A model generated the notes under the pieces. That model made no database searches. It saw nothing but the letters and a program-made list of their open reading frames with translations, and was not told the origin of the DNA. A program made the translations under genes and the position numbers. Of a stretch of 41,588 bases of DNA, positions 1 through 41,588 are shown one piece after another (within the stretch, counting starts at the first letter, position 1; each line of letters starts with the position of its first letter). Location: positions 1 through 41,588 of IMG/VR virus record IMGVR_UViG_3300042320_000234. One strand, 5' to 3'. The DNA comes from a virus.

Positions 1-1
1 G

Positions 2-1627
2 CAAGCAAACCCGTCACGACTTGACGGCACATTGTCTTTAGATGATGTTGACGAATTTGCTAAAGGTGCGGCATTGGATGATTTGTCCAAAATGTTGTAC
101 GACTCATCTGAACGAAACAACCTCATTGATGTTGCTCGTATTGTCATTCCGTTCGGTCAAGCGCAAGCAGAGTTCTTTCGACGCATCAGCCGTATTTACA
201 CGGTAGAAACAGGTGGCATACCGTTACCGAACCTTAACGCTTTGCGCAAAACACAACTCATTGTTGATCGAGGACAAGAAGCCGACCCTGATGGCGATGG
301 TCGAGGGTTCTTTTACACCGACCCACAAACAGGTGAATGGTCATTTGATTACCCGTTTTCGCAAGGGTTCACCCATCTAGCAACCAGCATTATCGGTGGC
401 GGCCCAGGTGTTAAATCAACTTTGCAAGCACCGGTTAAAGGTGTGTTAATGGGTTTGGATGTTAAACCAGGTTTAGGGCCAGTAGCACAAATTAGTGCTT
501 CAGCACTATTGAAAGATATTCCTCAAACAGATTTCATTAAATCAATTATTTTGCCTTACGGCGAAATAGATGTAAAAGGCGAAGGCGGCACATTCCAAGC
601 ATTGTTAAACACGGCTATGCCTGCATGGTTCAAAAAAGTTGAACAAGGTTTCTTTTCTTCGCCTGAATCAGCTGACACATTCGGTAACACTTTCATGGAA
701 ACATATCAAGCGTTAGCGACAACAACCAAATACGATTTAACAACCGACGATGGGCGCGACCAACTGTACGAGGACACCATCAACAAAGCAAGGTTCTTAA
801 CTGTTTTGCGGGGCATTGGACAGTTTTTAGGGCCTTCTCGACCAACAAACAAATTTACTGTGGAAACCAAACAAGGAGATGTTGCGGTAAACCTTTTGTC
901 AATGGAGTTGCGCAAACTGCAACTAGAAGATTATGACAGCGCAATCCCACGATTCTTGGACACTTACGGCGAAGACGTGTTCGTATATTTGTCGGGCAAA
1001 ACTAAAGCCGTTTATGGTGGTTTGCAAGCAAGCAAACAGTTCGGTGACTTTGAACGCGCCAATCCAGCATTGTTCCGCAAATACTCTGGGGTGGCAGGGT
1101 TCTTTGTCGAGGGTGGCACCGATCTTGACTGGCAGGTTTACAGTCGCCAGTTAGAAAAAGGCCAACGTGAACGGCTCACCCCACAAGAAACTTTGGAAGC
1201 AGCACAAAAATATGCGGCGTACAGCCAATACCGTCAAGTACAAGATTTGGTTGGCCCGTATCCGAACGCTGAACAGAAACAGTATTTGCGTGATTTCCGT
1301 GAGTATTTGGGTGAAATGTACCCAGGTTTCACTACCGGCACATTTGACCCGAACAAATTAAAAACCCAAATCGATGAACTGACTAGGGCTGTTAACGATC
1401 CAAGTCTTGCCGACAATGACATCGCTGAAGCGGCTCGACAGTATTTGCAAACCCGTGAAGCCGTATTGGTTGAGGCTACTAACCGTGGTTTGAGTGGCAT
1501 TGACCGTAGCAAGAACGCCGCAGATTTGCGTGGATATCTAAGAGAGTATGCTGTTACTTTGAAAGAACAATATCCTAATTTCGCTAGAATGTATGACCGG
1601 TTACTTTTACAAGAGGTTGATGAATAA
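2..1627 (+). CDS. C-terminal part of a large internal virion protein (5' end outside window)
   Basis: The reading frame is open to the left edge. A TTG at 32 could be read as a start, but the codons before it (from base 2) are open and protein-like, so the gene begins outside the window. About 541 residues are visible. Near the N-terminal side it has DDLSK followed by an IPF segment (IVIPFGQAQAEFF). The 1752-residue protein at 31713 has a similarly placed stretch (SDLSK, then FIPFWIW), so both may share the C-terminal architecture of giant phage internal or ejection proteins. The remainder is helical and charged with no catalytic motif I can see. It is coupled by TAATG to the next gene. Family assignment is inference from architecture and position upstream of virion genes; partial gene status is certain. 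Confidence 0.6.
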   Translation, partial: QANPSRLDGTLSLDDVDEFAKGAALDDLSKMLYDSSERNNLIDVARIVIPFGQAQAEFFRRISRIYTVETGGIPLPNLNALRKTQLIVDRGQEADPDGDGRGFFYTDPQTGEWSFDYPFSQGFTHLATSIIGGGPGVKSTLQAPVKGVLMGLDVKPGLGPVAQISASALLKDIPQTDFIKSIILPYGEIDVKGEGGTFQALLNTAMPAWFKKVEQGFFSSPESADTFGNTFMETYQALATTTKYDLTTDDGRDQLYEDTINKARFLTVLRGIGQFLGPSRPTNKFTVETKQGDVAVNLLSMELRKLQLEDYDSAIPRFLDTYGEDVFVYLSGKTKAVYGGLQASKQFGDFERANPALFRKYSGVAGFFVEGGTDLDWQVYSRQLEKGQRERLTPQETLEAAQKYAAYSQYRQVQDLVGPYPNAEQKQYLRDFREYLGEMYPGFTTGTFDPNKLKTQIDELTRAVNDPSLADNDIAEAARQYLQTREAVLVEATNRGLSGIDRSKNAADLRGYLREYAVTLKEQYPNFARMYDRLLLQEVDE

Positions 1628-2343
1628 TGGCTGAAGATACTAAACCAGTTAACCCCGCAGAAGGGGTACTTGGTGCTATTCCTGGCGGTGGTGTATCTGT
1701 TTCGTTTACTACAGGGTTGCCTGCTGACTATGCTTCCCCGACAGGACAACTTCCGTATTTGCAAAAAGACCCTAAAACGGGCAAGATTACTTCACGTTTT
1801 TACGACATACGAAACGACCCACGGGTACTTCTAAACAACCTTAATGAAACAGAACGCAAAAAAATACTTACAGGTTTAGCAACCAAAATTTCTGGTTATG
1901 ACCCAGGTACAGGTTTTGAAGATAAAGACTATGCAGCTTTCGGTGATCTTTTAACTTACGCCAACCTTGCAGGCAAACCATATTTTCAGGCTTACAACGA
2001 GTTTATGCAACGTGTACCGAACAGTAGTTATGCGAAGAAGGCCCCGTCTATTCGTGTCACTTCACCGGATGATGTGAAAACTTTGGTTCGAAGATCATCA
2101 AGGGAACTGTTGGGCTATGAGATTGATGAGATGACTGCGAACAGGATTGCTGGCGGGTTTAGGCAAATGGAAATTGCTGAGGGCCAACGTCAGGCTGCTG
2201 GTGGTGTGTATGAGGCGGCGACTGATCCTTCGGTGTTTGCCGAGCAGAAGATTCTTCAACAGTTTCAACCTGAGGCACAGAGTTTTGCTGCCGGCAATTT
2301 GGCTGCAATAATGGATGCCCGTATTAAGGCTTTGGGGGCGTAA
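1627..2343 (+). CDS. Hypothetical virion-associated protein (238 aa)
   Basis: The ATG overlaps the previous stop by one base (TAATG), and its own stop overlaps the next ATG in the same way, so it lies in a translationally coupled set. The first 60 residues are Gly/Pro-rich and probably flexible. The rest is helical, ending in a Gln/Ala-rich segment with EGQRQAAGG and a terminal helix. There are no membrane segments, signal peptide or cysteine clusters. Its position between a large internal virion protein and the scaffold-capsid genes suggests an internal virion or assembly protein. I do not recognise a specific family. Confidence 0.55.
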   Translation: MAEDTKPVNPAEGVLGAIPGGGVSVSFTTGLPADYASPTGQLPYLQKDPKTGKITSRFYDIRNDPRVLLNNLNETERKKILTGLATKISGYDPGTGFEDKDYAAFGDLLTYANLAGKPYFQAYNEFMQRVPNSSYAKKAPSIRVTSPDDVKTLVRRSSRELLGYEIDEMTANRIAGGFRQMEIAEGQRQAAGGVYEAATDPSVFAEQKILQQFQPEAQSFAAGNLAAIMDARIKALGA

Positions 2344-3833
2344 TGGCTATTGCAGACGATATTAAAAAACTTCAAGAATTTGTTGATAGTGGCGGTCAAA
2401 GGTTTGTTTACGAAGGTGTGACTTACAATTTAGAAGATGCCAAAACGCTACTTGGTGAACTTAAAGAAAAACAAAAACCAGAAGTTACGGCAGGTAAAGA
2501 AAAAACTGCAAAAATTGAAGAAGCACAACAAGCTGTTAAAAGACTACAAGATGAACTTGAATTAAAATTAAACGTTTTTAGTAAGCCTGAAGAATATGTT
2601 ACTAAAGTTTCAGTAGAAGAAATACGCAAAGCACAAAGCAATTTGCAATTTGCAAATGAAAGTCTTACTCGTTTAACAAGCCAAACTGATAAGGCTTTAA
2701 TTTCCCGCAACTTGGTTCTTAATACTCGTGCCGAGGATGCCCGTTTGAAAGCGGCAAATGCGGAAGCCAAAAAATCTGGGCAACAAATAGTTGAGCCAAC
2801 CAAAACGGAAACCTTACCAACTGCGTCAACGGGGGGCGGCACAGATGGGGCAAAGGTTTTAAAAAGAGCAGTTGATGCGAAACTTGTTGAACTTAATTTG
2901 CCTGATACACCGGAGAACCGTAAGGTTGCTCGACAGGCAGTAAAGACTGATAAAACTGCTGCGCTTGGTGCCGAGGATAAATCGTGGGAGCCGTTATTTA
3001 AAGAGAACTATCCGCAATACAGTTGGATGTTTACCGATCTTGACCGCACTAAATATGCGGATGTGTTTACTTTGTTCTCTAAAGCGATTGACCCAAAAAC
3101 CGGTAAACAGATAATGACTGATGAAGAATTTGATCGAAGATACATTGGTACTTCGTTTTACCGTGGGCTTGAAAGTAGTAAAAAGGGTCGAGAGTTGTCT
3201 GCTGCTATCGGTAACTTTAGTTGGGGTTCAGGTAATTTGGCAAAGTTTTTGACAAAAGCCACACAGTTTGGGTATGAGGGCGACAACCTCAAACAGCAGG
3301 CTTACGCTGAACTGTTTAGCAAAACCAATGGCAAGTATGTGAACGATCTTGCGGTGAACGAGGTTCGTGCTTCGACACCGTATTTGTCTTTGAAGGATAT
3401 TGGTAAACAATACTTTTTTGATTTTGCCGATTCGCAAGTTGAGCAGGTTTTGGCTGGTACGCCGAACGCTGATGGTGTGGCTGTTTCTCGTGATGATTTG
3501 ATTCGTAAAGCTCGTCTTGCTGCGAAAGCAATGTATGGGCATTTGTCGGAACAGATTGATGCCGGTTTGACGTTAGAGGATTTGTCTGCTTCGTATAAGG
3601 AGAAGGCTGCAAAACTTTTGGAGTTGGACCCGAACACGATCAATTTTGCTACAGATTTTAGTGATGCTTTGAATTATCGTAAGGATGGGCAGCCGCGTGT
3701 GTTGTCGATGTCTGAGTGGGAGACTGAGTTGCGTACTAACGATAAGTATAAGTATTCGTTTACTAAGCAAGCTAATCAGGATGCTACGAGTATTGGGTTG
3801 GCTATTGCTCGTGCGTTTGGGAAGGTTCAATAA
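2343..3833 (+). CDS. Putative internal virion protein with N-terminal coiled coil (496 aa)
   Basis: Residues about 45-130 form a long charged coiled coil, followed by a Thr/Gly-rich linker (about 150-170). A helical C-terminal domain follows, ending in a short helix (IGLAIARAFGKVQ). It starts and ends with TAATG or near-TAATG coupling to its neighbours. Base composition shifts gently along the gene, the 3' third using more T-ending codons, but there is no break in frame. Large helical coiled-coil proteins next to giant internal proteins are typical of ejection or inner-core proteins of short-tailed phages. That role is inference; no enzymatic motif is visible. Confidence 0.55.
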   Translation: MAIADDIKKLQEFVDSGGQRFVYEGVTYNLEDAKTLLGELKEKQKPEVTAGKEKTAKIEEAQQAVKRLQDELELKLNVFSKPEEYVTKVSVEEIRKAQSNLQFANESLTRLTSQTDKALISRNLVLNTRAEDARLKAANAEAKKSGQQIVEPTKTETLPTASTGGGTDGAKVLKRAVDAKLVELNLPDTPENRKVARQAVKTDKTAALGAEDKSWEPLFKENYPQYSWMFTDLDRTKYADVFTLFSKAIDPKTGKQIMTDEEFDRRYIGTSFYRGLESSKKGRELSAAIGNFSWGSGNLAKFLTKATQFGYEGDNLKQQAYAELFSKTNGKYVNDLAVNEVRASTPYLSLKDIGKQYFFDFADSQVEQVLAGTPNADGVAVSRDDLIRKARLAAKAMYGHLSEQIDAGLTLEDLSASYKEKAAKLLELDPNTINFATDFSDALNYRKDGQPRVLSMSEWETELRTNDKYKYSFTKQANQDATSIGLAIARAFGKVQ

Positions 3834-4960
3834 TGTCTGATATCGGTAGTTTTACTTTCCCTGATCTTGGTATTGAACCGCTTACACCGGAACAGTTGGC
3901 GGCTGTTGACCCTGCACAGTTGGCAGCGGTTGAAACAGCGTTAAACATTCCTGGCGCAGAACGAGTAACCCAACCTGCACTACGGCAACAACAAGAAGAA
4001 ACGGTGACAGAAAGCGAAGCTGAACGTATTGCGCGTTTGGATCGTGAGTCTGCTGAACGTATTGCTAGGCTTAATCGTGAATCTGCTGCGCTTGACCGTG
4101 ACTCAAGACGGTTTACACCATCACAAGACGCAAAGAATACCATCAAATCTGTATTGGCGACCTATGGATTAGGCGATCTTTCAGACTATTTGTACGGTGT
4201 CTATGCACGACAAGAAGTAGATATCAATAATCCTGACGCACTAATTTTTGCTATTCGTGAACAAGACGCATATAAGAAACGGTTTGCAGCAAACGCGGCA
4301 CGAGCCAAAAAAGGTTTAGCCGAACTAGACCCAGCATCTTATTTGGAACTAGAAAACAGTTACCGTCGACTAATGCAATCTAATGGATTGCCATCAGGTT
4401 TCTACGATCAAACAGACGATTTCACCCGACTGCTTGAAGGCGACGTGTCGGTATCAGAATTACAGGATCGTATACAAAACGGTTTTCGAGCAGTACAGGA
4501 TGCTGACCCTGAAGTTAAACGGCAGATGCAAGAACTGTACGGTGTGAACGAAGCGGGGTTGGCTGCTTATTTTCTTGATCCTGAACGGGCTGCACCTATT
4601 TTGACTCGTCAAGCTGAAGCTGCAAAAGTTGCTGCACGAGCCAAAGAACAAGCAGGATTCCAGTTGACGGCATTAAGCGCAGAAGATTTGATTGCACGTG
4701 GATACACGCCTGATGAAGCACAACAAGCGTTCACCAAAGCGGGACAGTTGGCTGGTCTTTATACGGAGATGGGTAGCGAAGAAGCCCTTACTGGAGCACA
4801 AAAAATTGGGGCTGCTTTCGGTTACGATGTTGCCGCAATACAGGCTTTGGAAGAACGTAAACGTGCGCGTTTAGGCGAATTCCAGGGTGGTGGCGGGTTC
4901 GCTAGAACGACCGGTGCAACATCTGGAACCGTTGAAACAGGTGTCGGCGAAGCACAATAA
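3833..4960 (+). CDS. Putative internal virion or structural protein with ESAERIARL repeats (375 aa)
   Basis: It starts by overlap with the previous gene (ATG at 3833 sharing the TAATG). Residues about 57-95 contain near-tandem heptad-like copies of ESAERIARL(D/N)R, a helical coiled coil. The middle region, with a YLELENSYRRLM stretch, GLPSGFYD and LYGVNEAGLAAYFLDPERA, resembles a protein I associate with actinobacteriophage virion modules, but I cannot name a family. The C-terminus is Gly/Thr-rich and probably disordered. It is the last gene before the capsid promoter at 4969, so it closes one transcription segment. The exact role is unknown. Confidence 0.6.
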   Translation: MSDIGSFTFPDLGIEPLTPEQLAAVDPAQLAAVETALNIPGAERVTQPALRQQQEETVTESEAERIARLDRESAERIARLNRESAALDRDSRRFTPSQDAKNTIKSVLATYGLGDLSDYLYGVYARQEVDINNPDALIFAIREQDAYKKRFAANAARAKKGLAELDPASYLELENSYRRLMQSNGLPSGFYDQTDDFTRLLEGDVSVSELQDRIQNGFRAVQDADPEVKRQMQELYGVNEAGLAAYFLDPERAAPILTRQAEAAKVAARAKEQAGFQLTALSAEDLIARGYTPDEAQQAFTKAGQLAGLYTEMGSEEALTGAQKIGAAFGYDVAAIQALEERKRARLGEFQGGGGFARTTGATSGTVETGVGEAQ

Positions 4961-4968
4961 CCATATTG

Positions 4969-4999
4969 TTGACATCCCTGTATAGGGGTGTGCTACACT
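4969..4999 (+). promoter_or_regulatory. Sigma-70/SigA-type promoter upstream of scaffold-capsid genes
   Basis: A perfect -35 TTGACA (4969-4974) is followed after 19 bases by an extended -10, TGCTACACT (4991-4999). The 19-base spacer is longer than optimal, which the TG extension could offset. It lies in the longest non-coding gap of the window (4961-5112) immediately upstream of scaffold and capsid genes. Transcription would start near 5006 and give a leader of about 105 bases. Host RNA polymerase use is inferred from the consensus match. Confidence 0.65.
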
Positions 5000-5070
5000 C
5001 TGTTTGTTCCCAAAAGAACACCGGTAGAGAATCCCCGACTTTATCGTGAAACAAGGGTGAGTTATGCAGC

Positions 5071-5093
5071 CGTCACGATCCTCCAATGTGACG
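5071..5093 (+). promoter_or_regulatory. Leader hairpin before the scaffold gene
   Basis: CGTCAC (5071-5076) pairs with GTGACG (5088-5093) around an 11-base loop containing CCTCC. The loop can pair weakly (four bases) with the scaffold ribosome-binding site AAGGAG at 5101-5106. The stem is real by inspection. Any control function is speculative and weaker than for the capsid leader. Confidence 0.35.
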
Positions 5094-5112
5094 TGGGCAG
5101 AAGGAGTGAGCC

Positions 5113-5562
5113 ATGTCAAACGTCAACGAGTTCGATGACGAGACTGAAGAAACACCGAAAGACCCTGTGCGGGCGCGGATGCGTCAACTTGAAAAAGAGT
5201 TGAAAGCAAAAGAGCAAGCACTTGTCGAAGCAGACGCTATTAAACGCGAGTATGCGTTTATGAAAGCGGGAGTTCCAATGGATTCCCCGATGTCTAAATA
5301 CTTCGTCAAAGGTTATGACGGCGAGTTCACACCCGAAGCAATTCGGTTGGCTGCAGAAGAAGCGAATCTCATCCACAAAGAAGCGCAAAGTGCCCAAGTT
5401 AAATCTGAGGCAGATGCGTGGAACCGTCTTACAAAGGCGCAACGTGCGGGTGAAACCAGCGAACCTGTTGCTGATTGGAACACGAAACTTAATCAGGCTC
5501 GAAATCAAGACGAAGTGATGCAGATTTTGGCTCAAGCAAGGCAAGAAGCAGAAAACATCTAG
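5113..5562 (+). CDS. Capsid scaffolding protein, module A (149 aa)
   Basis: It is preceded by a strong ribosome-binding site (AAGGAG at 5101-5106). The protein is small and acidic to amphipathic. It has a charged coiled coil at about residues 20-47, then AFMKAGVPMDSP and YFVKGYDGEFTPEAI, a pattern seen in small scaffold-like proteins that precede capsid genes in actinobacteriophages. A Gln/Ala/Glu-rich helical C-terminus follows. It lies 44 bases upstream of the major capsid gene and downstream of its own promoter, the standard place for a scaffold. Scaffold function is inferred from size, helicity and position. Confidence 0.75.
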   Translation: MSNVNEFDDETEETPKDPVRARMRQLEKELKAKEQALVEADAIKREYAFMKAGVPMDSPMSKYFVKGYDGEFTPEAIRLAAEEANLIHKEAQSAQVKSEADAWNRLTKAQRAGETSEPVADWNTKLNQARNQDEVMQILAQARQEAENI

Positions 5563-5571
5563 CCCGCAGGA

Positions 5572-5590
5572 CTCCCGTTCCTGTCGGGAG
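5572..5590 (+). promoter_or_regulatory. Capsid leader hairpin with loop complementary to the capsid ribosome-binding site
   Basis: CTCCCG (5572-5577) pairs perfectly with CGGGAG (5585-5590). The seven-base loop TTCCTGT (5578-5584) is the exact reverse complement of ACAGGAA (5600-5606), the ribosome-binding site directly in front of the capsid ATG at 5607. A pseudoknot would mask that site. Stem, loop and complementarity are directly visible; a regulatory role is inference. Confidence 0.5.
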
Positions 5591-5606
5591 AAAGCAATAA
5601 CAGGAA

Positions 5607-6566
5607 ATGTCAAAAACACAAACAAGCAGCCTTCTCACAGATCAGGTTGCATTTGATCGGATTGCGTATTTTGCGCTTCGTAGCGAACTTTTGTTCGATG
5701 CGGTCGCAGACGTTATGCCGGTCGCACAAGCAATGCCAGGTTCATCGGTCAAGTTCACAATTTTCAACGATCTTGCTGAAAAGACTTCGACACTTACTGA
5801 GGACACAGACGTAACTCCAGTAGTTATGGGCGACAGCCAAGTTGAAGTAACGTTGGAAGAATACGGCAACGCCGTAAACACAACAGCGAAACTTCGTGGC
5901 ACATCGTTCCTTGATGTGGATTCGGCAGCCGCTAACCTCGTTGGTTACAACGCAGGTATCTCGGTTGACGGTGTTATCCGCGAGGTACTGTCCGCAGGAA
6001 CAAACGTTGTCTACGGTGGTGGCGGTTCAACAACCCCAACTGCTCGCACCGAAATTGAAGCAACGGACATCATTGAAGCGAACGACATCCGCAAGGTTGT
6101 TGCTGCACTTCGCAAAGCGAACGCAGTTTCGTTCAATGGCATGTACATGGGTTACATTCACCCAGACGTTTCGTACGATCTTCGCAAGGAGACAGGCGTA
6201 GCATCGTGGCGTGACCCGCACGTGTACAGCGATCCAGCAGGCATCTACAACGGTGAAATCGGCGCTTTTGAAGGTGTCCGTTTCATTGAGACTCCACGAG
6301 CCAAAATCTTTGAGAACGCCTCAAACGGTTCAGGATCGACTGGAACAGTTGATGCTTACTGCACACACATCGCAGGCCGTCAGGCTTTGGCGAAGGCACA
6401 CTCAATCGTTGACGGTAACGGCGCGTTCCCACGTGTCGTACGCGGTCCAGTAGTTGATGTGTTGTCACGTTTCCAACCTGTCGGTTGGTACTGGCTCGGT
6501 GGCTATGCTCGATTCCGCGAGGCTTCGCTTCGTCGTATCGAGTCGGCTTCAAGCCTCGGCGCCTGA
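5607..6566 (+). CDS. Major capsid protein, module A (N4-gp56-like, HK97 fold; 319 aa)
   Basis: This protein would form the icosahedral shell. The region around residues 81-96 (VTLEEYGNAVNTTAKL) and the overall plan match the N4-gp56 family of HK97-fold capsid proteins. That plan is an N-terminal helix, a beta-rich core with acidic stretch, a GGG-rich loop near 140, and a C-terminal HIAGRQALAKAH region. The start at 5607 is set by ACAGGAA just upstream. Codon use is GC-richer than in the second half of the window and uses many preferred C-ending codons, as expected of a highly expressed gene. A perfect terminator follows at 6596. A second, dissimilar capsid protein is encoded at 22714, which is unusual. 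Confidence 0.88.
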   Translation: MSKTQTSSLLTDQVAFDRIAYFALRSELLFDAVADVMPVAQAMPGSSVKFTIFNDLAEKTSTLTEDTDVTPVVMGDSQVEVTLEEYGNAVNTTAKLRGTSFLDVDSAAANLVGYNAGISVDGVIREVLSAGTNVVYGGGGSTTPTARTEIEATDIIEANDIRKVVAALRKANAVSFNGMYMGYIHPDVSYDLRKETGVASWRDPHVYSDPAGIYNGEIGAFEGVRFIETPRAKIFENASNGSGSTGTVDAYCTHIAGRQALAKAHSIVDGNGAFPRVVRGPVVDVLSRFQPVGWYWLGGYARFREASLRRIESASSLGA

Positions 6567-6595
6567 ACCATATAGTTCAGTTGTAAGTTGAGAGG

Positions 6596-6630
6596 GGGGT
6601 CAGGCTTTTCCCCTGCCTGACCCCTTTTCT
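6596..6630 (+). terminator. Rho-independent terminator after the module A capsid gene
   Basis: A perfect 10-base-pair stem, GGGGTCAGGC (6596-6605) with GCCTGACCCC (6615-6624), encloses a 9-base loop and is followed by TTTTCT. With the promoter at 4969 it delimits a scaffold-capsid transcript. Confidence 0.92.
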
Positions 6631-6661
6631 CGTTCTGCTATTATTTCGTGTGAGGTAACAA

Positions 6662-7024
6662 ATGTCTATTTCTAATTACGCAGAAAACAAATTTTTGGAT
6701 GCTCTCCGCGCACAATCGTTTTCGGTTAGCAACGTTTACGCAAAACTGCACACAGGTGATCCTGGTGAAGCAGGTACAAGCAATGCTGCTACGGAAACAA
6801 CTCGTAAAGAAGTTACGTTTAGTGCGGCTTCAAGCGGTTCTATGGCTGCTTCGGCAACTATCGAATGGACCAATGTTTCCACTACGGAAACTTATTCGCA
6901 TTTTTCTTTGTGGGATAATTCAACTGCGGGTAACTGTTTGTGGACTGGCGCTTTGTCGTCGTCTGCGGCTGTTACTGCCGGTGACACGTTTCAGATCACC
7001 GCGTTAACTCTCAGCCTCGATTAG
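6662..7024 (+). CDS. Small beta-rich virion protein, tail or decoration (120 aa)
   Basis: A GAGGTAACAA ribosome-binding region precedes the ATG. It begins with NYAENKFLDAL and continues with beta-strand patterns, Ser/Thr/Ala-rich, closing with FQITALTLSLD. The pattern of N-terminal ENK-x-LD, KLHTGDPGE and a terminal LTLSLD strand is shared by a widespread class of small phage structural proteins (mycobacteriophage gp80-like beta sandwich) found near tail or head genes. It lies directly after the capsid terminator. Structural role is likely; whether it sits on head or tail cannot be told from sequence. Confidence 0.6.
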   Translation: MSISNYAENKFLDALRAQSFSVSNVYAKLHTGDPGEAGTSNAATETTRKEVTFSAASSGSMAASATIEWTNVSTTETYSHFSLWDNSTAGNCLWTGALSSSAAVTAGDTFQITALTLSLD

Positions 7025-7038
7025 GGTGAGGTAGCCCT

Positions 7039-8115
7039 ATGGCTACTGGAGTCACCGATTTTACTTTCGGGTTCACGGACACCCCTGGGTTCAGGGAATT
7101 CGCCGAGGTACCTAATTATGCGCGGCGCAAAGTTATTTATTTTGCGTCACCGTTTGCGAACACTCAAGGTTTCTTTCGTGGTGTAACCGCACGTACCGCC
7201 ACAGGTGCAGGCACAGGTACACAATCGGCGTCAGGTCTACGGATAGTTGGGCGTACGGCGTCAGCGTCAGGGTTAGGTTCATCATCAACAGCGATTGTGC
7301 TTGTCGCCAAACGTACGGCATTGGGGTCTGGTACTGGTTCTAGTGTCGTTGAAGGTGAACGTGTTGTTCCCCGATCCGCTACTGCTAGTGGTCAGGGTAC
7401 TACTGCTGGTGGTGCTACTGGTTTGCATATTGCGCCCCGTACCGCTACGGGTTCTGGTACAGGTTCGTCTGTTGCTACCCGTAACGTCGTTCGTGCTTTC
7501 ACAGCGTCAGGTTCAGGTACGGGTTCTCAGACTGCTACAGGTTTGCGTCTTGTTTTGCGTACCGCTACTGCTTCAGGCACAGGTACATCATCAAACACGT
7601 TTGAGGTCACACGCGCCCGTACAGCGTCAGCGTCAGGGTTGGGGTCATCTAGTGCCACCCCGCTTCATATCGCCCCTCGTAGCGCAACAGGGAACGGCTC
7701 AGGGGCATCCAGTACCACGAGTTTCACTACAAGGTCCCGTACCGCCACAGGCTCAGGTGCCGGTACCCGCAGCATTGTTTCGGCCCGTGTTTGCCAGCGC
7801 ACAGCCACAGCCACAGGTACAGGCACACAGAGCGCCACACAGACCAAACTGTTGCTGTTCCGTACACCGTCAACAACCGAGATACGTTCAGCCGACAGGT
7901 TTGATACAAGTATCCCTGGTCGACTGTTCCGTTACGCCGACCCACAATACGCTGGTGTGAACGTATACAAACTGGTTGACGGCACATTCACCGAAGTTGA
8001 ACAACGCGAATACGATCAGGTGTCAAAAGTTTATTGGGGTGGCACCAAGAACTTTGTAACCCAAGAAGAAAAAGACGAACTTGTATCAGCAGGCTATGGT
8101 AGTTACGTAACATGA
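7039..8115 (+). CDS. Repetitive Ser/Thr/Gly-rich tail protein with C-terminal AGYG domain (358 aa)
   Basis: An N-terminal segment (1-50) is followed by eleven consecutive repeats starting near residues 52, 72, 92, 112, 134, 154, 174, 194, 214, 234 and 254. Each has a core such as RTATGSGTGSS and a short hydrophobic strand. The period is exactly 20 residues, with one 22-residue spacing, and one repeat replaces the leading Arg by Phe. Residues about 275-358 form a separate domain ending SKVYWGG...AGYGSYVT, which is repeated in the next gene. The repeats suggest a beta-solenoid or fibrous shaft. The Ser/Thr density and two adjacent glycosyltransferase genes make it a candidate glycosylation target (inference). 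Its stop overlaps the next ATG. Confidence 0.65.
   Translation: MATGVTDFTFGFTDTPGFREFAEVPNYARRKVIYFASPFANTQGFFRGVTARTATGAGTGTQSASGLRIVGRTASASGLGSSSTAIVLVAKRTALGSGTGSSVVEGERVVPRSATASGQGTTAGGATGLHIAPRTATGSGTGSSVATRNVVRAFTASGSGTGSQTATGLRLVLRTATASGTGTSSNTFEVTRARTASASGLGSSSATPLHIAPRSATGNGSGASSTTSFTTRSRTATGSGAGTRSIVSARVCQRTATATGTGTQSATQTKLLLFRTPSTTEIRSADRFDTSIPGRLFRYADPQYAGVNVYKLVDGTFTEVEQREYDQVSKVYWGGTKNFVTQEEKDELVSAGYGSYVT
7192..7857 (+). repeat. Eleven in-frame repeats of 60 bp (one of 66 bp)
   Basis: The DNA behind the protein repeat has a 60-base period with recurring variants of CGTACCGCTACTGCTTCAGG. The copies are diverged and the reading frame is preserved throughout, so selection acts on the protein. 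Copy number could change by recombination or be miscounted by short-read assembly. Confidence 0.8.
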
Positions 8116-8396
8116 GTATCTTTAACCCACCTACAGACGACTTCGTGGCGCTCGGTATCCCACCGAACGAGTTCGCATCCGAAGAAGTCCGTTTGGCTTT
8201 CAACCTGTTCAAACATTTCGACAACGAACCACGGGGCAGAAACGTGTTCTTGTTGACTGACGGCACGTTCACAGAAAACGAACCGAACGACATCACTACG
8301 ATCAGCAAAGTTTATTGGGGCGGGTCAGATAACATTGTTGACGCCGCCGAAGTTGCGGCTTTAACATCGGCAGGTTACGGCGCATATATCAGTTAG
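8112..8396 (+). CDS. Tail-associated protein, paralogue of the preceding gene's C-terminal domain (94 aa)
   Basis: It starts with an ATGA overlap. Residues about 44-94 align with residues 308-358 of the preceding protein: NV-x-x-L-x-DGTFTE, then SKVYWGG, then SAGYG-x-Y at the C-terminus. The upstream 40 residues are also loosely alignable. The AGYG-terminated domain is, from general knowledge, common in actinobacteriophage tail proteins. A free-standing copy next to a fused copy suggests duplication, with both binding the same partner or forming a hetero-oligomer. Function is otherwise unknown. Confidence 0.6.
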   Translation: MSIFNPPTDDFVALGIPPNEFASEEVRLAFNLFKHFDNEPRGRNVFLLTDGTFTENEPNDITTISKVYWGGSDNIVDAAEVAALTSAGYGAYIS

Positions 8397-8402
8397 GGGA
8401 TT

Positions 8403-8636
8403 ATGAAACACAGGGAAACACATCCGAATCTAGACGTTGAAGGCTGCTTCGCTTGCCGTATCAGCCATGTCCGTGTGTCAGGTTCGGCGATGCCGACACG
8501 TCACAATGTCGCAGATTTGAACGCTAAAGAACGTGTACTTGACAAAGATTTGGATGCCTATAAACGGATACGCAAAACGGGTGGGCAGCCAACAAAAATT
8601 GATGGCTCAGCGAAACTAGAAAAGATCGCCGATTGA
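8403..8636 (+). CDS. Small Cys-x2-Cys protein of actinobacteriophage type (77 aa)
   Basis: Preceded by AGGGGATT. Residues 7-33 carry HPNLDVEGCFACRISHVRVSG and end SAMPTR. The Cys15-x2-Cys18 pair followed by SAMPTR closely resembles a small protein I associate with actinobacterial phages, usually located among structural genes. Two cysteines alone cannot form a full zinc site, so dimerisation or a partner would be needed. The C-terminal half is basic. It ends with TGATG overlap into the glycosyltransferase gene. Function unknown. Confidence 0.6.
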   Translation: MKHRETHPNLDVEGCFACRISHVRVSGSAMPTRHNVADLNAKERVLDKDLDAYKRIRKTGGQPTKIDGSAKLEKIAD

Positions 8637-9340
8637 TGCGGTTAACAATCTACATTCCAACCTACAGGCGACCAGACATTGAAGCATGTTTAGCGAGCAT
8701 CATGCCACAAGTTGTGGAAGGTGTCGAAGTGATTGTCAGCGACAACGATGGATACGCACAACATTTTTGTACAAAATATCCGAACCTTCAATACTCTAAA
8801 CGGCATCAAAACATTGACGGCGACCCGAACGTGTTCCGTGGGTTATCGGTTGGCACAGGAGAATATGTTTGGGTCATCGGAGATGACGACACTTTGTTGC
8901 CAGGAACCATTGAAACGCTATTGCCTTTGCTTGATGGCACCGACAGAATCCTTCACTATTCTGCAAACGCAGGCGAAACAAACCCAGGGTTCCGAGGGTT
9001 CACCCGCGACTACATAACATCATTGAAAGATAAATCGATAATCGTTGCCGCCACTTTGATTACTTCTTCGGTGTGGCGAAGGGCAGCAATGGATTTGCGG
9101 ATAGGTTTAGAAAAAATAGATACCAGATATCCGTTGGCGTGGGCAGCCATCGGGTTGAAAACAATCAAAGTGATGCCAATACCAACCATTACTGTAGGTC
9201 ACATTTACCGCGACAACGTGTTCCCGTTTTTTGAAAAGGTAATCAGCGAATATCTACAAGCCTTATGTGATCGTAATGAGGTTCCACGCATCAAATTTCA
9301 GGATGCGTCACATTGGAATTTTGTTAGCGTATCTCAATGA
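8636..9340 (+). CDS. Family 2-like glycosyltransferase (GT-A fold; 234 aa)
   Basis: The start is taken at the ATG at 8636, which overlaps the previous stop (TGATG), rather than a TTG three bases upstream. The N-terminus MRLTIYIPTYRRP and EVIVSDND (31-38) form the nucleotide-sugar-binding Rossmann-like half of GT-A enzymes. IGDDD (81-85) supplies the DxD-type metal/nucleotide motif. At 234 residues it covers a minimal GT-A domain. It overlaps the next glycosyltransferase by ATGA, so the two are made together. Embedded among tail genes, it more likely decorates a virion protein than modifies DNA or the host surface. Donor and acceptor are unknown. Confidence 0.8.
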   Translation: MRLTIYIPTYRRPDIEACLASIMPQVVEGVEVIVSDNDGYAQHFCTKYPNLQYSKRHQNIDGDPNVFRGLSVGTGEYVWVIGDDDTLLPGTIETLLPLLDGTDRILHYSANAGETNPGFRGFTRDYITSLKDKSIIVAATLITSSVWRRAAMDLRIGLEKIDTRYPLAWAAIGLKTIKVMPIPTITVGHIYRDNVFPFFEKVISEYLQALCDRNEVPRIKFQDASHWNFVSVSQ

Positions 9341-10449
9341 ACTACCAGTCTTGGCTTGGTTATCCGCATCCAAGATACGGGTACGGTGCAATGTACAAAG
9401 GGTTCATGGAACATGTACCGGCAGATATCACGCTACACGAACACGCCGATGTGATGGTGAACATGATGCAGCCATACCAGATAAAAACCTTTTACAAAAA
9501 CCAGCATCGAGCCTGTTTCACGATGTGGGAATCAAGTGAACTGAACCAACAGCAAAGCGACTGGTGCAACATCTATGACCAGATCATCGTACCCTGTAAC
9601 CATAATGTTGAACTGTTCTCCCGCTATCACGACAACGTGCATCTCGTACCGTTAGGGGTTGACAAAAACATTTGGAAGCCACGCAAACGGGAACCGAACA
9701 AACGGTTCAGGTTCCATGCTGGTGGTTCACAATGGTTGCGCAAAGGTTTAGATATCGTGTTTGAGGCGTTCAAACTTGCTGATCTTGACGCCGAACTACA
9801 TTTGAAACCGAACCCTGAGGCGTACGGTGTACCCGATCTTGTTTTGCCTGACAACGTGTTCATGCACAGGAAATGGTTCACCGAACAAGAAACCATAGAC
9901 TATTTTACGAAAGCCGACTGTTTCATTGCTGTGACCCGAGGCGAAGGTTTCGGGCTGATGCCGTTGCAGGCTATGGCTATGGGTATCCCGACGATCATCA
10001 ACGATTCGACAGGGCAAAAAGATTTCGCCTACCTGTCACCAATCGTGTTGGGATACAAGCGAACCCCCGCAACATACAACATCTATACCGGCATGTGGGA
10101 TCAGTCCGACCCGAAAGAGTTGGCTGAAGCGATGCGAGAAATGTACAACAACCATCACCGCTATTTGGATCATGCCAAAAAAATGTTGCCAAAAGTACAC
10201 GAATGGTCATGGGAGAAAGCGGCCCGCAAACTTGCCGACACCCTACCCGCAGGCAAAATGTTGACGGCAATAGAACCCGAAACAGCGACCCTTTGGCATA
10301 ACGTCACATTGAACCGAACGATCCAATGCGACATAGCAGGCAAAAGTTACTTCTTCAAAAAAGGGGTTCCATTGCGTGTACCTGAAGGTGTCGTCAATGT
10401 AGTATTGGCGTCAGGTTATGTCGAATCGTATACCGTGGAGGTTGCATGA
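9337..10449 (+). CDS. Family 4-like glycosyltransferase (GT-B fold) with C-terminal extension
   Basis: The ATG overlaps the upstream glycosyltransferase stop. The N-terminal half contains PHPRYGYGAMYKGF and VPLGVD (linker region). The C-terminal half has FRFHAGGSQWLRKGLD and the signature EGFGLMPLQAMAMGIPTI (203-220), the donor-binding segment of GT4-type enzymes. After about residue 310 there is a roughly 60-residue beta-rich tail (DIAGKSYFFKKGVPLRVPEG) not part of a normal GT-B domain. It resembles small domains found in phage structural proteins and might tether the enzyme to its virion substrate. Function as glycosyltransferase is firm; substrate is inference. Confidence 0.83.
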   Translation: MNYQSWLGYPHPRYGYGAMYKGFMEHVPADITLHEHADVMVNMMQPYQIKTFYKNQHRACFTMWESSELNQQQSDWCNIYDQIIVPCNHNVELFSRYHDNVHLVPLGVDKNIWKPRKREPNKRFRFHAGGSQWLRKGLDIVFEAFKLADLDAELHLKPNPEAYGVPDLVLPDNVFMHRKWFTEQETIDYFTKADCFIAVTRGEGFGLMPLQAMAMGIPTIINDSTGQKDFAYLSPIVLGYKRTPATYNIYTGMWDQSDPKELAEAMREMYNNHHRYLDHAKKMLPKVHEWSWEKAARKLADTLPAGKMLTAIEPETATLWHNVTLNRTIQCDIAGKSYFFKKGVPLRVPEGVVNVVLASGYVESYTVEVA

Positions 10450-10601
10450 AAAAGAAAGCATTTTGGGATACTAAAAACCCGAACAAGAAATCTAAACCGT
10501 TGACACCAAAAAAGAAGGCTGCCGCTAAACGTCGTGCAGCCTCAGCAGGCAGACCATACCCGAACCTTGTTGATAACGCTTGGGCTAAACGCAATGGCTA
10601 A
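10446..10601 (+). CDS. Small Lys/Arg-rich protein (51 aa)
   Basis: It begins by ATGA overlap with the glycosyltransferase and ends overlapping the next ATG by eight bases. The sequence is strongly basic: KKKAFWDTKNPNKK, PLTPKKKAAAKRRAA, then GRPYPNLVDNAW. The GRPYPNLVDN ending resembles a short protein I have seen in actinobacteriophages. No hydrophobic core is evident. It is the first of four consecutive small basic proteins directly upstream of the connector gene. DNA or RNA contact inside the capsid is a reasonable guess only. Confidence 0.65.
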   Translation: MKKKAFWDTKNPNKKSKPLTPKKKAAAKRRAASAGRPYPNLVDNAWAKRNG

Positions 10602-10890
10602 AACACCGGCATGGCAACGCAAAGAAGGCAAGAACCCTAAAGGCGGGTTGAACGCTAAAGGTCGTGCCTCATACAAGGGTGGCACTTTGAAACCGCCTGT
10701 TAAATCTGGCGACAATCCTCGTCGAGCGTCTTTCTTGGCTCGTATGGGAAACATGCCTGGGCCTGAAAGAGATACAAAAGGTAAACCTACACGCCTGCTA
10801 TTATCGTTGCAGGCTTGGGGTGCTTCGTCTAAAGCGGATGCACGTAGCAAGGCTAAAGCAATATCAGCACGCAACAAAAGGAAAAAATAA
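10594..10890 (+). CDS. Basic conserved phage protein, DUF6321-like (98 aa)
   Basis: The start is the ATG at 10594. A longer in-frame extension upstream is rejected because it runs through the preceding gene. The protein reads MAKTPAWQRKEGKNPKGGLN..., then KPPVKSGDNPRRASFLARMG, and closes ARSKAKAISARNKRKK. This pattern (AWQRKEGKNPKGGLN, RRASFLARMGNMPGP) is conserved in a small phage protein family I recall as DUF6321, of unknown function. It is strongly basic. Ribosome-binding sequence is weak, so expression is probably coupled to the overlapping gene before it. Confidence 0.7.
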   Translation: MAKTPAWQRKEGKNPKGGLNAKGRASYKGGTLKPPVKSGDNPRRASFLARMGNMPGPERDTKGKPTRLLLSLQAWGASSKADARSKAKAISARNKRKK

Positions 10891-10891
10891 T

Positions 10892-11005
10892 ATGCCAAAA
10901 GTTGGAAAGAAAGAATTCGCGTACACCCCTAAAGGTAAGGCTATGGCTAAGGCTGAAGCCAAAAAAACTGGCAAGAAAATGAAGTACGGGAAAAAGAAGA
11001 AGTAA
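10892..11005 (+). CDS. Tiny Lys-rich protein (37 aa)
   Basis: AAAGGAAAAAATAAT precedes the ATG at 10892. About 40 per cent of residues are Lys. The protein begins MPKVGKKEFAYTPKGKAMAK and ends in a KYGKKKK tract. Its stop overlaps the next ATG (TAATG). Short Lys-rich proteins with VGKK-x-FAYT occur in many phages beside structural genes. Nucleic-acid binding is likely from charge; no specific function is known to me. Confidence 0.65.
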   Translation: MPKVGKKEFAYTPKGKAMAKAEAKKTGKKMKYGKKKK

Positions 11006-11160
11006 TGCCTTTACCAAAGAACAAGAAATCTTCTGTCAAAGGCGCACCTGCAAAAGAGTATCGCCCTGCGCCGAAAGCAAAGAAAGGTAAGCGCACCATG
11101 AAAACTTCAGCGAAAGCACAAGCAGGTTCGTTTCCAGGATACGGGAGTTACACTTACTAA
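11005..11160 (+). CDS. Tiny basic protein (51 aa)
   Basis: It starts by TAATG overlap and stops immediately before the ATG of the connector gene (TAAATG), so it is tightly embedded in the operon. The protein is Lys/Ala/Pro-rich (KKSSVKGAPAKEYRPAPKAK) with an aromatic Gly-Tyr C-terminus, GSFPGYGSYTY. It is the last of four consecutive basic small proteins. Function unknown. Confidence 0.6.
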   Translation: MPLPKNKKSSVKGAPAKEYRPAPKAKKGKRTMKTSAKAQAGSFPGYGSYTY

Positions 11161-12045
11161 ATGACGACAGTAGCGACAGTCCTTAATCGGGCTAGTCGTC
11201 AAATGTTGGGAGGGGTCGTTGAAGAACGCAACAAACTGGCGACAAGCATTGACGGCGATGACACGTCTGTTGTCGCCTCTTACGATCTTGGCGGGCTTCG
11301 TACTGGTTCTGTATTTGAAATCGAATCCGAACTTTTCTATGTCTGGGAAGCAACACCGGCGACAAAGACGCTCACGGTTGAACGGGGTTACGGCGGCTCG
11401 ACGGCGACATCCCACACATCAGGGGCGATAATCACCCTTCAGCCACGGTTCCCTCGTGCGCAAATGTTTGATGCTGTCAACGCTGAACTTGATGATTTGT
11501 CGTCTACAGCGAACGGTTTGTTCCGTGTTGTTACAACCGATCTGACATACAACGGTTCTGACCGCCAGTTGAACATCGCTTCTTCGGGGTCAATTATTGA
11601 GTTGTTGGATGTTCGTTTACGATATTTGGCTGACGATTTCCCTGTGATTCATGGTGTGCGTTTGCAGACAGGTTTACCTACAGCAGATTTTGCTTCAGGG
11701 AACACTATCGTTTTTGATGAACCTGTTATGGCTGGCACGATCCGTGTGCGCTACAAGGCACCGTTTGTTCGTGCAACCGCAGAGTCATCGGATTTAACTA
11801 CGAACTGTTTTTTGCCGACAACCTGTGACGACATTGTTGAAATGGGTGTCGTGTTGCGTTTGATGGCTGGTCGTGAAATTAAACGAAACTTCACAGAATC
11901 ACAAGGCGATACTCGTCGAGCAGATGAGGTGCCTGCCGGTGCGGTGTTGGGTTCGGTTGCGAACATTCAACGTTTACGCCGTGAACGTGTCATCGCTGAA
12001 GCGGCACGTCTAAAAGCGCAGTATCCGATCAAGTTCAGGAAGTAG
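11161..12045 (+). CDS. Head-tail connector or adaptor protein, module A (294 aa)
   Basis: It follows directly after a stop codon. The N-terminal half is beta-rich with a GYGGSTATSHTSGA segment of the kind seen in phage adhesive or connector proteins. FPRAQMFDAVNAELDDL and the C-terminal helix rich in Arg (RLRRERVIAEAARLKAQYP) match the helical core of connector proteins that sit under the portal. It precedes a long beta-rich tail gene, the same order as 27074-27787 in module B. Connector role is inferred from position and C-terminal helices; sequence similarity to the module B connector is not obvious by eye. Confidence 0.55.
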   Translation: MTTVATVLNRASRQMLGGVVEERNKLATSIDGDDTSVVASYDLGGLRTGSVFEIESELFYVWEATPATKTLTVERGYGGSTATSHTSGAIITLQPRFPRAQMFDAVNAELDDLSSTANGLFRVVTTDLTYNGSDRQLNIASSGSIIELLDVRLRYLADDFPVIHGVRLQTGLPTADFASGNTIVFDEPVMAGTIRVRYKAPFVRATAESSDLTTNCFLPTTCDDIVEMGVVLRLMAGREIKRNFTESQGDTRRADEVPAGAVLGSVANIQRLRRERVIAEAARLKAQYPIKFRK

Positions 12046-12048
12046 CCT

Positions 12049-13902
12049 GTGGCTACGCTGACGCGTTTCACCGACGCTTTCCGCCCCGCATCATCGTTCT
12101 ACACGGGTACGGGTGCAACGGAACTTGTACCAGATGTTTTCCCTATAGCGATCAACGGTCGCCCGTACATGTTGGATATGAAAACGGGGCAGTTCACAAG
12201 ACAGTATGATGCCCGTGTTCGTGATTCGGTTGACCAGTCAACTGAACCTGGTGAGTCGGCGTTAAACCCGCAAGGTTTGTGGCGTCGTTCGCAATCGTCT
12301 TGGCATTATGGTGCTGGTCAACAGTATTCGGATACGGCTGACGCCGAATCGTACAGGTTCTATTCAAGCAAAGGTGTTGATCCGTGGACTCGTGGCAGGT
12401 TGTCGCTTTTGCGTGACACCACGAACGTTTATCCGACTGCTGGCACGAACCTGTATGCGGTTACGGCTGATGGTCGTTTGTATGGCACCGATGGGCAGAA
12501 CGTAAAATACACAACAGATTTTGTGACGGTGACAACGGTGACAGGTACCAAAACATCAAACCTGTATTCGATTACGTCTGACGGCTACAACGTGTTTTAT
12601 TCGTACGCCAACGGCGACATTGACCAGACGAACGCAGGTGTTTCTACTTCGTCGGCGTACATCACCGGTATTGAGGCTGGTGTTTTGGCGTATGTACGTG
12701 GTCGGTTGATGGTCGCTGGGCAGGGAGTGGATAAGCGCAAAATTTGGAACATTACTACCGCGGCAGGTTCATCAGCGAACAACCCATCCGCGCTCTACAC
12801 GCATCCGAACACGAACTGGACTTGGGTGGGTTTTGCTGCTGGACAAAACTACATCTATTGCGCAGGCTACGCAGGGAACACAAGCATCATTTACAAAACA
12901 CAGATCAAAGCCGATGGCACGTCGCTTGACATTCCGACTGCTGCAGCAGAACTGCCACTTGGCGAAATTGTCCAATCCATTTACGGCTATCTCGGTTACA
13001 TCATTCTCGGCACCACTACAGGGTTCCGTTTTTGTTCAACAGATACCGATGGCAACCTCACGGTCGGACCACTCGTAGAAACTAATGCTTCGGTTGGGGC
13101 GATGGCTGGTATCGGCAAATATGTTTACTTCTCGTGGTCAAACTTTGATGCGACTTCGACTGGTATCGGGCGTATGGATATATCGGTGTTTATTTCCCCG
13201 AACCAGCCTGCTTACGCAGCCGATCTGATGGCAACCGCGCAAGGTGCGGTGCAGTCAATACATGAATTCCAAAACGATGTACTGTTCACGGTGTCTGGTG
13301 TCGGAGTGTTTCAACCGCATGCCACGAACCTTGTGTCGTCTGGCTATCTGCGTTCAGGTATATATCGTTGGGGTGTTCCTGACGCCAAGTTCATTCCAAA
13401 ACTTGATCTCAGATGTTTACCGTTGGCTGGTTCGGTTACTTTGTCGGTTGCTTCTGATGGTGGGTCTTTCCACGATTTCACTACTTTGTCAACCGAGAAC
13501 GTGAAAGAGGAAACGTTTGACGGTTTAGAGGACAAGATTTTTGAGGCAGAAATCAAGGTCACTTTGGCTCGTTCTTCGGGTGCTACGACAGGCCCGACTT
13601 TGACCCGTTGGATGGCTAGGGCTTATGCGGCGCCTTTGCGTTCCCAAATTTTCTCGGTGCCTCTACTGATGCACCACAAACTGAATGTTCACGGTCGGGA
13701 ATACTGGCAGGATGTGGATGTCGAATTAGGCTATTTGAGGGATTTGGTGGACAACCCCCGTGTCGTTACCTACCAGGAAAACACCGAAACTTTTGCTGTG
13801 GTGGTCGAGAACGTGCAGATGCAAATACAGCAGTTGTCGCACACCCACAAAGAGAACGACCATGAGGGTACTGCTATTGTGGTGATGCGTTCTGTAAGGT
13901 AG
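12049..13902 (+). CDS. Large beta-rich tail protein, module A (617 aa)
   Basis: It uses a GTG start four bases after the connector stop. The protein is Gly/Thr/Tyr/Asp-rich with many short strand-turn units (NLYAVTADGRLYGTDG, GYNVFYSYANGDID, KYVYFSWSNFD). These recur about every 45-60 residues and suggest a beta-propeller-like body. The C-terminal 120 residues form a distinct domain starting PLRSQIFSVPLL. Position after the connector suggests a tail-nozzle or receptor-contacting tail protein. It plays the same positional role as the P22 gp10-like protein at 27787 but is longer and diverged beyond recognition by eye. Confidence 0.65.
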   Translation: MATLTRFTDAFRPASSFYTGTGATELVPDVFPIAINGRPYMLDMKTGQFTRQYDARVRDSVDQSTEPGESALNPQGLWRRSQSSWHYGAGQQYSDTADAESYRFYSSKGVDPWTRGRLSLLRDTTNVYPTAGTNLYAVTADGRLYGTDGQNVKYTTDFVTVTTVTGTKTSNLYSITSDGYNVFYSYANGDIDQTNAGVSTSSAYITGIEAGVLAYVRGRLMVAGQGVDKRKIWNITTAAGSSANNPSALYTHPNTNWTWVGFAAGQNYIYCAGYAGNTSIIYKTQIKADGTSLDIPTAAAELPLGEIVQSIYGYLGYIILGTTTGFRFCSTDTDGNLTVGPLVETNASVGAMAGIGKYVYFSWSNFDATSTGIGRMDISVFISPNQPAYAADLMATAQGAVQSIHEFQNDVLFTVSGVGVFQPHATNLVSSGYLRSGIYRWGVPDAKFIPKLDLRCLPLAGSVTLSVASDGGSFHDFTTLSTENVKEETFDGLEDKIFEAEIKVTLARSSGATTGPTLTRWMARAYAAPLRSQIFSVPLLMHHKLNVHGREYWQDVDVELGYLRDLVDNPRVVTYQENTETFAVVVENVQMQIQQLSHTHKENDHEGTAIVVMRSVR

Positions 13903-13920
13903 TGATATGATCGGAGTTCA

Positions 13921-14421
13921 ATGGCAGCGGTAACACGTAGACAATATAAAGGTGCGGCAGCACAGACGACGATCACTAACGCTTTGGCGTCTGGTGACAC
14001 GTCTGCGACTTTGGCTGCGACAACAGGTTGGCCTTCTACTGCGGGTGTACCGTTTTATGTTGTTATAAGTCCTGGTACTGCTTCTGAGGAGAAGTGTTCG
14101 GCGACTATTTCTGGTTCTGTGTTGACGTTGACTCGTGCGCAGGATGACACTACGGCGCAAACTCATGCTTCGGGTGCGACGATCTATCCGGTGTTCTCGG
14201 CTGATGATGCTGATGAGGCGAATTTGTTTGCGTCGACGATGACTACTCGTGGTGATTTGTTGACGATGGGTTCTGGTCCTACAGTCGCCCGTATTGCTAT
14301 CGGTGCTTCGGGTTATGTGCTAACTTCTAACGGTACGGATGCTGCTTGGGCTGTTTTGCCTGCTAGTGGTGTTACTGGTGACAGCGACCAGTTAGTTTTA
14401 GGTTCACAGGTATTCGCTTAA
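13921..14421 (+). CDS. Tail fibre-like protein ending in a 17-residue shared tag (166 aa)
   Basis: A CGGAG ribosome-binding site lies four bases before the ATG. The N-terminus (TITNALASGDTSATLAATTG, followed by RAQDDTTAQTHASGA) is typical of small phage fibre or appendage proteins. The second half has TTRGDLLTMGSGPTVARIAI and GASGYVLTSNGTDAAW, a common fibre repeat unit. The last residues are SGVTGDSDQLVLGSQVF plus Ala. The same 17 residues end the protein at 29403. Placement after the tail protein matches module B. A virion fibre or appendage role is likely; receptor specificity is unknown. Confidence 0.7.
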   Translation: MAAVTRRQYKGAAAQTTITNALASGDTSATLAATTGWPSTAGVPFYVVISPGTASEEKCSATISGSVLTLTRAQDDTTAQTHASGATIYPVFSADDADEANLFASTMTTRGDLLTMGSGPTVARIAIGASGYVLTSNGTDAAWAVLPASGVTGDSDQLVLGSQVFA

Positions 14422-14433
14422 TATAGGAGAGAC

Positions 14434-14796
14434 ATGGCAACATTCACTAAGAAGATTCTTTCAGGTAGCACAGACGGCAAAGCCGTCAAGGTTGCTGCTA
14501 CTGCTACTGCTGGCACAACGATTCATACTGGTTCGACTACAACTACGACTCTTGATGAGGTTTGGTTGTATGCAGTAAACAGTTCTACTTCGTCGGTTAA
14601 GTTGACGATTGAGTGGGGTGAGGCTACCGCACCTGATGGCAACATCGAGGTTACTGTTTTGCCTGAGGCTGGTTTGGTGACTGTGATTCCTGGGTTGTTG
14701 ATTAAAGGTAATGCGACTGCGTTGGTTGTGAAAGCGTTTGCTGGTACGGCGAATGTTATTTGTATTCACGGGTACGTCAATCAGATTACGGTTTAG
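14434..14796 (+). CDS. Small beta-rich virion protein (120 aa)
   Basis: TAGGAGAGAC precedes the ATG. The sequence is strand-rich with Thr/Val/Ala repeats (KAVKVAATATAGTTIHTG, LDEVWLYAVNSS) and a hydrophobic C-terminus. LTIEWGE, GLVTVIPGLLIKG and VKAFAGTANVICIHGYVN are of a kind often seen in small phage head-decoration or fibre-associated proteins. It lies within a run of fibre-type genes. No enzymatic residues. I cannot assign head or tail. Confidence 0.6.
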   Translation: MATFTKKILSGSTDGKAVKVAATATAGTTIHTGSTTTTTLDEVWLYAVNSSTSSVKLTIEWGEATAPDGNIEVTVLPEAGLVTVIPGLLIKGNATALVVKAFAGTANVICIHGYVNQITV

Positions 14797-14798
14797 TT

Positions 14799-15344
14799 AT
14801 GGCTTATACTTCTAGCCAAATTGTTCAAGCAGTTCCGACAGGTATCAACTCTGCGCTCGTTTGTGTTAAAGCAGAAACAGCAGTCAGCGCGGCGGCAAGC
14901 GCAACCGCTGACAGTATTTTTACTAGCGCTTATACAAACTATTTGTTGCTAGTTAATTTTACTACTAGCGCAGACCAGTTGTGTATCAGGTTGCGGGCTG
15001 GTGGGGTTTCGACGGCGACAGGTTACAACACGCAACAATTAATTGTAGACGATACAACTATTACAGGTGCAAGAGTTACATCCCAAGTAAACATTCGCAT
15101 TCAACAATCTGTAGGTGCGGAAAGTTCGTCACTTATTCATATTTTTAACCCACAATTAGCAATACCGACACGGCTTACAATGCACACATCGTTAAATAAT
15201 TCAAATTATACAACTGGTCTTAACTTAAATATGCGCGCTTCAAACCAGTCAGGCTCGACAGCGTTTGACGGAATAGAATTATTAGCATTGAGCGGCACTT
15301 GGACAGGCAACTATGCAATTTACGGCTATTCAAAGACGGTATAA
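14799..15344 (+). CDS. Putative tail fibre distal protein (181 aa)
   Basis: The ATG at 14799, two bases after the previous stop, is chosen over an in-frame upstream extension that would overlap the preceding gene. The protein is Ser/Thr/Asn-rich and beta-strand-like throughout, with no cysteine cluster and no catalytic pattern. The C-terminal FDGIELLALSGTWTGNYAIY recalls the ends of short phage fibre proteins. Its DNA is noticeably more AT-rich than the genes to its left, close to the composition of the second half of the window. Fibre role is by context. Confidence 0.55.
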   Translation: MAYTSSQIVQAVPTGINSALVCVKAETAVSAAASATADSIFTSAYTNYLLLVNFTTSADQLCIRLRAGGVSTATGYNTQQLIVDDTTITGARVTSQVNIRIQQSVGAESSSLIHIFNPQLAIPTRLTMHTSLNNSNYTTGLNLNMRASNQSGSTAFDGIELLALSGTWTGNYAIYGYSKTV

Positions 15345-15347
15345 ACT

Positions 15348-15548
15348 ATGGCACTAAAAATTAACGACAACGGCATTGACCGCAATATGACAGCAGAAGA
15401 AGAAGCCGCACATTTGGCTTGGGCTGAACAAGCACAGGCTGAAGCAGAAGCAGAAGCCGAAGCACAAGCAGCGAAGCAGGCTGCTCGACAAGCGGTGTTA
15501 GATAAACTTGGTTTGACAGCAGACGAAGCACAAGCGTTACTGGGCTAG
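15348..15548 (+). CDS. Small Ala/Glu-rich coiled-coil protein (66 aa)
   Basis: It starts four bases after the previous stop. Residues 18-50 are almost entirely Ala, Glu and Gln (an AQAEAEAEAEAQAAKQAAR-type helix). The C-terminus, DKLGLTADEAQALLG, is a compact motif seen at the end of small proteins beside fibre genes in other phages. It may be a fibre-assembly helper or trimerisation segment. Function not established. Confidence 0.6.
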   Translation: MALKINDNGIDRNMTAEEEAAHLAWAEQAQAEAEAEAEAQAAKQAARQAVLDKLGLTADEAQALLG

Positions 15549-15551
15549 TTT

Positions 15552-16451
15552 ATGGGTTCTCGCCGTGACGGTGGATATGTTTCGGCTTACACGATCCTGC
15601 CAACACCCAACGACCAAGTTATAGTCGTTGATTATTTGGTTGTCGCTGGTGGTGGTGGCGGTGGCTTTAACGCCGCAGGTGGTGGTGGCGCTGGTGGTAT
15701 GCGCAGCACCGTAACCGCAACTGGTGGTGGTGGTAGTTTAGAAACAGCGTTATCACTTTCAAACGGAACCAATTACACGGTGACTGTCGGTGCAGGTGGG
15801 GCAGGCGGAATTGGTGCGGCTGCCGCTAGTGGTAGCGATTCAGTATTTTCAACAATCACATCAACTGGTGGCGGTCGTGGCGGAACTGGCGGTGGCGCTG
15901 GAACAAACGGCGGTTCAGGTGGTGGCGCAGGTCGTGACTCGTTTAGTCCAGGAACAGGAACAACAAATCAAGGTTATGCGGGTGGGAACGGTAACTCAAA
16001 TGGATATACAGGACTAGGTGGTTCAGGTGGCGGTGGTGGTGCAGGTGCGGTTGGTGCTGCTGGAACCTCAACTAGAAACGGTGGCGCTGGTGTAGCAACG
16101 AGTATCACAGGTTCATCAGTTACTTATGCTGGTGGTGGTGGTGGTGGAACAAACGACACTTACGGTAGTCCTGGTGCTGGTGGTGCTGGTGGCGGTGGTG
16201 CTGGTGCGACTACTGGTAATGGTGTTGCGGGTACGGAAAATACTGGTGGCGGTGGCGGTGGTGCGGGTCAAACATCAGGCGGGGCTGTAGCAGGTAACGG
16301 TGGCGCAGGTGGTTCGGGTGTTGTCATTTTGCGTTACTCAAGCAATTTTACAATCACCATTGGTGCAGGCTTAACAGCCAGTACCTCAACAAGTGGAAGC
16401 AACAAAGTTACAACGATTACCGCAGGCACAGGCAATGTGTCATGGGCATAG
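15552..16451 (+). CDS. Polyglycine-rich adhesin-like tail protein (299 aa)
   Basis: After a short N-terminal strand (VIVVDYLVVAGGGGGG), residues about 35-265 are dominated by Gly-Gly-Gly runs separated by short Ala, Ser, Thr and Asn stretches. It ends with GGSGVVILRYSS and a beta-rich tail. VVAGGGGGG at the start and GSGVVILRY at the end are the usual borders of the glycine-rich domain found in phage and bacterial surface proteins. It is comparable in principle to the polyglycine II sandwich of T-even gp38 adhesins. A receptor-binding tip is likely. It sits at the end of the fibre cluster. The low-complexity DNA may be an assembly weak spot. Confidence 0.65.
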   Translation: MGSRRDGGYVSAYTILPTPNDQVIVVDYLVVAGGGGGGFNAAGGGGAGGMRSTVTATGGGGSLETALSLSNGTNYTVTVGAGGAGGIGAAAASGSDSVFSTITSTGGGRGGTGGGAGTNGGSGGGAGRDSFSPGTGTTNQGYAGGNGNSNGYTGLGGSGGGGGAGAVGAAGTSTRNGGAGVATSITGSSVTYAGGGGGGTNDTYGSPGAGGAGGGGAGATTGNGVAGTENTGGGGGGAGQTSGGAVAGNGGAGGSGVVILRYSSNFTITIGAGLTASTSTSGSNKVTTITAGTGNVSWA

Positions 16452-16466
16452 AATAGGAGAATACAT

Positions 16467-16832
16467 ATGGCACATTACGCATTTCTAGACACAAACAACC
16501 GAGTCACCGAGGTGATAGTTGGCGTACACGAAACAGAACTCATTGACGGCAAAACACCTGAAGAGTTCTACAGCACATTCCGTAACCAAACTTGTGTACG
16601 CACAAGTTACAACGGCAACATACGCAAACAGTACGCAGGAATCGGCTACACCTACGACCCAGTAAACGATGTGTTCATCTGCCCACAACCATACGGCTCA
16701 TGGACTTTAGATGACAACTTTGATTGGCAGCCACCAACACCGATGCCAGTTGTTGAAGGCAAAAAGTACGCATGGTTTGAACCGAACCGAGTGTGGATAG
16801 AACTACTAGGAGAAAACAATGAAAATCAGTAA
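16467..16832 (+). CDS. Conserved aquatic-phage protein of unknown role (121 aa)
   Basis: ATAGGAGAATACAT precedes the ATG. The central part (IRKQYAGIGYTYDPVNDVFI, followed by CPQPYGSWTLDD) is a pattern I recognise from many environmental phage genomes, where it lies beside fibre and lysis genes; its function is not known to me. N-terminal MAHYAFLDTNNRVTEVIVG is a beta hairpin. It overlaps the next gene by 14 bases. Tail-fibre assembly or a small tail tip component are possible. Confidence 0.6.
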   Translation: MAHYAFLDTNNRVTEVIVGVHETELIDGKTPEEFYSTFRNQTCVRTSYNGNIRKQYAGIGYTYDPVNDVFICPQPYGSWTLDDNFDWQPPTPMPVVEGKKYAWFEPNRVWIELLGENNENQ

Positions 16833-17010
16833 ACAACAAAAAGCGATGTTCCAATCATATTTGCGTAGTTGTCTGGCAGCAGTTCTTGCTGTCGTTGCTA
16901 CAGGCAACTATGACCCGTCAGATGTTCTTAAGGCGTTGTTGGCGGCTGCTTTGCCGCCGCTTATGCGTTGGGCTAATCCGAACGATAAGGCGTTTGGTCG
17001 CAAACCATAA
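16819..17010 (+). CDS. Candidate holin (63 aa membrane protein)
   Basis: AGGAGAAAACA precedes the ATG, which lies inside the previous gene. A Lys-rich N-terminus is followed by one or two weak hydrophobic segments (about 16-29 and 36-48, the latter LKALLAAALPPLM) and a charged C-terminus. Small size, membrane segments and position immediately upstream of an endolysin gene suggest a holin. The hydrophobicity is modest, so a non-holin structural role is possible. Confidence 0.5.
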   Translation: MKISKQQKAMFQSYLRSCLAAVLAVVATGNYDPSDVLKALLAAALPPLMRWANPNDKAFGRKP

Positions 17011-17015
17011 TCATT

Positions 17016-17549
17016 ATGAAATATCCTGTTGTTGCTATAAAGTTTTGTAGCCACATCAAAGGCAAAAAACCTAGCGAAATCACTAATGATGTTTTGCGTA
17101 AATGTTCTGGTGGTGGGAAAATGGAGTTGTGTGCTGCTGATGCGTGGGATGCAATGGTTGCCGCCGCTGCTGCGGACGGCATTATATTAAAACCTACTAG
17201 TTTGGGTGACCAGTTTCGTAGCATTGAACAGCAGAAGACAGCGTTTTTGCAACGTTATAGAAAAGAACCTGTTGCTAATTCTACCAGTAGAACTTGGAAT
17301 GGTCGTAAGTGGTGGTTGAAACGTGGTTTTGCGCCTTTGGCTGCACCGAATGATGACCCTAAGACTTGTAGCCGTCACATGTTGGGGTTGGCTGTTGATG
17401 TTGCTAATGCTAGTAGTAAAATATTAGAATGGCTGTTAAACAACGAAGACAAGTTTGGGTTTAGCCACGAAGTTCAGTCTGAACCTTGGCATATCCGTTA
17501 TGTGGCTGGGGATAATGTTCCTGTGGCTGTGAAAGAATTTTTGCAATAA
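17016..17549 (+). CDS. M15-family D-Ala-D-Ala peptidase endolysin (177 aa)
   Basis: It would cleave cell-wall peptide stems or cross-links at lysis. The zinc-peptidase signature is complete: SRHMLGLAVDVA (119-130) supplies His121 and Asp128, and EPWHIRY (157-162) supplies the third ligand His159 with a nearby acidic residue. There is no signal peptide, so it would need a holin to reach the wall. No separate wall-binding domain is visible, although residues 1-60 could form a small accessory region. It lies just after the candidate holin and before the secreted muramidase-like gene. Confidence 0.82.
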   Translation: MKYPVVAIKFCSHIKGKKPSEITNDVLRKCSGGGKMELCAADAWDAMVAAAAADGIILKPTSLGDQFRSIEQQKTAFLQRYRKEPVANSTSRTWNGRKWWLKRGFAPLAAPNDDPKTCSRHMLGLAVDVANASSKILEWLLNNEDKFGFSHEVQSEPWHIRYVAGDNVPVAVKEFLQ

Positions 17550-17578
17550 TCTAAATAACAATCTGTTAGGATGGTGTT

Positions 17579-17998
17579 ATGCGTAAATGGTTTATATCCA
17601 TTATTGTTGCATGTCTAATTATGCCAATCAGTCATGTCCATGCTGTGTCTAAGGAGTTGGTTGGTAAATGTGGGCATTGGTTGGATGATGCTTTGGATGT
17701 GGGTTGGTCTAGGTCTGATTTATCTAAATTAGATTATATTATGTGGCGTGAGTCACGTTGTTTTCCCAAGGTGTTTAATTCTTCTGACCCAAATGGTGGT
17801 TCTGGTGGGTTGTTGCAAATTAATCAATTTTGGTGTTTGCCTAATAAATATAATCCTAGTGGATGGTTGCAATCTCAAGGTGTTTTAAGTTCGTGTAAAG
17901 AGTTGTTAAATCCTAAAATAAATTTACAGGCTGGTTTGGCTATTTTTGAGTACTCTGAGGAACGTAACGGCAATGGTTGGCAGCCTTGGGGTAAATAA
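17579..17998 (+). CDS. Secreted lysozyme-like / transglycosylase protein (139 aa)
   Basis: An N-terminal signal peptide (RKW, a hydrophobic core to about residue 18, and a likely cleavage site after HVHA at 22) is followed by a lysozyme-fold core. WRESRC (56-61) holds the probable catalytic Glu58, and GGSGGLLQIN (73-82) is the classic transglycosylase/lysozyme motif. Four cysteines (31, 61, 86 and about 105) could form disulphides outside the cell. At 139 residues it is a minimal domain. Stop and terminase ATG overlap (TAATG). It may act late in lysis through Sec export, or early as a virion-associated enzyme. Confidence 0.75.
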   Translation: MRKWFISIIVACLIMPISHVHAVSKELVGKCGHWLDDALDVGWSRSDLSKLDYIMWRESRCFPKVFNSSDPNGGSGGLLQINQFWCLPNKYNPSGWLQSQGVLSSCKELLNPKINLQAGLAIFEYSEERNGNGWQPWGK

Positions 17999-19599
17999 TG
18001 GAATTAAATGAACTTTTAAACGAAGCAGAATTTCGTAAATGTCGTGGACCTGAAAACGCTAGTGTAGATGAACAGTTGGTTGCATTTTCTTATTTTTGTG
18101 AAAAATATTGGTTTGTAAAACATCCTCAAAAGGGACGTATTTTGTTTAAGTTGCGTCTAGCGCAAACAGAAACTGTTAAAACTTGGATGAGTGAACGTTA
18201 CAGTATCGTCCTTAAGGCTCGCCAGATTGGGTTTAGTACGTTGGCTGCCGCCTATAGTTTTTGGTTAGCATACTTTTTTTCTGACCGTTTTATTGTAATG
18301 TTAAGCCGTACTGAACGTGAGTCTGTAAAGTTATTATCTAAGGCTAAGTATGGTTACCGATTTTTGCCTCAATGGTTTAAGTTGCGTGGTCCGCAACAAA
18401 TTACCGAACACCAATTAAAAATGGTATTTGACAACGAATCCGCTATTGAATCTTTGCCGTCCAGCAATGACCCTGCTCGTGGTGAGTCGGTGTATTTGGT
18501 AATTGTAGACGAATGGGCGTTCTTACCTAATGCTGAGGAAGCGTGGGCTTCTATTGAACCTGTTACGGACGTTGGTGGTCGTGTGATTGGTTTGTCTACC
18601 GCTAATGGTTCAGGCAATTTTTATCACGAGTTGTGGGTTGGTTCACAAACCAACGCCAACAAGTTTAAAGGCATCTTTTTCCCTTGGTCTGCTGACGGCG
18701 AACGCAACCAAGACTGGTATGATGCCAAAGCGGCTAACATGCACCCTTGGCAACTACACCAAGAATACCCGACATTTCCCGAAGAAGCATTTATCAAATC
18801 AGGTAATCCCGTTTTTGATATTCAAATGTTAGATGACATGTCTCTTGTAGAACCTAGTCGTGGTTATTATCATTTGTATTCGGATGGGAATGGAGAGTTC
18901 CGTTATTCGGAAAATGGAGAGTTGCATATTTGGGCTTTCCCACAAAAAGAATCTGTTTACGTAATTGGCGCTGACGTTTCTGAAGGTTTATCTTATGGTG
19001 ACTATAGTTCCGCACACATTATAGAGGCTAAAAGTGGTGTAGTTGTCGCTACTTGGCATGGTCGTATTGAACCTGATTTGTTTGGTGAAATGTTAGCAGA
19101 AATAGGTTGGTGGTATAACACTGCGTTATTGGGTATTGAAAACAATAATCATGGTTTAACTACTCTTAAGGCTGCCCAAAAACATGGTTATAAAAATCTT
19201 TATAAACAACGCCGTTTAGCACATGTTCGCCCTGAGGCTACAGACATTTTGGGTTGGCGTACTACGGCTACTACTAAACCTTTGGCTATTGATGAATTGT
19301 CTGCTGCTATGCGTACTGACACTATTCAAATTTATGACCGTTTAACTATTGCGGAGTTACGCACTTTTGTTCGTAAAGAAAATGGTAAAATGTCTGGTAG
19401 TCCGCATGATGACCGTGTTATTTCTTTGGCTATTGCTAATCAAATGTTGAAGTATGTTTGGTTATCGGAGTATCGTCCTGCTGATAAACCGCCCGCAAAT
19501 AGTTTGTTGTGGTGGGAAAAACATATTTTTGGTGGTCGGAAAGCAGAAAAAACACCTATTGGCGCACATAATGTGCGCAGTCAGACTCCTTTTCGTTAG
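17998..19599 (+). CDS. terL: Terminase large subunit
   Basis: This is the packaging motor ATPase and nuclease. The variant Walker A is KARQIGFST (73-81), and Walker B with catalytic Glu is VYLVIVDEW (Asp171, Glu172). Coupling motif is STANGSGNF (200-208). The RNase H-like nuclease domain begins with IGADVSEG (Asp326), continues with GIENNNHG (Glu381) and ends with SPHDDRV (Asp471/472). The 533-residue length is normal. No small terminase is evident next to it; the 74-residue zinc-ribbon protein downstream is not an obvious substitute. From this gene on, codons are clearly AT-richer than in module A. Confidence 0.95.
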   Translation: MELNELLNEAEFRKCRGPENASVDEQLVAFSYFCEKYWFVKHPQKGRILFKLRLAQTETVKTWMSERYSIVLKARQIGFSTLAAAYSFWLAYFFSDRFIVMLSRTERESVKLLSKAKYGYRFLPQWFKLRGPQQITEHQLKMVFDNESAIESLPSSNDPARGESVYLVIVDEWAFLPNAEEAWASIEPVTDVGGRVIGLSTANGSGNFYHELWVGSQTNANKFKGIFFPWSADGERNQDWYDAKAANMHPWQLHQEYPTFPEEAFIKSGNPVFDIQMLDDMSLVEPSRGYYHLYSDGNGEFRYSENGELHIWAFPQKESVYVIGADVSEGLSYGDYSSAHIIEAKSGVVVATWHGRIEPDLFGEMLAEIGWWYNTALLGIENNNHGLTTLKAAQKHGYKNLYKQRRLAHVRPEATDILGWRTTATTKPLAIDELSAAMRTDTIQIYDRLTIAELRTFVRKENGKMSGSPHDDRVISLAIANQMLKYVWLSEYRPADKPPANSLLWWEKHIFGGRKAEKTPIGAHNVRSQTPFR

Positions 19600-19624
19600 T
19601 TTGGGAACAGGAAAGTGTTATTAG

Positions 19625-19849
19625 ATGACAAATTTTACTTGCGAAGAATGTTCTAGACAGTTTTATGATGAAGAATTGCCCCATCGTGGTGCAATTTGTT
19701 TCGGCTGTCACATAAAAAGTGTTCGTTTAGGGTTTACTTACGGCAAAGACAACTTTCATGGGGATACCATTGCCGAAAAGCAACGCCAAATTATGTCGGA
19801 TGCCGCTATTAACGGAGTTCAGGCTGAACCTGTAACTAATTGGATGTAA
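19625..19849 (+). CDS. Zinc-ribbon-like small protein (74 aa)
   Basis: AGGAAAG precedes the ATG. Two Cys pairs, Cys6-x2-Cys9 and Cys25-x2-Cys28 (TCEECSRQF and ICFGCHIKS), form a plausible four-cysteine zinc ribbon. The C-terminal half is polar and helical. It sits between terminase and a holin-like gene. DNA or protein binding is likely from the fold; a packaging accessory role is possible but only by location. Confidence 0.65.
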   Translation: MTNFTCEECSRQFYDEELPHRGAICFGCHIKSVRLGFTYGKDNFHGDTIAEKQRQIMSDAAINGVQAEPVTNWM

Positions 19850-19850
19850 T

Positions 19851-20048
19851 ATGGAAGCCATCCTTGTACCTATTTTGGTTGCGGTTATAACAGGTCCAAT
19901 GGTGGTTATTTTAAACAAGTTACGTTCAGAAAACACTAGTCAACATGCCGAGTCTAGGGATTTGTTGCAACAGGTTGCTGATAAGGTTGATACTGTAGGC
20001 ACAAAGTTAGATGAACATATTGGTTGGCACAAAGGTAAGGATGTATAA
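19851..20048 (+). CDS. Holin-like membrane protein with amphipathic tail (65 aa)
   Basis: A hydrophobic N-terminal segment (AILVPILVAVITGPMVVIL, residues 3-21) is followed by a charged helix and LDEHIGWHKGKD. A single N-terminal membrane segment followed by a coiled tail ending near LDEH-x-x-WH recalls DUF2746-type holin-like proteins of actinobacterial phages. It is separated from the lysis genes by terminase, and its stop overlaps the portal ATG (TAATG). Together with 16819 this makes two holin candidates. Confidence 0.6.
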   Translation: MEAILVPILVAVITGPMVVILNKLRSENTSQHAESRDLLQQVADKVDTVGTKLDEHIGWHKGKDV

Positions 20049-21781
20049 TGGTTAAGAAAAACATGGCAGACTATTTGGCGCAGTCTAAACAACGTATTGA
20101 ATCTAGCCGCAAGTGGCGTAAAGATGACGGGTATGATGGCACTTGGCGACGAATGGTTGACATGTATAAAGGTCGCCACTTTGATGACTATAAAACAGAA
20201 GACCGCATGTTGGTTAACATTTCGTTTTCTACAATTAACGTTATTTCGCCAAGTATTTCGGTTAACTATCCGAAGATTTCTGTCAATGCTGTTAATCCAG
20301 ACAATGCTGGACAGGCGGTTATTGCTGAAGCGGTGGTGAATTATTGGTGGAAACATCGTGATGTTCGTTCACATTTTCGTCGTGCCGTAAAAGACATGTT
20401 AACAGTTGGGCATGGTTGGATGAAGGTTGGTTATCGTTTTGTTGAGGAAGAAGACACTCAAGGTGGCGACACAGAAGTTTCCGACCCTATTCCTGGTGGC
20501 GAGTCAACACCTACTAGCATAATTTTAGAAGATAGCCCGTTCGCCGAACGGGTTTCTCCTAATGATATTTTTGTTGACCCAGATGCTACCAGTATGCACG
20601 ATATTCGTTGGATTGCGCAACGTATACGCCGACCAATTAATGACGTAAAACAAGATAAACGTTACAATAAAGTTGCTCGTGACCAAGTTAAAGTTATGGC
20701 TGTTAGCCGTTATGCTGATGACCCTTCACGCAAAAAAATTCATGACAAAAACGCTGGGTATGCAGAAATTTGGGAATATTATGATGTAGCCAATAACACG
20801 ATGAGCATTTTTTCTGAACAAGGCGAAAACTTTTTAGTTAAGCCAATAAAAATGCCGTATGCGTTTGGGCAACCATTTGTGATGTTGCGCAATTATGATA
20901 TCCCTGACCATTTCTATCCAATGGGTGATTTGGAATCTATTGAACCGTTGCAAAAAGAATTGAACGAAACACGTTCGCAGATGATGAATCATCGCAAAAA
21001 GTTTGCACGCAAATATTTGTATAAAGAAAATGCGTTTGACCAGTTGGGTCGCACCGCTTTAGAGTCAGACCAAGACAACGTTATGGTTCCTGTTATTTCG
21101 GATGAAAGTTTGGGCGGTGTTGTCTCTGCTTTCCCAGCGGTTATTAACCCACCAGAGTTTTATAATCAAACTAATTTGATTGTTGGTGACATTGACCGTA
21201 TTTCTGGGGTAACAGAGTTTCAACGTGGCGGCGTATCAGAGATTCGCCGCACTGCAACCGAAACATCGTTGATGCAAGATGCAGCCAATGCCAGAACTTC
21301 AGATAAGTTGGCTACTGTTGAGCAGGCTATTGCCGAAATTGGTCGTCGTATGGTGCAGTTAGCGCAACAGTATATGATTGGTGAACAAGTGGCACGTGTT
21401 ATGGGCAAAGACGGGGAACCTATTTGGGTTAACTTTGACCGTGACTATTTGCAAGGTGACTTTGATTTTGAAGTTGCTGCAGGTTCAACGCAGCCAGCGA
21501 ATGAGTCGTTCCGCCGTCAAATGGCATTACAGATGGTTGATGCACTTGCACCGTTTGCGGGTGCAGGTATTGTTGACATGGGTAAACTTGCCGCCTATGT
21601 GTTGCAGATGGGTTTTGGTGTAAAAAACCCTGATGAGTTTATTAATGCTGCACCACAACAACAAGGTATGCCTGCTGGTCCTGCGGGTGCTGCGGGTGCG
21701 TCACCCGCCAGTCCTGAAGTTCAAGCAATGTTGGCTGCTCAAGAACAAGCAGGACAACAACAACCTTTACCGCCACAATAG
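20048..21781 (+). CDS. Portal protein (577 aa)
   Basis: The protein forms the dodecameric DNA entry pore. Length, location directly after terminase and sequence style all match portals of short-tailed phages: a YKGRHFDDYK N-terminus, a NISFSTINVISPSISVNYPK segment, then FAERVSPNDIFVDPDATS, ELNETRSQMMNHRKKF and GVTEFQRGG followed by a helical stem. The C-terminus (from about 535) is Gln/Pro/Gly/Ala-rich and disordered, as in many portals. It starts by overlap with the holin-like gene; the next gene is a scaffold. No portal is visible in module A within this window. Confidence 0.88.
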   Translation: MVKKNMADYLAQSKQRIESSRKWRKDDGYDGTWRRMVDMYKGRHFDDYKTEDRMLVNISFSTINVISPSISVNYPKISVNAVNPDNAGQAVIAEAVVNYWWKHRDVRSHFRRAVKDMLTVGHGWMKVGYRFVEEEDTQGGDTEVSDPIPGGESTPTSIILEDSPFAERVSPNDIFVDPDATSMHDIRWIAQRIRRPINDVKQDKRYNKVARDQVKVMAVSRYADDPSRKKIHDKNAGYAEIWEYYDVANNTMSIFSEQGENFLVKPIKMPYAFGQPFVMLRNYDIPDHFYPMGDLESIEPLQKELNETRSQMMNHRKKFARKYLYKENAFDQLGRTALESDQDNVMVPVISDESLGGVVSAFPAVINPPEFYNQTNLIVGDIDRISGVTEFQRGGVSEIRRTATETSLMQDAANARTSDKLATVEQAIAEIGRRMVQLAQQYMIGEQVARVMGKDGEPIWVNFDRDYLQGDFDFEVAAGSTQPANESFRRQMALQMVDALAPFAGAGIVDMGKLAAYVLQMGFGVKNPDEFINAAPQQQGMPAGPAGAAGASPASPEVQAMLAAQEQAGQQQPLPPQ

Positions 21782-21798
21782 GTCACCAGACACTCTAG

Positions 21799-21816
21799 GA
21801 TGCGTTTTAACGCATC
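21799..21816 (+). promoter_or_regulatory. Palindromic hairpin between portal and scaffold
   Basis: GATGCGTTTTAACGCATC is a near-perfect palindrome: GATGCGTT pairs with AACGCATC around two T residues. It could be an RNA hairpin, although a two-base loop must open further, or a dimeric protein-binding site in DNA. It lies 18 bases after the portal stop. Confidence 0.5.
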
Positions 21817-21824
21817 TAACCCAG

Positions 21825-21849
21825 CGGGGGGTATCCACCATACCCCCCG
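21825..21849 (+). terminator. GC-rich hairpin between portal and scaffold (terminator-like, no T tract)
   Basis: CGGGGGGTAT (21825-21834) pairs perfectly with ATACCCCCCG (21840-21849) around CCACC. No T tract follows, so it may attenuate transcription, mark an mRNA processing site or stabilise the downstream scaffold-capsid message rather than act as a simple terminator. Confidence 0.6.
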
Positions 21850-21904
21850 TCTAGGGAACGCCCATTATAGTATTAGAACAACCATTACGGATTCTAGGAG
21901 AAAT

Positions 21905-22681
21905 ATGAGCGACGAAATCGCAACACAGTCAGCGGAACCAGTTGAAGGGTCACCCACATCTGATAGTGTAATCACAGAAACACCCGATACACCTACATTG
22001 AACGTGCAGGAATACTCTAATCATAGAGTTCCAGTTAAGTTGGATGGAGAGGAATTGCAAGTCCCTCTTAGTGAGGCTATTGCAGGTTATCAACGTCAAG
22101 CCGATTATACTCGGAAAACGCAAGAATTGTCTCAGCAACGTGAAAAAATAGAATTTGCTTCAACACTTCAAGCCGCTTTAGAGAATAACCCAGCAGCGAC
22201 ACTCAGTTTATTGTCTCAACATTACAATGTGCAAAACACACCACAGGTTGACCCGATAGATGAAGAATCTTTAACCCCAGAGGAACGTAAGATTCGTGAA
22301 CTTGATAAACGTGTAGCATCTTTTGAGGAATTTCAGAATCAGCAACAGATTGAAAAAGAAATTGCTGGTTTGCAAACCAAGTATAGTGATTTTGATGTAA
22401 AAGAAGTTGTGTCAAACGCTTTGCGTATGAACACAACCGATTTAGAAGGCGTGTATAAGCAATTGGCTTTTGATAAAATTGTGGCACAGTCCAAAATAGA
22501 AACAGCAGCGAAGGAACGTTTGAAGCAAACCGATAATGGTGTGCTTGAAGCGAAACGTGCTGCTAGTGTGGTGTCGGGGGGTTCTTCGGCTACTAGTTCT
22601 ACTACGACAGAAAAGGCTGCCCCAATTAAATCAGTTTCCGAGGCTTGGGCTGCCGCTAAACTTCAAATGGGTGCAAATTAA
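21905..22681 (+). CDS. Capsid scaffolding protein, module B (258 aa)
   Basis: The ATG at 21905 has TAGGAG ten bases upstream. An in-frame extension upstream is rejected because it runs through the hairpins. The protein is acidic and helical: a disordered Thr/Pro/Ser N-terminus, PVKLDGEELQVPLSEAI, AGYQRQADYTRKTQELSQQ and EKIEF, a long helix rich in Gln/Glu, then a Ser/Thr-rich linker and a C-terminal helix ending KLQMGAN. The DGEE...YQRQADYTRKTQEL pattern is characteristic of phage scaffold proteins. It is immediately upstream of MCP-B. Confidence 0.82.
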   Translation: MSDEIATQSAEPVEGSPTSDSVITETPDTPTLNVQEYSNHRVPVKLDGEELQVPLSEAIAGYQRQADYTRKTQELSQQREKIEFASTLQAALENNPAATLSLLSQHYNVQNTPQVDPIDEESLTPEERKIRELDKRVASFEEFQNQQQIEKEIAGLQTKYSDFDVKEVVSNALRMNTTDLEGVYKQLAFDKIVAQSKIETAAKERLKQTDNGVLEAKRAASVVSGGSSATSSTTTEKAAPIKSVSEAWAAAKLQMGAN

Positions 22682-22713
22682 CCATTTAACAACTACTATT
22701 ATAAAGGATTATA

Positions 22714-23652
22714 ATGTCTAATGTAAACTTTGATGCGTTGCTAAGTACAACGCTCGCTAACTATCGTGACCAATTAACAGATAACGTGTTCTCGGACCGT
22801 GTTCTCACTAATCACCTGATGACCAAGGGGCGTATCCGTATGCTCAATGGTGGAACCAAAATTGTTGAGCCATTGATTTATGGTCAAAACACTACGGTTG
22901 CTTCATACAGTGGATACGATTCAATTTCACTAACAGCACAAACTGGTATCACTGCAGCAGAATACGATTGGAAGCAGTACGCTGCATCAATCGCAATCAG
23001 CGGTATTGAAGAAGCGAAGAACAACGGCGAACAAGAAATTATTAACTTGTTGGAAGCCAAAATCATGCAGGCTGAGGAGTCAATGCGTGAAGGTTTCAAC
23101 GACATGTTCTACGCAGACGGAACTGGCAACAGCGGCAAGGACTGGAACGGTCTCGGCAACATCATTGAGGCTTCAGGAACTGTCGGTAACATCAACCGTG
23201 CAACTTCTGGTAACGAGTACTGGCGTTCATATGAGGAGAACACAGCAACTGCTTTGACTCTTGCTCAAATGGCAACCGCATACAACACGGTTTCTGTTGG
23301 TAACGACCACCCAGACATGGTTCTCACAACTCAAACATTGTTTGAAAAGTATGAGGCTTTGTTGCAACCACAGTTGCGCTACACAGACGCTAAGACAGCA
23401 GATGCTGGTTTCCAGAACCTTCTGTTCAAGGCTGCACCTGTAGTGTTTGATGCAAGTTGCACCGCTGGTGTAATGTTCTTCATCAACAGCAAGTATCTCA
23501 CACTTGTCGGTCACTCAGGTAAGTGGTTCCAGCAAACAGAGTTTGTTCGTCCAGAAGACTTGGATGCACGTTATGCTTTGATTATGTGTTACGGCAATCT
23601 CACTTGCCGCAACGCTAAGAAGCAAGGCAAACTGACAGCAAAAACTGCTTAA
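22714..23652 (+). CDS. Major capsid protein, module B (HK97-fold type; 312 aa)
   Basis: AAAGGATTATA precedes the ATG. It shows the plan of short-tailed-phage capsid proteins: an N-terminal NVFSDRVLTNHLM helix, LNGGTKIVEPLIYG, YDWKQYAASIAISGIEEAKN and then MFYADGTGNSGKDWNGL. Beta-rich C-terminal segments (FFINSKYLTLVGHSG) follow. The order scaffold-capsid-decoration supports it. It differs from MCP-A in nearly all recognisable motifs and has no matching YGNAV segment. The local composition uses more C-ending codons than its neighbours, consistent with high expression. Confidence 0.85.
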   Translation: MSNVNFDALLSTTLANYRDQLTDNVFSDRVLTNHLMTKGRIRMLNGGTKIVEPLIYGQNTTVASYSGYDSISLTAQTGITAAEYDWKQYAASIAISGIEEAKNNGEQEIINLLEAKIMQAEESMREGFNDMFYADGTGNSGKDWNGLGNIIEASGTVGNINRATSGNEYWRSYEENTATALTLAQMATAYNTVSVGNDHPDMVLTTQTLFEKYEALLQPQLRYTDAKTADAGFQNLLFKAAPVVFDASCTAGVMFFINSKYLTLVGHSGKWFQQTEFVRPEDLDARYALIMCYGNLTCRNAKKQGKLTAKTA

Positions 23653-23666
23653 GTAACATAATTTGT

Positions 23667-23684
23667 TGGGGGCGCAAGCCCCCA
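23667..23684 (+). terminator. Short GC hairpin with GNRA loop after module B capsid gene
   Basis: TGGGGGC (23667-23673) pairs with GCCCCCA (23678-23684) around a GCAA tetraloop. The downstream sequence is A/C-rich, without a T tract. It could be a partial terminator or an mRNA 3'-end stabiliser for the capsid message. Confidence 0.55.
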
Positions 23685-23733
23685 TCAAACAATAAACAAC
23701 AACAATTTAAACAAAACAAAACAGGAGATAGAA

Positions 23734-24159
23734 ATGCCATTAGTCCCAAATGATACAGACGGTGCGATTAGTCGTAGTCGTATACAATCATACGTTACAG
23801 CAAAAGAAAAGGTTACAGCAGTAGCCGTTACTAATGCTGCAACACCAACAGCAGCACAACTACTTAACAGTAAGTTGTTTGTTGCAACACCAACAGAAGA
23901 CACAACCTTCACCCTACCAACAGCCGCACTTGTGCTTGCTGAATTGAAAGATGAAGCAGTTGGAACCTCGTTTGAGTTCACAATCGTGAACCTTGCGTCT
24001 AGTTTTGAAACTGTTGTTACAACCAATACTGGTTGGACAATCACTGGTGGTGGGTTGATGACAGTGTTTGATGGAACTTCAGCGACATTCCTTGCTGTTG
24101 TAACATCAACTACAGCAATTCAATTGTACCGCAAGAACTCTGGCGGCGCAGTTAAGTAA
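23734..24159 (+). CDS. Putative head decoration or head-fibre protein (141 aa)
   Basis: ACAGGAGATAGAA is a strong ribosome-binding site, suggesting high expression. The protein begins with polar residues, then is Ala/Thr/Val-rich and strand-forming (FTLPTAALVLAELKDEAVG, FTIVNLASSFETVVTTNTG), with a tail RKNSGGAVK. Position directly after the capsid gene and small beta-rich size suggest a capsid decoration or head-fibre protein. It lies between two hairpin regions and so may be made from its own short message. Confidence 0.62.
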   Translation: MPLVPNDTDGAISRSRIQSYVTAKEKVTAVAVTNAATPTAAQLLNSKLFVATPTEDTTFTLPTAALVLAELKDEAVGTSFEFTIVNLASSFETVVTTNTGWTITGGGLMTVFDGTSATFLAVVTSTTAIQLYRKNSGGAVK

Positions 24160-24170
24160 TTTAACAAAAT

Positions 24171-24210
24171 TTGCCTTAATTGGCAATTTTGTGGGTTGGG
24201 AACAACCCGC
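24171..24210 (+). other. Two hairpins preceding the terminator at 24214
   Basis: TTGCC (24171-24175) pairs with GGCAA (24182-24186). GTGGGTTG (24191-24198) pairs with CAACCCGC (24203-24210), including one G-U pair, around a GGAA tetraloop. With the terminator at 24214 this is a three-hairpin series between stop and next start. Confidence 0.5.
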
Positions 24211-24213
24211 AAT

Positions 24214-24246
24214 ATGGTAGGGGGGCAAAAGCCCCCTACCATTTTT
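24214..24246 (+). terminator. Rho-independent terminator after the decoration gene
   Basis: ATGGTAGGGGG (24214-24224) pairs perfectly with CCCCCTACCAT (24232-24242) around GCAAAAG, and TTTTT GCTTT follows. This is the strongest terminator of module B and separates high-output capsid genes from the basic-protein genes. Confidence 0.9.
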
Positions 24247-24262
24247 GCTTTATAGGAGTTTT

Positions 24263-24763
24263 ATGCCCAAAGGTTTAGATATAGATAAAATTGTTGCCGA
24301 GGCGTTACGCCGCTTGGGACAATCTGGTGTTGCTGACGATGCTGCTAGAGTAGGCGGCAATTTAGTGGATGATATTTCTAAAGCATTGTCACAGGCAACA
24401 GGAAAAGCCCCTAAACCTGCAAAACCTAAGATGCCTAAGAATCCACCTAAGAGTGGTCGTGGCAAAAATCCACCTGCTGCTGGCGCTGTAGCGCCTGCAC
24501 CTAAAGGTCCGAAACCTAAGAGTCCAAAATCGGGTTCGGCAGATGCAGCAGAACGTGAAGCCCGCCGTCAAGCCAATCGTGACAATTGGGCTAAAGAACG
24601 TGAAGCATACAACAAAATGAAAGCCATTGAACGTGAAGAACGCAAAGCAGGAAACAGGGCTAAGTGGGCTGCAACGTTGGAAGAAAAATATGGTGGCAAT
24701 ATCGTTGAGGCTCGTAAAGCAACGTCAAAAGGTCGCAACAGAAATAAAAAGGATAAAAAGTAA
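24263..24763 (+). CDS. Basic Pro/Lys-rich protein (166 aa)
   Basis: The ATG at 24263 has TATAGGAG upstream; an in-frame TTG in the terminator is rejected as start. A short helical N-terminus (LDIDKIVAEALRRLG) precedes a Lys/Pro-rich disordered region (KPAKPKMPKNPPKSGRGKNP) and a charged helix, ending GRNRNKKDKK. It resembles linker-histone tails in composition. It is the first of a run of very basic proteins before the connector, so DNA contact inside the head is plausible. No family is recognised. Confidence 0.6.
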   Translation: MPKGLDIDKIVAEALRRLGQSGVADDAARVGGNLVDDISKALSQATGKAPKPAKPKMPKNPPKSGRGKNPPAAGAVAPAPKGPKPKSPKSGSADAAEREARRQANRDNWAKEREAYNKMKAIEREERKAGNRAKWAATLEEKYGGNIVEARKATSKGRNRNKKDKK

Positions 24764-25020
24764 TGGCTAAAGCACCCAACAAATTGCCTTTGGATGATAT
24801 TATTAAGGCTGTTCTTAAACAAGTACGTAAAGCAGAAAATAAAGTTTACCGCAAGGCAGAAAAAGTTGCTTTAAATCGTGAGGTTCGTAAACAGGTTCCT
24901 CGTAAAATGGTTCCCGCTAAAGATGATAGAATGTTTTATCGTGCCGAAAGGGCAAAAGACATTATGAACGAAGGCGGACCTTTTGTTACTAAAGCAGCAA
25001 AAGGAAAAGGAAAACGTTAA
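24763..25020 (+). CDS. Basic protein (85 aa)
   Basis: It is coupled on both sides by TAATG overlaps. The N-terminal helix (LPLDDIIKAVLKQVRKAENK) resembles the start of the preceding protein in type (LDIDKIV followed by basic residues), hinting at duplication, then Lys/Arg-rich to the end (KAAKGKGKR). No cysteine, membrane segment or catalytic motif. Presumed nucleic-acid-binding or virion-internal by charge and location. Confidence 0.55.
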   Translation: MAKAPNKLPLDDIIKAVLKQVRKAENKVYRKAEKVALNREVRKQVPRKMVPAKDDRMFYRAERAKDIMNEGGPFVTKAAKGKGKR

Positions 25021-26279
25021 TGGCTAGAGGTGGTTCTGCTTTTGATGATGCTGTAAAAGCGGTAATGGCACAACTTGCCAAAAACCGCCCCGCTGTTGTC
25101 TCTGCTGCTAAAAATGTTGCAGATGATGCTGGCGGCATTGCTGCCGCAGCAAAGTCTGCTGTTACAAAGGCTTTAAGTGGACGTGGAAAACCTAAGGTTA
25201 GTAGCAAAACAGCAAAGACAGTAACCCCAAAACCAAGCAAGCCTGCTTCTAAGCCAATGACTAAAGAACAGCGCCGTTTGGCTAACCAGCAGGCTGACGC
25301 TGAACGCCGTGCTATGGGTGCTGATAAAAGAGCAGCAGATAAAGCGGCACAGAAAAAAGCAAACCGAGAACGATTCCTTAATAAAGAAAAAAGTAAAGTT
25401 GAAACAAGGATGACTCCGCAGATGATGCGTCAACAAGGTTATCCTTTGATTAGTAATACTTTAACCAAGAAAATGAACTCGGTTGATTATAAGACTCGTT
25501 TGCTTAAAAACGAGGGCGGCATGTTAGATAAACAAACAAACATAGAGGCTTATAAACTTGTAAAATTATATGAAAAAGATGGTCGCAAACTTACTCCTAA
25601 GCAGGTTGCGCAAGTTCGTAAGAATGTTGAGTCAGAAATTAAATCTTTTGCTGAAAGAAACTTGGACAAACTATCCAGAGGTGTTGATACTAGGTTAAAA
25701 AATTTGGGTAAGATGACTCCAGAGGAGTTGGACACTGAGGCTGGTAGAATGGCTTTTCGTGCTAAAAAAGATAAAATCCGAAAAGGTGTTGAACCTAAGG
25801 ATTCTCGTAGGGATTATCAAATTCGTCAAGATAAAGAAACGAATATGCGTCTTGAGGCTTTGGAACGTAAACGTGCAGATGCTAAACTTAATAGAGGTAC
25901 TGGTACGTCAACTGGTCCTAAGGTTAAGGGTCCTGAGTCTGCTAAGGCTAGGGAGAAACGTTTGTCTGCTTTGGCTTCTGAACGTAAACTTGTTGCGCAA
26001 CAGGAAGCAAATGCGGCGAAACGTTCTAAAGTTAAGCCTTTGGCTGTGTCGTCTAAAAAGTATACTCCCGAGGAACTTAAGAATGTTAAATTGACCACAT
26101 CTGCTGATGTGGCTGCTGCAAGAGCGGTTCTTGGCAAGGGTGGTGAGGGTTATAATATTAAACCTAGTGCGCCTTTACGTTCTGGCAGACGACAGGAAAC
26201 TGCCGAAGAACTTAATGCACGTTTGTCAGCGTTCCGAGCAAAACAATCAAAAGGTTCTAAAGCACCAAAGAGGAAATAA
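25020..26279 (+). CDS. Long, very basic Ala/Lys-rich protein (419 aa)
   Basis: It begins with FDDAVKAVMAQLAKN, again an N-terminal helix like the two genes before. An Ala-rich part (about 35-55), a histone-H1-like KPKVSSKTAKTVTPKPSKPA segment (58-78) and then long charged helices rich in Lys/Arg/Glu fill the rest. The C-terminus is basic (RAKQSKGSKAPKRK). It is coupled by TAATG to both neighbours. It could be a DNA-condensing internal protein or a basic ejection protein. I recognise no family. Frame is intact over 1.26 kb with a normal codon pattern. Confidence 0.6.
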   Translation: MARGGSAFDDAVKAVMAQLAKNRPAVVSAAKNVADDAGGIAAAAKSAVTKALSGRGKPKVSSKTAKTVTPKPSKPASKPMTKEQRRLANQQADAERRAMGADKRAADKAAQKKANRERFLNKEKSKVETRMTPQMMRQQGYPLISNTLTKKMNSVDYKTRLLKNEGGMLDKQTNIEAYKLVKLYEKDGRKLTPKQVAQVRKNVESEIKSFAERNLDKLSRGVDTRLKNLGKMTPEELDTEAGRMAFRAKKDKIRKGVEPKDSRRDYQIRQDKETNMRLEALERKRADAKLNRGTGTSTGPKVKGPESAKAREKRLSALASERKLVAQQEANAAKRSKVKPLAVSSKKYTPEELKNVKLTTSADVAAARAVLGKGGEGYNIKPSAPLRSGRRQETAEELNARLSAFRAKQSKGSKAPKRK

Positions 26280-26803
26280 TGGTTACTCCACGTAACCAAC
26301 GTTATAAGCGCAAGGTTAATTCTGCTTTAGATTTGTCTAAAATGGCTGCTGACCCTAAAGGGTTTGAGTACGAACAACGCACTAAGTCTATTGTTGAAAC
26401 TAAACCTGGTTTTGGACCGTTTAATGATATCGTTAATTTTTCTGGTGTTGTTCGTTTTGGTAAAGAAAATTTAGATGCACAGTTGTCTGATTTGTTGAGG
26501 TTAAATAAAAAGAACCCTGGAATTGTACGGGCGGAAGATAAATATGGTCAAAAAGCATCTTTTGTAGGTGAGTCTTTGTTGCCTTTAAACGAGTTAGAAA
26601 ACATTTTAACTGGCAAGGGAAGTAAAAGTGACCTTTTTAATGCTTGGCTATATACTCAAAAAGGTATCGCTACACAAATGAAAGGTTTGGGGTTGCTTGG
26701 TAAAGGTGTGACTAAACCTGTTGGTGCTTTAACTCGTAAAGCCAGCGTGGGTAATAAGTATGGTCGCAAGGTGTTAGAAAAAGTGTTATCGGCATTACCT
26801 TAA
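26279..26803 (+). CDS. Hypothetical basic protein (174 aa)
   Basis: It is coupled by TAATG to the preceding gene. It starts VTPRNQRYKRKVNSALDLSK and includes a compact middle (FGPFNDIVNFSGVVRFGKEN). The C-terminus is rich in Gly/Lys (GLGLLGKGVTKPVGALTRKA). It is less extreme in charge than its predecessor and probably folded. Last in the basic set before the Cys/His protein. Unknown function. Confidence 0.55.
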   Translation: MVTPRNQRYKRKVNSALDLSKMAADPKGFEYEQRTKSIVETKPGFGPFNDIVNFSGVVRFGKENLDAQLSDLLRLNKKNPGIVRAEDKYGQKASFVGESLLPLNELENILTGKGSKSDLFNAWLYTQKGIATQMKGLGLLGKGVTKPVGALTRKASVGNKYGRKVLEKVLSALP

Positions 26804-26822
26804 AGGAACGGATACCCATATT

Positions 26823-27071
26823 ATGATGAGCAATTCAATACCTAGTTACGCTTTATACGGTAGACCAGTGGACCATTATAGGCTTTCTGCTGTTGCTGAT
26901 GCGCCGTTGGCGGCTGCCAGCGGCGAATATTTGGGTCGTGGCAACAAATGTATGGGCAACGACGACACCTGTGGCGCTAACCGTATGAAGGGGCAAGAAT
27001 TGTGTGTCGGGCATTACCGTCAGGCTGTTAATTTGGCTGAGTTGGCTGAACAAATTGAATCCGAGGAATAA
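26823..27071 (+). CDS. Cys/His small zinc-binding-like protein (82 aa)
   Basis: AAAGGAACGG lies 13-22 bases upstream. The start is at the first of two ATGs (26823); the second (26826) is equally possible. The C-terminal half has Cys43, Cys50, Cys61 and His64 (NKCMGNDDTCGA and ELCVGHYRQ), a likely CCCH zinc site. Similar NKC-x-GNDDTC...LC-x-GH proteins lie near connector genes in other phages, from memory. Its stop lies two bases before the connector ATG. Confidence 0.6.
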   Translation: MMSNSIPSYALYGRPVDHYRLSAVADAPLAAASGEYLGRGNKCMGNDDTCGANRMKGQELCVGHYRQAVNLAELAEQIESEE

Positions 27072-27073
27072 CA

Positions 27074-27787
27074 ATGGCATACGCAACAATGACCGCAACA
27101 ACGTTGCGTCAAACCGTCCGTGACATTACTGACCTAGATAATGAGGACCTACCAGATTCGTTGTTGAATGTTTATATCCGTGACGGATATTACCGCATAT
27201 TGGATATGGAAAAACGCTGGTCTTTCCTAGAAAAGTCGTTTACTTTTAATACTGTTGCTGAGCAACGTGAATACACTATTAGTTCTTTTACTGCTGACCC
27301 TATTGGTCAGGTTATTTCTATTGTTGACCCTACGGGTACGGGTTTGCGTTTAGATATGGTTGGACTTGATATGGGTGAAAATACTTATATCGGTTCGTAT
27401 GATACATCTGCTGACCCGTTGTTTTATGCTATTTGGGAAGGTAAAATTCATTTGTTTCCTAAACCAAACAATGTTCGCACCTTGAAGGTGCGGGCTTATC
27501 GTGAACCGATTGATTGGGTTACTACTGGTGGTGCGGTTGATGCCAGTCCGTCTTTGCATTTTCCTTTAGTGTATTATGCTTGCAGCCGTGTATATCAACG
27601 CCTTGAGGACACGGTTATGGCACAAGAATATAAACGTGCTTTTGACGAAGGTGTTGTCTTGGCTAAAGAAAACATTATGAAACCTAGTAGTCATGCGCAT
27701 TTGCGTTTATCTCAGGGGCAAACTTCTGGTCGTCCAACCTTTCAGGATTGGATGCGACGTATGGGACAGGATTTAAAACTTAACTAA
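27074..27787 (+). CDS. Head-tail connector (T7 gp11 / P22 gp4-like), module B (237 aa)
   Basis: The N-terminus (TATTLRQTVRDITDLDNEDL, followed by LNVYIRDGYYRILDMEKRWSF) has the typical helix pair of short-tailed-phage adaptor proteins. A beta-rich middle (KIHLFPKPNN, LKVRAYREPIDW) and a C-terminal helix bundle (YYACSRVYQRLEDTVMAQEY) follow. It would bind below the portal and above the nozzle. GAGGAATAACA precedes the ATG; the stop overlaps the next gene's ATG. Confidence 0.8.
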   Translation: MAYATMTATTLRQTVRDITDLDNEDLPDSLLNVYIRDGYYRILDMEKRWSFLEKSFTFNTVAEQREYTISSFTADPIGQVISIVDPTGTGLRLDMVGLDMGENTYIGSYDTSADPLFYAIWEGKIHLFPKPNNVRTLKVRAYREPIDWVTTGGAVDASPSLHFPLVYYACSRVYQRLEDTVMAQEYKRAFDEGVVLAKENIMKPSSHAHLRLSQGQTSGRPTFQDWMRRMGQDLKLN

Positions 27788-29400
27788 TGGCTAAAGTTAA
27801 AGTTCGTGAACTGAAAGATTTTACTGGGGGACTAAACTTTCGTGCCGACCAGTTTCAGTTGGCTGATAATGAATCTCCTGATATGTTGAATGTTGAAATT
27901 GACCCTAGAGGTGGTGTTTTTAGTCGTGGTGCTATGCGCCGTATTAATAGTACGGCGGTATCTGGTACTTGGACACCACAAACGTTGTTTCCGTTTTATG
28001 GTGCTACACCACGCATAATGTTGTCTACAGAAACTAGAGTTTATCGGTCCACTGGTGCTGATTTTAGTTTGTTGGAATATAGTTCTGGTAATCCTATTGT
28101 TGCTACTAGTACGCATGGTGCTAGTTTTGCACAGTGGGGTACTAAATTGTATATTGCTGTTGGGACTGCTGGCAACGGTGGCTATGTTTGGGATACTGCT
28201 AGCACGTATGCTACGGCGTTGACAGCAAGTGGTACTGCGCCGCATGCTTGGCAAACTACTCCTACTGCGGCTGAACGAAAAATGCCGACAGCGGAGTTGT
28301 TGCATGTTCATGCTAATAAAATGTTTGCCGCTAATGTTCGTGTTGATGGTGTTGATTATCCGAATCGTTTGCATTGGTCGTTGGAAAATGCACCTGAGAA
28401 CTGGAATGAAGATGATTATATTGAAATTAATGCTGGCGGTAATCGTATTACTGGTTTGGCTACTGTTGCTGGTCAGTTAATTATTTTTAAACCAAACGCA
28501 ATTTTTGCTTTGTTTGGTTACGATTCAGATAATTTCCAAGTTGTGGAAGTTTCTAGTAATCTTGGTGTTGACACACCACACAATATTGCTGTTAGCGACA
28601 AAGGTGTATATTTCTTTTCTAATCCTGAAGGTGTATATTATTATAACGGTTCTACTATTACGGACATTTTTGAAAACCTTAGACCTATTATTGATTTGGA
28701 TTATATTACTGTTGGTGTTGAAGATGGTTTTCATTTAAGTTGGATTGGTCAACGGTTGTGGGTTTCTGCACCTTATTCTAGGACTGGTGCTGTATCAAAT
28801 AGTACTGTTAATTTTGTTTATGACCCAACTATTAGTGCTAGGGGTTCTTGGATGCAGTTTTCAACTGCGGACGGCAAAGGTTTGACTGCTGGATGTAACT
28901 GGCATAATGCGTCCAATGTTGAGTTTCGTTTACTAACTCATCCAACTTTACCTTATGTTTTACAGATTGATATGTATGATGAAGAACTTGATAATATTTC
29001 TGGCACTGATGTTTCTTATACTAGTAAGTATCGTACTAAATGGTTTGATGCTGGTTCCTATACTCAACGTAAAATGTTTCGCCGTCCAGAGTTTGTTATT
29101 AAACAATCTGCTGTAAATCAAACTATTGGTGTTAAAGTTTATCATGATTTTGATGAGGCTGATGGTAATGAACGTAGAACTTTTAATTTAACACAATCAC
29201 CAATTGGTTCTGGTATGGTTTGGGGGTCTAGTAATTGGGGGGATAATTGGTCTACTGGTGCTATTAGTTCTTTGTTGATTACTGGAAACAATTTGGGTTT
29301 AGCCCAAACTGTTCAACTAGAGTTTAACGGTCCTTTGGGACAGTTGTGGGGAATTAACAGTATTGGATACAAATATCAACCTAGACAGGTTAAAGGATAA
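27787..29400 (+). CDS. Tail nozzle / stabilisation protein (P22 gp10 / T7 gp12-like; 537 aa)
   Basis: Its N-terminus carries the family hallmark: LKDFTGGLNFRADQFQLADN then MLNVEIDPRGGVFSRGAMRR. The body is beta-propeller-like (GTKLYIAVGTAGNGGYVWD, GQLIIFKPNAIFALFGYDSD, GVYFFSNPEGVYYYNG). This assignment, together with the connector upstream, supports a short-tailed virion for module B. The TAATG overlap couples it to the connector. The 617-residue protein at 12049 occupies the same slot in module A. Confidence 0.82.
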   Translation: MAKVKVRELKDFTGGLNFRADQFQLADNESPDMLNVEIDPRGGVFSRGAMRRINSTAVSGTWTPQTLFPFYGATPRIMLSTETRVYRSTGADFSLLEYSSGNPIVATSTHGASFAQWGTKLYIAVGTAGNGGYVWDTASTYATALTASGTAPHAWQTTPTAAERKMPTAELLHVHANKMFAANVRVDGVDYPNRLHWSLENAPENWNEDDYIEINAGGNRITGLATVAGQLIIFKPNAIFALFGYDSDNFQVVEVSSNLGVDTPHNIAVSDKGVYFFSNPEGVYYYNGSTITDIFENLRPIIDLDYITVGVEDGFHLSWIGQRLWVSAPYSRTGAVSNSTVNFVYDPTISARGSWMQFSTADGKGLTAGCNWHNASNVEFRLLTHPTLPYVLQIDMYDEELDNISGTDVSYTSKYRTKWFDAGSYTQRKMFRRPEFVIKQSAVNQTIGVKVYHDFDEADGNERRTFNLTQSPIGSGMVWGSSNWGDNWSTGAISSLLITGNNLGLAQTVQLEFNGPLGQLWGINSIGYKYQPRQVKG

Positions 29401-29402
29401 CA

Positions 29403-29702
29403 ATGGCTACACTTACTATTCCACATAGTTTTACAAACGGCACAGCCGCTATTGCGACTGAAGTTAATGCAAACTTTGTTGCTATTAAAACGTTTACTGA
29501 AGCGTTGGCGGCTGGCACAAACATTGACGCTGGGGCTGTAAACTCGGCTGCAATGTCTGCAACTGGTGTGGTTGCTGGTGTTTACACAACAGCAAACATT
29601 ACAGTTGATTCGGCTGGTCGTTTAACAGCAGCCAGTACTGGTACAAGTGGTGTAACTGGTGACAGTGACCAGTTGGTGTTGGGTTCGCAGGTGTTCGGTT
29701 AA
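29403..29702 (+). CDS. Small fibre-like protein with shared 17-residue C-terminal tag, module B (99 aa)
   Basis: AAAGGATAACA precedes the ATG. It starts with LTIPHSFTNGTAAIATEVNA, continues through NFVAIKTFTEAL (a common N-terminal virion-attachment segment of phage fibre genes), then Ala/Thr/Gly repeats. It ends SGVTGDSDQLVLGSQVF plus Gly. The final 17 residues match those of the protein at 13921. It follows the nozzle gene directly, as the module A counterpart follows its tail gene. Confidence 0.7.
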   Translation: MATLTIPHSFTNGTAAIATEVNANFVAIKTFTEALAAGTNIDAGAVNSAAMSATGVVAGVYTTANITVDSAGRLTAASTGTSGVTGDSDQLVLGSQVFG

Positions 29703-29845
29703 TGGCTTGGTCTGTTAACTCGTTGTCTTTGCTGACAAGTGTGGACAAAAATGTTTTACAAAACATTTTTGTGTCACTTCAGGCTGAACTAGAACGTTTA
29801 CAAAAAGAAATAGACGAATTAAAACAGTTGAAAGCAATTAGGTAA
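29702..29845 (+). CDS. Small coiled-coil protein (47 aa)
   Basis: A TAATG overlap with the previous stop supplies the start. The protein has a short N-terminal segment (MAWSVNSLSLLTSVDKN) and a long heptad helix (LQAELERLQKEIDELKQLK). It is too short for many gene finders, but its exact coupling to the gene before and five-base spacing from the next support it. A fibre trimerisation helper or internal scaffold helper are possible. Confidence 0.6.
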   Translation: MAWSVNSLSLLTSVDKNVLQNIFVSLQAELERLQKEIDELKQLKAIR

Positions 29846-29849
29846 CATT

Positions 29850-30287
29850 ATGTCAATGATAGACGCATATTATGGCGATTATGGGATGGCTGAAGCATCT
29901 GCCCGTAAACGCCGTTCCGCAACCTCAATAGCAAACCAACAGGCTGCGTTTCTGGGACAACAACGTGGCACACGCAACATAGCAGATTTGACACGTAAAC
30001 TTACCGAAGGTTTTCGCCCACAAATGGCTAGTTATGGTAAACGTGGTTTGGCTGGTCCTGGTGTGGCTTCAGGTATTCAACGTAAAGGTTTAGAACGTTA
30101 CGCTGCCGATATGCAACGTGGAATATCTGACGAAACACAAATGCTACAGGATGAACAGAACCGTATTGCTATGAGTGAAGCAGCATCTCAGGCTGACCTT
30201 GAGGATTATTTGACGCAGTTACGTTTACAAAAACAAAGAGATATTATTAGTTCGGCTACTGCCCTTAAGCAGTATGCTGCCTATTAG
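29850..30287 (+). CDS. Putative internal virion protein (145 aa)
   Basis: TTAGGTAACATT precedes the ATG. It is mostly helical, Gln/Ala/Arg-rich, with ANQQAAFLGQQRGTRNIADL, a Gly-rich hinge (YGKRGLAGPGVASGI) and then a helix with EDYLTQLRLQKQRDI. Similar small helical proteins sit between tail nozzle and large internal proteins in short-tailed phages. No specific family assigned; the virion-internal role is from context. Confidence 0.6.
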   Translation: MSMIDAYYGDYGMAEASARKRRSATSIANQQAAFLGQQRGTRNIADLTRKLTEGFRPQMASYGKRGLAGPGVASGIQRKGLERYAADMQRGISDETQMLQDEQNRIAMSEAASQADLEDYLTQLRLQKQRDIISSATALKQYAAY

Positions 30288-30295
30288 GGGGTGTT

Positions 30296-31669
30296 ATGTC
30301 GTTTAAATTAGTTAATGGCAAATGGGTACAAAGTGGTCAACTTCCGCCTAACCCATATTTGCAACAACCGCTTCCTGTTCCACCATTAAATTTGGATGCT
30401 TTGTATAAAAAATATAATGAAGATGTTCTTGCGTGGCAAAAAGAAAACAAAAAAACCGCAAATGTTATGCCGCCTGATTCGTGGTTAAAACCACGTCAGG
30501 CGTTGCTGCAGGGACAGATAGAAGCACAAACGTCAGCACGACAAGAAATAGTTGACCGCAACAATGTTATAATGTCACAAAACTTTTCAACAAAACAAAC
30601 ATTGTTGGATAATGCACGTGAGGACAAATATCGTCAAGCACAATTAGATTTACAACGTGCTGCTGCTGGTACTGCTGCTGCTGTTCGTGCGCAAGAACGT
30701 ATAGATGCTTTGGCTAAAGAAAAACGTGACCGTGAAGCACAAGTTGCAGCAGAGGCACGTGCGCAACAACAACAAGTTGATGCAGAAAAACGTCAAATAG
30801 CACGTGAAGATGCGTTAGCAGCCGAAACTAGACTTCGTGGTATTGCGGGTGGTAACGCTGCTGCTGATTATCTGTTTTCACAAGCAGGAAAACGAACCAC
30901 TGAAGGTTTGATAAGAATTAAAGAACTTTATGACCCAATGAAAACTATGGCTGATAGCGAATTTGCTACACAACTTGAACTATTGGCTAATGATTTTAAA
31001 ACTGCACGTGGACAAGTTACGGGTGCGGGTGAAGATTTCTTAAAAAACTTTGTTGATAGTGTCGCTTATAAAGATGTTCCTATTAGTACTTTGGAAGCAC
31101 CAACAAATCCTTTGTTGGCTGCATTACAATCTCAAGGTGCTGGTACTGGCGAGGTGCAGGCTATAAGCGATTTTGCTAAACAGTTTGCTACTAGTACATC
31201 AGATTTGGGTAAATGGGCTGCTAGTCAATTGAATGTTGGGCAACAAAACTTTGACATTGCTAGTAAACGTGCTGCTACTGGTGCTACTACTGCTGCTTTG
31301 CAGGGTTTGGCTGGTCAGGAACCACGTATTAAGGCTGGTATGCAGGCTGACCTAAATAAACGTTTGCAAGATATTGCGTTGCAAAAAGCACAAGCAAGTG
31401 AAAACGTTTATGCTAGACAGGCAGCGCAAGAAGATTCGGCTGCAGCAATAAGGGCGCAAACTATGCAACAGTATGGTTATGTGCCAAAACCTGAAGAACC
31501 TAAAGAAACTGAAAAACCTAAAGAAACTGAAAAACCGCCAGCCGATGATGCGGCTGCGGCTGCGGCAGCAGCGAAAAAGAAGGCTGAAGAAGAAGCCGCT
31601 GCTAAGGCTGCTGCTCAACGAAACGAAAGCATAGCGCAAGTTAAAGCAATGCGGCGAGCGGAGTTTTAG
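30296..31669 (+). CDS. Large helical internal virion protein (457 aa)
   Basis: AGGGGGTGTT precedes the ATG. A Pro-rich N-terminus (GQLPPNPYLQQPLPVPP), a long charged coiled coil (about 100-185), a middle domain and a Pro/Glu/Lys segment with PKETEK repeated twice lead to an Ala/Lys/Glu helix at the C-terminus. Reading frame is intact. Such long helical proteins next to a giant protein resemble the inner-core or ejection proteins (gp14-gp16 type) of podoviruses. The role is inferred from composition and position. Confidence 0.6.
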   Translation: MSFKLVNGKWVQSGQLPPNPYLQQPLPVPPLNLDALYKKYNEDVLAWQKENKKTANVMPPDSWLKPRQALLQGQIEAQTSARQEIVDRNNVIMSQNFSTKQTLLDNAREDKYRQAQLDLQRAAAGTAAAVRAQERIDALAKEKRDREAQVAAEARAQQQQVDAEKRQIAREDALAAETRLRGIAGGNAAADYLFSQAGKRTTEGLIRIKELYDPMKTMADSEFATQLELLANDFKTARGQVTGAGEDFLKNFVDSVAYKDVPISTLEAPTNPLLAALQSQGAGTGEVQAISDFAKQFATSTSDLGKWAASQLNVGQQNFDIASKRAATGATTAALQGLAGQEPRIKAGMQADLNKRLQDIALQKAQASENVYARQAAQEDSAAAIRAQTMQQYGYVPKPEEPKETEKPKETEKPPADDAAAAAAAAKKKAEEEAAAKAAAQRNESIAQVKAMRRAEF

Positions 31670-31712
31670 GAACAGGTATTCTTATTATAGGATACTAATT
31701 TAGGGACTTTTC

Positions 31713-34700
31713 ATGGCTGTAACACGTTCACCGTTTGTTAAGAAACAAACACTTGACCGACCTACTGGATATGGCTTTGATGATGCAGGTAAGGCAATAT
31801 ACACGTTCAAAGATGGTACGTCACGTATCTTAAGACCGCAACGTGACACCTCTCAAGATGAACAAGATTTTGCTGATGCGCAAAATGAATTAGAACAAAA
31901 CATTTCTAAAGCACAATCTAAAGCGTTTGAAGTTGGCAAAGACAGCATCGTTGACCAACTTGGCAATATTGCAATGGGTGGTGCGCCTAAACAGATTGGT
32001 GGTGGCTGGTTTAAGAAAGTGTATGATATTGCTACACTTCCTTTAAATTTGACCAGTAGAGAAAAATGGTTGTCGCTTGGTGAGGTTAGTAAGCCTGTTA
32101 GGTCTACTTTGCAATCTGCGTTAAATGAAGTTGCTGATGGTTTAACTGTTCTTACTGGCAGAACAAGAATTGACGCACGTGGCAATAAAGTTAAACCTTC
32201 TATAAAAGAGTTTGTTAGCAATGCCCGTAATTTTGATTTTCAACCTTTTGGCGAAGGTGGAACAGTTGGAAACGCTAATGCGCTTCCAAACAAAATAATG
32301 AATTTTGTTACAAATACTTTAACTGACCCTGCAACGTATGTAACACTTCCAGCAAGTGCTGCTGGTAAAATGGGTAAATTTGCAACAGTTCTAAAAGGAC
32401 TTGAGTTACAAAAAAAGTACCCTAATCTAATTGATGATGTCGTATTGGATAATCTTGGTCGCAAAGGTCCTGTTGCTTTTCCAAAAGAAGTTAGAGATGC
32501 TGAAGGTATTTTTGTCGGTGTCAAGTATATGGGTAAGGAAATTCCAAACTCTAGTGTTTTAGCAGAAATTTGGGCTGATACTGCTGGTGCAGTTAGCGCC
32601 AAAGCAGGCGACATATTTTTCCGCAAATATCCTAAAGCGCAAACACTTATTTCTAAATCCAAAACCAAACCCCTTGTCCTTGCTGGATTAGGTCGTAGAC
32701 ACTTATCTGGAAAAGAATGGTATGACACCTACTTACAAGGTTTAGCACATTATTCTGCCAACACTGTTGGCAAAAGTACTGCCTTGTATGCTAAAGGTGT
32801 TATTTCGGGTGAAATAACCAACACGGCTATGGCAGTAAAAGGTTTGCCTGACGATGAACAAAAACTTTTAGTTCCATTAATTGAAAACCGTTCTGGTGCG
32901 GTGACAAACAATCCTTTAACACAAGAAATTGTTGAAGGTTTTAAGGTTTGGGATGGTGCGCAACGTGATGTTATAAACGCTAAAATAAATGAACTTTCAG
33001 TTAAATATGGCATTAATGTTAAAGAAATGGGTTTTGTTGAAGACCATATTTATCATTCTATTACTGATGATGCGAAAGAATTTTTGCGTAGCCAAGGCGG
33101 AAATAAAAAAACTGGTCGGGCAAAATATGCAAAATATTTTGCGGACTATAAACTTACTGCTGATGAAATTAAAACTGGCAGAGGTATCGCTAGTTACCGT
33201 AAAGTTCGTGGACCTGAACTTAACCCCGTAACTGGTGTTACTGAATATTCTGAGTTTTTGGGACAAAAAGTTTTAAAAGGCGACATTACTGAAATTAATG
33301 AAATTGCCATGAAAGAACTTGGTGTTCCTTGGTTTAAAACAGATTTGCCTACAATCATTGATGACAGTATTGCTTCTTATAGTCGTATGCACGGCAGGTA
33401 TGACTATGTTGAACGTTTGTTAGATTTTGGTCCAGAGGTTATTAAACCTTTGATTAAACAGGCTGTTGATGACGGTCCAATTGCTGATACGTTATATAAA
33501 ATTGTTACGGACTTAACTTCTGAATATCAAAGATTAACTCCAAGGGTTAAACGAAATGTTACTGCTGGCTTGGCGGGCACTAGAGAAGGTTTGGCAACGG
33601 AACTCCAAGAGGTTTCTGATGTTGCTCGTGCAGTTTTGTCGGGCAAAGCATCTTACCGCAAAGCGGTAAATGATGAGACTTTAAAGGTTGTTTCTAGCAT
33701 TGACGCAATTATTGAACGTATGCAAGAACTTGCAGAACAGGCTGTGAAGGTTTCACCTGATAAAAAAGGTGAGTTTAACAATTTGTATTTAGCAACCATG
33801 CGTCATGCTGCGGAAATGAAAGAAGCGTTGCTTAATGGCGAAGGTGACCGTTTCTTGTCTATGCAAGAGTTGCGTTACGAATATGTTTCTAGGTTTCCCA
33901 ATAATGATGATTGGCAAGGCAAATCGGCTGAATGGATGGCTGAACGCATTGTGCGTGACGCTGGTGGTGGTGATGCAATAGATGCAAGAGAAGTTTTCCG
34001 TCAGAAAACTCATGACACTTTAATTAATTTGCGTGACGAAATTCCTGCTGGCAACCCTGAAGCAGCACGTGTAATTGACGAAGCAATATTGGCGAACGAA
34101 ACAGAGTTAGAAGCGTTGGCTCGTATAAATGTTGCTAAAGATAATGCGTCTTATGCTACTGAGGGTTTGATTTATGGTTTTCCACCAGGTTTTAGTGACG
34201 AACCTATTCCGTTTCAACTTTATACAACTAAACCTATTGATAATGAATTTGGTACGTTTGCGCAAATGAAAGATGCCGTTGTTGGTCATGCTATACCTGA
34301 ACAAGATTTGTTGGATTTGCGTGACCCAACTACTTTTGCAAATTTTCTTAATCCTGAGTTTTGGGCTGATGATTTAAACAGGGCTTGGGCTGAAGTTGGT
34401 GTGCCTGATATGATGCCAATGGATGTTGTTGACAATATGCTTGCTAACAATGGTTTTATAGACCCAGAGTTTATTCGTGCTTATCCAGAAAAAGCGGAAT
34501 GGTTAATGGGTATGTATGATATGCAAACTAAAGTTGATACACTTTTAGAAACCGCTGACGATGTTTTGCCAATGTCTAATGAAGAACTTAATGATTTCTT
34601 TACATGGTTTGCCGATATGCAAGAACGTCTTGCTGGGTCTTTAAGTCCTGATAATGCTGAAAGTGTTGGTAAGGTTGTTGCAAATAAATGGTTTGGTGGA

Positions 34701-36971
34701 GTTGTGGACGATGCTGCCGCAAATGGTTATAAAGGTGCTTTAATGCCTTTAACACGCATTTTTGATGACTTTGAACCTTCTTTGAATGAGTGGGCGGTGT
34801 TGTTGCCGAGCAACACACCTGCGTTTAAAGTTGGTGATTCTATTGCTTCGCCTTGGCAGTTGTTAGAAAATAATAGTTTTATGAAAACCATTATGGACGA
34901 AACATTAGAAGCCACCCATGTAGCAAAGACAGATGTAAAGAAGTTGTTGCAACAAAACGGTATTGAGGTTGGGCAAACGTTAGCGGAACGTGCAAAATTG
35001 GATGAGCAGATTGCGGAATCAACTAAAGTTGATAATGCTTTCAAGGCTTTAATGAATTTGCGTAGCACAGATAGTGTTCAAGTTGGTGGCAAATCTGTTC
35101 CCAAAACAGTTATTCTTAACAAACTTGCAACACTTGACAGTTTTTTTAGTAATGCTTATAGCAAAATTGACCAAGATATTTTGCGTGAAATTGAAAAAAC
35201 TTTTGGTCCAGAAGAACTGCAAACATTGCGTTTAGATTATAAACAACGTTTACCTATGTTGTTAAACGAGGTTAAAGTTTTGGAAACTTGGACTGACGAG
35301 GTTGGTTCGGCGTTGGAACAAGAAGTCAATGACTTTTTGTTGCTGTTGTCCAATAAACCGCCTAAGGGTTCTACGGCTGCTAGTAATGCGGCTTGGTCTA
35401 AACATGTTGAGAAAAGTCTTGAGTCGTCTTTGTTATTGCAAGATTCACCTGCAGTTAAAGAGGCTTATGACCGTGTAACGAAAATTTTGCATGCCGATGA
35501 GTTGGCGTTGGCTAAAATTGAATCAGAGATTCCTCAAGCGTTTAGTTTTTATGCGCAAGCAAAAATGTTGGGTATTCGTGGGCAAAAGTTTATTGATGTT
35601 GCCGAACAAGGTTGGGAAGAACTTGCTGGTTTGGGATTGCAAATCCCAAAGGAAGCAAAAGAACAGTGGATGCCTGCTATAAAGAAGTTAAGTGATGCGG
35701 GCGAGTATGGTGCGTTTTTAAGAAACTTTGATAAAATGAACGCATATTGGAAACGTTGGGTTACTGCTAGCATTGGTTTCTTTGTGCGTAACGGCATGTC
35801 TGCAACGTTTATGAATTATGCTGATGGTGTTACTAATGACGCTATTAGTACTGGCATAAAGTGGGCGGCGGCGCAAAATGATACTGTTGGTAAAAGATTA
35901 AATAATAAAAACTTTGCTAACTGGATGGCAAGAGCAGGCATTACAGACCCACAAGAAATGGCAAAAGCAGAGTGGGCAACTAAAGTTGTTATGGCTACTG
36001 GTTATGGTGTTAATGATGATTTCGCTGCACCGACAATTGGGCGATTGGCTCAAGTTACGACAGATAAATATATTGGTTTTTTTCAAAACAAAAACAGTTA
36101 TGTTGAACGTGCTGTTCGTTTGCCAATGGCAATAGATTCGTTTAACAAGGGGCATACGTTTGATGAGGCAGTTGCACGTATTTCTCGTGTACATTTTGAT
36201 TATAGCGATTTGTCTAAGTTGGATGAAACCGTAAAGCGGTTTATTCCGTTTTGGATTTGGACTTCCCGAAACATTCCGCTTCAAATGACACAAATATTAA
36301 CTCGCCCTAAAGCGTATTATGAGTATCAAAGAGTTCAAGAAGAACTGCCTGTCAACGCTAACTTGATGATGCCTAAATGGATTAACGAACGTGAACCATT
36401 AGGTTTGGGTAATGGGTTGGCTAATTGGGTGTTGACACCCGATTTGCCTCATATTCGTATGAAGGCGATGTTTGAAGGGTTTGCTGACCCACAACAATTG
36501 TTGGGTCAAACTGGTTTGCCAATTAGATTGCCAGCAGAACTTATAGCGGGTAAAAAGTTTGGAACTTTTGTTCAAGACTTTAATGCCTATGGGAAACAAA
36601 AAGAAGTTAGAGGTCCATACGAAACTTTGATTGCTAAGGCTTTAAACAGATTTGTTAACGATGGTCAAATTACTACTGACAAATACGGTAATTGGGTTAT
36701 GGATGAAAGAGTTACCCATATTGTTGAATCTGTTTTCCCAATTATTGCGCAAATTAACAGATTGACTGGTGGTGCAACTGGCGGTAAAGAAGCATTAGAG
36801 GAACGTATGTTGTCCAGTATTTTTAATTATGCTGGTATACCTGCTCGTGAGATTGGTCCTGTGCAACAAAAACAGGAAGCGCAACGGCGTAATAAAGAAG
36901 TGGAAGATTTGCTTAAACAATTAAAACAATACGGTTACGAACAGGGTATTGGAATAACTGAAGAACCTTAA
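31713..36971 (+). CDS. Giant internal virion / DNA-ejection protein (1752 aa)
   Basis: This is the longest gene in the window, starting after TAGGGACTTTTC. It is largely helical, acidic to neutral, with no HExxH, polymerase or glycosidase motif that I can see. A conserved-looking stretch near residues 1345-1380 (WKRWVTASIGFFVRNGMSA) is hydrophobic and typical of the large phage polyvalent/internal proteins. A later FIPFWIWTSRNIPLQMTQIL is the segment that resembles the partial protein at the left edge. Position after other internal proteins and at the end of the late operon fits an ejection protein. The stop overlaps the convergent early gene. Confidence 0.65.
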   Translation: MAVTRSPFVKKQTLDRPTGYGFDDAGKAIYTFKDGTSRILRPQRDTSQDEQDFADAQNELEQNISKAQSKAFEVGKDSIVDQLGNIAMGGAPKQIGGGWFKKVYDIATLPLNLTSREKWLSLGEVSKPVRSTLQSALNEVADGLTVLTGRTRIDARGNKVKPSIKEFVSNARNFDFQPFGEGGTVGNANALPNKIMNFVTNTLTDPATYVTLPASAAGKMGKFATVLKGLELQKKYPNLIDDVVLDNLGRKGPVAFPKEVRDAEGIFVGVKYMGKEIPNSSVLAEIWADTAGAVSAKAGDIFFRKYPKAQTLISKSKTKPLVLAGLGRRHLSGKEWYDTYLQGLAHYSANTVGKSTALYAKGVISGEITNTAMAVKGLPDDEQKLLVPLIENRSGAVTNNPLTQEIVEGFKVWDGAQRDVINAKINELSVKYGINVKEMGFVEDHIYHSITDDAKEFLRSQGGNKKTGRAKYAKYFADYKLTADEIKTGRGIASYRKVRGPELNPVTGVTEYSEFLGQKVLKGDITEINEIAMKELGVPWFKTDLPTIIDDSIASYSRMHGRYDYVERLLDFGPEVIKPLIKQAVDDGPIADTLYKIVTDLTSEYQRLTPRVKRNVTAGLAGTREGLATELQEVSDVARAVLSGKASYRKAVNDETLKVVSSIDAIIERMQELAEQAVKVSPDKKGEFNNLYLATMRHAAEMKEALLNGEGDRFLSMQELRYEYVSRFPNNDDWQGKSAEWMAERIVRDAGGGDAIDAREVFRQKTHDTLINLRDEIPAGNPEAARVIDEAILANETELEALARINVAKDNASYATEGLIYGFPPGFSDEPIPFQLYTTKPIDNEFGTFAQMKDAVVGHAIPEQDLLDLRDPTTFANFLNPEFWADDLNRAWAEVGVPDMMPMDVVDNMLANNGFIDPEFIRAYPEKAEWLMGMYDMQTKVDTLLETADDVLPMSNEELNDFFTWFADMQERLAGSLSPDNAESVGKVVANKWFGGVVDDAAANGYKGALMPLTRIFDDFEPSLNEWAVLLPSNTPAFKVGDSIASPWQLLENNSFMKTIMDETLEATHVAKTDVKKLLQQNGIEVGQTLAERAKLDEQIAESTKVDNAFKALMNLRSTDSVQVGGKSVPKTVILNKLATLDSFFSNAYSKIDQDILREIEKTFGPEELQTLRLDYKQRLPMLLNEVKVLETWTDEVGSALEQEVNDFLLLLSNKPPKGSTAASNAAWSKHVEKSLESSLLLQDSPAVKEAYDRVTKILHADELALAKIESEIPQAFSFYAQAKMLGIRGQKFIDVAEQGWEELAGLGLQIPKEAKEQWMPAIKKLSDAGEYGAFLRNFDKMNAYWKRWVTASIGFFVRNGMSATFMNYADGVTNDAISTGIKWAAAQNDTVGKRLNNKNFANWMARAGITDPQEMAKAEWATKVVMATGYGVNDDFAAPTIGRLAQVTTDKYIGFFQNKNSYVERAVRLPMAIDSFNKGHTFDEAVARISRVHFDYSDLSKLDETVKRFIPFWIWTSRNIPLQMTQILTRPKAYYEYQRVQEELPVNANLMMPKWINEREPLGLGNGLANWVLTPDLPHIRMKAMFEGFADPQQLLGQTGLPIRLPAELIAGKKFGTFVQDFNAYGKQKEVRGPYETLIAKALNRFVNDGQITTDKYGNWVMDERVTHIVESVFPIIAQINRLTGGATGGKEALEERMLSSIFNYAGIPAREIGPVQQKQEAQRRNKEVEDLLKQLKQYGYEQGIGITEEP

Positions 36972-37255
36972 TTGTCGTGCAGGTTTAATCCTTGTGTTAG
37001 TTCTGCGATAATTTTAGAGTATTCAAACCAACTTTTGTTTTTGGCGATTTCATCGCCAGATTGCGCACGTAAATATAATTCAACTAGTTCTCGTGCAGCA
37101 AGGACAGAAATGACGAACTCTACAACGAATCCGTCGCTGTCGTCTTTAATCATGCTTGTAAATACGCCTTCTAGTTCGCTGATGTCGTCTTTGTCAAATA
37201 GATACATTAGTTCGTTTAAATCTTCGGGGTCCCAGTCGGGTCGTTCAGATGTCAC
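36968..37255 (-). CDS. Hypothetical acidic protein, last gene of early operon (95 aa)
   Basis: The start is a GTG at 37255-37253, lying inside the preceding small gene (11-base overlap). The protein is acidic at its N-terminus (DWDPEDLNELMYLFDKDDIS), then helical (VVEFVISVLAARELVELYLR) and soluble. Its TAA stop overlaps the stop of the giant late gene on the other strand. No recognised family. Small acidic early proteins can be inhibitors of host proteins, but nothing here shows that. Confidence 0.6.
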   Translation of the reverse strand: MTSERPDWDPEDLNELMYLFDKDDISELEGVFTSMIKDDSDGFVVEFVISVLAARELVELYLRAQSGDEIAKNKSWFEYSKIIAELTQGLNLHDN

Positions 37256-37406
37256 GGAAGTGTTCCAGTTTACGTATTGCTACTTCTAGGTCGTTTACTT
37301 TGTTTATAAACGTTTGTGGTGACCCGTAACGTTTTAGTTCTTTTTTCATTACGGCTAGTTCGTGTCGTAGTTTATCTATGTTAGTTGTTTGGGGTAATTT
37401 GGTCAT
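37245..37406 (-). CDS. Small basic coiled-coil protein (53 aa)
   Basis: ATG at 37406-37404, TGA at 37247-37245. The protein has a charged helical pattern (KLRHELAVMKKELKRYG, then FINKVNDLEVAIRKLEHF). It fills what would otherwise be a gap between two early genes, overlapping the upstream one by 26 and the downstream one by 11 bases. AGGAA lies about 16 bases before the ATG, rather far. Real coding is likely from amino-acid pattern and packing but not certain. Confidence 0.55.
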   Translation of the reverse strand: MTKLPQTTNIDKLRHELAVMKKELKRYGSPQTFINKVNDLEVAIRKLEHFRDI

Positions 37407-37611
37407 ATAGTTGTTGGGCTATTCCTTCTACGATTTGGTCTATGTCTAATCCGTTTTCTGATTTAAAATCTTTTCCCAAGATGTCTCGCATCACTACGAT
37501 TACACCCATTAGGGTTGAGATTATGAACTCCATGTTGATGAAAATTTTATCTTCACCTATTGAGTATTGTGTTCCTTCTTTGCCGTATTTTGATTCTGTT
37601 TGTTCACTCAT
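37381..37611 (-). CDS. Hypothetical early protein (76 aa)
   Basis: AGAGGAAACAAA precedes the ATG at 37611, whose last base is shared with the upstream stop (ATGA). The N-terminus is polar, the middle hydrophobic (FIISTLMGVIVVMRDIL, residues about 29-45), then an acidic helix. The hydrophobic stretch may be a membrane segment or a core helix. Unknown function. Confidence 0.6.
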   Translation of the reverse strand: MSEQTESKYGKEGTQYSIGEDKIFINMEFIISTLMGVIVVMRDILGKDFKSENGLDIDQIVEGIAQQLYDQITPNN

Positions 37612-37778
37612 TTTGTTTCCTCTAATATATCATAATTGGAATAGGACATTGATAAAACACGACCACTAGGTGCAACTGCTATCCATGTTGGGGCATCGCT
37701 ATCACAATAACAGCCTATTGTTCGTTTCTCATCATTTTGAAAAACATGTTTGCAGTTGTTACAGCGAACTGTAACCAT
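37608..37778 (-). CDS. Small zinc-ribbon-like protein (56 aa)
   Basis: Its ATG (37778-37776) overlaps the stop of the gene upstream (TAATG) and its TGA overlaps the next ATG, a precise fit on both sides. The protein has Cys6-x2-Cys9 and Cys23-x-Cys25 (VRCNNCKHVF and IGCYCDSDAP), a plausible four-cysteine zinc site, then TWIAVAPSGRVLSMSYSNYD. It is easily missed because it is under 60 residues. DNA or protein binding is a guess. Confidence 0.72.
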   Translation of the reverse strand: MVTVRCNNCKHVFQNDEKRTIGCYCDSDAPTWIAVAPSGRVLSMSYSNYDILEETK

Positions 37779-38281
37779 TATCGTTTATCTCCTTTCAATG
37801 GCAACTTAAACGAATCTTCGTTTAACATAATTGATATCATAGCATAACCCACAATATCAATATATGAATCTATCAATGATTCGTTGGTTGGTTGATTGCG
37901 TTTACTTAGGTTGTCTATGCGAGCAATTTTATCACATATGCGAATTGCTACGCCAATAATTCCAAAGTTTGTGATGTTGTTGTGTCCATAGTCGTGTTGT
38001 TTACGACACAACAATTGCACCATTTCACTATGTTCAAACGGTGGGTGGTTATCTAGTAGCCATTGTAATGCTTGTACGCCCGCACGTTCCAAAACTAATG
38101 TGGCTAGTTCTGTGTCGGATTCTTCTGCGTCACCAAGTTGCAAACTTTTTATCCACTTACTTATATAAGTTTCTATTGGTTTAAACATTTTGGGGTCAGG
38201 TAACGTAGTTGATGCTTCTTCTCTTAGTTTTGTTAATGCTGCATCAGCCGCTTTATTAAATGTGTTATATGTTGGTTTCAT
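37778..38281 (-). CDS. DUF1599/Nmad1-like protein (possible nucleotide metabolism; 167 aa)
   Basis: KQHDYG (94-99) followed by ITNFGIIGVAIRICDKIARI (103-122) and ESLIDSYIDIVGYAMISI (134-151) is the pattern of DUF1599, also called nucleotide modification associated domain 1. Family members occur in phages, often with MazG-like helices and acidic metal-binding residues. It may act on nucleotides to support phage DNA synthesis or base modification. No partner modification enzyme is visible in the window. It overlaps the upstream gene by ATGA. Confidence 0.65.
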   Translation of the reverse strand: MKPTYNTFNKAADAALTKLREEASTTLPDPKMFKPIETYISKWIKSLQLGDAEESDTELATLVLERAGVQALQWLLDNHPPFEHSEMVQLLCRKQHDYGHNNITNFGIIGVAIRICDKIARIDNLSKRNQPTNESLIDSYIDIVGYAMISIMLNEDSFKLPLKGDKR

Positions 38282-38625
38282 TGGTCTCCTATTATGCCGT
38301 ATTTGCTGTTTAATATTTCCATGATAACTGGATTCTGTTTTAACAATATTTCTAGTTTATTTACTGCTGATTTCGTTTTACGCCAAGCATGTGATTTTGC
38401 TGATATACCTACTTCACGGGCGGCTTCTTGAAATGTTTTGCGTTCATAATAAATCAAGTATATCATTTGCTGGTCAGTCGCATCCATAGATGCGACAGTT
38501 TCTGCTATTGCGTCATACAACACGATGTCGTCATCAAAATCGTTTGCCGTAGCATTGGGTTGCATTAACCATTCTATTTCGTTTGAATGATATTTTTTCT
38601 GATTAGGTATGTTTTCAGGAGTCAT
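38278..38625 (-). CDS. Sigma-region-4-like helix-turn-helix protein (115 aa)
   Basis: The segment at residues 37-93 (YDAIAETVASMDATDQQMIY, ERKTFQEAAREVGISAKSHA, KSAVNKL) has the plan of sigma factor region 4. That is one helix, then the TFQEAAREVGIS recognition helix-turn-helix, then a closing helix with Leu spacing. There is no region 2, so it is not a full sigma factor; it could be a sigma-like activator or anti-host factor switching to late genes. It overlaps the upstream nuclease gene by 11 bases and the downstream gene by ATGA. Confidence 0.62.
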   Translation of the reverse strand: MTPENIPNQKKYHSNEIEWLMQPNATANDFDDDIVLYDAIAETVASMDATDQQMIYLIYYERKTFQEAAREVGISAKSHAWRKTKSAVNKLEILLKQNPVIMEILNSKYGIIGDQ

Positions 38626-39076
38626 ATTTTTCGTTTATCATCATGTCCATAACATCTTCGGGCTGTAACAAATATCCCATGCTGGGGTTGCCACTACGCC
38701 ACGCAAATTTGTGGTACGCTTTTGGATTAAATCTGTCTTTGTTTGCTTTCAAATAACGTTTTAATCGTGGCACAGACACAATAACAAACGCACCGTCCAA
38801 AGCATACACGTATACCCACCATTCCGCTTTTGTCACCGCTAAACCTGATGGTTGCCAAAATGGTTCGCCGTTGTCGTCAAGACGGCGGCGAGGATTCTGC
38901 ACCATTTCTAACACCATTCTGCCGTTACGGTATCGGTCTGTTTTAACTTCAAACGCACCACTACTAATTTTTCCTAAAAATTCGGATACAAGTTTTTCGC
39001 CTTTATGACCGAACGATAAATCTGTTTGCCAATCGTGAGGCATTGGACCTATATCATAATCTGATTTCTTACTCAT
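38615..39076 (-). CDS. PD-(D/E)XK-type nuclease-like protein (153 aa)
   Basis: GHKGEKLVSEFL (23-34) gives the first acidic residue, and FEVKTDR (42-48) gives the E-x-K core of the PD-(D/E)XK fold. Later GRMVLEM and SGLAVTKAEWWVYVY match the usual flanking strands in phage resolvase-like or endonuclease-like proteins. It likely cuts DNA, for example at recombination or replication intermediates. It overlaps the RusA gene by ATGA. Substrate is unknown. Confidence 0.65.
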   Translation of the reverse strand: MSKKSDYDIGPMPHDWQTDLSFGHKGEKLVSEFLGKISSGAFEVKTDRYRNGRMVLEMVQNPRRRLDDNGEPFWQPSGLAVTKAEWWVYVYALDGAFVIVSVPRLKRYLKANKDRFNPKAYHKFAWRSGNPSMGYLLQPEDVMDMMINEKYDS

Positions 39077-39408
39077 TCTTTACTCCCAACTATAAGTGTC
39101 ACTTGCTTGTCATCTGCCCACGCAACACCGTTTAATCCGTCCATCAATAACTTTATGTAATTATCTAGGTCGCCACGAAGTTTGCTGTCGTTTTGCGCAA
39201 TGTTTTGTAAATTGATAGAAATACCATCTTTGGAAAATGTACAAACCAACATTACGTCACCTTCATATTTTGGACCAGTGTACGCCGTGCGTATAACATC
39301 TTCAGATTCTAAAGTGCGAGCAGGAGTATAAACACGCCCATACCTTGTCATACGGGGTCGCCCTTTAGGGATAGGTTTTGTTTCTATAAATTGGCTATGT
39401 TTTTTCAT
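39073..39408 (-). CDS. rusA: RusA-family Holliday junction resolvase (111 aa)
   Basis: RusA proteins are dimeric, Mg-dependent resolvases of four-way junctions. The hallmark RGDLDNYIKLLMDGLNG (78-94) carries the catalytic Asp pair and the downstream Asp, followed by VAWADDKQV. IPKGRPRMT near the N-terminus is the usual basic strand. Length fits a single-domain RusA (about 110-120 residues). Together with the neighbouring nuclease it probably debranches replicated DNA before packaging. Coupled by ATGA on both sides. Confidence 0.85.
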   Translation of the reverse strand: MKKHSQFIETKPIPKGRPRMTRYGRVYTPARTLESEDVIRTAYTGPKYEGDVMLVCTFSKDGISINLQNIAQNDSKLRGDLDNYIKLLMDGLNGVAWADDKQVTLIVGSKE

Positions 39409-39989
39409 GTTTTCCTAGTCTGTATAAAGGTATGGAATGGTGCGCCAGAGTTGCTGTCAAATCTGGCGCTAATAGATAATGATTTTAACAGAACACGTTT
39501 CGCTGATGGTTGAGTTATGCGTTTGTTGCTGGCATACATTTGCATAGCACCCAACCCGTAATGCGCACCTGAACCAATAGCATACAAACCGTTTGCGTCC
39601 ATTTCTGTACTGTAGTCTGCGTCTATTTGATAGATGACACCATTAGCGCACACCAAAGAGTCTATGGACGCTTCTGCGGGATTAGATTCGTATTGTGGTA
39701 GTCCTAAACCGTTTGATTCTAAACATTCTCTATAGGTTGGTATAAATTGGCTGACCATAAATTTTGTGAGTTTGTTGCCATTAAGTTTTGGTGGTAGTTG
39801 TGGTGGGTTAAATACGTGTTGAATAATGTTTGCGCCTCGTGTGTCACCTGCTACACCTATAAAGTATTTGCCGACTGCAACAACTTTTGCTTGCGTCATT
39901 TTGCCTATGCGACCATAATCATCTGACCATTGACTGTCTGAACCTATGGCGCAATAATCGTCGCCTTGTATTGCAAGTATTGTTGTCAT
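39405..39989 (-). CDS. HslV / proteasome beta-like Ntn-hydrolase (194 aa)
   Basis: After removal of Met the protein begins TTILAI, with Thr1 as nucleophile. GSDSQ places Asp at position 17 exactly as in HslV (GDGQ), and MTQAKVVAVG provides Lys34, one residue from the HslV Lys33. YFIGVAGDTRGANIIQHVF and LYAIGSGAHYGLGAMQMY match the conserved HslV core and its GSG region. It would be a threonine protease of T1-family type. No HslU, ClpX or proteasomal ATPase is encoded here, so a host or self-acting partner is needed. ATGA overlaps tie it to the primase and RusA genes, which rules out stray host DNA. Confidence 0.78.
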   Translation of the reverse strand: MTTILAIQGDDYCAIGSDSQWSDDYGRIGKMTQAKVVAVGKYFIGVAGDTRGANIIQHVFNPPQLPPKLNGNKLTKFMVSQFIPTYRECLESNGLGLPQYESNPAEASIDSLVCANGVIYQIDADYSTEMDANGLYAIGSGAHYGLGAMQMYASNKRITQPSAKRVLLKSLSISARFDSNSGAPFHTFIQTRKT

Positions 39990-40900
39990 GAGTGTACTCG
40001 TATAACTAGTTTGTCTATTTCTAGTTCGCCGTTAGCACGTAAATGATATTTACCCCACCGCTTGTCAGCGGTTTTGAGAATGATTTTGGTTTGACTAGGG
40101 TTGAGTCCTGTTTTGACACACTCGTAACCGAGTTTGGCTAGGGTTGATGAACGGTCTTTGGACGGTAGTGGTCCGTCACGCCAAATGACTTTACCTAGCG
40201 GAGACAGAACTTGCATAGCCTCGTCTAATGTGGCATCATATTCTGTGGGCATAATCCCAGGTGTGGGTTTGATTATGGGTTTATAATGTGCAGCAAGCCG
40301 TGCGATGTCGGCTGGTGTAGTGCGGTTGGCGATAGCCATAGAAACAAAGTCGCAAATATGTAGAACTGATTGAAAGTCGTTAGGGTTAAGAACACGCTGG
40401 TTGTGTGTTGTTTCGTCAGCGTAATTAGGGTAAGGTAAACGAACATAGTTGCCGTACTGTCCGTGTCGTAATGTGGTTTGTTTAGGGTTCACTTCTGTTG
40501 CTGGCACTTCGGCAACTTGGTGCGCAGCCAATAACATGTTACGCATAATCTCAGCGGACACTGGTTCTGTGGCAAACACCCAAACATGGTAACCTTTGGA
40601 ACGTGAACGTTCTATCCATGATGTGACACCACCTGCCTGTAATGCGTCATGTAGTTGTCGTGCTTGATGTAAAGATTGTTCTAAGCCTAAATCAAAGTCT
40701 GAACAGCCCCACACTACGGATGCTTGACCGTTGATTGGAACAATCGGATATACGCCGATACGTTCTGACCCGTTTAAGTGTCGTTCAAATGTGCCAACAT
40801 TAAGCGGTAACTTGGCACAGCCCCCACTGTCCATGCCGTACACGTCACCACGACCACGAAATAGTTTTATAAAGTTATCTAACAGTTTGTCGTCTATCAT
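39986..40900 (-). CDS. Archaeo-eukaryotic-type primase (AEP; 304 aa)
   Basis: It would synthesise primers for replication. WGCSDFDLG (64-72) supplies the Asp-x-Asp metal motif. RSKGYHVWVF (100-109) is the S-x-H-like nucleotide motif. EVNPKQTTL and GNYVRLPY (136-157) match the last AEP motif in TOTE-type and phage primases. The C-terminal third (from about 220) is a separate helical region. A GGGGGT ribosome-binding site sits just before the ATG. It is next to a DnaB-like helicase, the expected partner. DnaG (Toprim) motifs are absent. Confidence 0.75.
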   Translation of the reverse strand: MIDDKLLDNFIKLFRGRGDVYGMDSGGCAKLPLNVGTFERHLNGSERIGVYPIVPINGQASVVWGCSDFDLGLEQSLHQARQLHDALQAGGVTSWIERSRSKGYHVWVFATEPVSAEIMRNMLLAAHQVAEVPATEVNPKQTTLRHGQYGNYVRLPYPNYADETTHNQRVLNPNDFQSVLHICDFVSMAIANRTTPADIARLAAHYKPIIKPTPGIMPTEYDATLDEAMQVLSPLGKVIWRDGPLPSKDRSSTLAKLGYECVKTGLNPSQTKIILKTADKRWGKYHLRANGELEIDKLVIRVHS

Positions 40901-40909
40901 ATACCCCCT

Positions 40910-41588
40910 TTACCAATCGGTTAATATTTCTTGCATAGTTAATTGTTCTGTTTCGGATTGCACAATATTGTCATCAAGTCGGTATGGTAACACCCCGTTC
41001 TCCAACCTTTTCAACCGACCAGTTCCTGCTTCAATCAAGAAGTCCATATCGTCTAACAGGACGGACGCAGGACGTTTACACTTAACCAAGTTCAACGTAA
41101 CCGTATCCATGTGGATACGTAAATTATATTGCAGTTCTTCTATTTTGGACATAATACGTTCAGTGTTTGATGCTTTATCTAATTTTTCTTGCAAGTCACG
41201 AATATGTCCTTCTATCTCAAATCGTTTACGGCGTACACCAACAATGTGTGTTGCTTGTTGTTCACCACCATAAGCACCTGAACTGATAGTCATTTTGCGT
41301 CCATCAGCACCTGCAGTACGACTGGACTGGTGCAAAACAATTAACGGAATATTATGACGTTTACCGAACGCTTTAATGCTGTTGGCTTTAGACGGAACAT
41401 CTTCTCCACCGCCTGTAATCAAATCCAAATAGTCCACAACGATTAGTTGTGGGTCACCCAAGACGTCTATTGATTCAGACAAAGCACGTTCCATTTCAAT
41501 GAGAGACACTGTTTGGTCAAACACTGCTAGGTTCGGAAAATGTTCTAATGCCGTATTACGCAATAAGTCAATGGATTGTCTGTCGTTT
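40910..41588 (-). CDS. DnaB-like replicative helicase (C-terminal part; 5' end outside window)
   Basis: The frame is open to the right edge; a TTG at 41563 is not the true start. The visible part of the RecA-like ATPase has the Walker B LIVVDYLDLI and LIVLHQSSRT, where the usual DnaB Gln sensor is present. ISSGAYGGEQQATHIVGVRR, with a Gly-Gly-Glu-Gln stretch, follows. An Arg-finger-like LVKCKRP and a C-terminal tail come next. Walker A must lie beyond the window. It would unwind DNA at the fork for the adjacent primase. Confidence 0.78.
   Translation of the reverse strand, partial: NDRQSIDLLRNTALEHFPNLAVFDQTVSLIEMERALSESIDVLGDPQLIVVDYLDLITGGGEDVPSKANSIKAFGKRHNIPLIVLHQSSRTAGADGRKMTISSGAYGGEQQATHIVGVRRKRFEIEGHIRDLQEKLDKASNTERIMSKIEELQYNLRIHMDTVTLNLVKCKRPASVLLDDMDFLIEAGTGRLKRLENGVLPYRLDDNIVQSETEQLTMQEILTDW

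Follow-up and report, generated by a model that had tools for sequence, protein, structure and literature searches.

Introduction

Virome assembly is known to produce chimeric contigs at near-identical regions, a fault described by Roux et al. (2017, PMC5610896). Here, we analyzed a virus record from IMG/VR (IMGVR_UViG_3300042320_000234), whose full 41,588 bases we refer to as the window. Taken at face value, this contig is a phage with genes for two heads. It is very probably an assembly chimera and should be flagged as such, so that it creates no false lineage link in gene-sharing networks or taxonomy. It resembles the chimeric contigs described by Roux et al. (2017, PMC5610896) in that two distinct genomes appear to have been joined in assembly. 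In contrast to what that account describes, the switch and both parents are readable here from public contigs, and we infer the cause in the sample rather than simulate it.

The two gene sets of the window (kit A on the left, kit B on the right) have different relatives among described phages. Within the phage collection, the closest named relative of kit A is Streptomyces phage Kumquat (Beephvirinae, Manuelvirus; OR193800), whose major capsid protein (MCP) is 46.8% identical. Kumquat and kit A have the order terminase, portal, giant gene and MCP in common, and the Kumquat connector, tail and fibre match those of kit A (BLASTP E 2e-10, 2e-53 and 3e-13, respectively). After the MCP, however, the Kumquat order is connector, fibre, tail, whereas that of kit A is connector, tail, fibre. 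The Kumquat fibre (486 aa) matches the A fibre over 95 N-terminal residues only and lacks the C-terminal tag discussed below, and its giant gene matches that of kit A weakly (24%, E 2e-4). The kit B MCP is 40.3% identical to that of Podoviridae sp. ct52p938 (MW202803), and 32.2% and 31.0% identical to those of Myxococcus phages Mx8 and Mx9, which were compared by MCP match alone. The gene order in MW202803 is terminase, head-to-tail joining protein, MCP. One capsid gene is present within 39.6 of the 44.8 kb of Kumquat and within 27.0 of the 42.1 kb of MW202803.

Relatives used for comparison

Relatives are IMG/VR contigs retrieved with each capsid protein. For lineage A we used the best 80 of 223, and for lineage B the best 80 of at least 597. 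We label contigs or loci with L and whole records with G; four occur under both labels (L083 in G021, L004 in G002, L150 in G038 and L143 in G036). Whole-record searches covered 42 of the 160 records (20 A and 22 B), comprising every record of at least 25 kb plus contigs L003 and L006. The longest relatives of either lineage are about 38-41 kb.

Two dissimilar head-tail gene sets on one contig

Every gene named in the initial annotation is an open frame at its given position, and the presence of two dissimilar head-tail gene sets on one contig is confirmed. The phage A part (1-15776, plus strand) contains the end of a giant protein, a putative scaffold, an MCP, tail and fibre genes and the start of a Gly-rich gene. 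The phage B part (16010-41588) contains a peptidase, an SLT gene, a terminase, a portal, a scaffold, an MCP, tail genes and a giant protein, after which the genes at the right end lie on the minus strand, with a DnaB-like helicase at the window edge.

PHROG and Pfam matches agree with the annotation's count of two MCP genes, one terminase and one portal, all on the plus strand. The MCP of phage A (5607-6566) matches PHROG 1357, major head (E 1e-83), and Pfam Phage_capsid_3 (E 1e-52), and that of phage B (22714-23652) matches PHROG 9953, major head (E 2e-75); the two capsid genes thus represent different families. The phage B terminase large subunit (17998-19599) matches PHROG 2 and others, and the phage B portal (20048-21781) matches PHROG 156 (E 2e-33). 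The two annotated scaffolds fared differently. Scaffold B (frame 21800-22681, in-frame ATG at 21905) matches PHROG 3927 (E 6e-13), while the gene at 5113 matches PHROG 7813, of unknown function, and is a putative scaffold by position only. Likewise, the proposed connector (11161 and 27074), tail (12049 and 27787) and fibre (13921 and 29403) pairs hold up as reading frames, and their PHROG labels are just structural, tail or unknown. The left edge was correctly read as the end of a large internal protein, as positions 2-1627 (plus strand) encode the C-terminal part of the phage A giant protein, with a 100% match inside a 1568-aa ORF (15446-20152) of G002. Its counterpart in phage B is an ORF of 1752 aa (31713-36971, plus strand) with a 100% match in G021.

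All-against-all BLASTP of the 50 window proteins (E <= 1e-3) returned a single match between the A and B parts, a 17-residue peptide at the C termini of the two fibre proteins. The pairs are not recent copies, as had been noted, and we rejected recent duplication as their origin because no A-B pair extends beyond this peptide. GC content is 0.478 left of the junction and 0.416 right of it, which is weak evidence because A records span 0.482 to 0.555.

Two other features lie among the phage A late genes. Two glycosyltransferases (8633-10449; Pfam Glycos_transf_2 and GT4 types) occupy the interval between capsid and connector, with homologues of the second in 42/80 A loci and of the first in 12/80. 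The late gene at 7039-8115 encodes repeated RTATGSGTGS-like units in its protein, and its DNA contains repeat families D2 and D5.

Relatives carry one kit each

The initial annotation suggested searching for other contigs with both modules. None was found: both capsid genes occur together in 0/42 whole records, and the core virion genes of both kits (11 A and 12 B genes queried) occur together in 0/160 loci. MCP A is present in 20/20 A records and 0/22 B records, and MCP B in 0/20 A records and 22/22 B records. The annotation had also stated that the two-module reading would fail if each module occurred alone with its own terminase in related genomes, and this is the case. The phage B terminase was detected in 21/22 B records and 0/20 A records, the one miss being G036, a 29.9-kb record whose locus L143 starts inside the portal gene. 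The phage A terminase (query from G004; PHROG 38, E 2e-62) was detected in 18/20 A records and 0/22 B records, the two A records without a match being the contigs L003 (16.5 kb) and L006 (13.0 kb). A single terminase for both kits is therefore not what these relatives have, since 18/20 A records possess their own.

Gene order also differs between the lineages. A-type records have terminase, portal (PHROG 104 in G004, E 1e-16), giant gene, putative scaffold, MCP, tail and fibre, whereas B-type records have terminase, portal, scaffold, MCP, tail, fibre and giant gene. Exact end repeats occur in 2/8 joined records, G020 (A, 38,344 bases, repeat of 123 bases) and G026 (B, 38,112 bases, repeat of 77 bases), which suggests that these are closed single-kit genomes. 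The B-type record G038 (37,302 bases) matches MCP B partially at each end of the contig (residues 1-306 and 235-312), the pattern expected of a circular genome whose ends overlap.

At the level of single genes, none from 17016-31713 was found in the 80 A loci, which extend 10 kb from the capsid gene and may therefore stop short of the terminase B position, a test that the whole records cover. From 2-13921, the B loci contained a single gene, the small one at 10534 (1/80). Six window genes were present in both sets of 80 loci (counts for A and B, respectively): 10534 (23, 1), 14434 (25, 18), 14760 (3, 1), 15348 (3, 1), 15552 (5, 5) and 16467 (8, 25). The remaining window genes were confined to one set. 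Genes resembling 10534, 17016 and 17579 are likewise present in A and B members of the eight longer joined records.

The parent switches inside a Gly-rich gene

We compared the window with its closest contigs base by base. Contig L003 (A) is identical to it over 1-16009 and then has 14 mismatches in 16010-16228, the 219 bases up to the L003 end. On the other side, L083 (B) has 37 mismatches in 15624-15776, and its first 139 bases are unaligned; between 15777 and the right edge of the window, its whole record G021 agrees at all but two positions (29259 and 41462). By these mismatch lists, the window follows L003 up to 16009 and L083 from 15777 onward. The stretch covered by both matches, 233 bases long (15777-16009, plus strand), is identical in the window, L003 and L083/G021. 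Two parent contigs thus account for the two parts of the window, and the change from one to the other is sharp and falls within this block, which is contained in the 14.4-18.0 kb interval that had been flagged as suspect. The block sits within a gene (15552-16451, plus strand) that matches Pfam Gly_rich_2 (PF21722, E 4e-17) and is probably adhesin-like.

Two other causes of the join were rejected. The fibre ends at 14.4 and 29.7 kb have similar DNA, but L003 passes 14.4 kb without a mismatch. The repeats listed within the window are for the most part low-complexity ones of Gly codons (15.6-16.3 kb), and the switch block is shared between two genomes.

Other A contigs follow the window less closely. 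L004 (in G002) is 98.4% identical over 1-3835 and 4010-8640 and 95.4% identical over 9329-14789. The identity of L006 to the window is limited to 3822-16009, preceded by 35 mismatches in 3185-3821, and L005 differs at 12 positions within 1-6988; these differences indicate that A strains vary.

A fork at this block is visible in another assembly. Two contigs with the sample number 3300042521 meet here: L006, on the A side, runs up to 16009, and L181, on the B side, begins at 15883, so that they overlap by exactly 127 identical bases. L181 matches the window without a mismatch over 15883-20322 and then has nine mismatches up to 20641. Published descriptions of metaSPAdes pipelines give k-mer sizes of up to 127 (PMC12697132), in one case for a JGI set with 2x151 reads (PMC7171226). 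The switch lies in 233 bases that the parents share, longer than a k of 127, a value taken from these pipelines that may differ from the window's own. Within IMG/VR, sample 3300042521 showed neither the right-hand A allele nor the left-hand B allele, so a hybrid in that sample is formally possible. Scanning for a 44-base segment of the block retrieved four contigs, of which 0/4 link A-left to B-right. The join is therefore absent from the relatives at every level searched (0/42 records, 0/160 loci and 0/4 block contigs), although such collection scans may omit records very near the window and could hide a sibling contig with the same junction.

Each parent also has a continuation of its own. 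L184 has 127 identical bases in common with the L003 end, is 85% identical to the A-type record G004 over 3.4 kb, and goes on to encode another Gly-rich protein, a 529-aa protein and a peptidase. Terminase B was not found in the 5.3 kb of L184. On this evidence, L184 is likely the true right side of phage A; L003 and L184 carry different sample numbers. Their overlap corresponds to window positions 16102-16228, about 220 bases beyond the first fork; assemblies appear to break up in the Gly-rich gene at two or more sites. G021 has 14434-, 14760- and 15348-like genes of its own at its far end, where a further Gly-rich gene begins. Upstream of window base 1, L003 reaches 320 bases further and L005 reaches 616. 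The annotation had advised looking there for a second terminase, and G002 indeed has its own terminase upstream, plus a 584-aa ORF in place of the portal. The A gene order puts terminase and portal before the giant gene, so the phage A terminase and portal absent from the window most likely lie upstream of base 1.

Weighing the explanations

The initial annotation had offered three readings of the contig, namely a phage with two virion kits, capture of a second phage's late module, and a contig chimera. The counts over 42 records strongly support the last and speak against the other two, which we rejected against the whole records. Judging from sequence comparison, we are highly confident that the window is a chimera created in assembly from two phages, each of a different and dissimilar lineage. 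The Gly-rich genes of the parents have in common 233 identical bases, more than a 127-base k-mer and more than one 151-base read, and an assembler could enter this stretch from the left flank of phage A and exit on the right flank of phage B. Both phages would have been present in the window's sample, where presumably no DNA molecule with the junction existed. The contig is then no evidence for a two-capsid virus, because two ordinary phages would have been joined at short common DNA. If the two heads were instead alternatives by design, kept across relatives, the intact reading frames in both modules would be expected, but the absence of any whole record with both capsid genes (0/42) and of any locus with both core sets (0/160) makes this extremely improbable. 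We give next to no credence to a stable lineage B phage that captured the phage A late module as an insert. The single visible terminase and portal would fit an insert, yet the left side continues past base 1 in the A contigs L003 and L005, and the close relative G002 has its own terminase and the 584-aa ORF upstream. Furthermore, the B record G021 (37.7 kb) lacks the A capsid and has no A virion gene at E 1e-5 save for the 17-residue peptide.

A real hybrid is the remaining alternative, and we consider it unlikely. Here, a single crossover in the common block between co-infecting phages would give a genome with both virion kits or a short-lived cointegrate no larger than about 79 kb (estimated from two genomes of 38-41 kb). 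If true, a recent natural crossover inside the common adhesin gene would produce one replicating molecule with two complete head-tail kits. Such a crossover could occur because A-type and B-type phages have adhesin DNA in common, as the 233 identical bases illustrate; moreover, cassette genes move between the lineages, with A and B labels intermixed in the tree of the 14434-type protein (below). Against a hybrid, A-left is joined to B-right in none of the other contigs found, and each of the 42 whole records has a single kit. In addition, each half of the window is nearly identical to a separate parental contig, and another assembly has a k-mer-sized fork at the point of the switch.

An adhesin cassette and a fibre tag common to both lineages

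The region in which the assembly chimera would have formed belongs to a cassette (14434-17998; 14434-type, Gly-rich, 16467-type, VanY peptidase and SLT genes) with members in both lineages. A tree of the 14434-type protein was built from 38 distinct sequences (22 A and 16 B) by a quick search without bootstraps, excluding rows with less than 70% coverage or with a stop. The A/B label requires seven changes on this tree, at least three of them forced by strongly supported branches, compared with a mean of 12.5 for shuffled labels. The label is thus clustered, with several exchanges. These sequences indicate that cassette DNA is exchanged between dissimilar phages. The near-identical adhesin DNA of dissimilar lineages is a mark of exchange in nature and, at the same time, a trap for assemblers.

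The otherwise dissimilar fibres of the two kits end in a common C-terminal tag of 14 residues, GDSDQLVLGSQVF[AG] (14377-14421 and 29658-29702). The product of the short fibre gene that follows the large tail gene terminates in [QH][VI][FY][AGS] in 23/25 A and 17/27 B homologous ORFs. Across loci L002-L161, this ending occurs in 41/2271 stop-ended ORFs of at least 70 aa, and 40/41 are from the two fibre families; the motif was chosen post hoc from sequences already seen, and the loci are redundant. A narrower motif is present in 2/80 A loci and 5/80 B loci. When profiles of the tagged fibres (22 A and 21 B rows) were compared, the last 17 columns alone aligned (probability 78%, E 1.8e-5), and the profiles without their last 16 residues gave no alignment (E 0.64). 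As a guess, the tag is possibly a docking tag for exchangeable adhesins that both lineages have in common.
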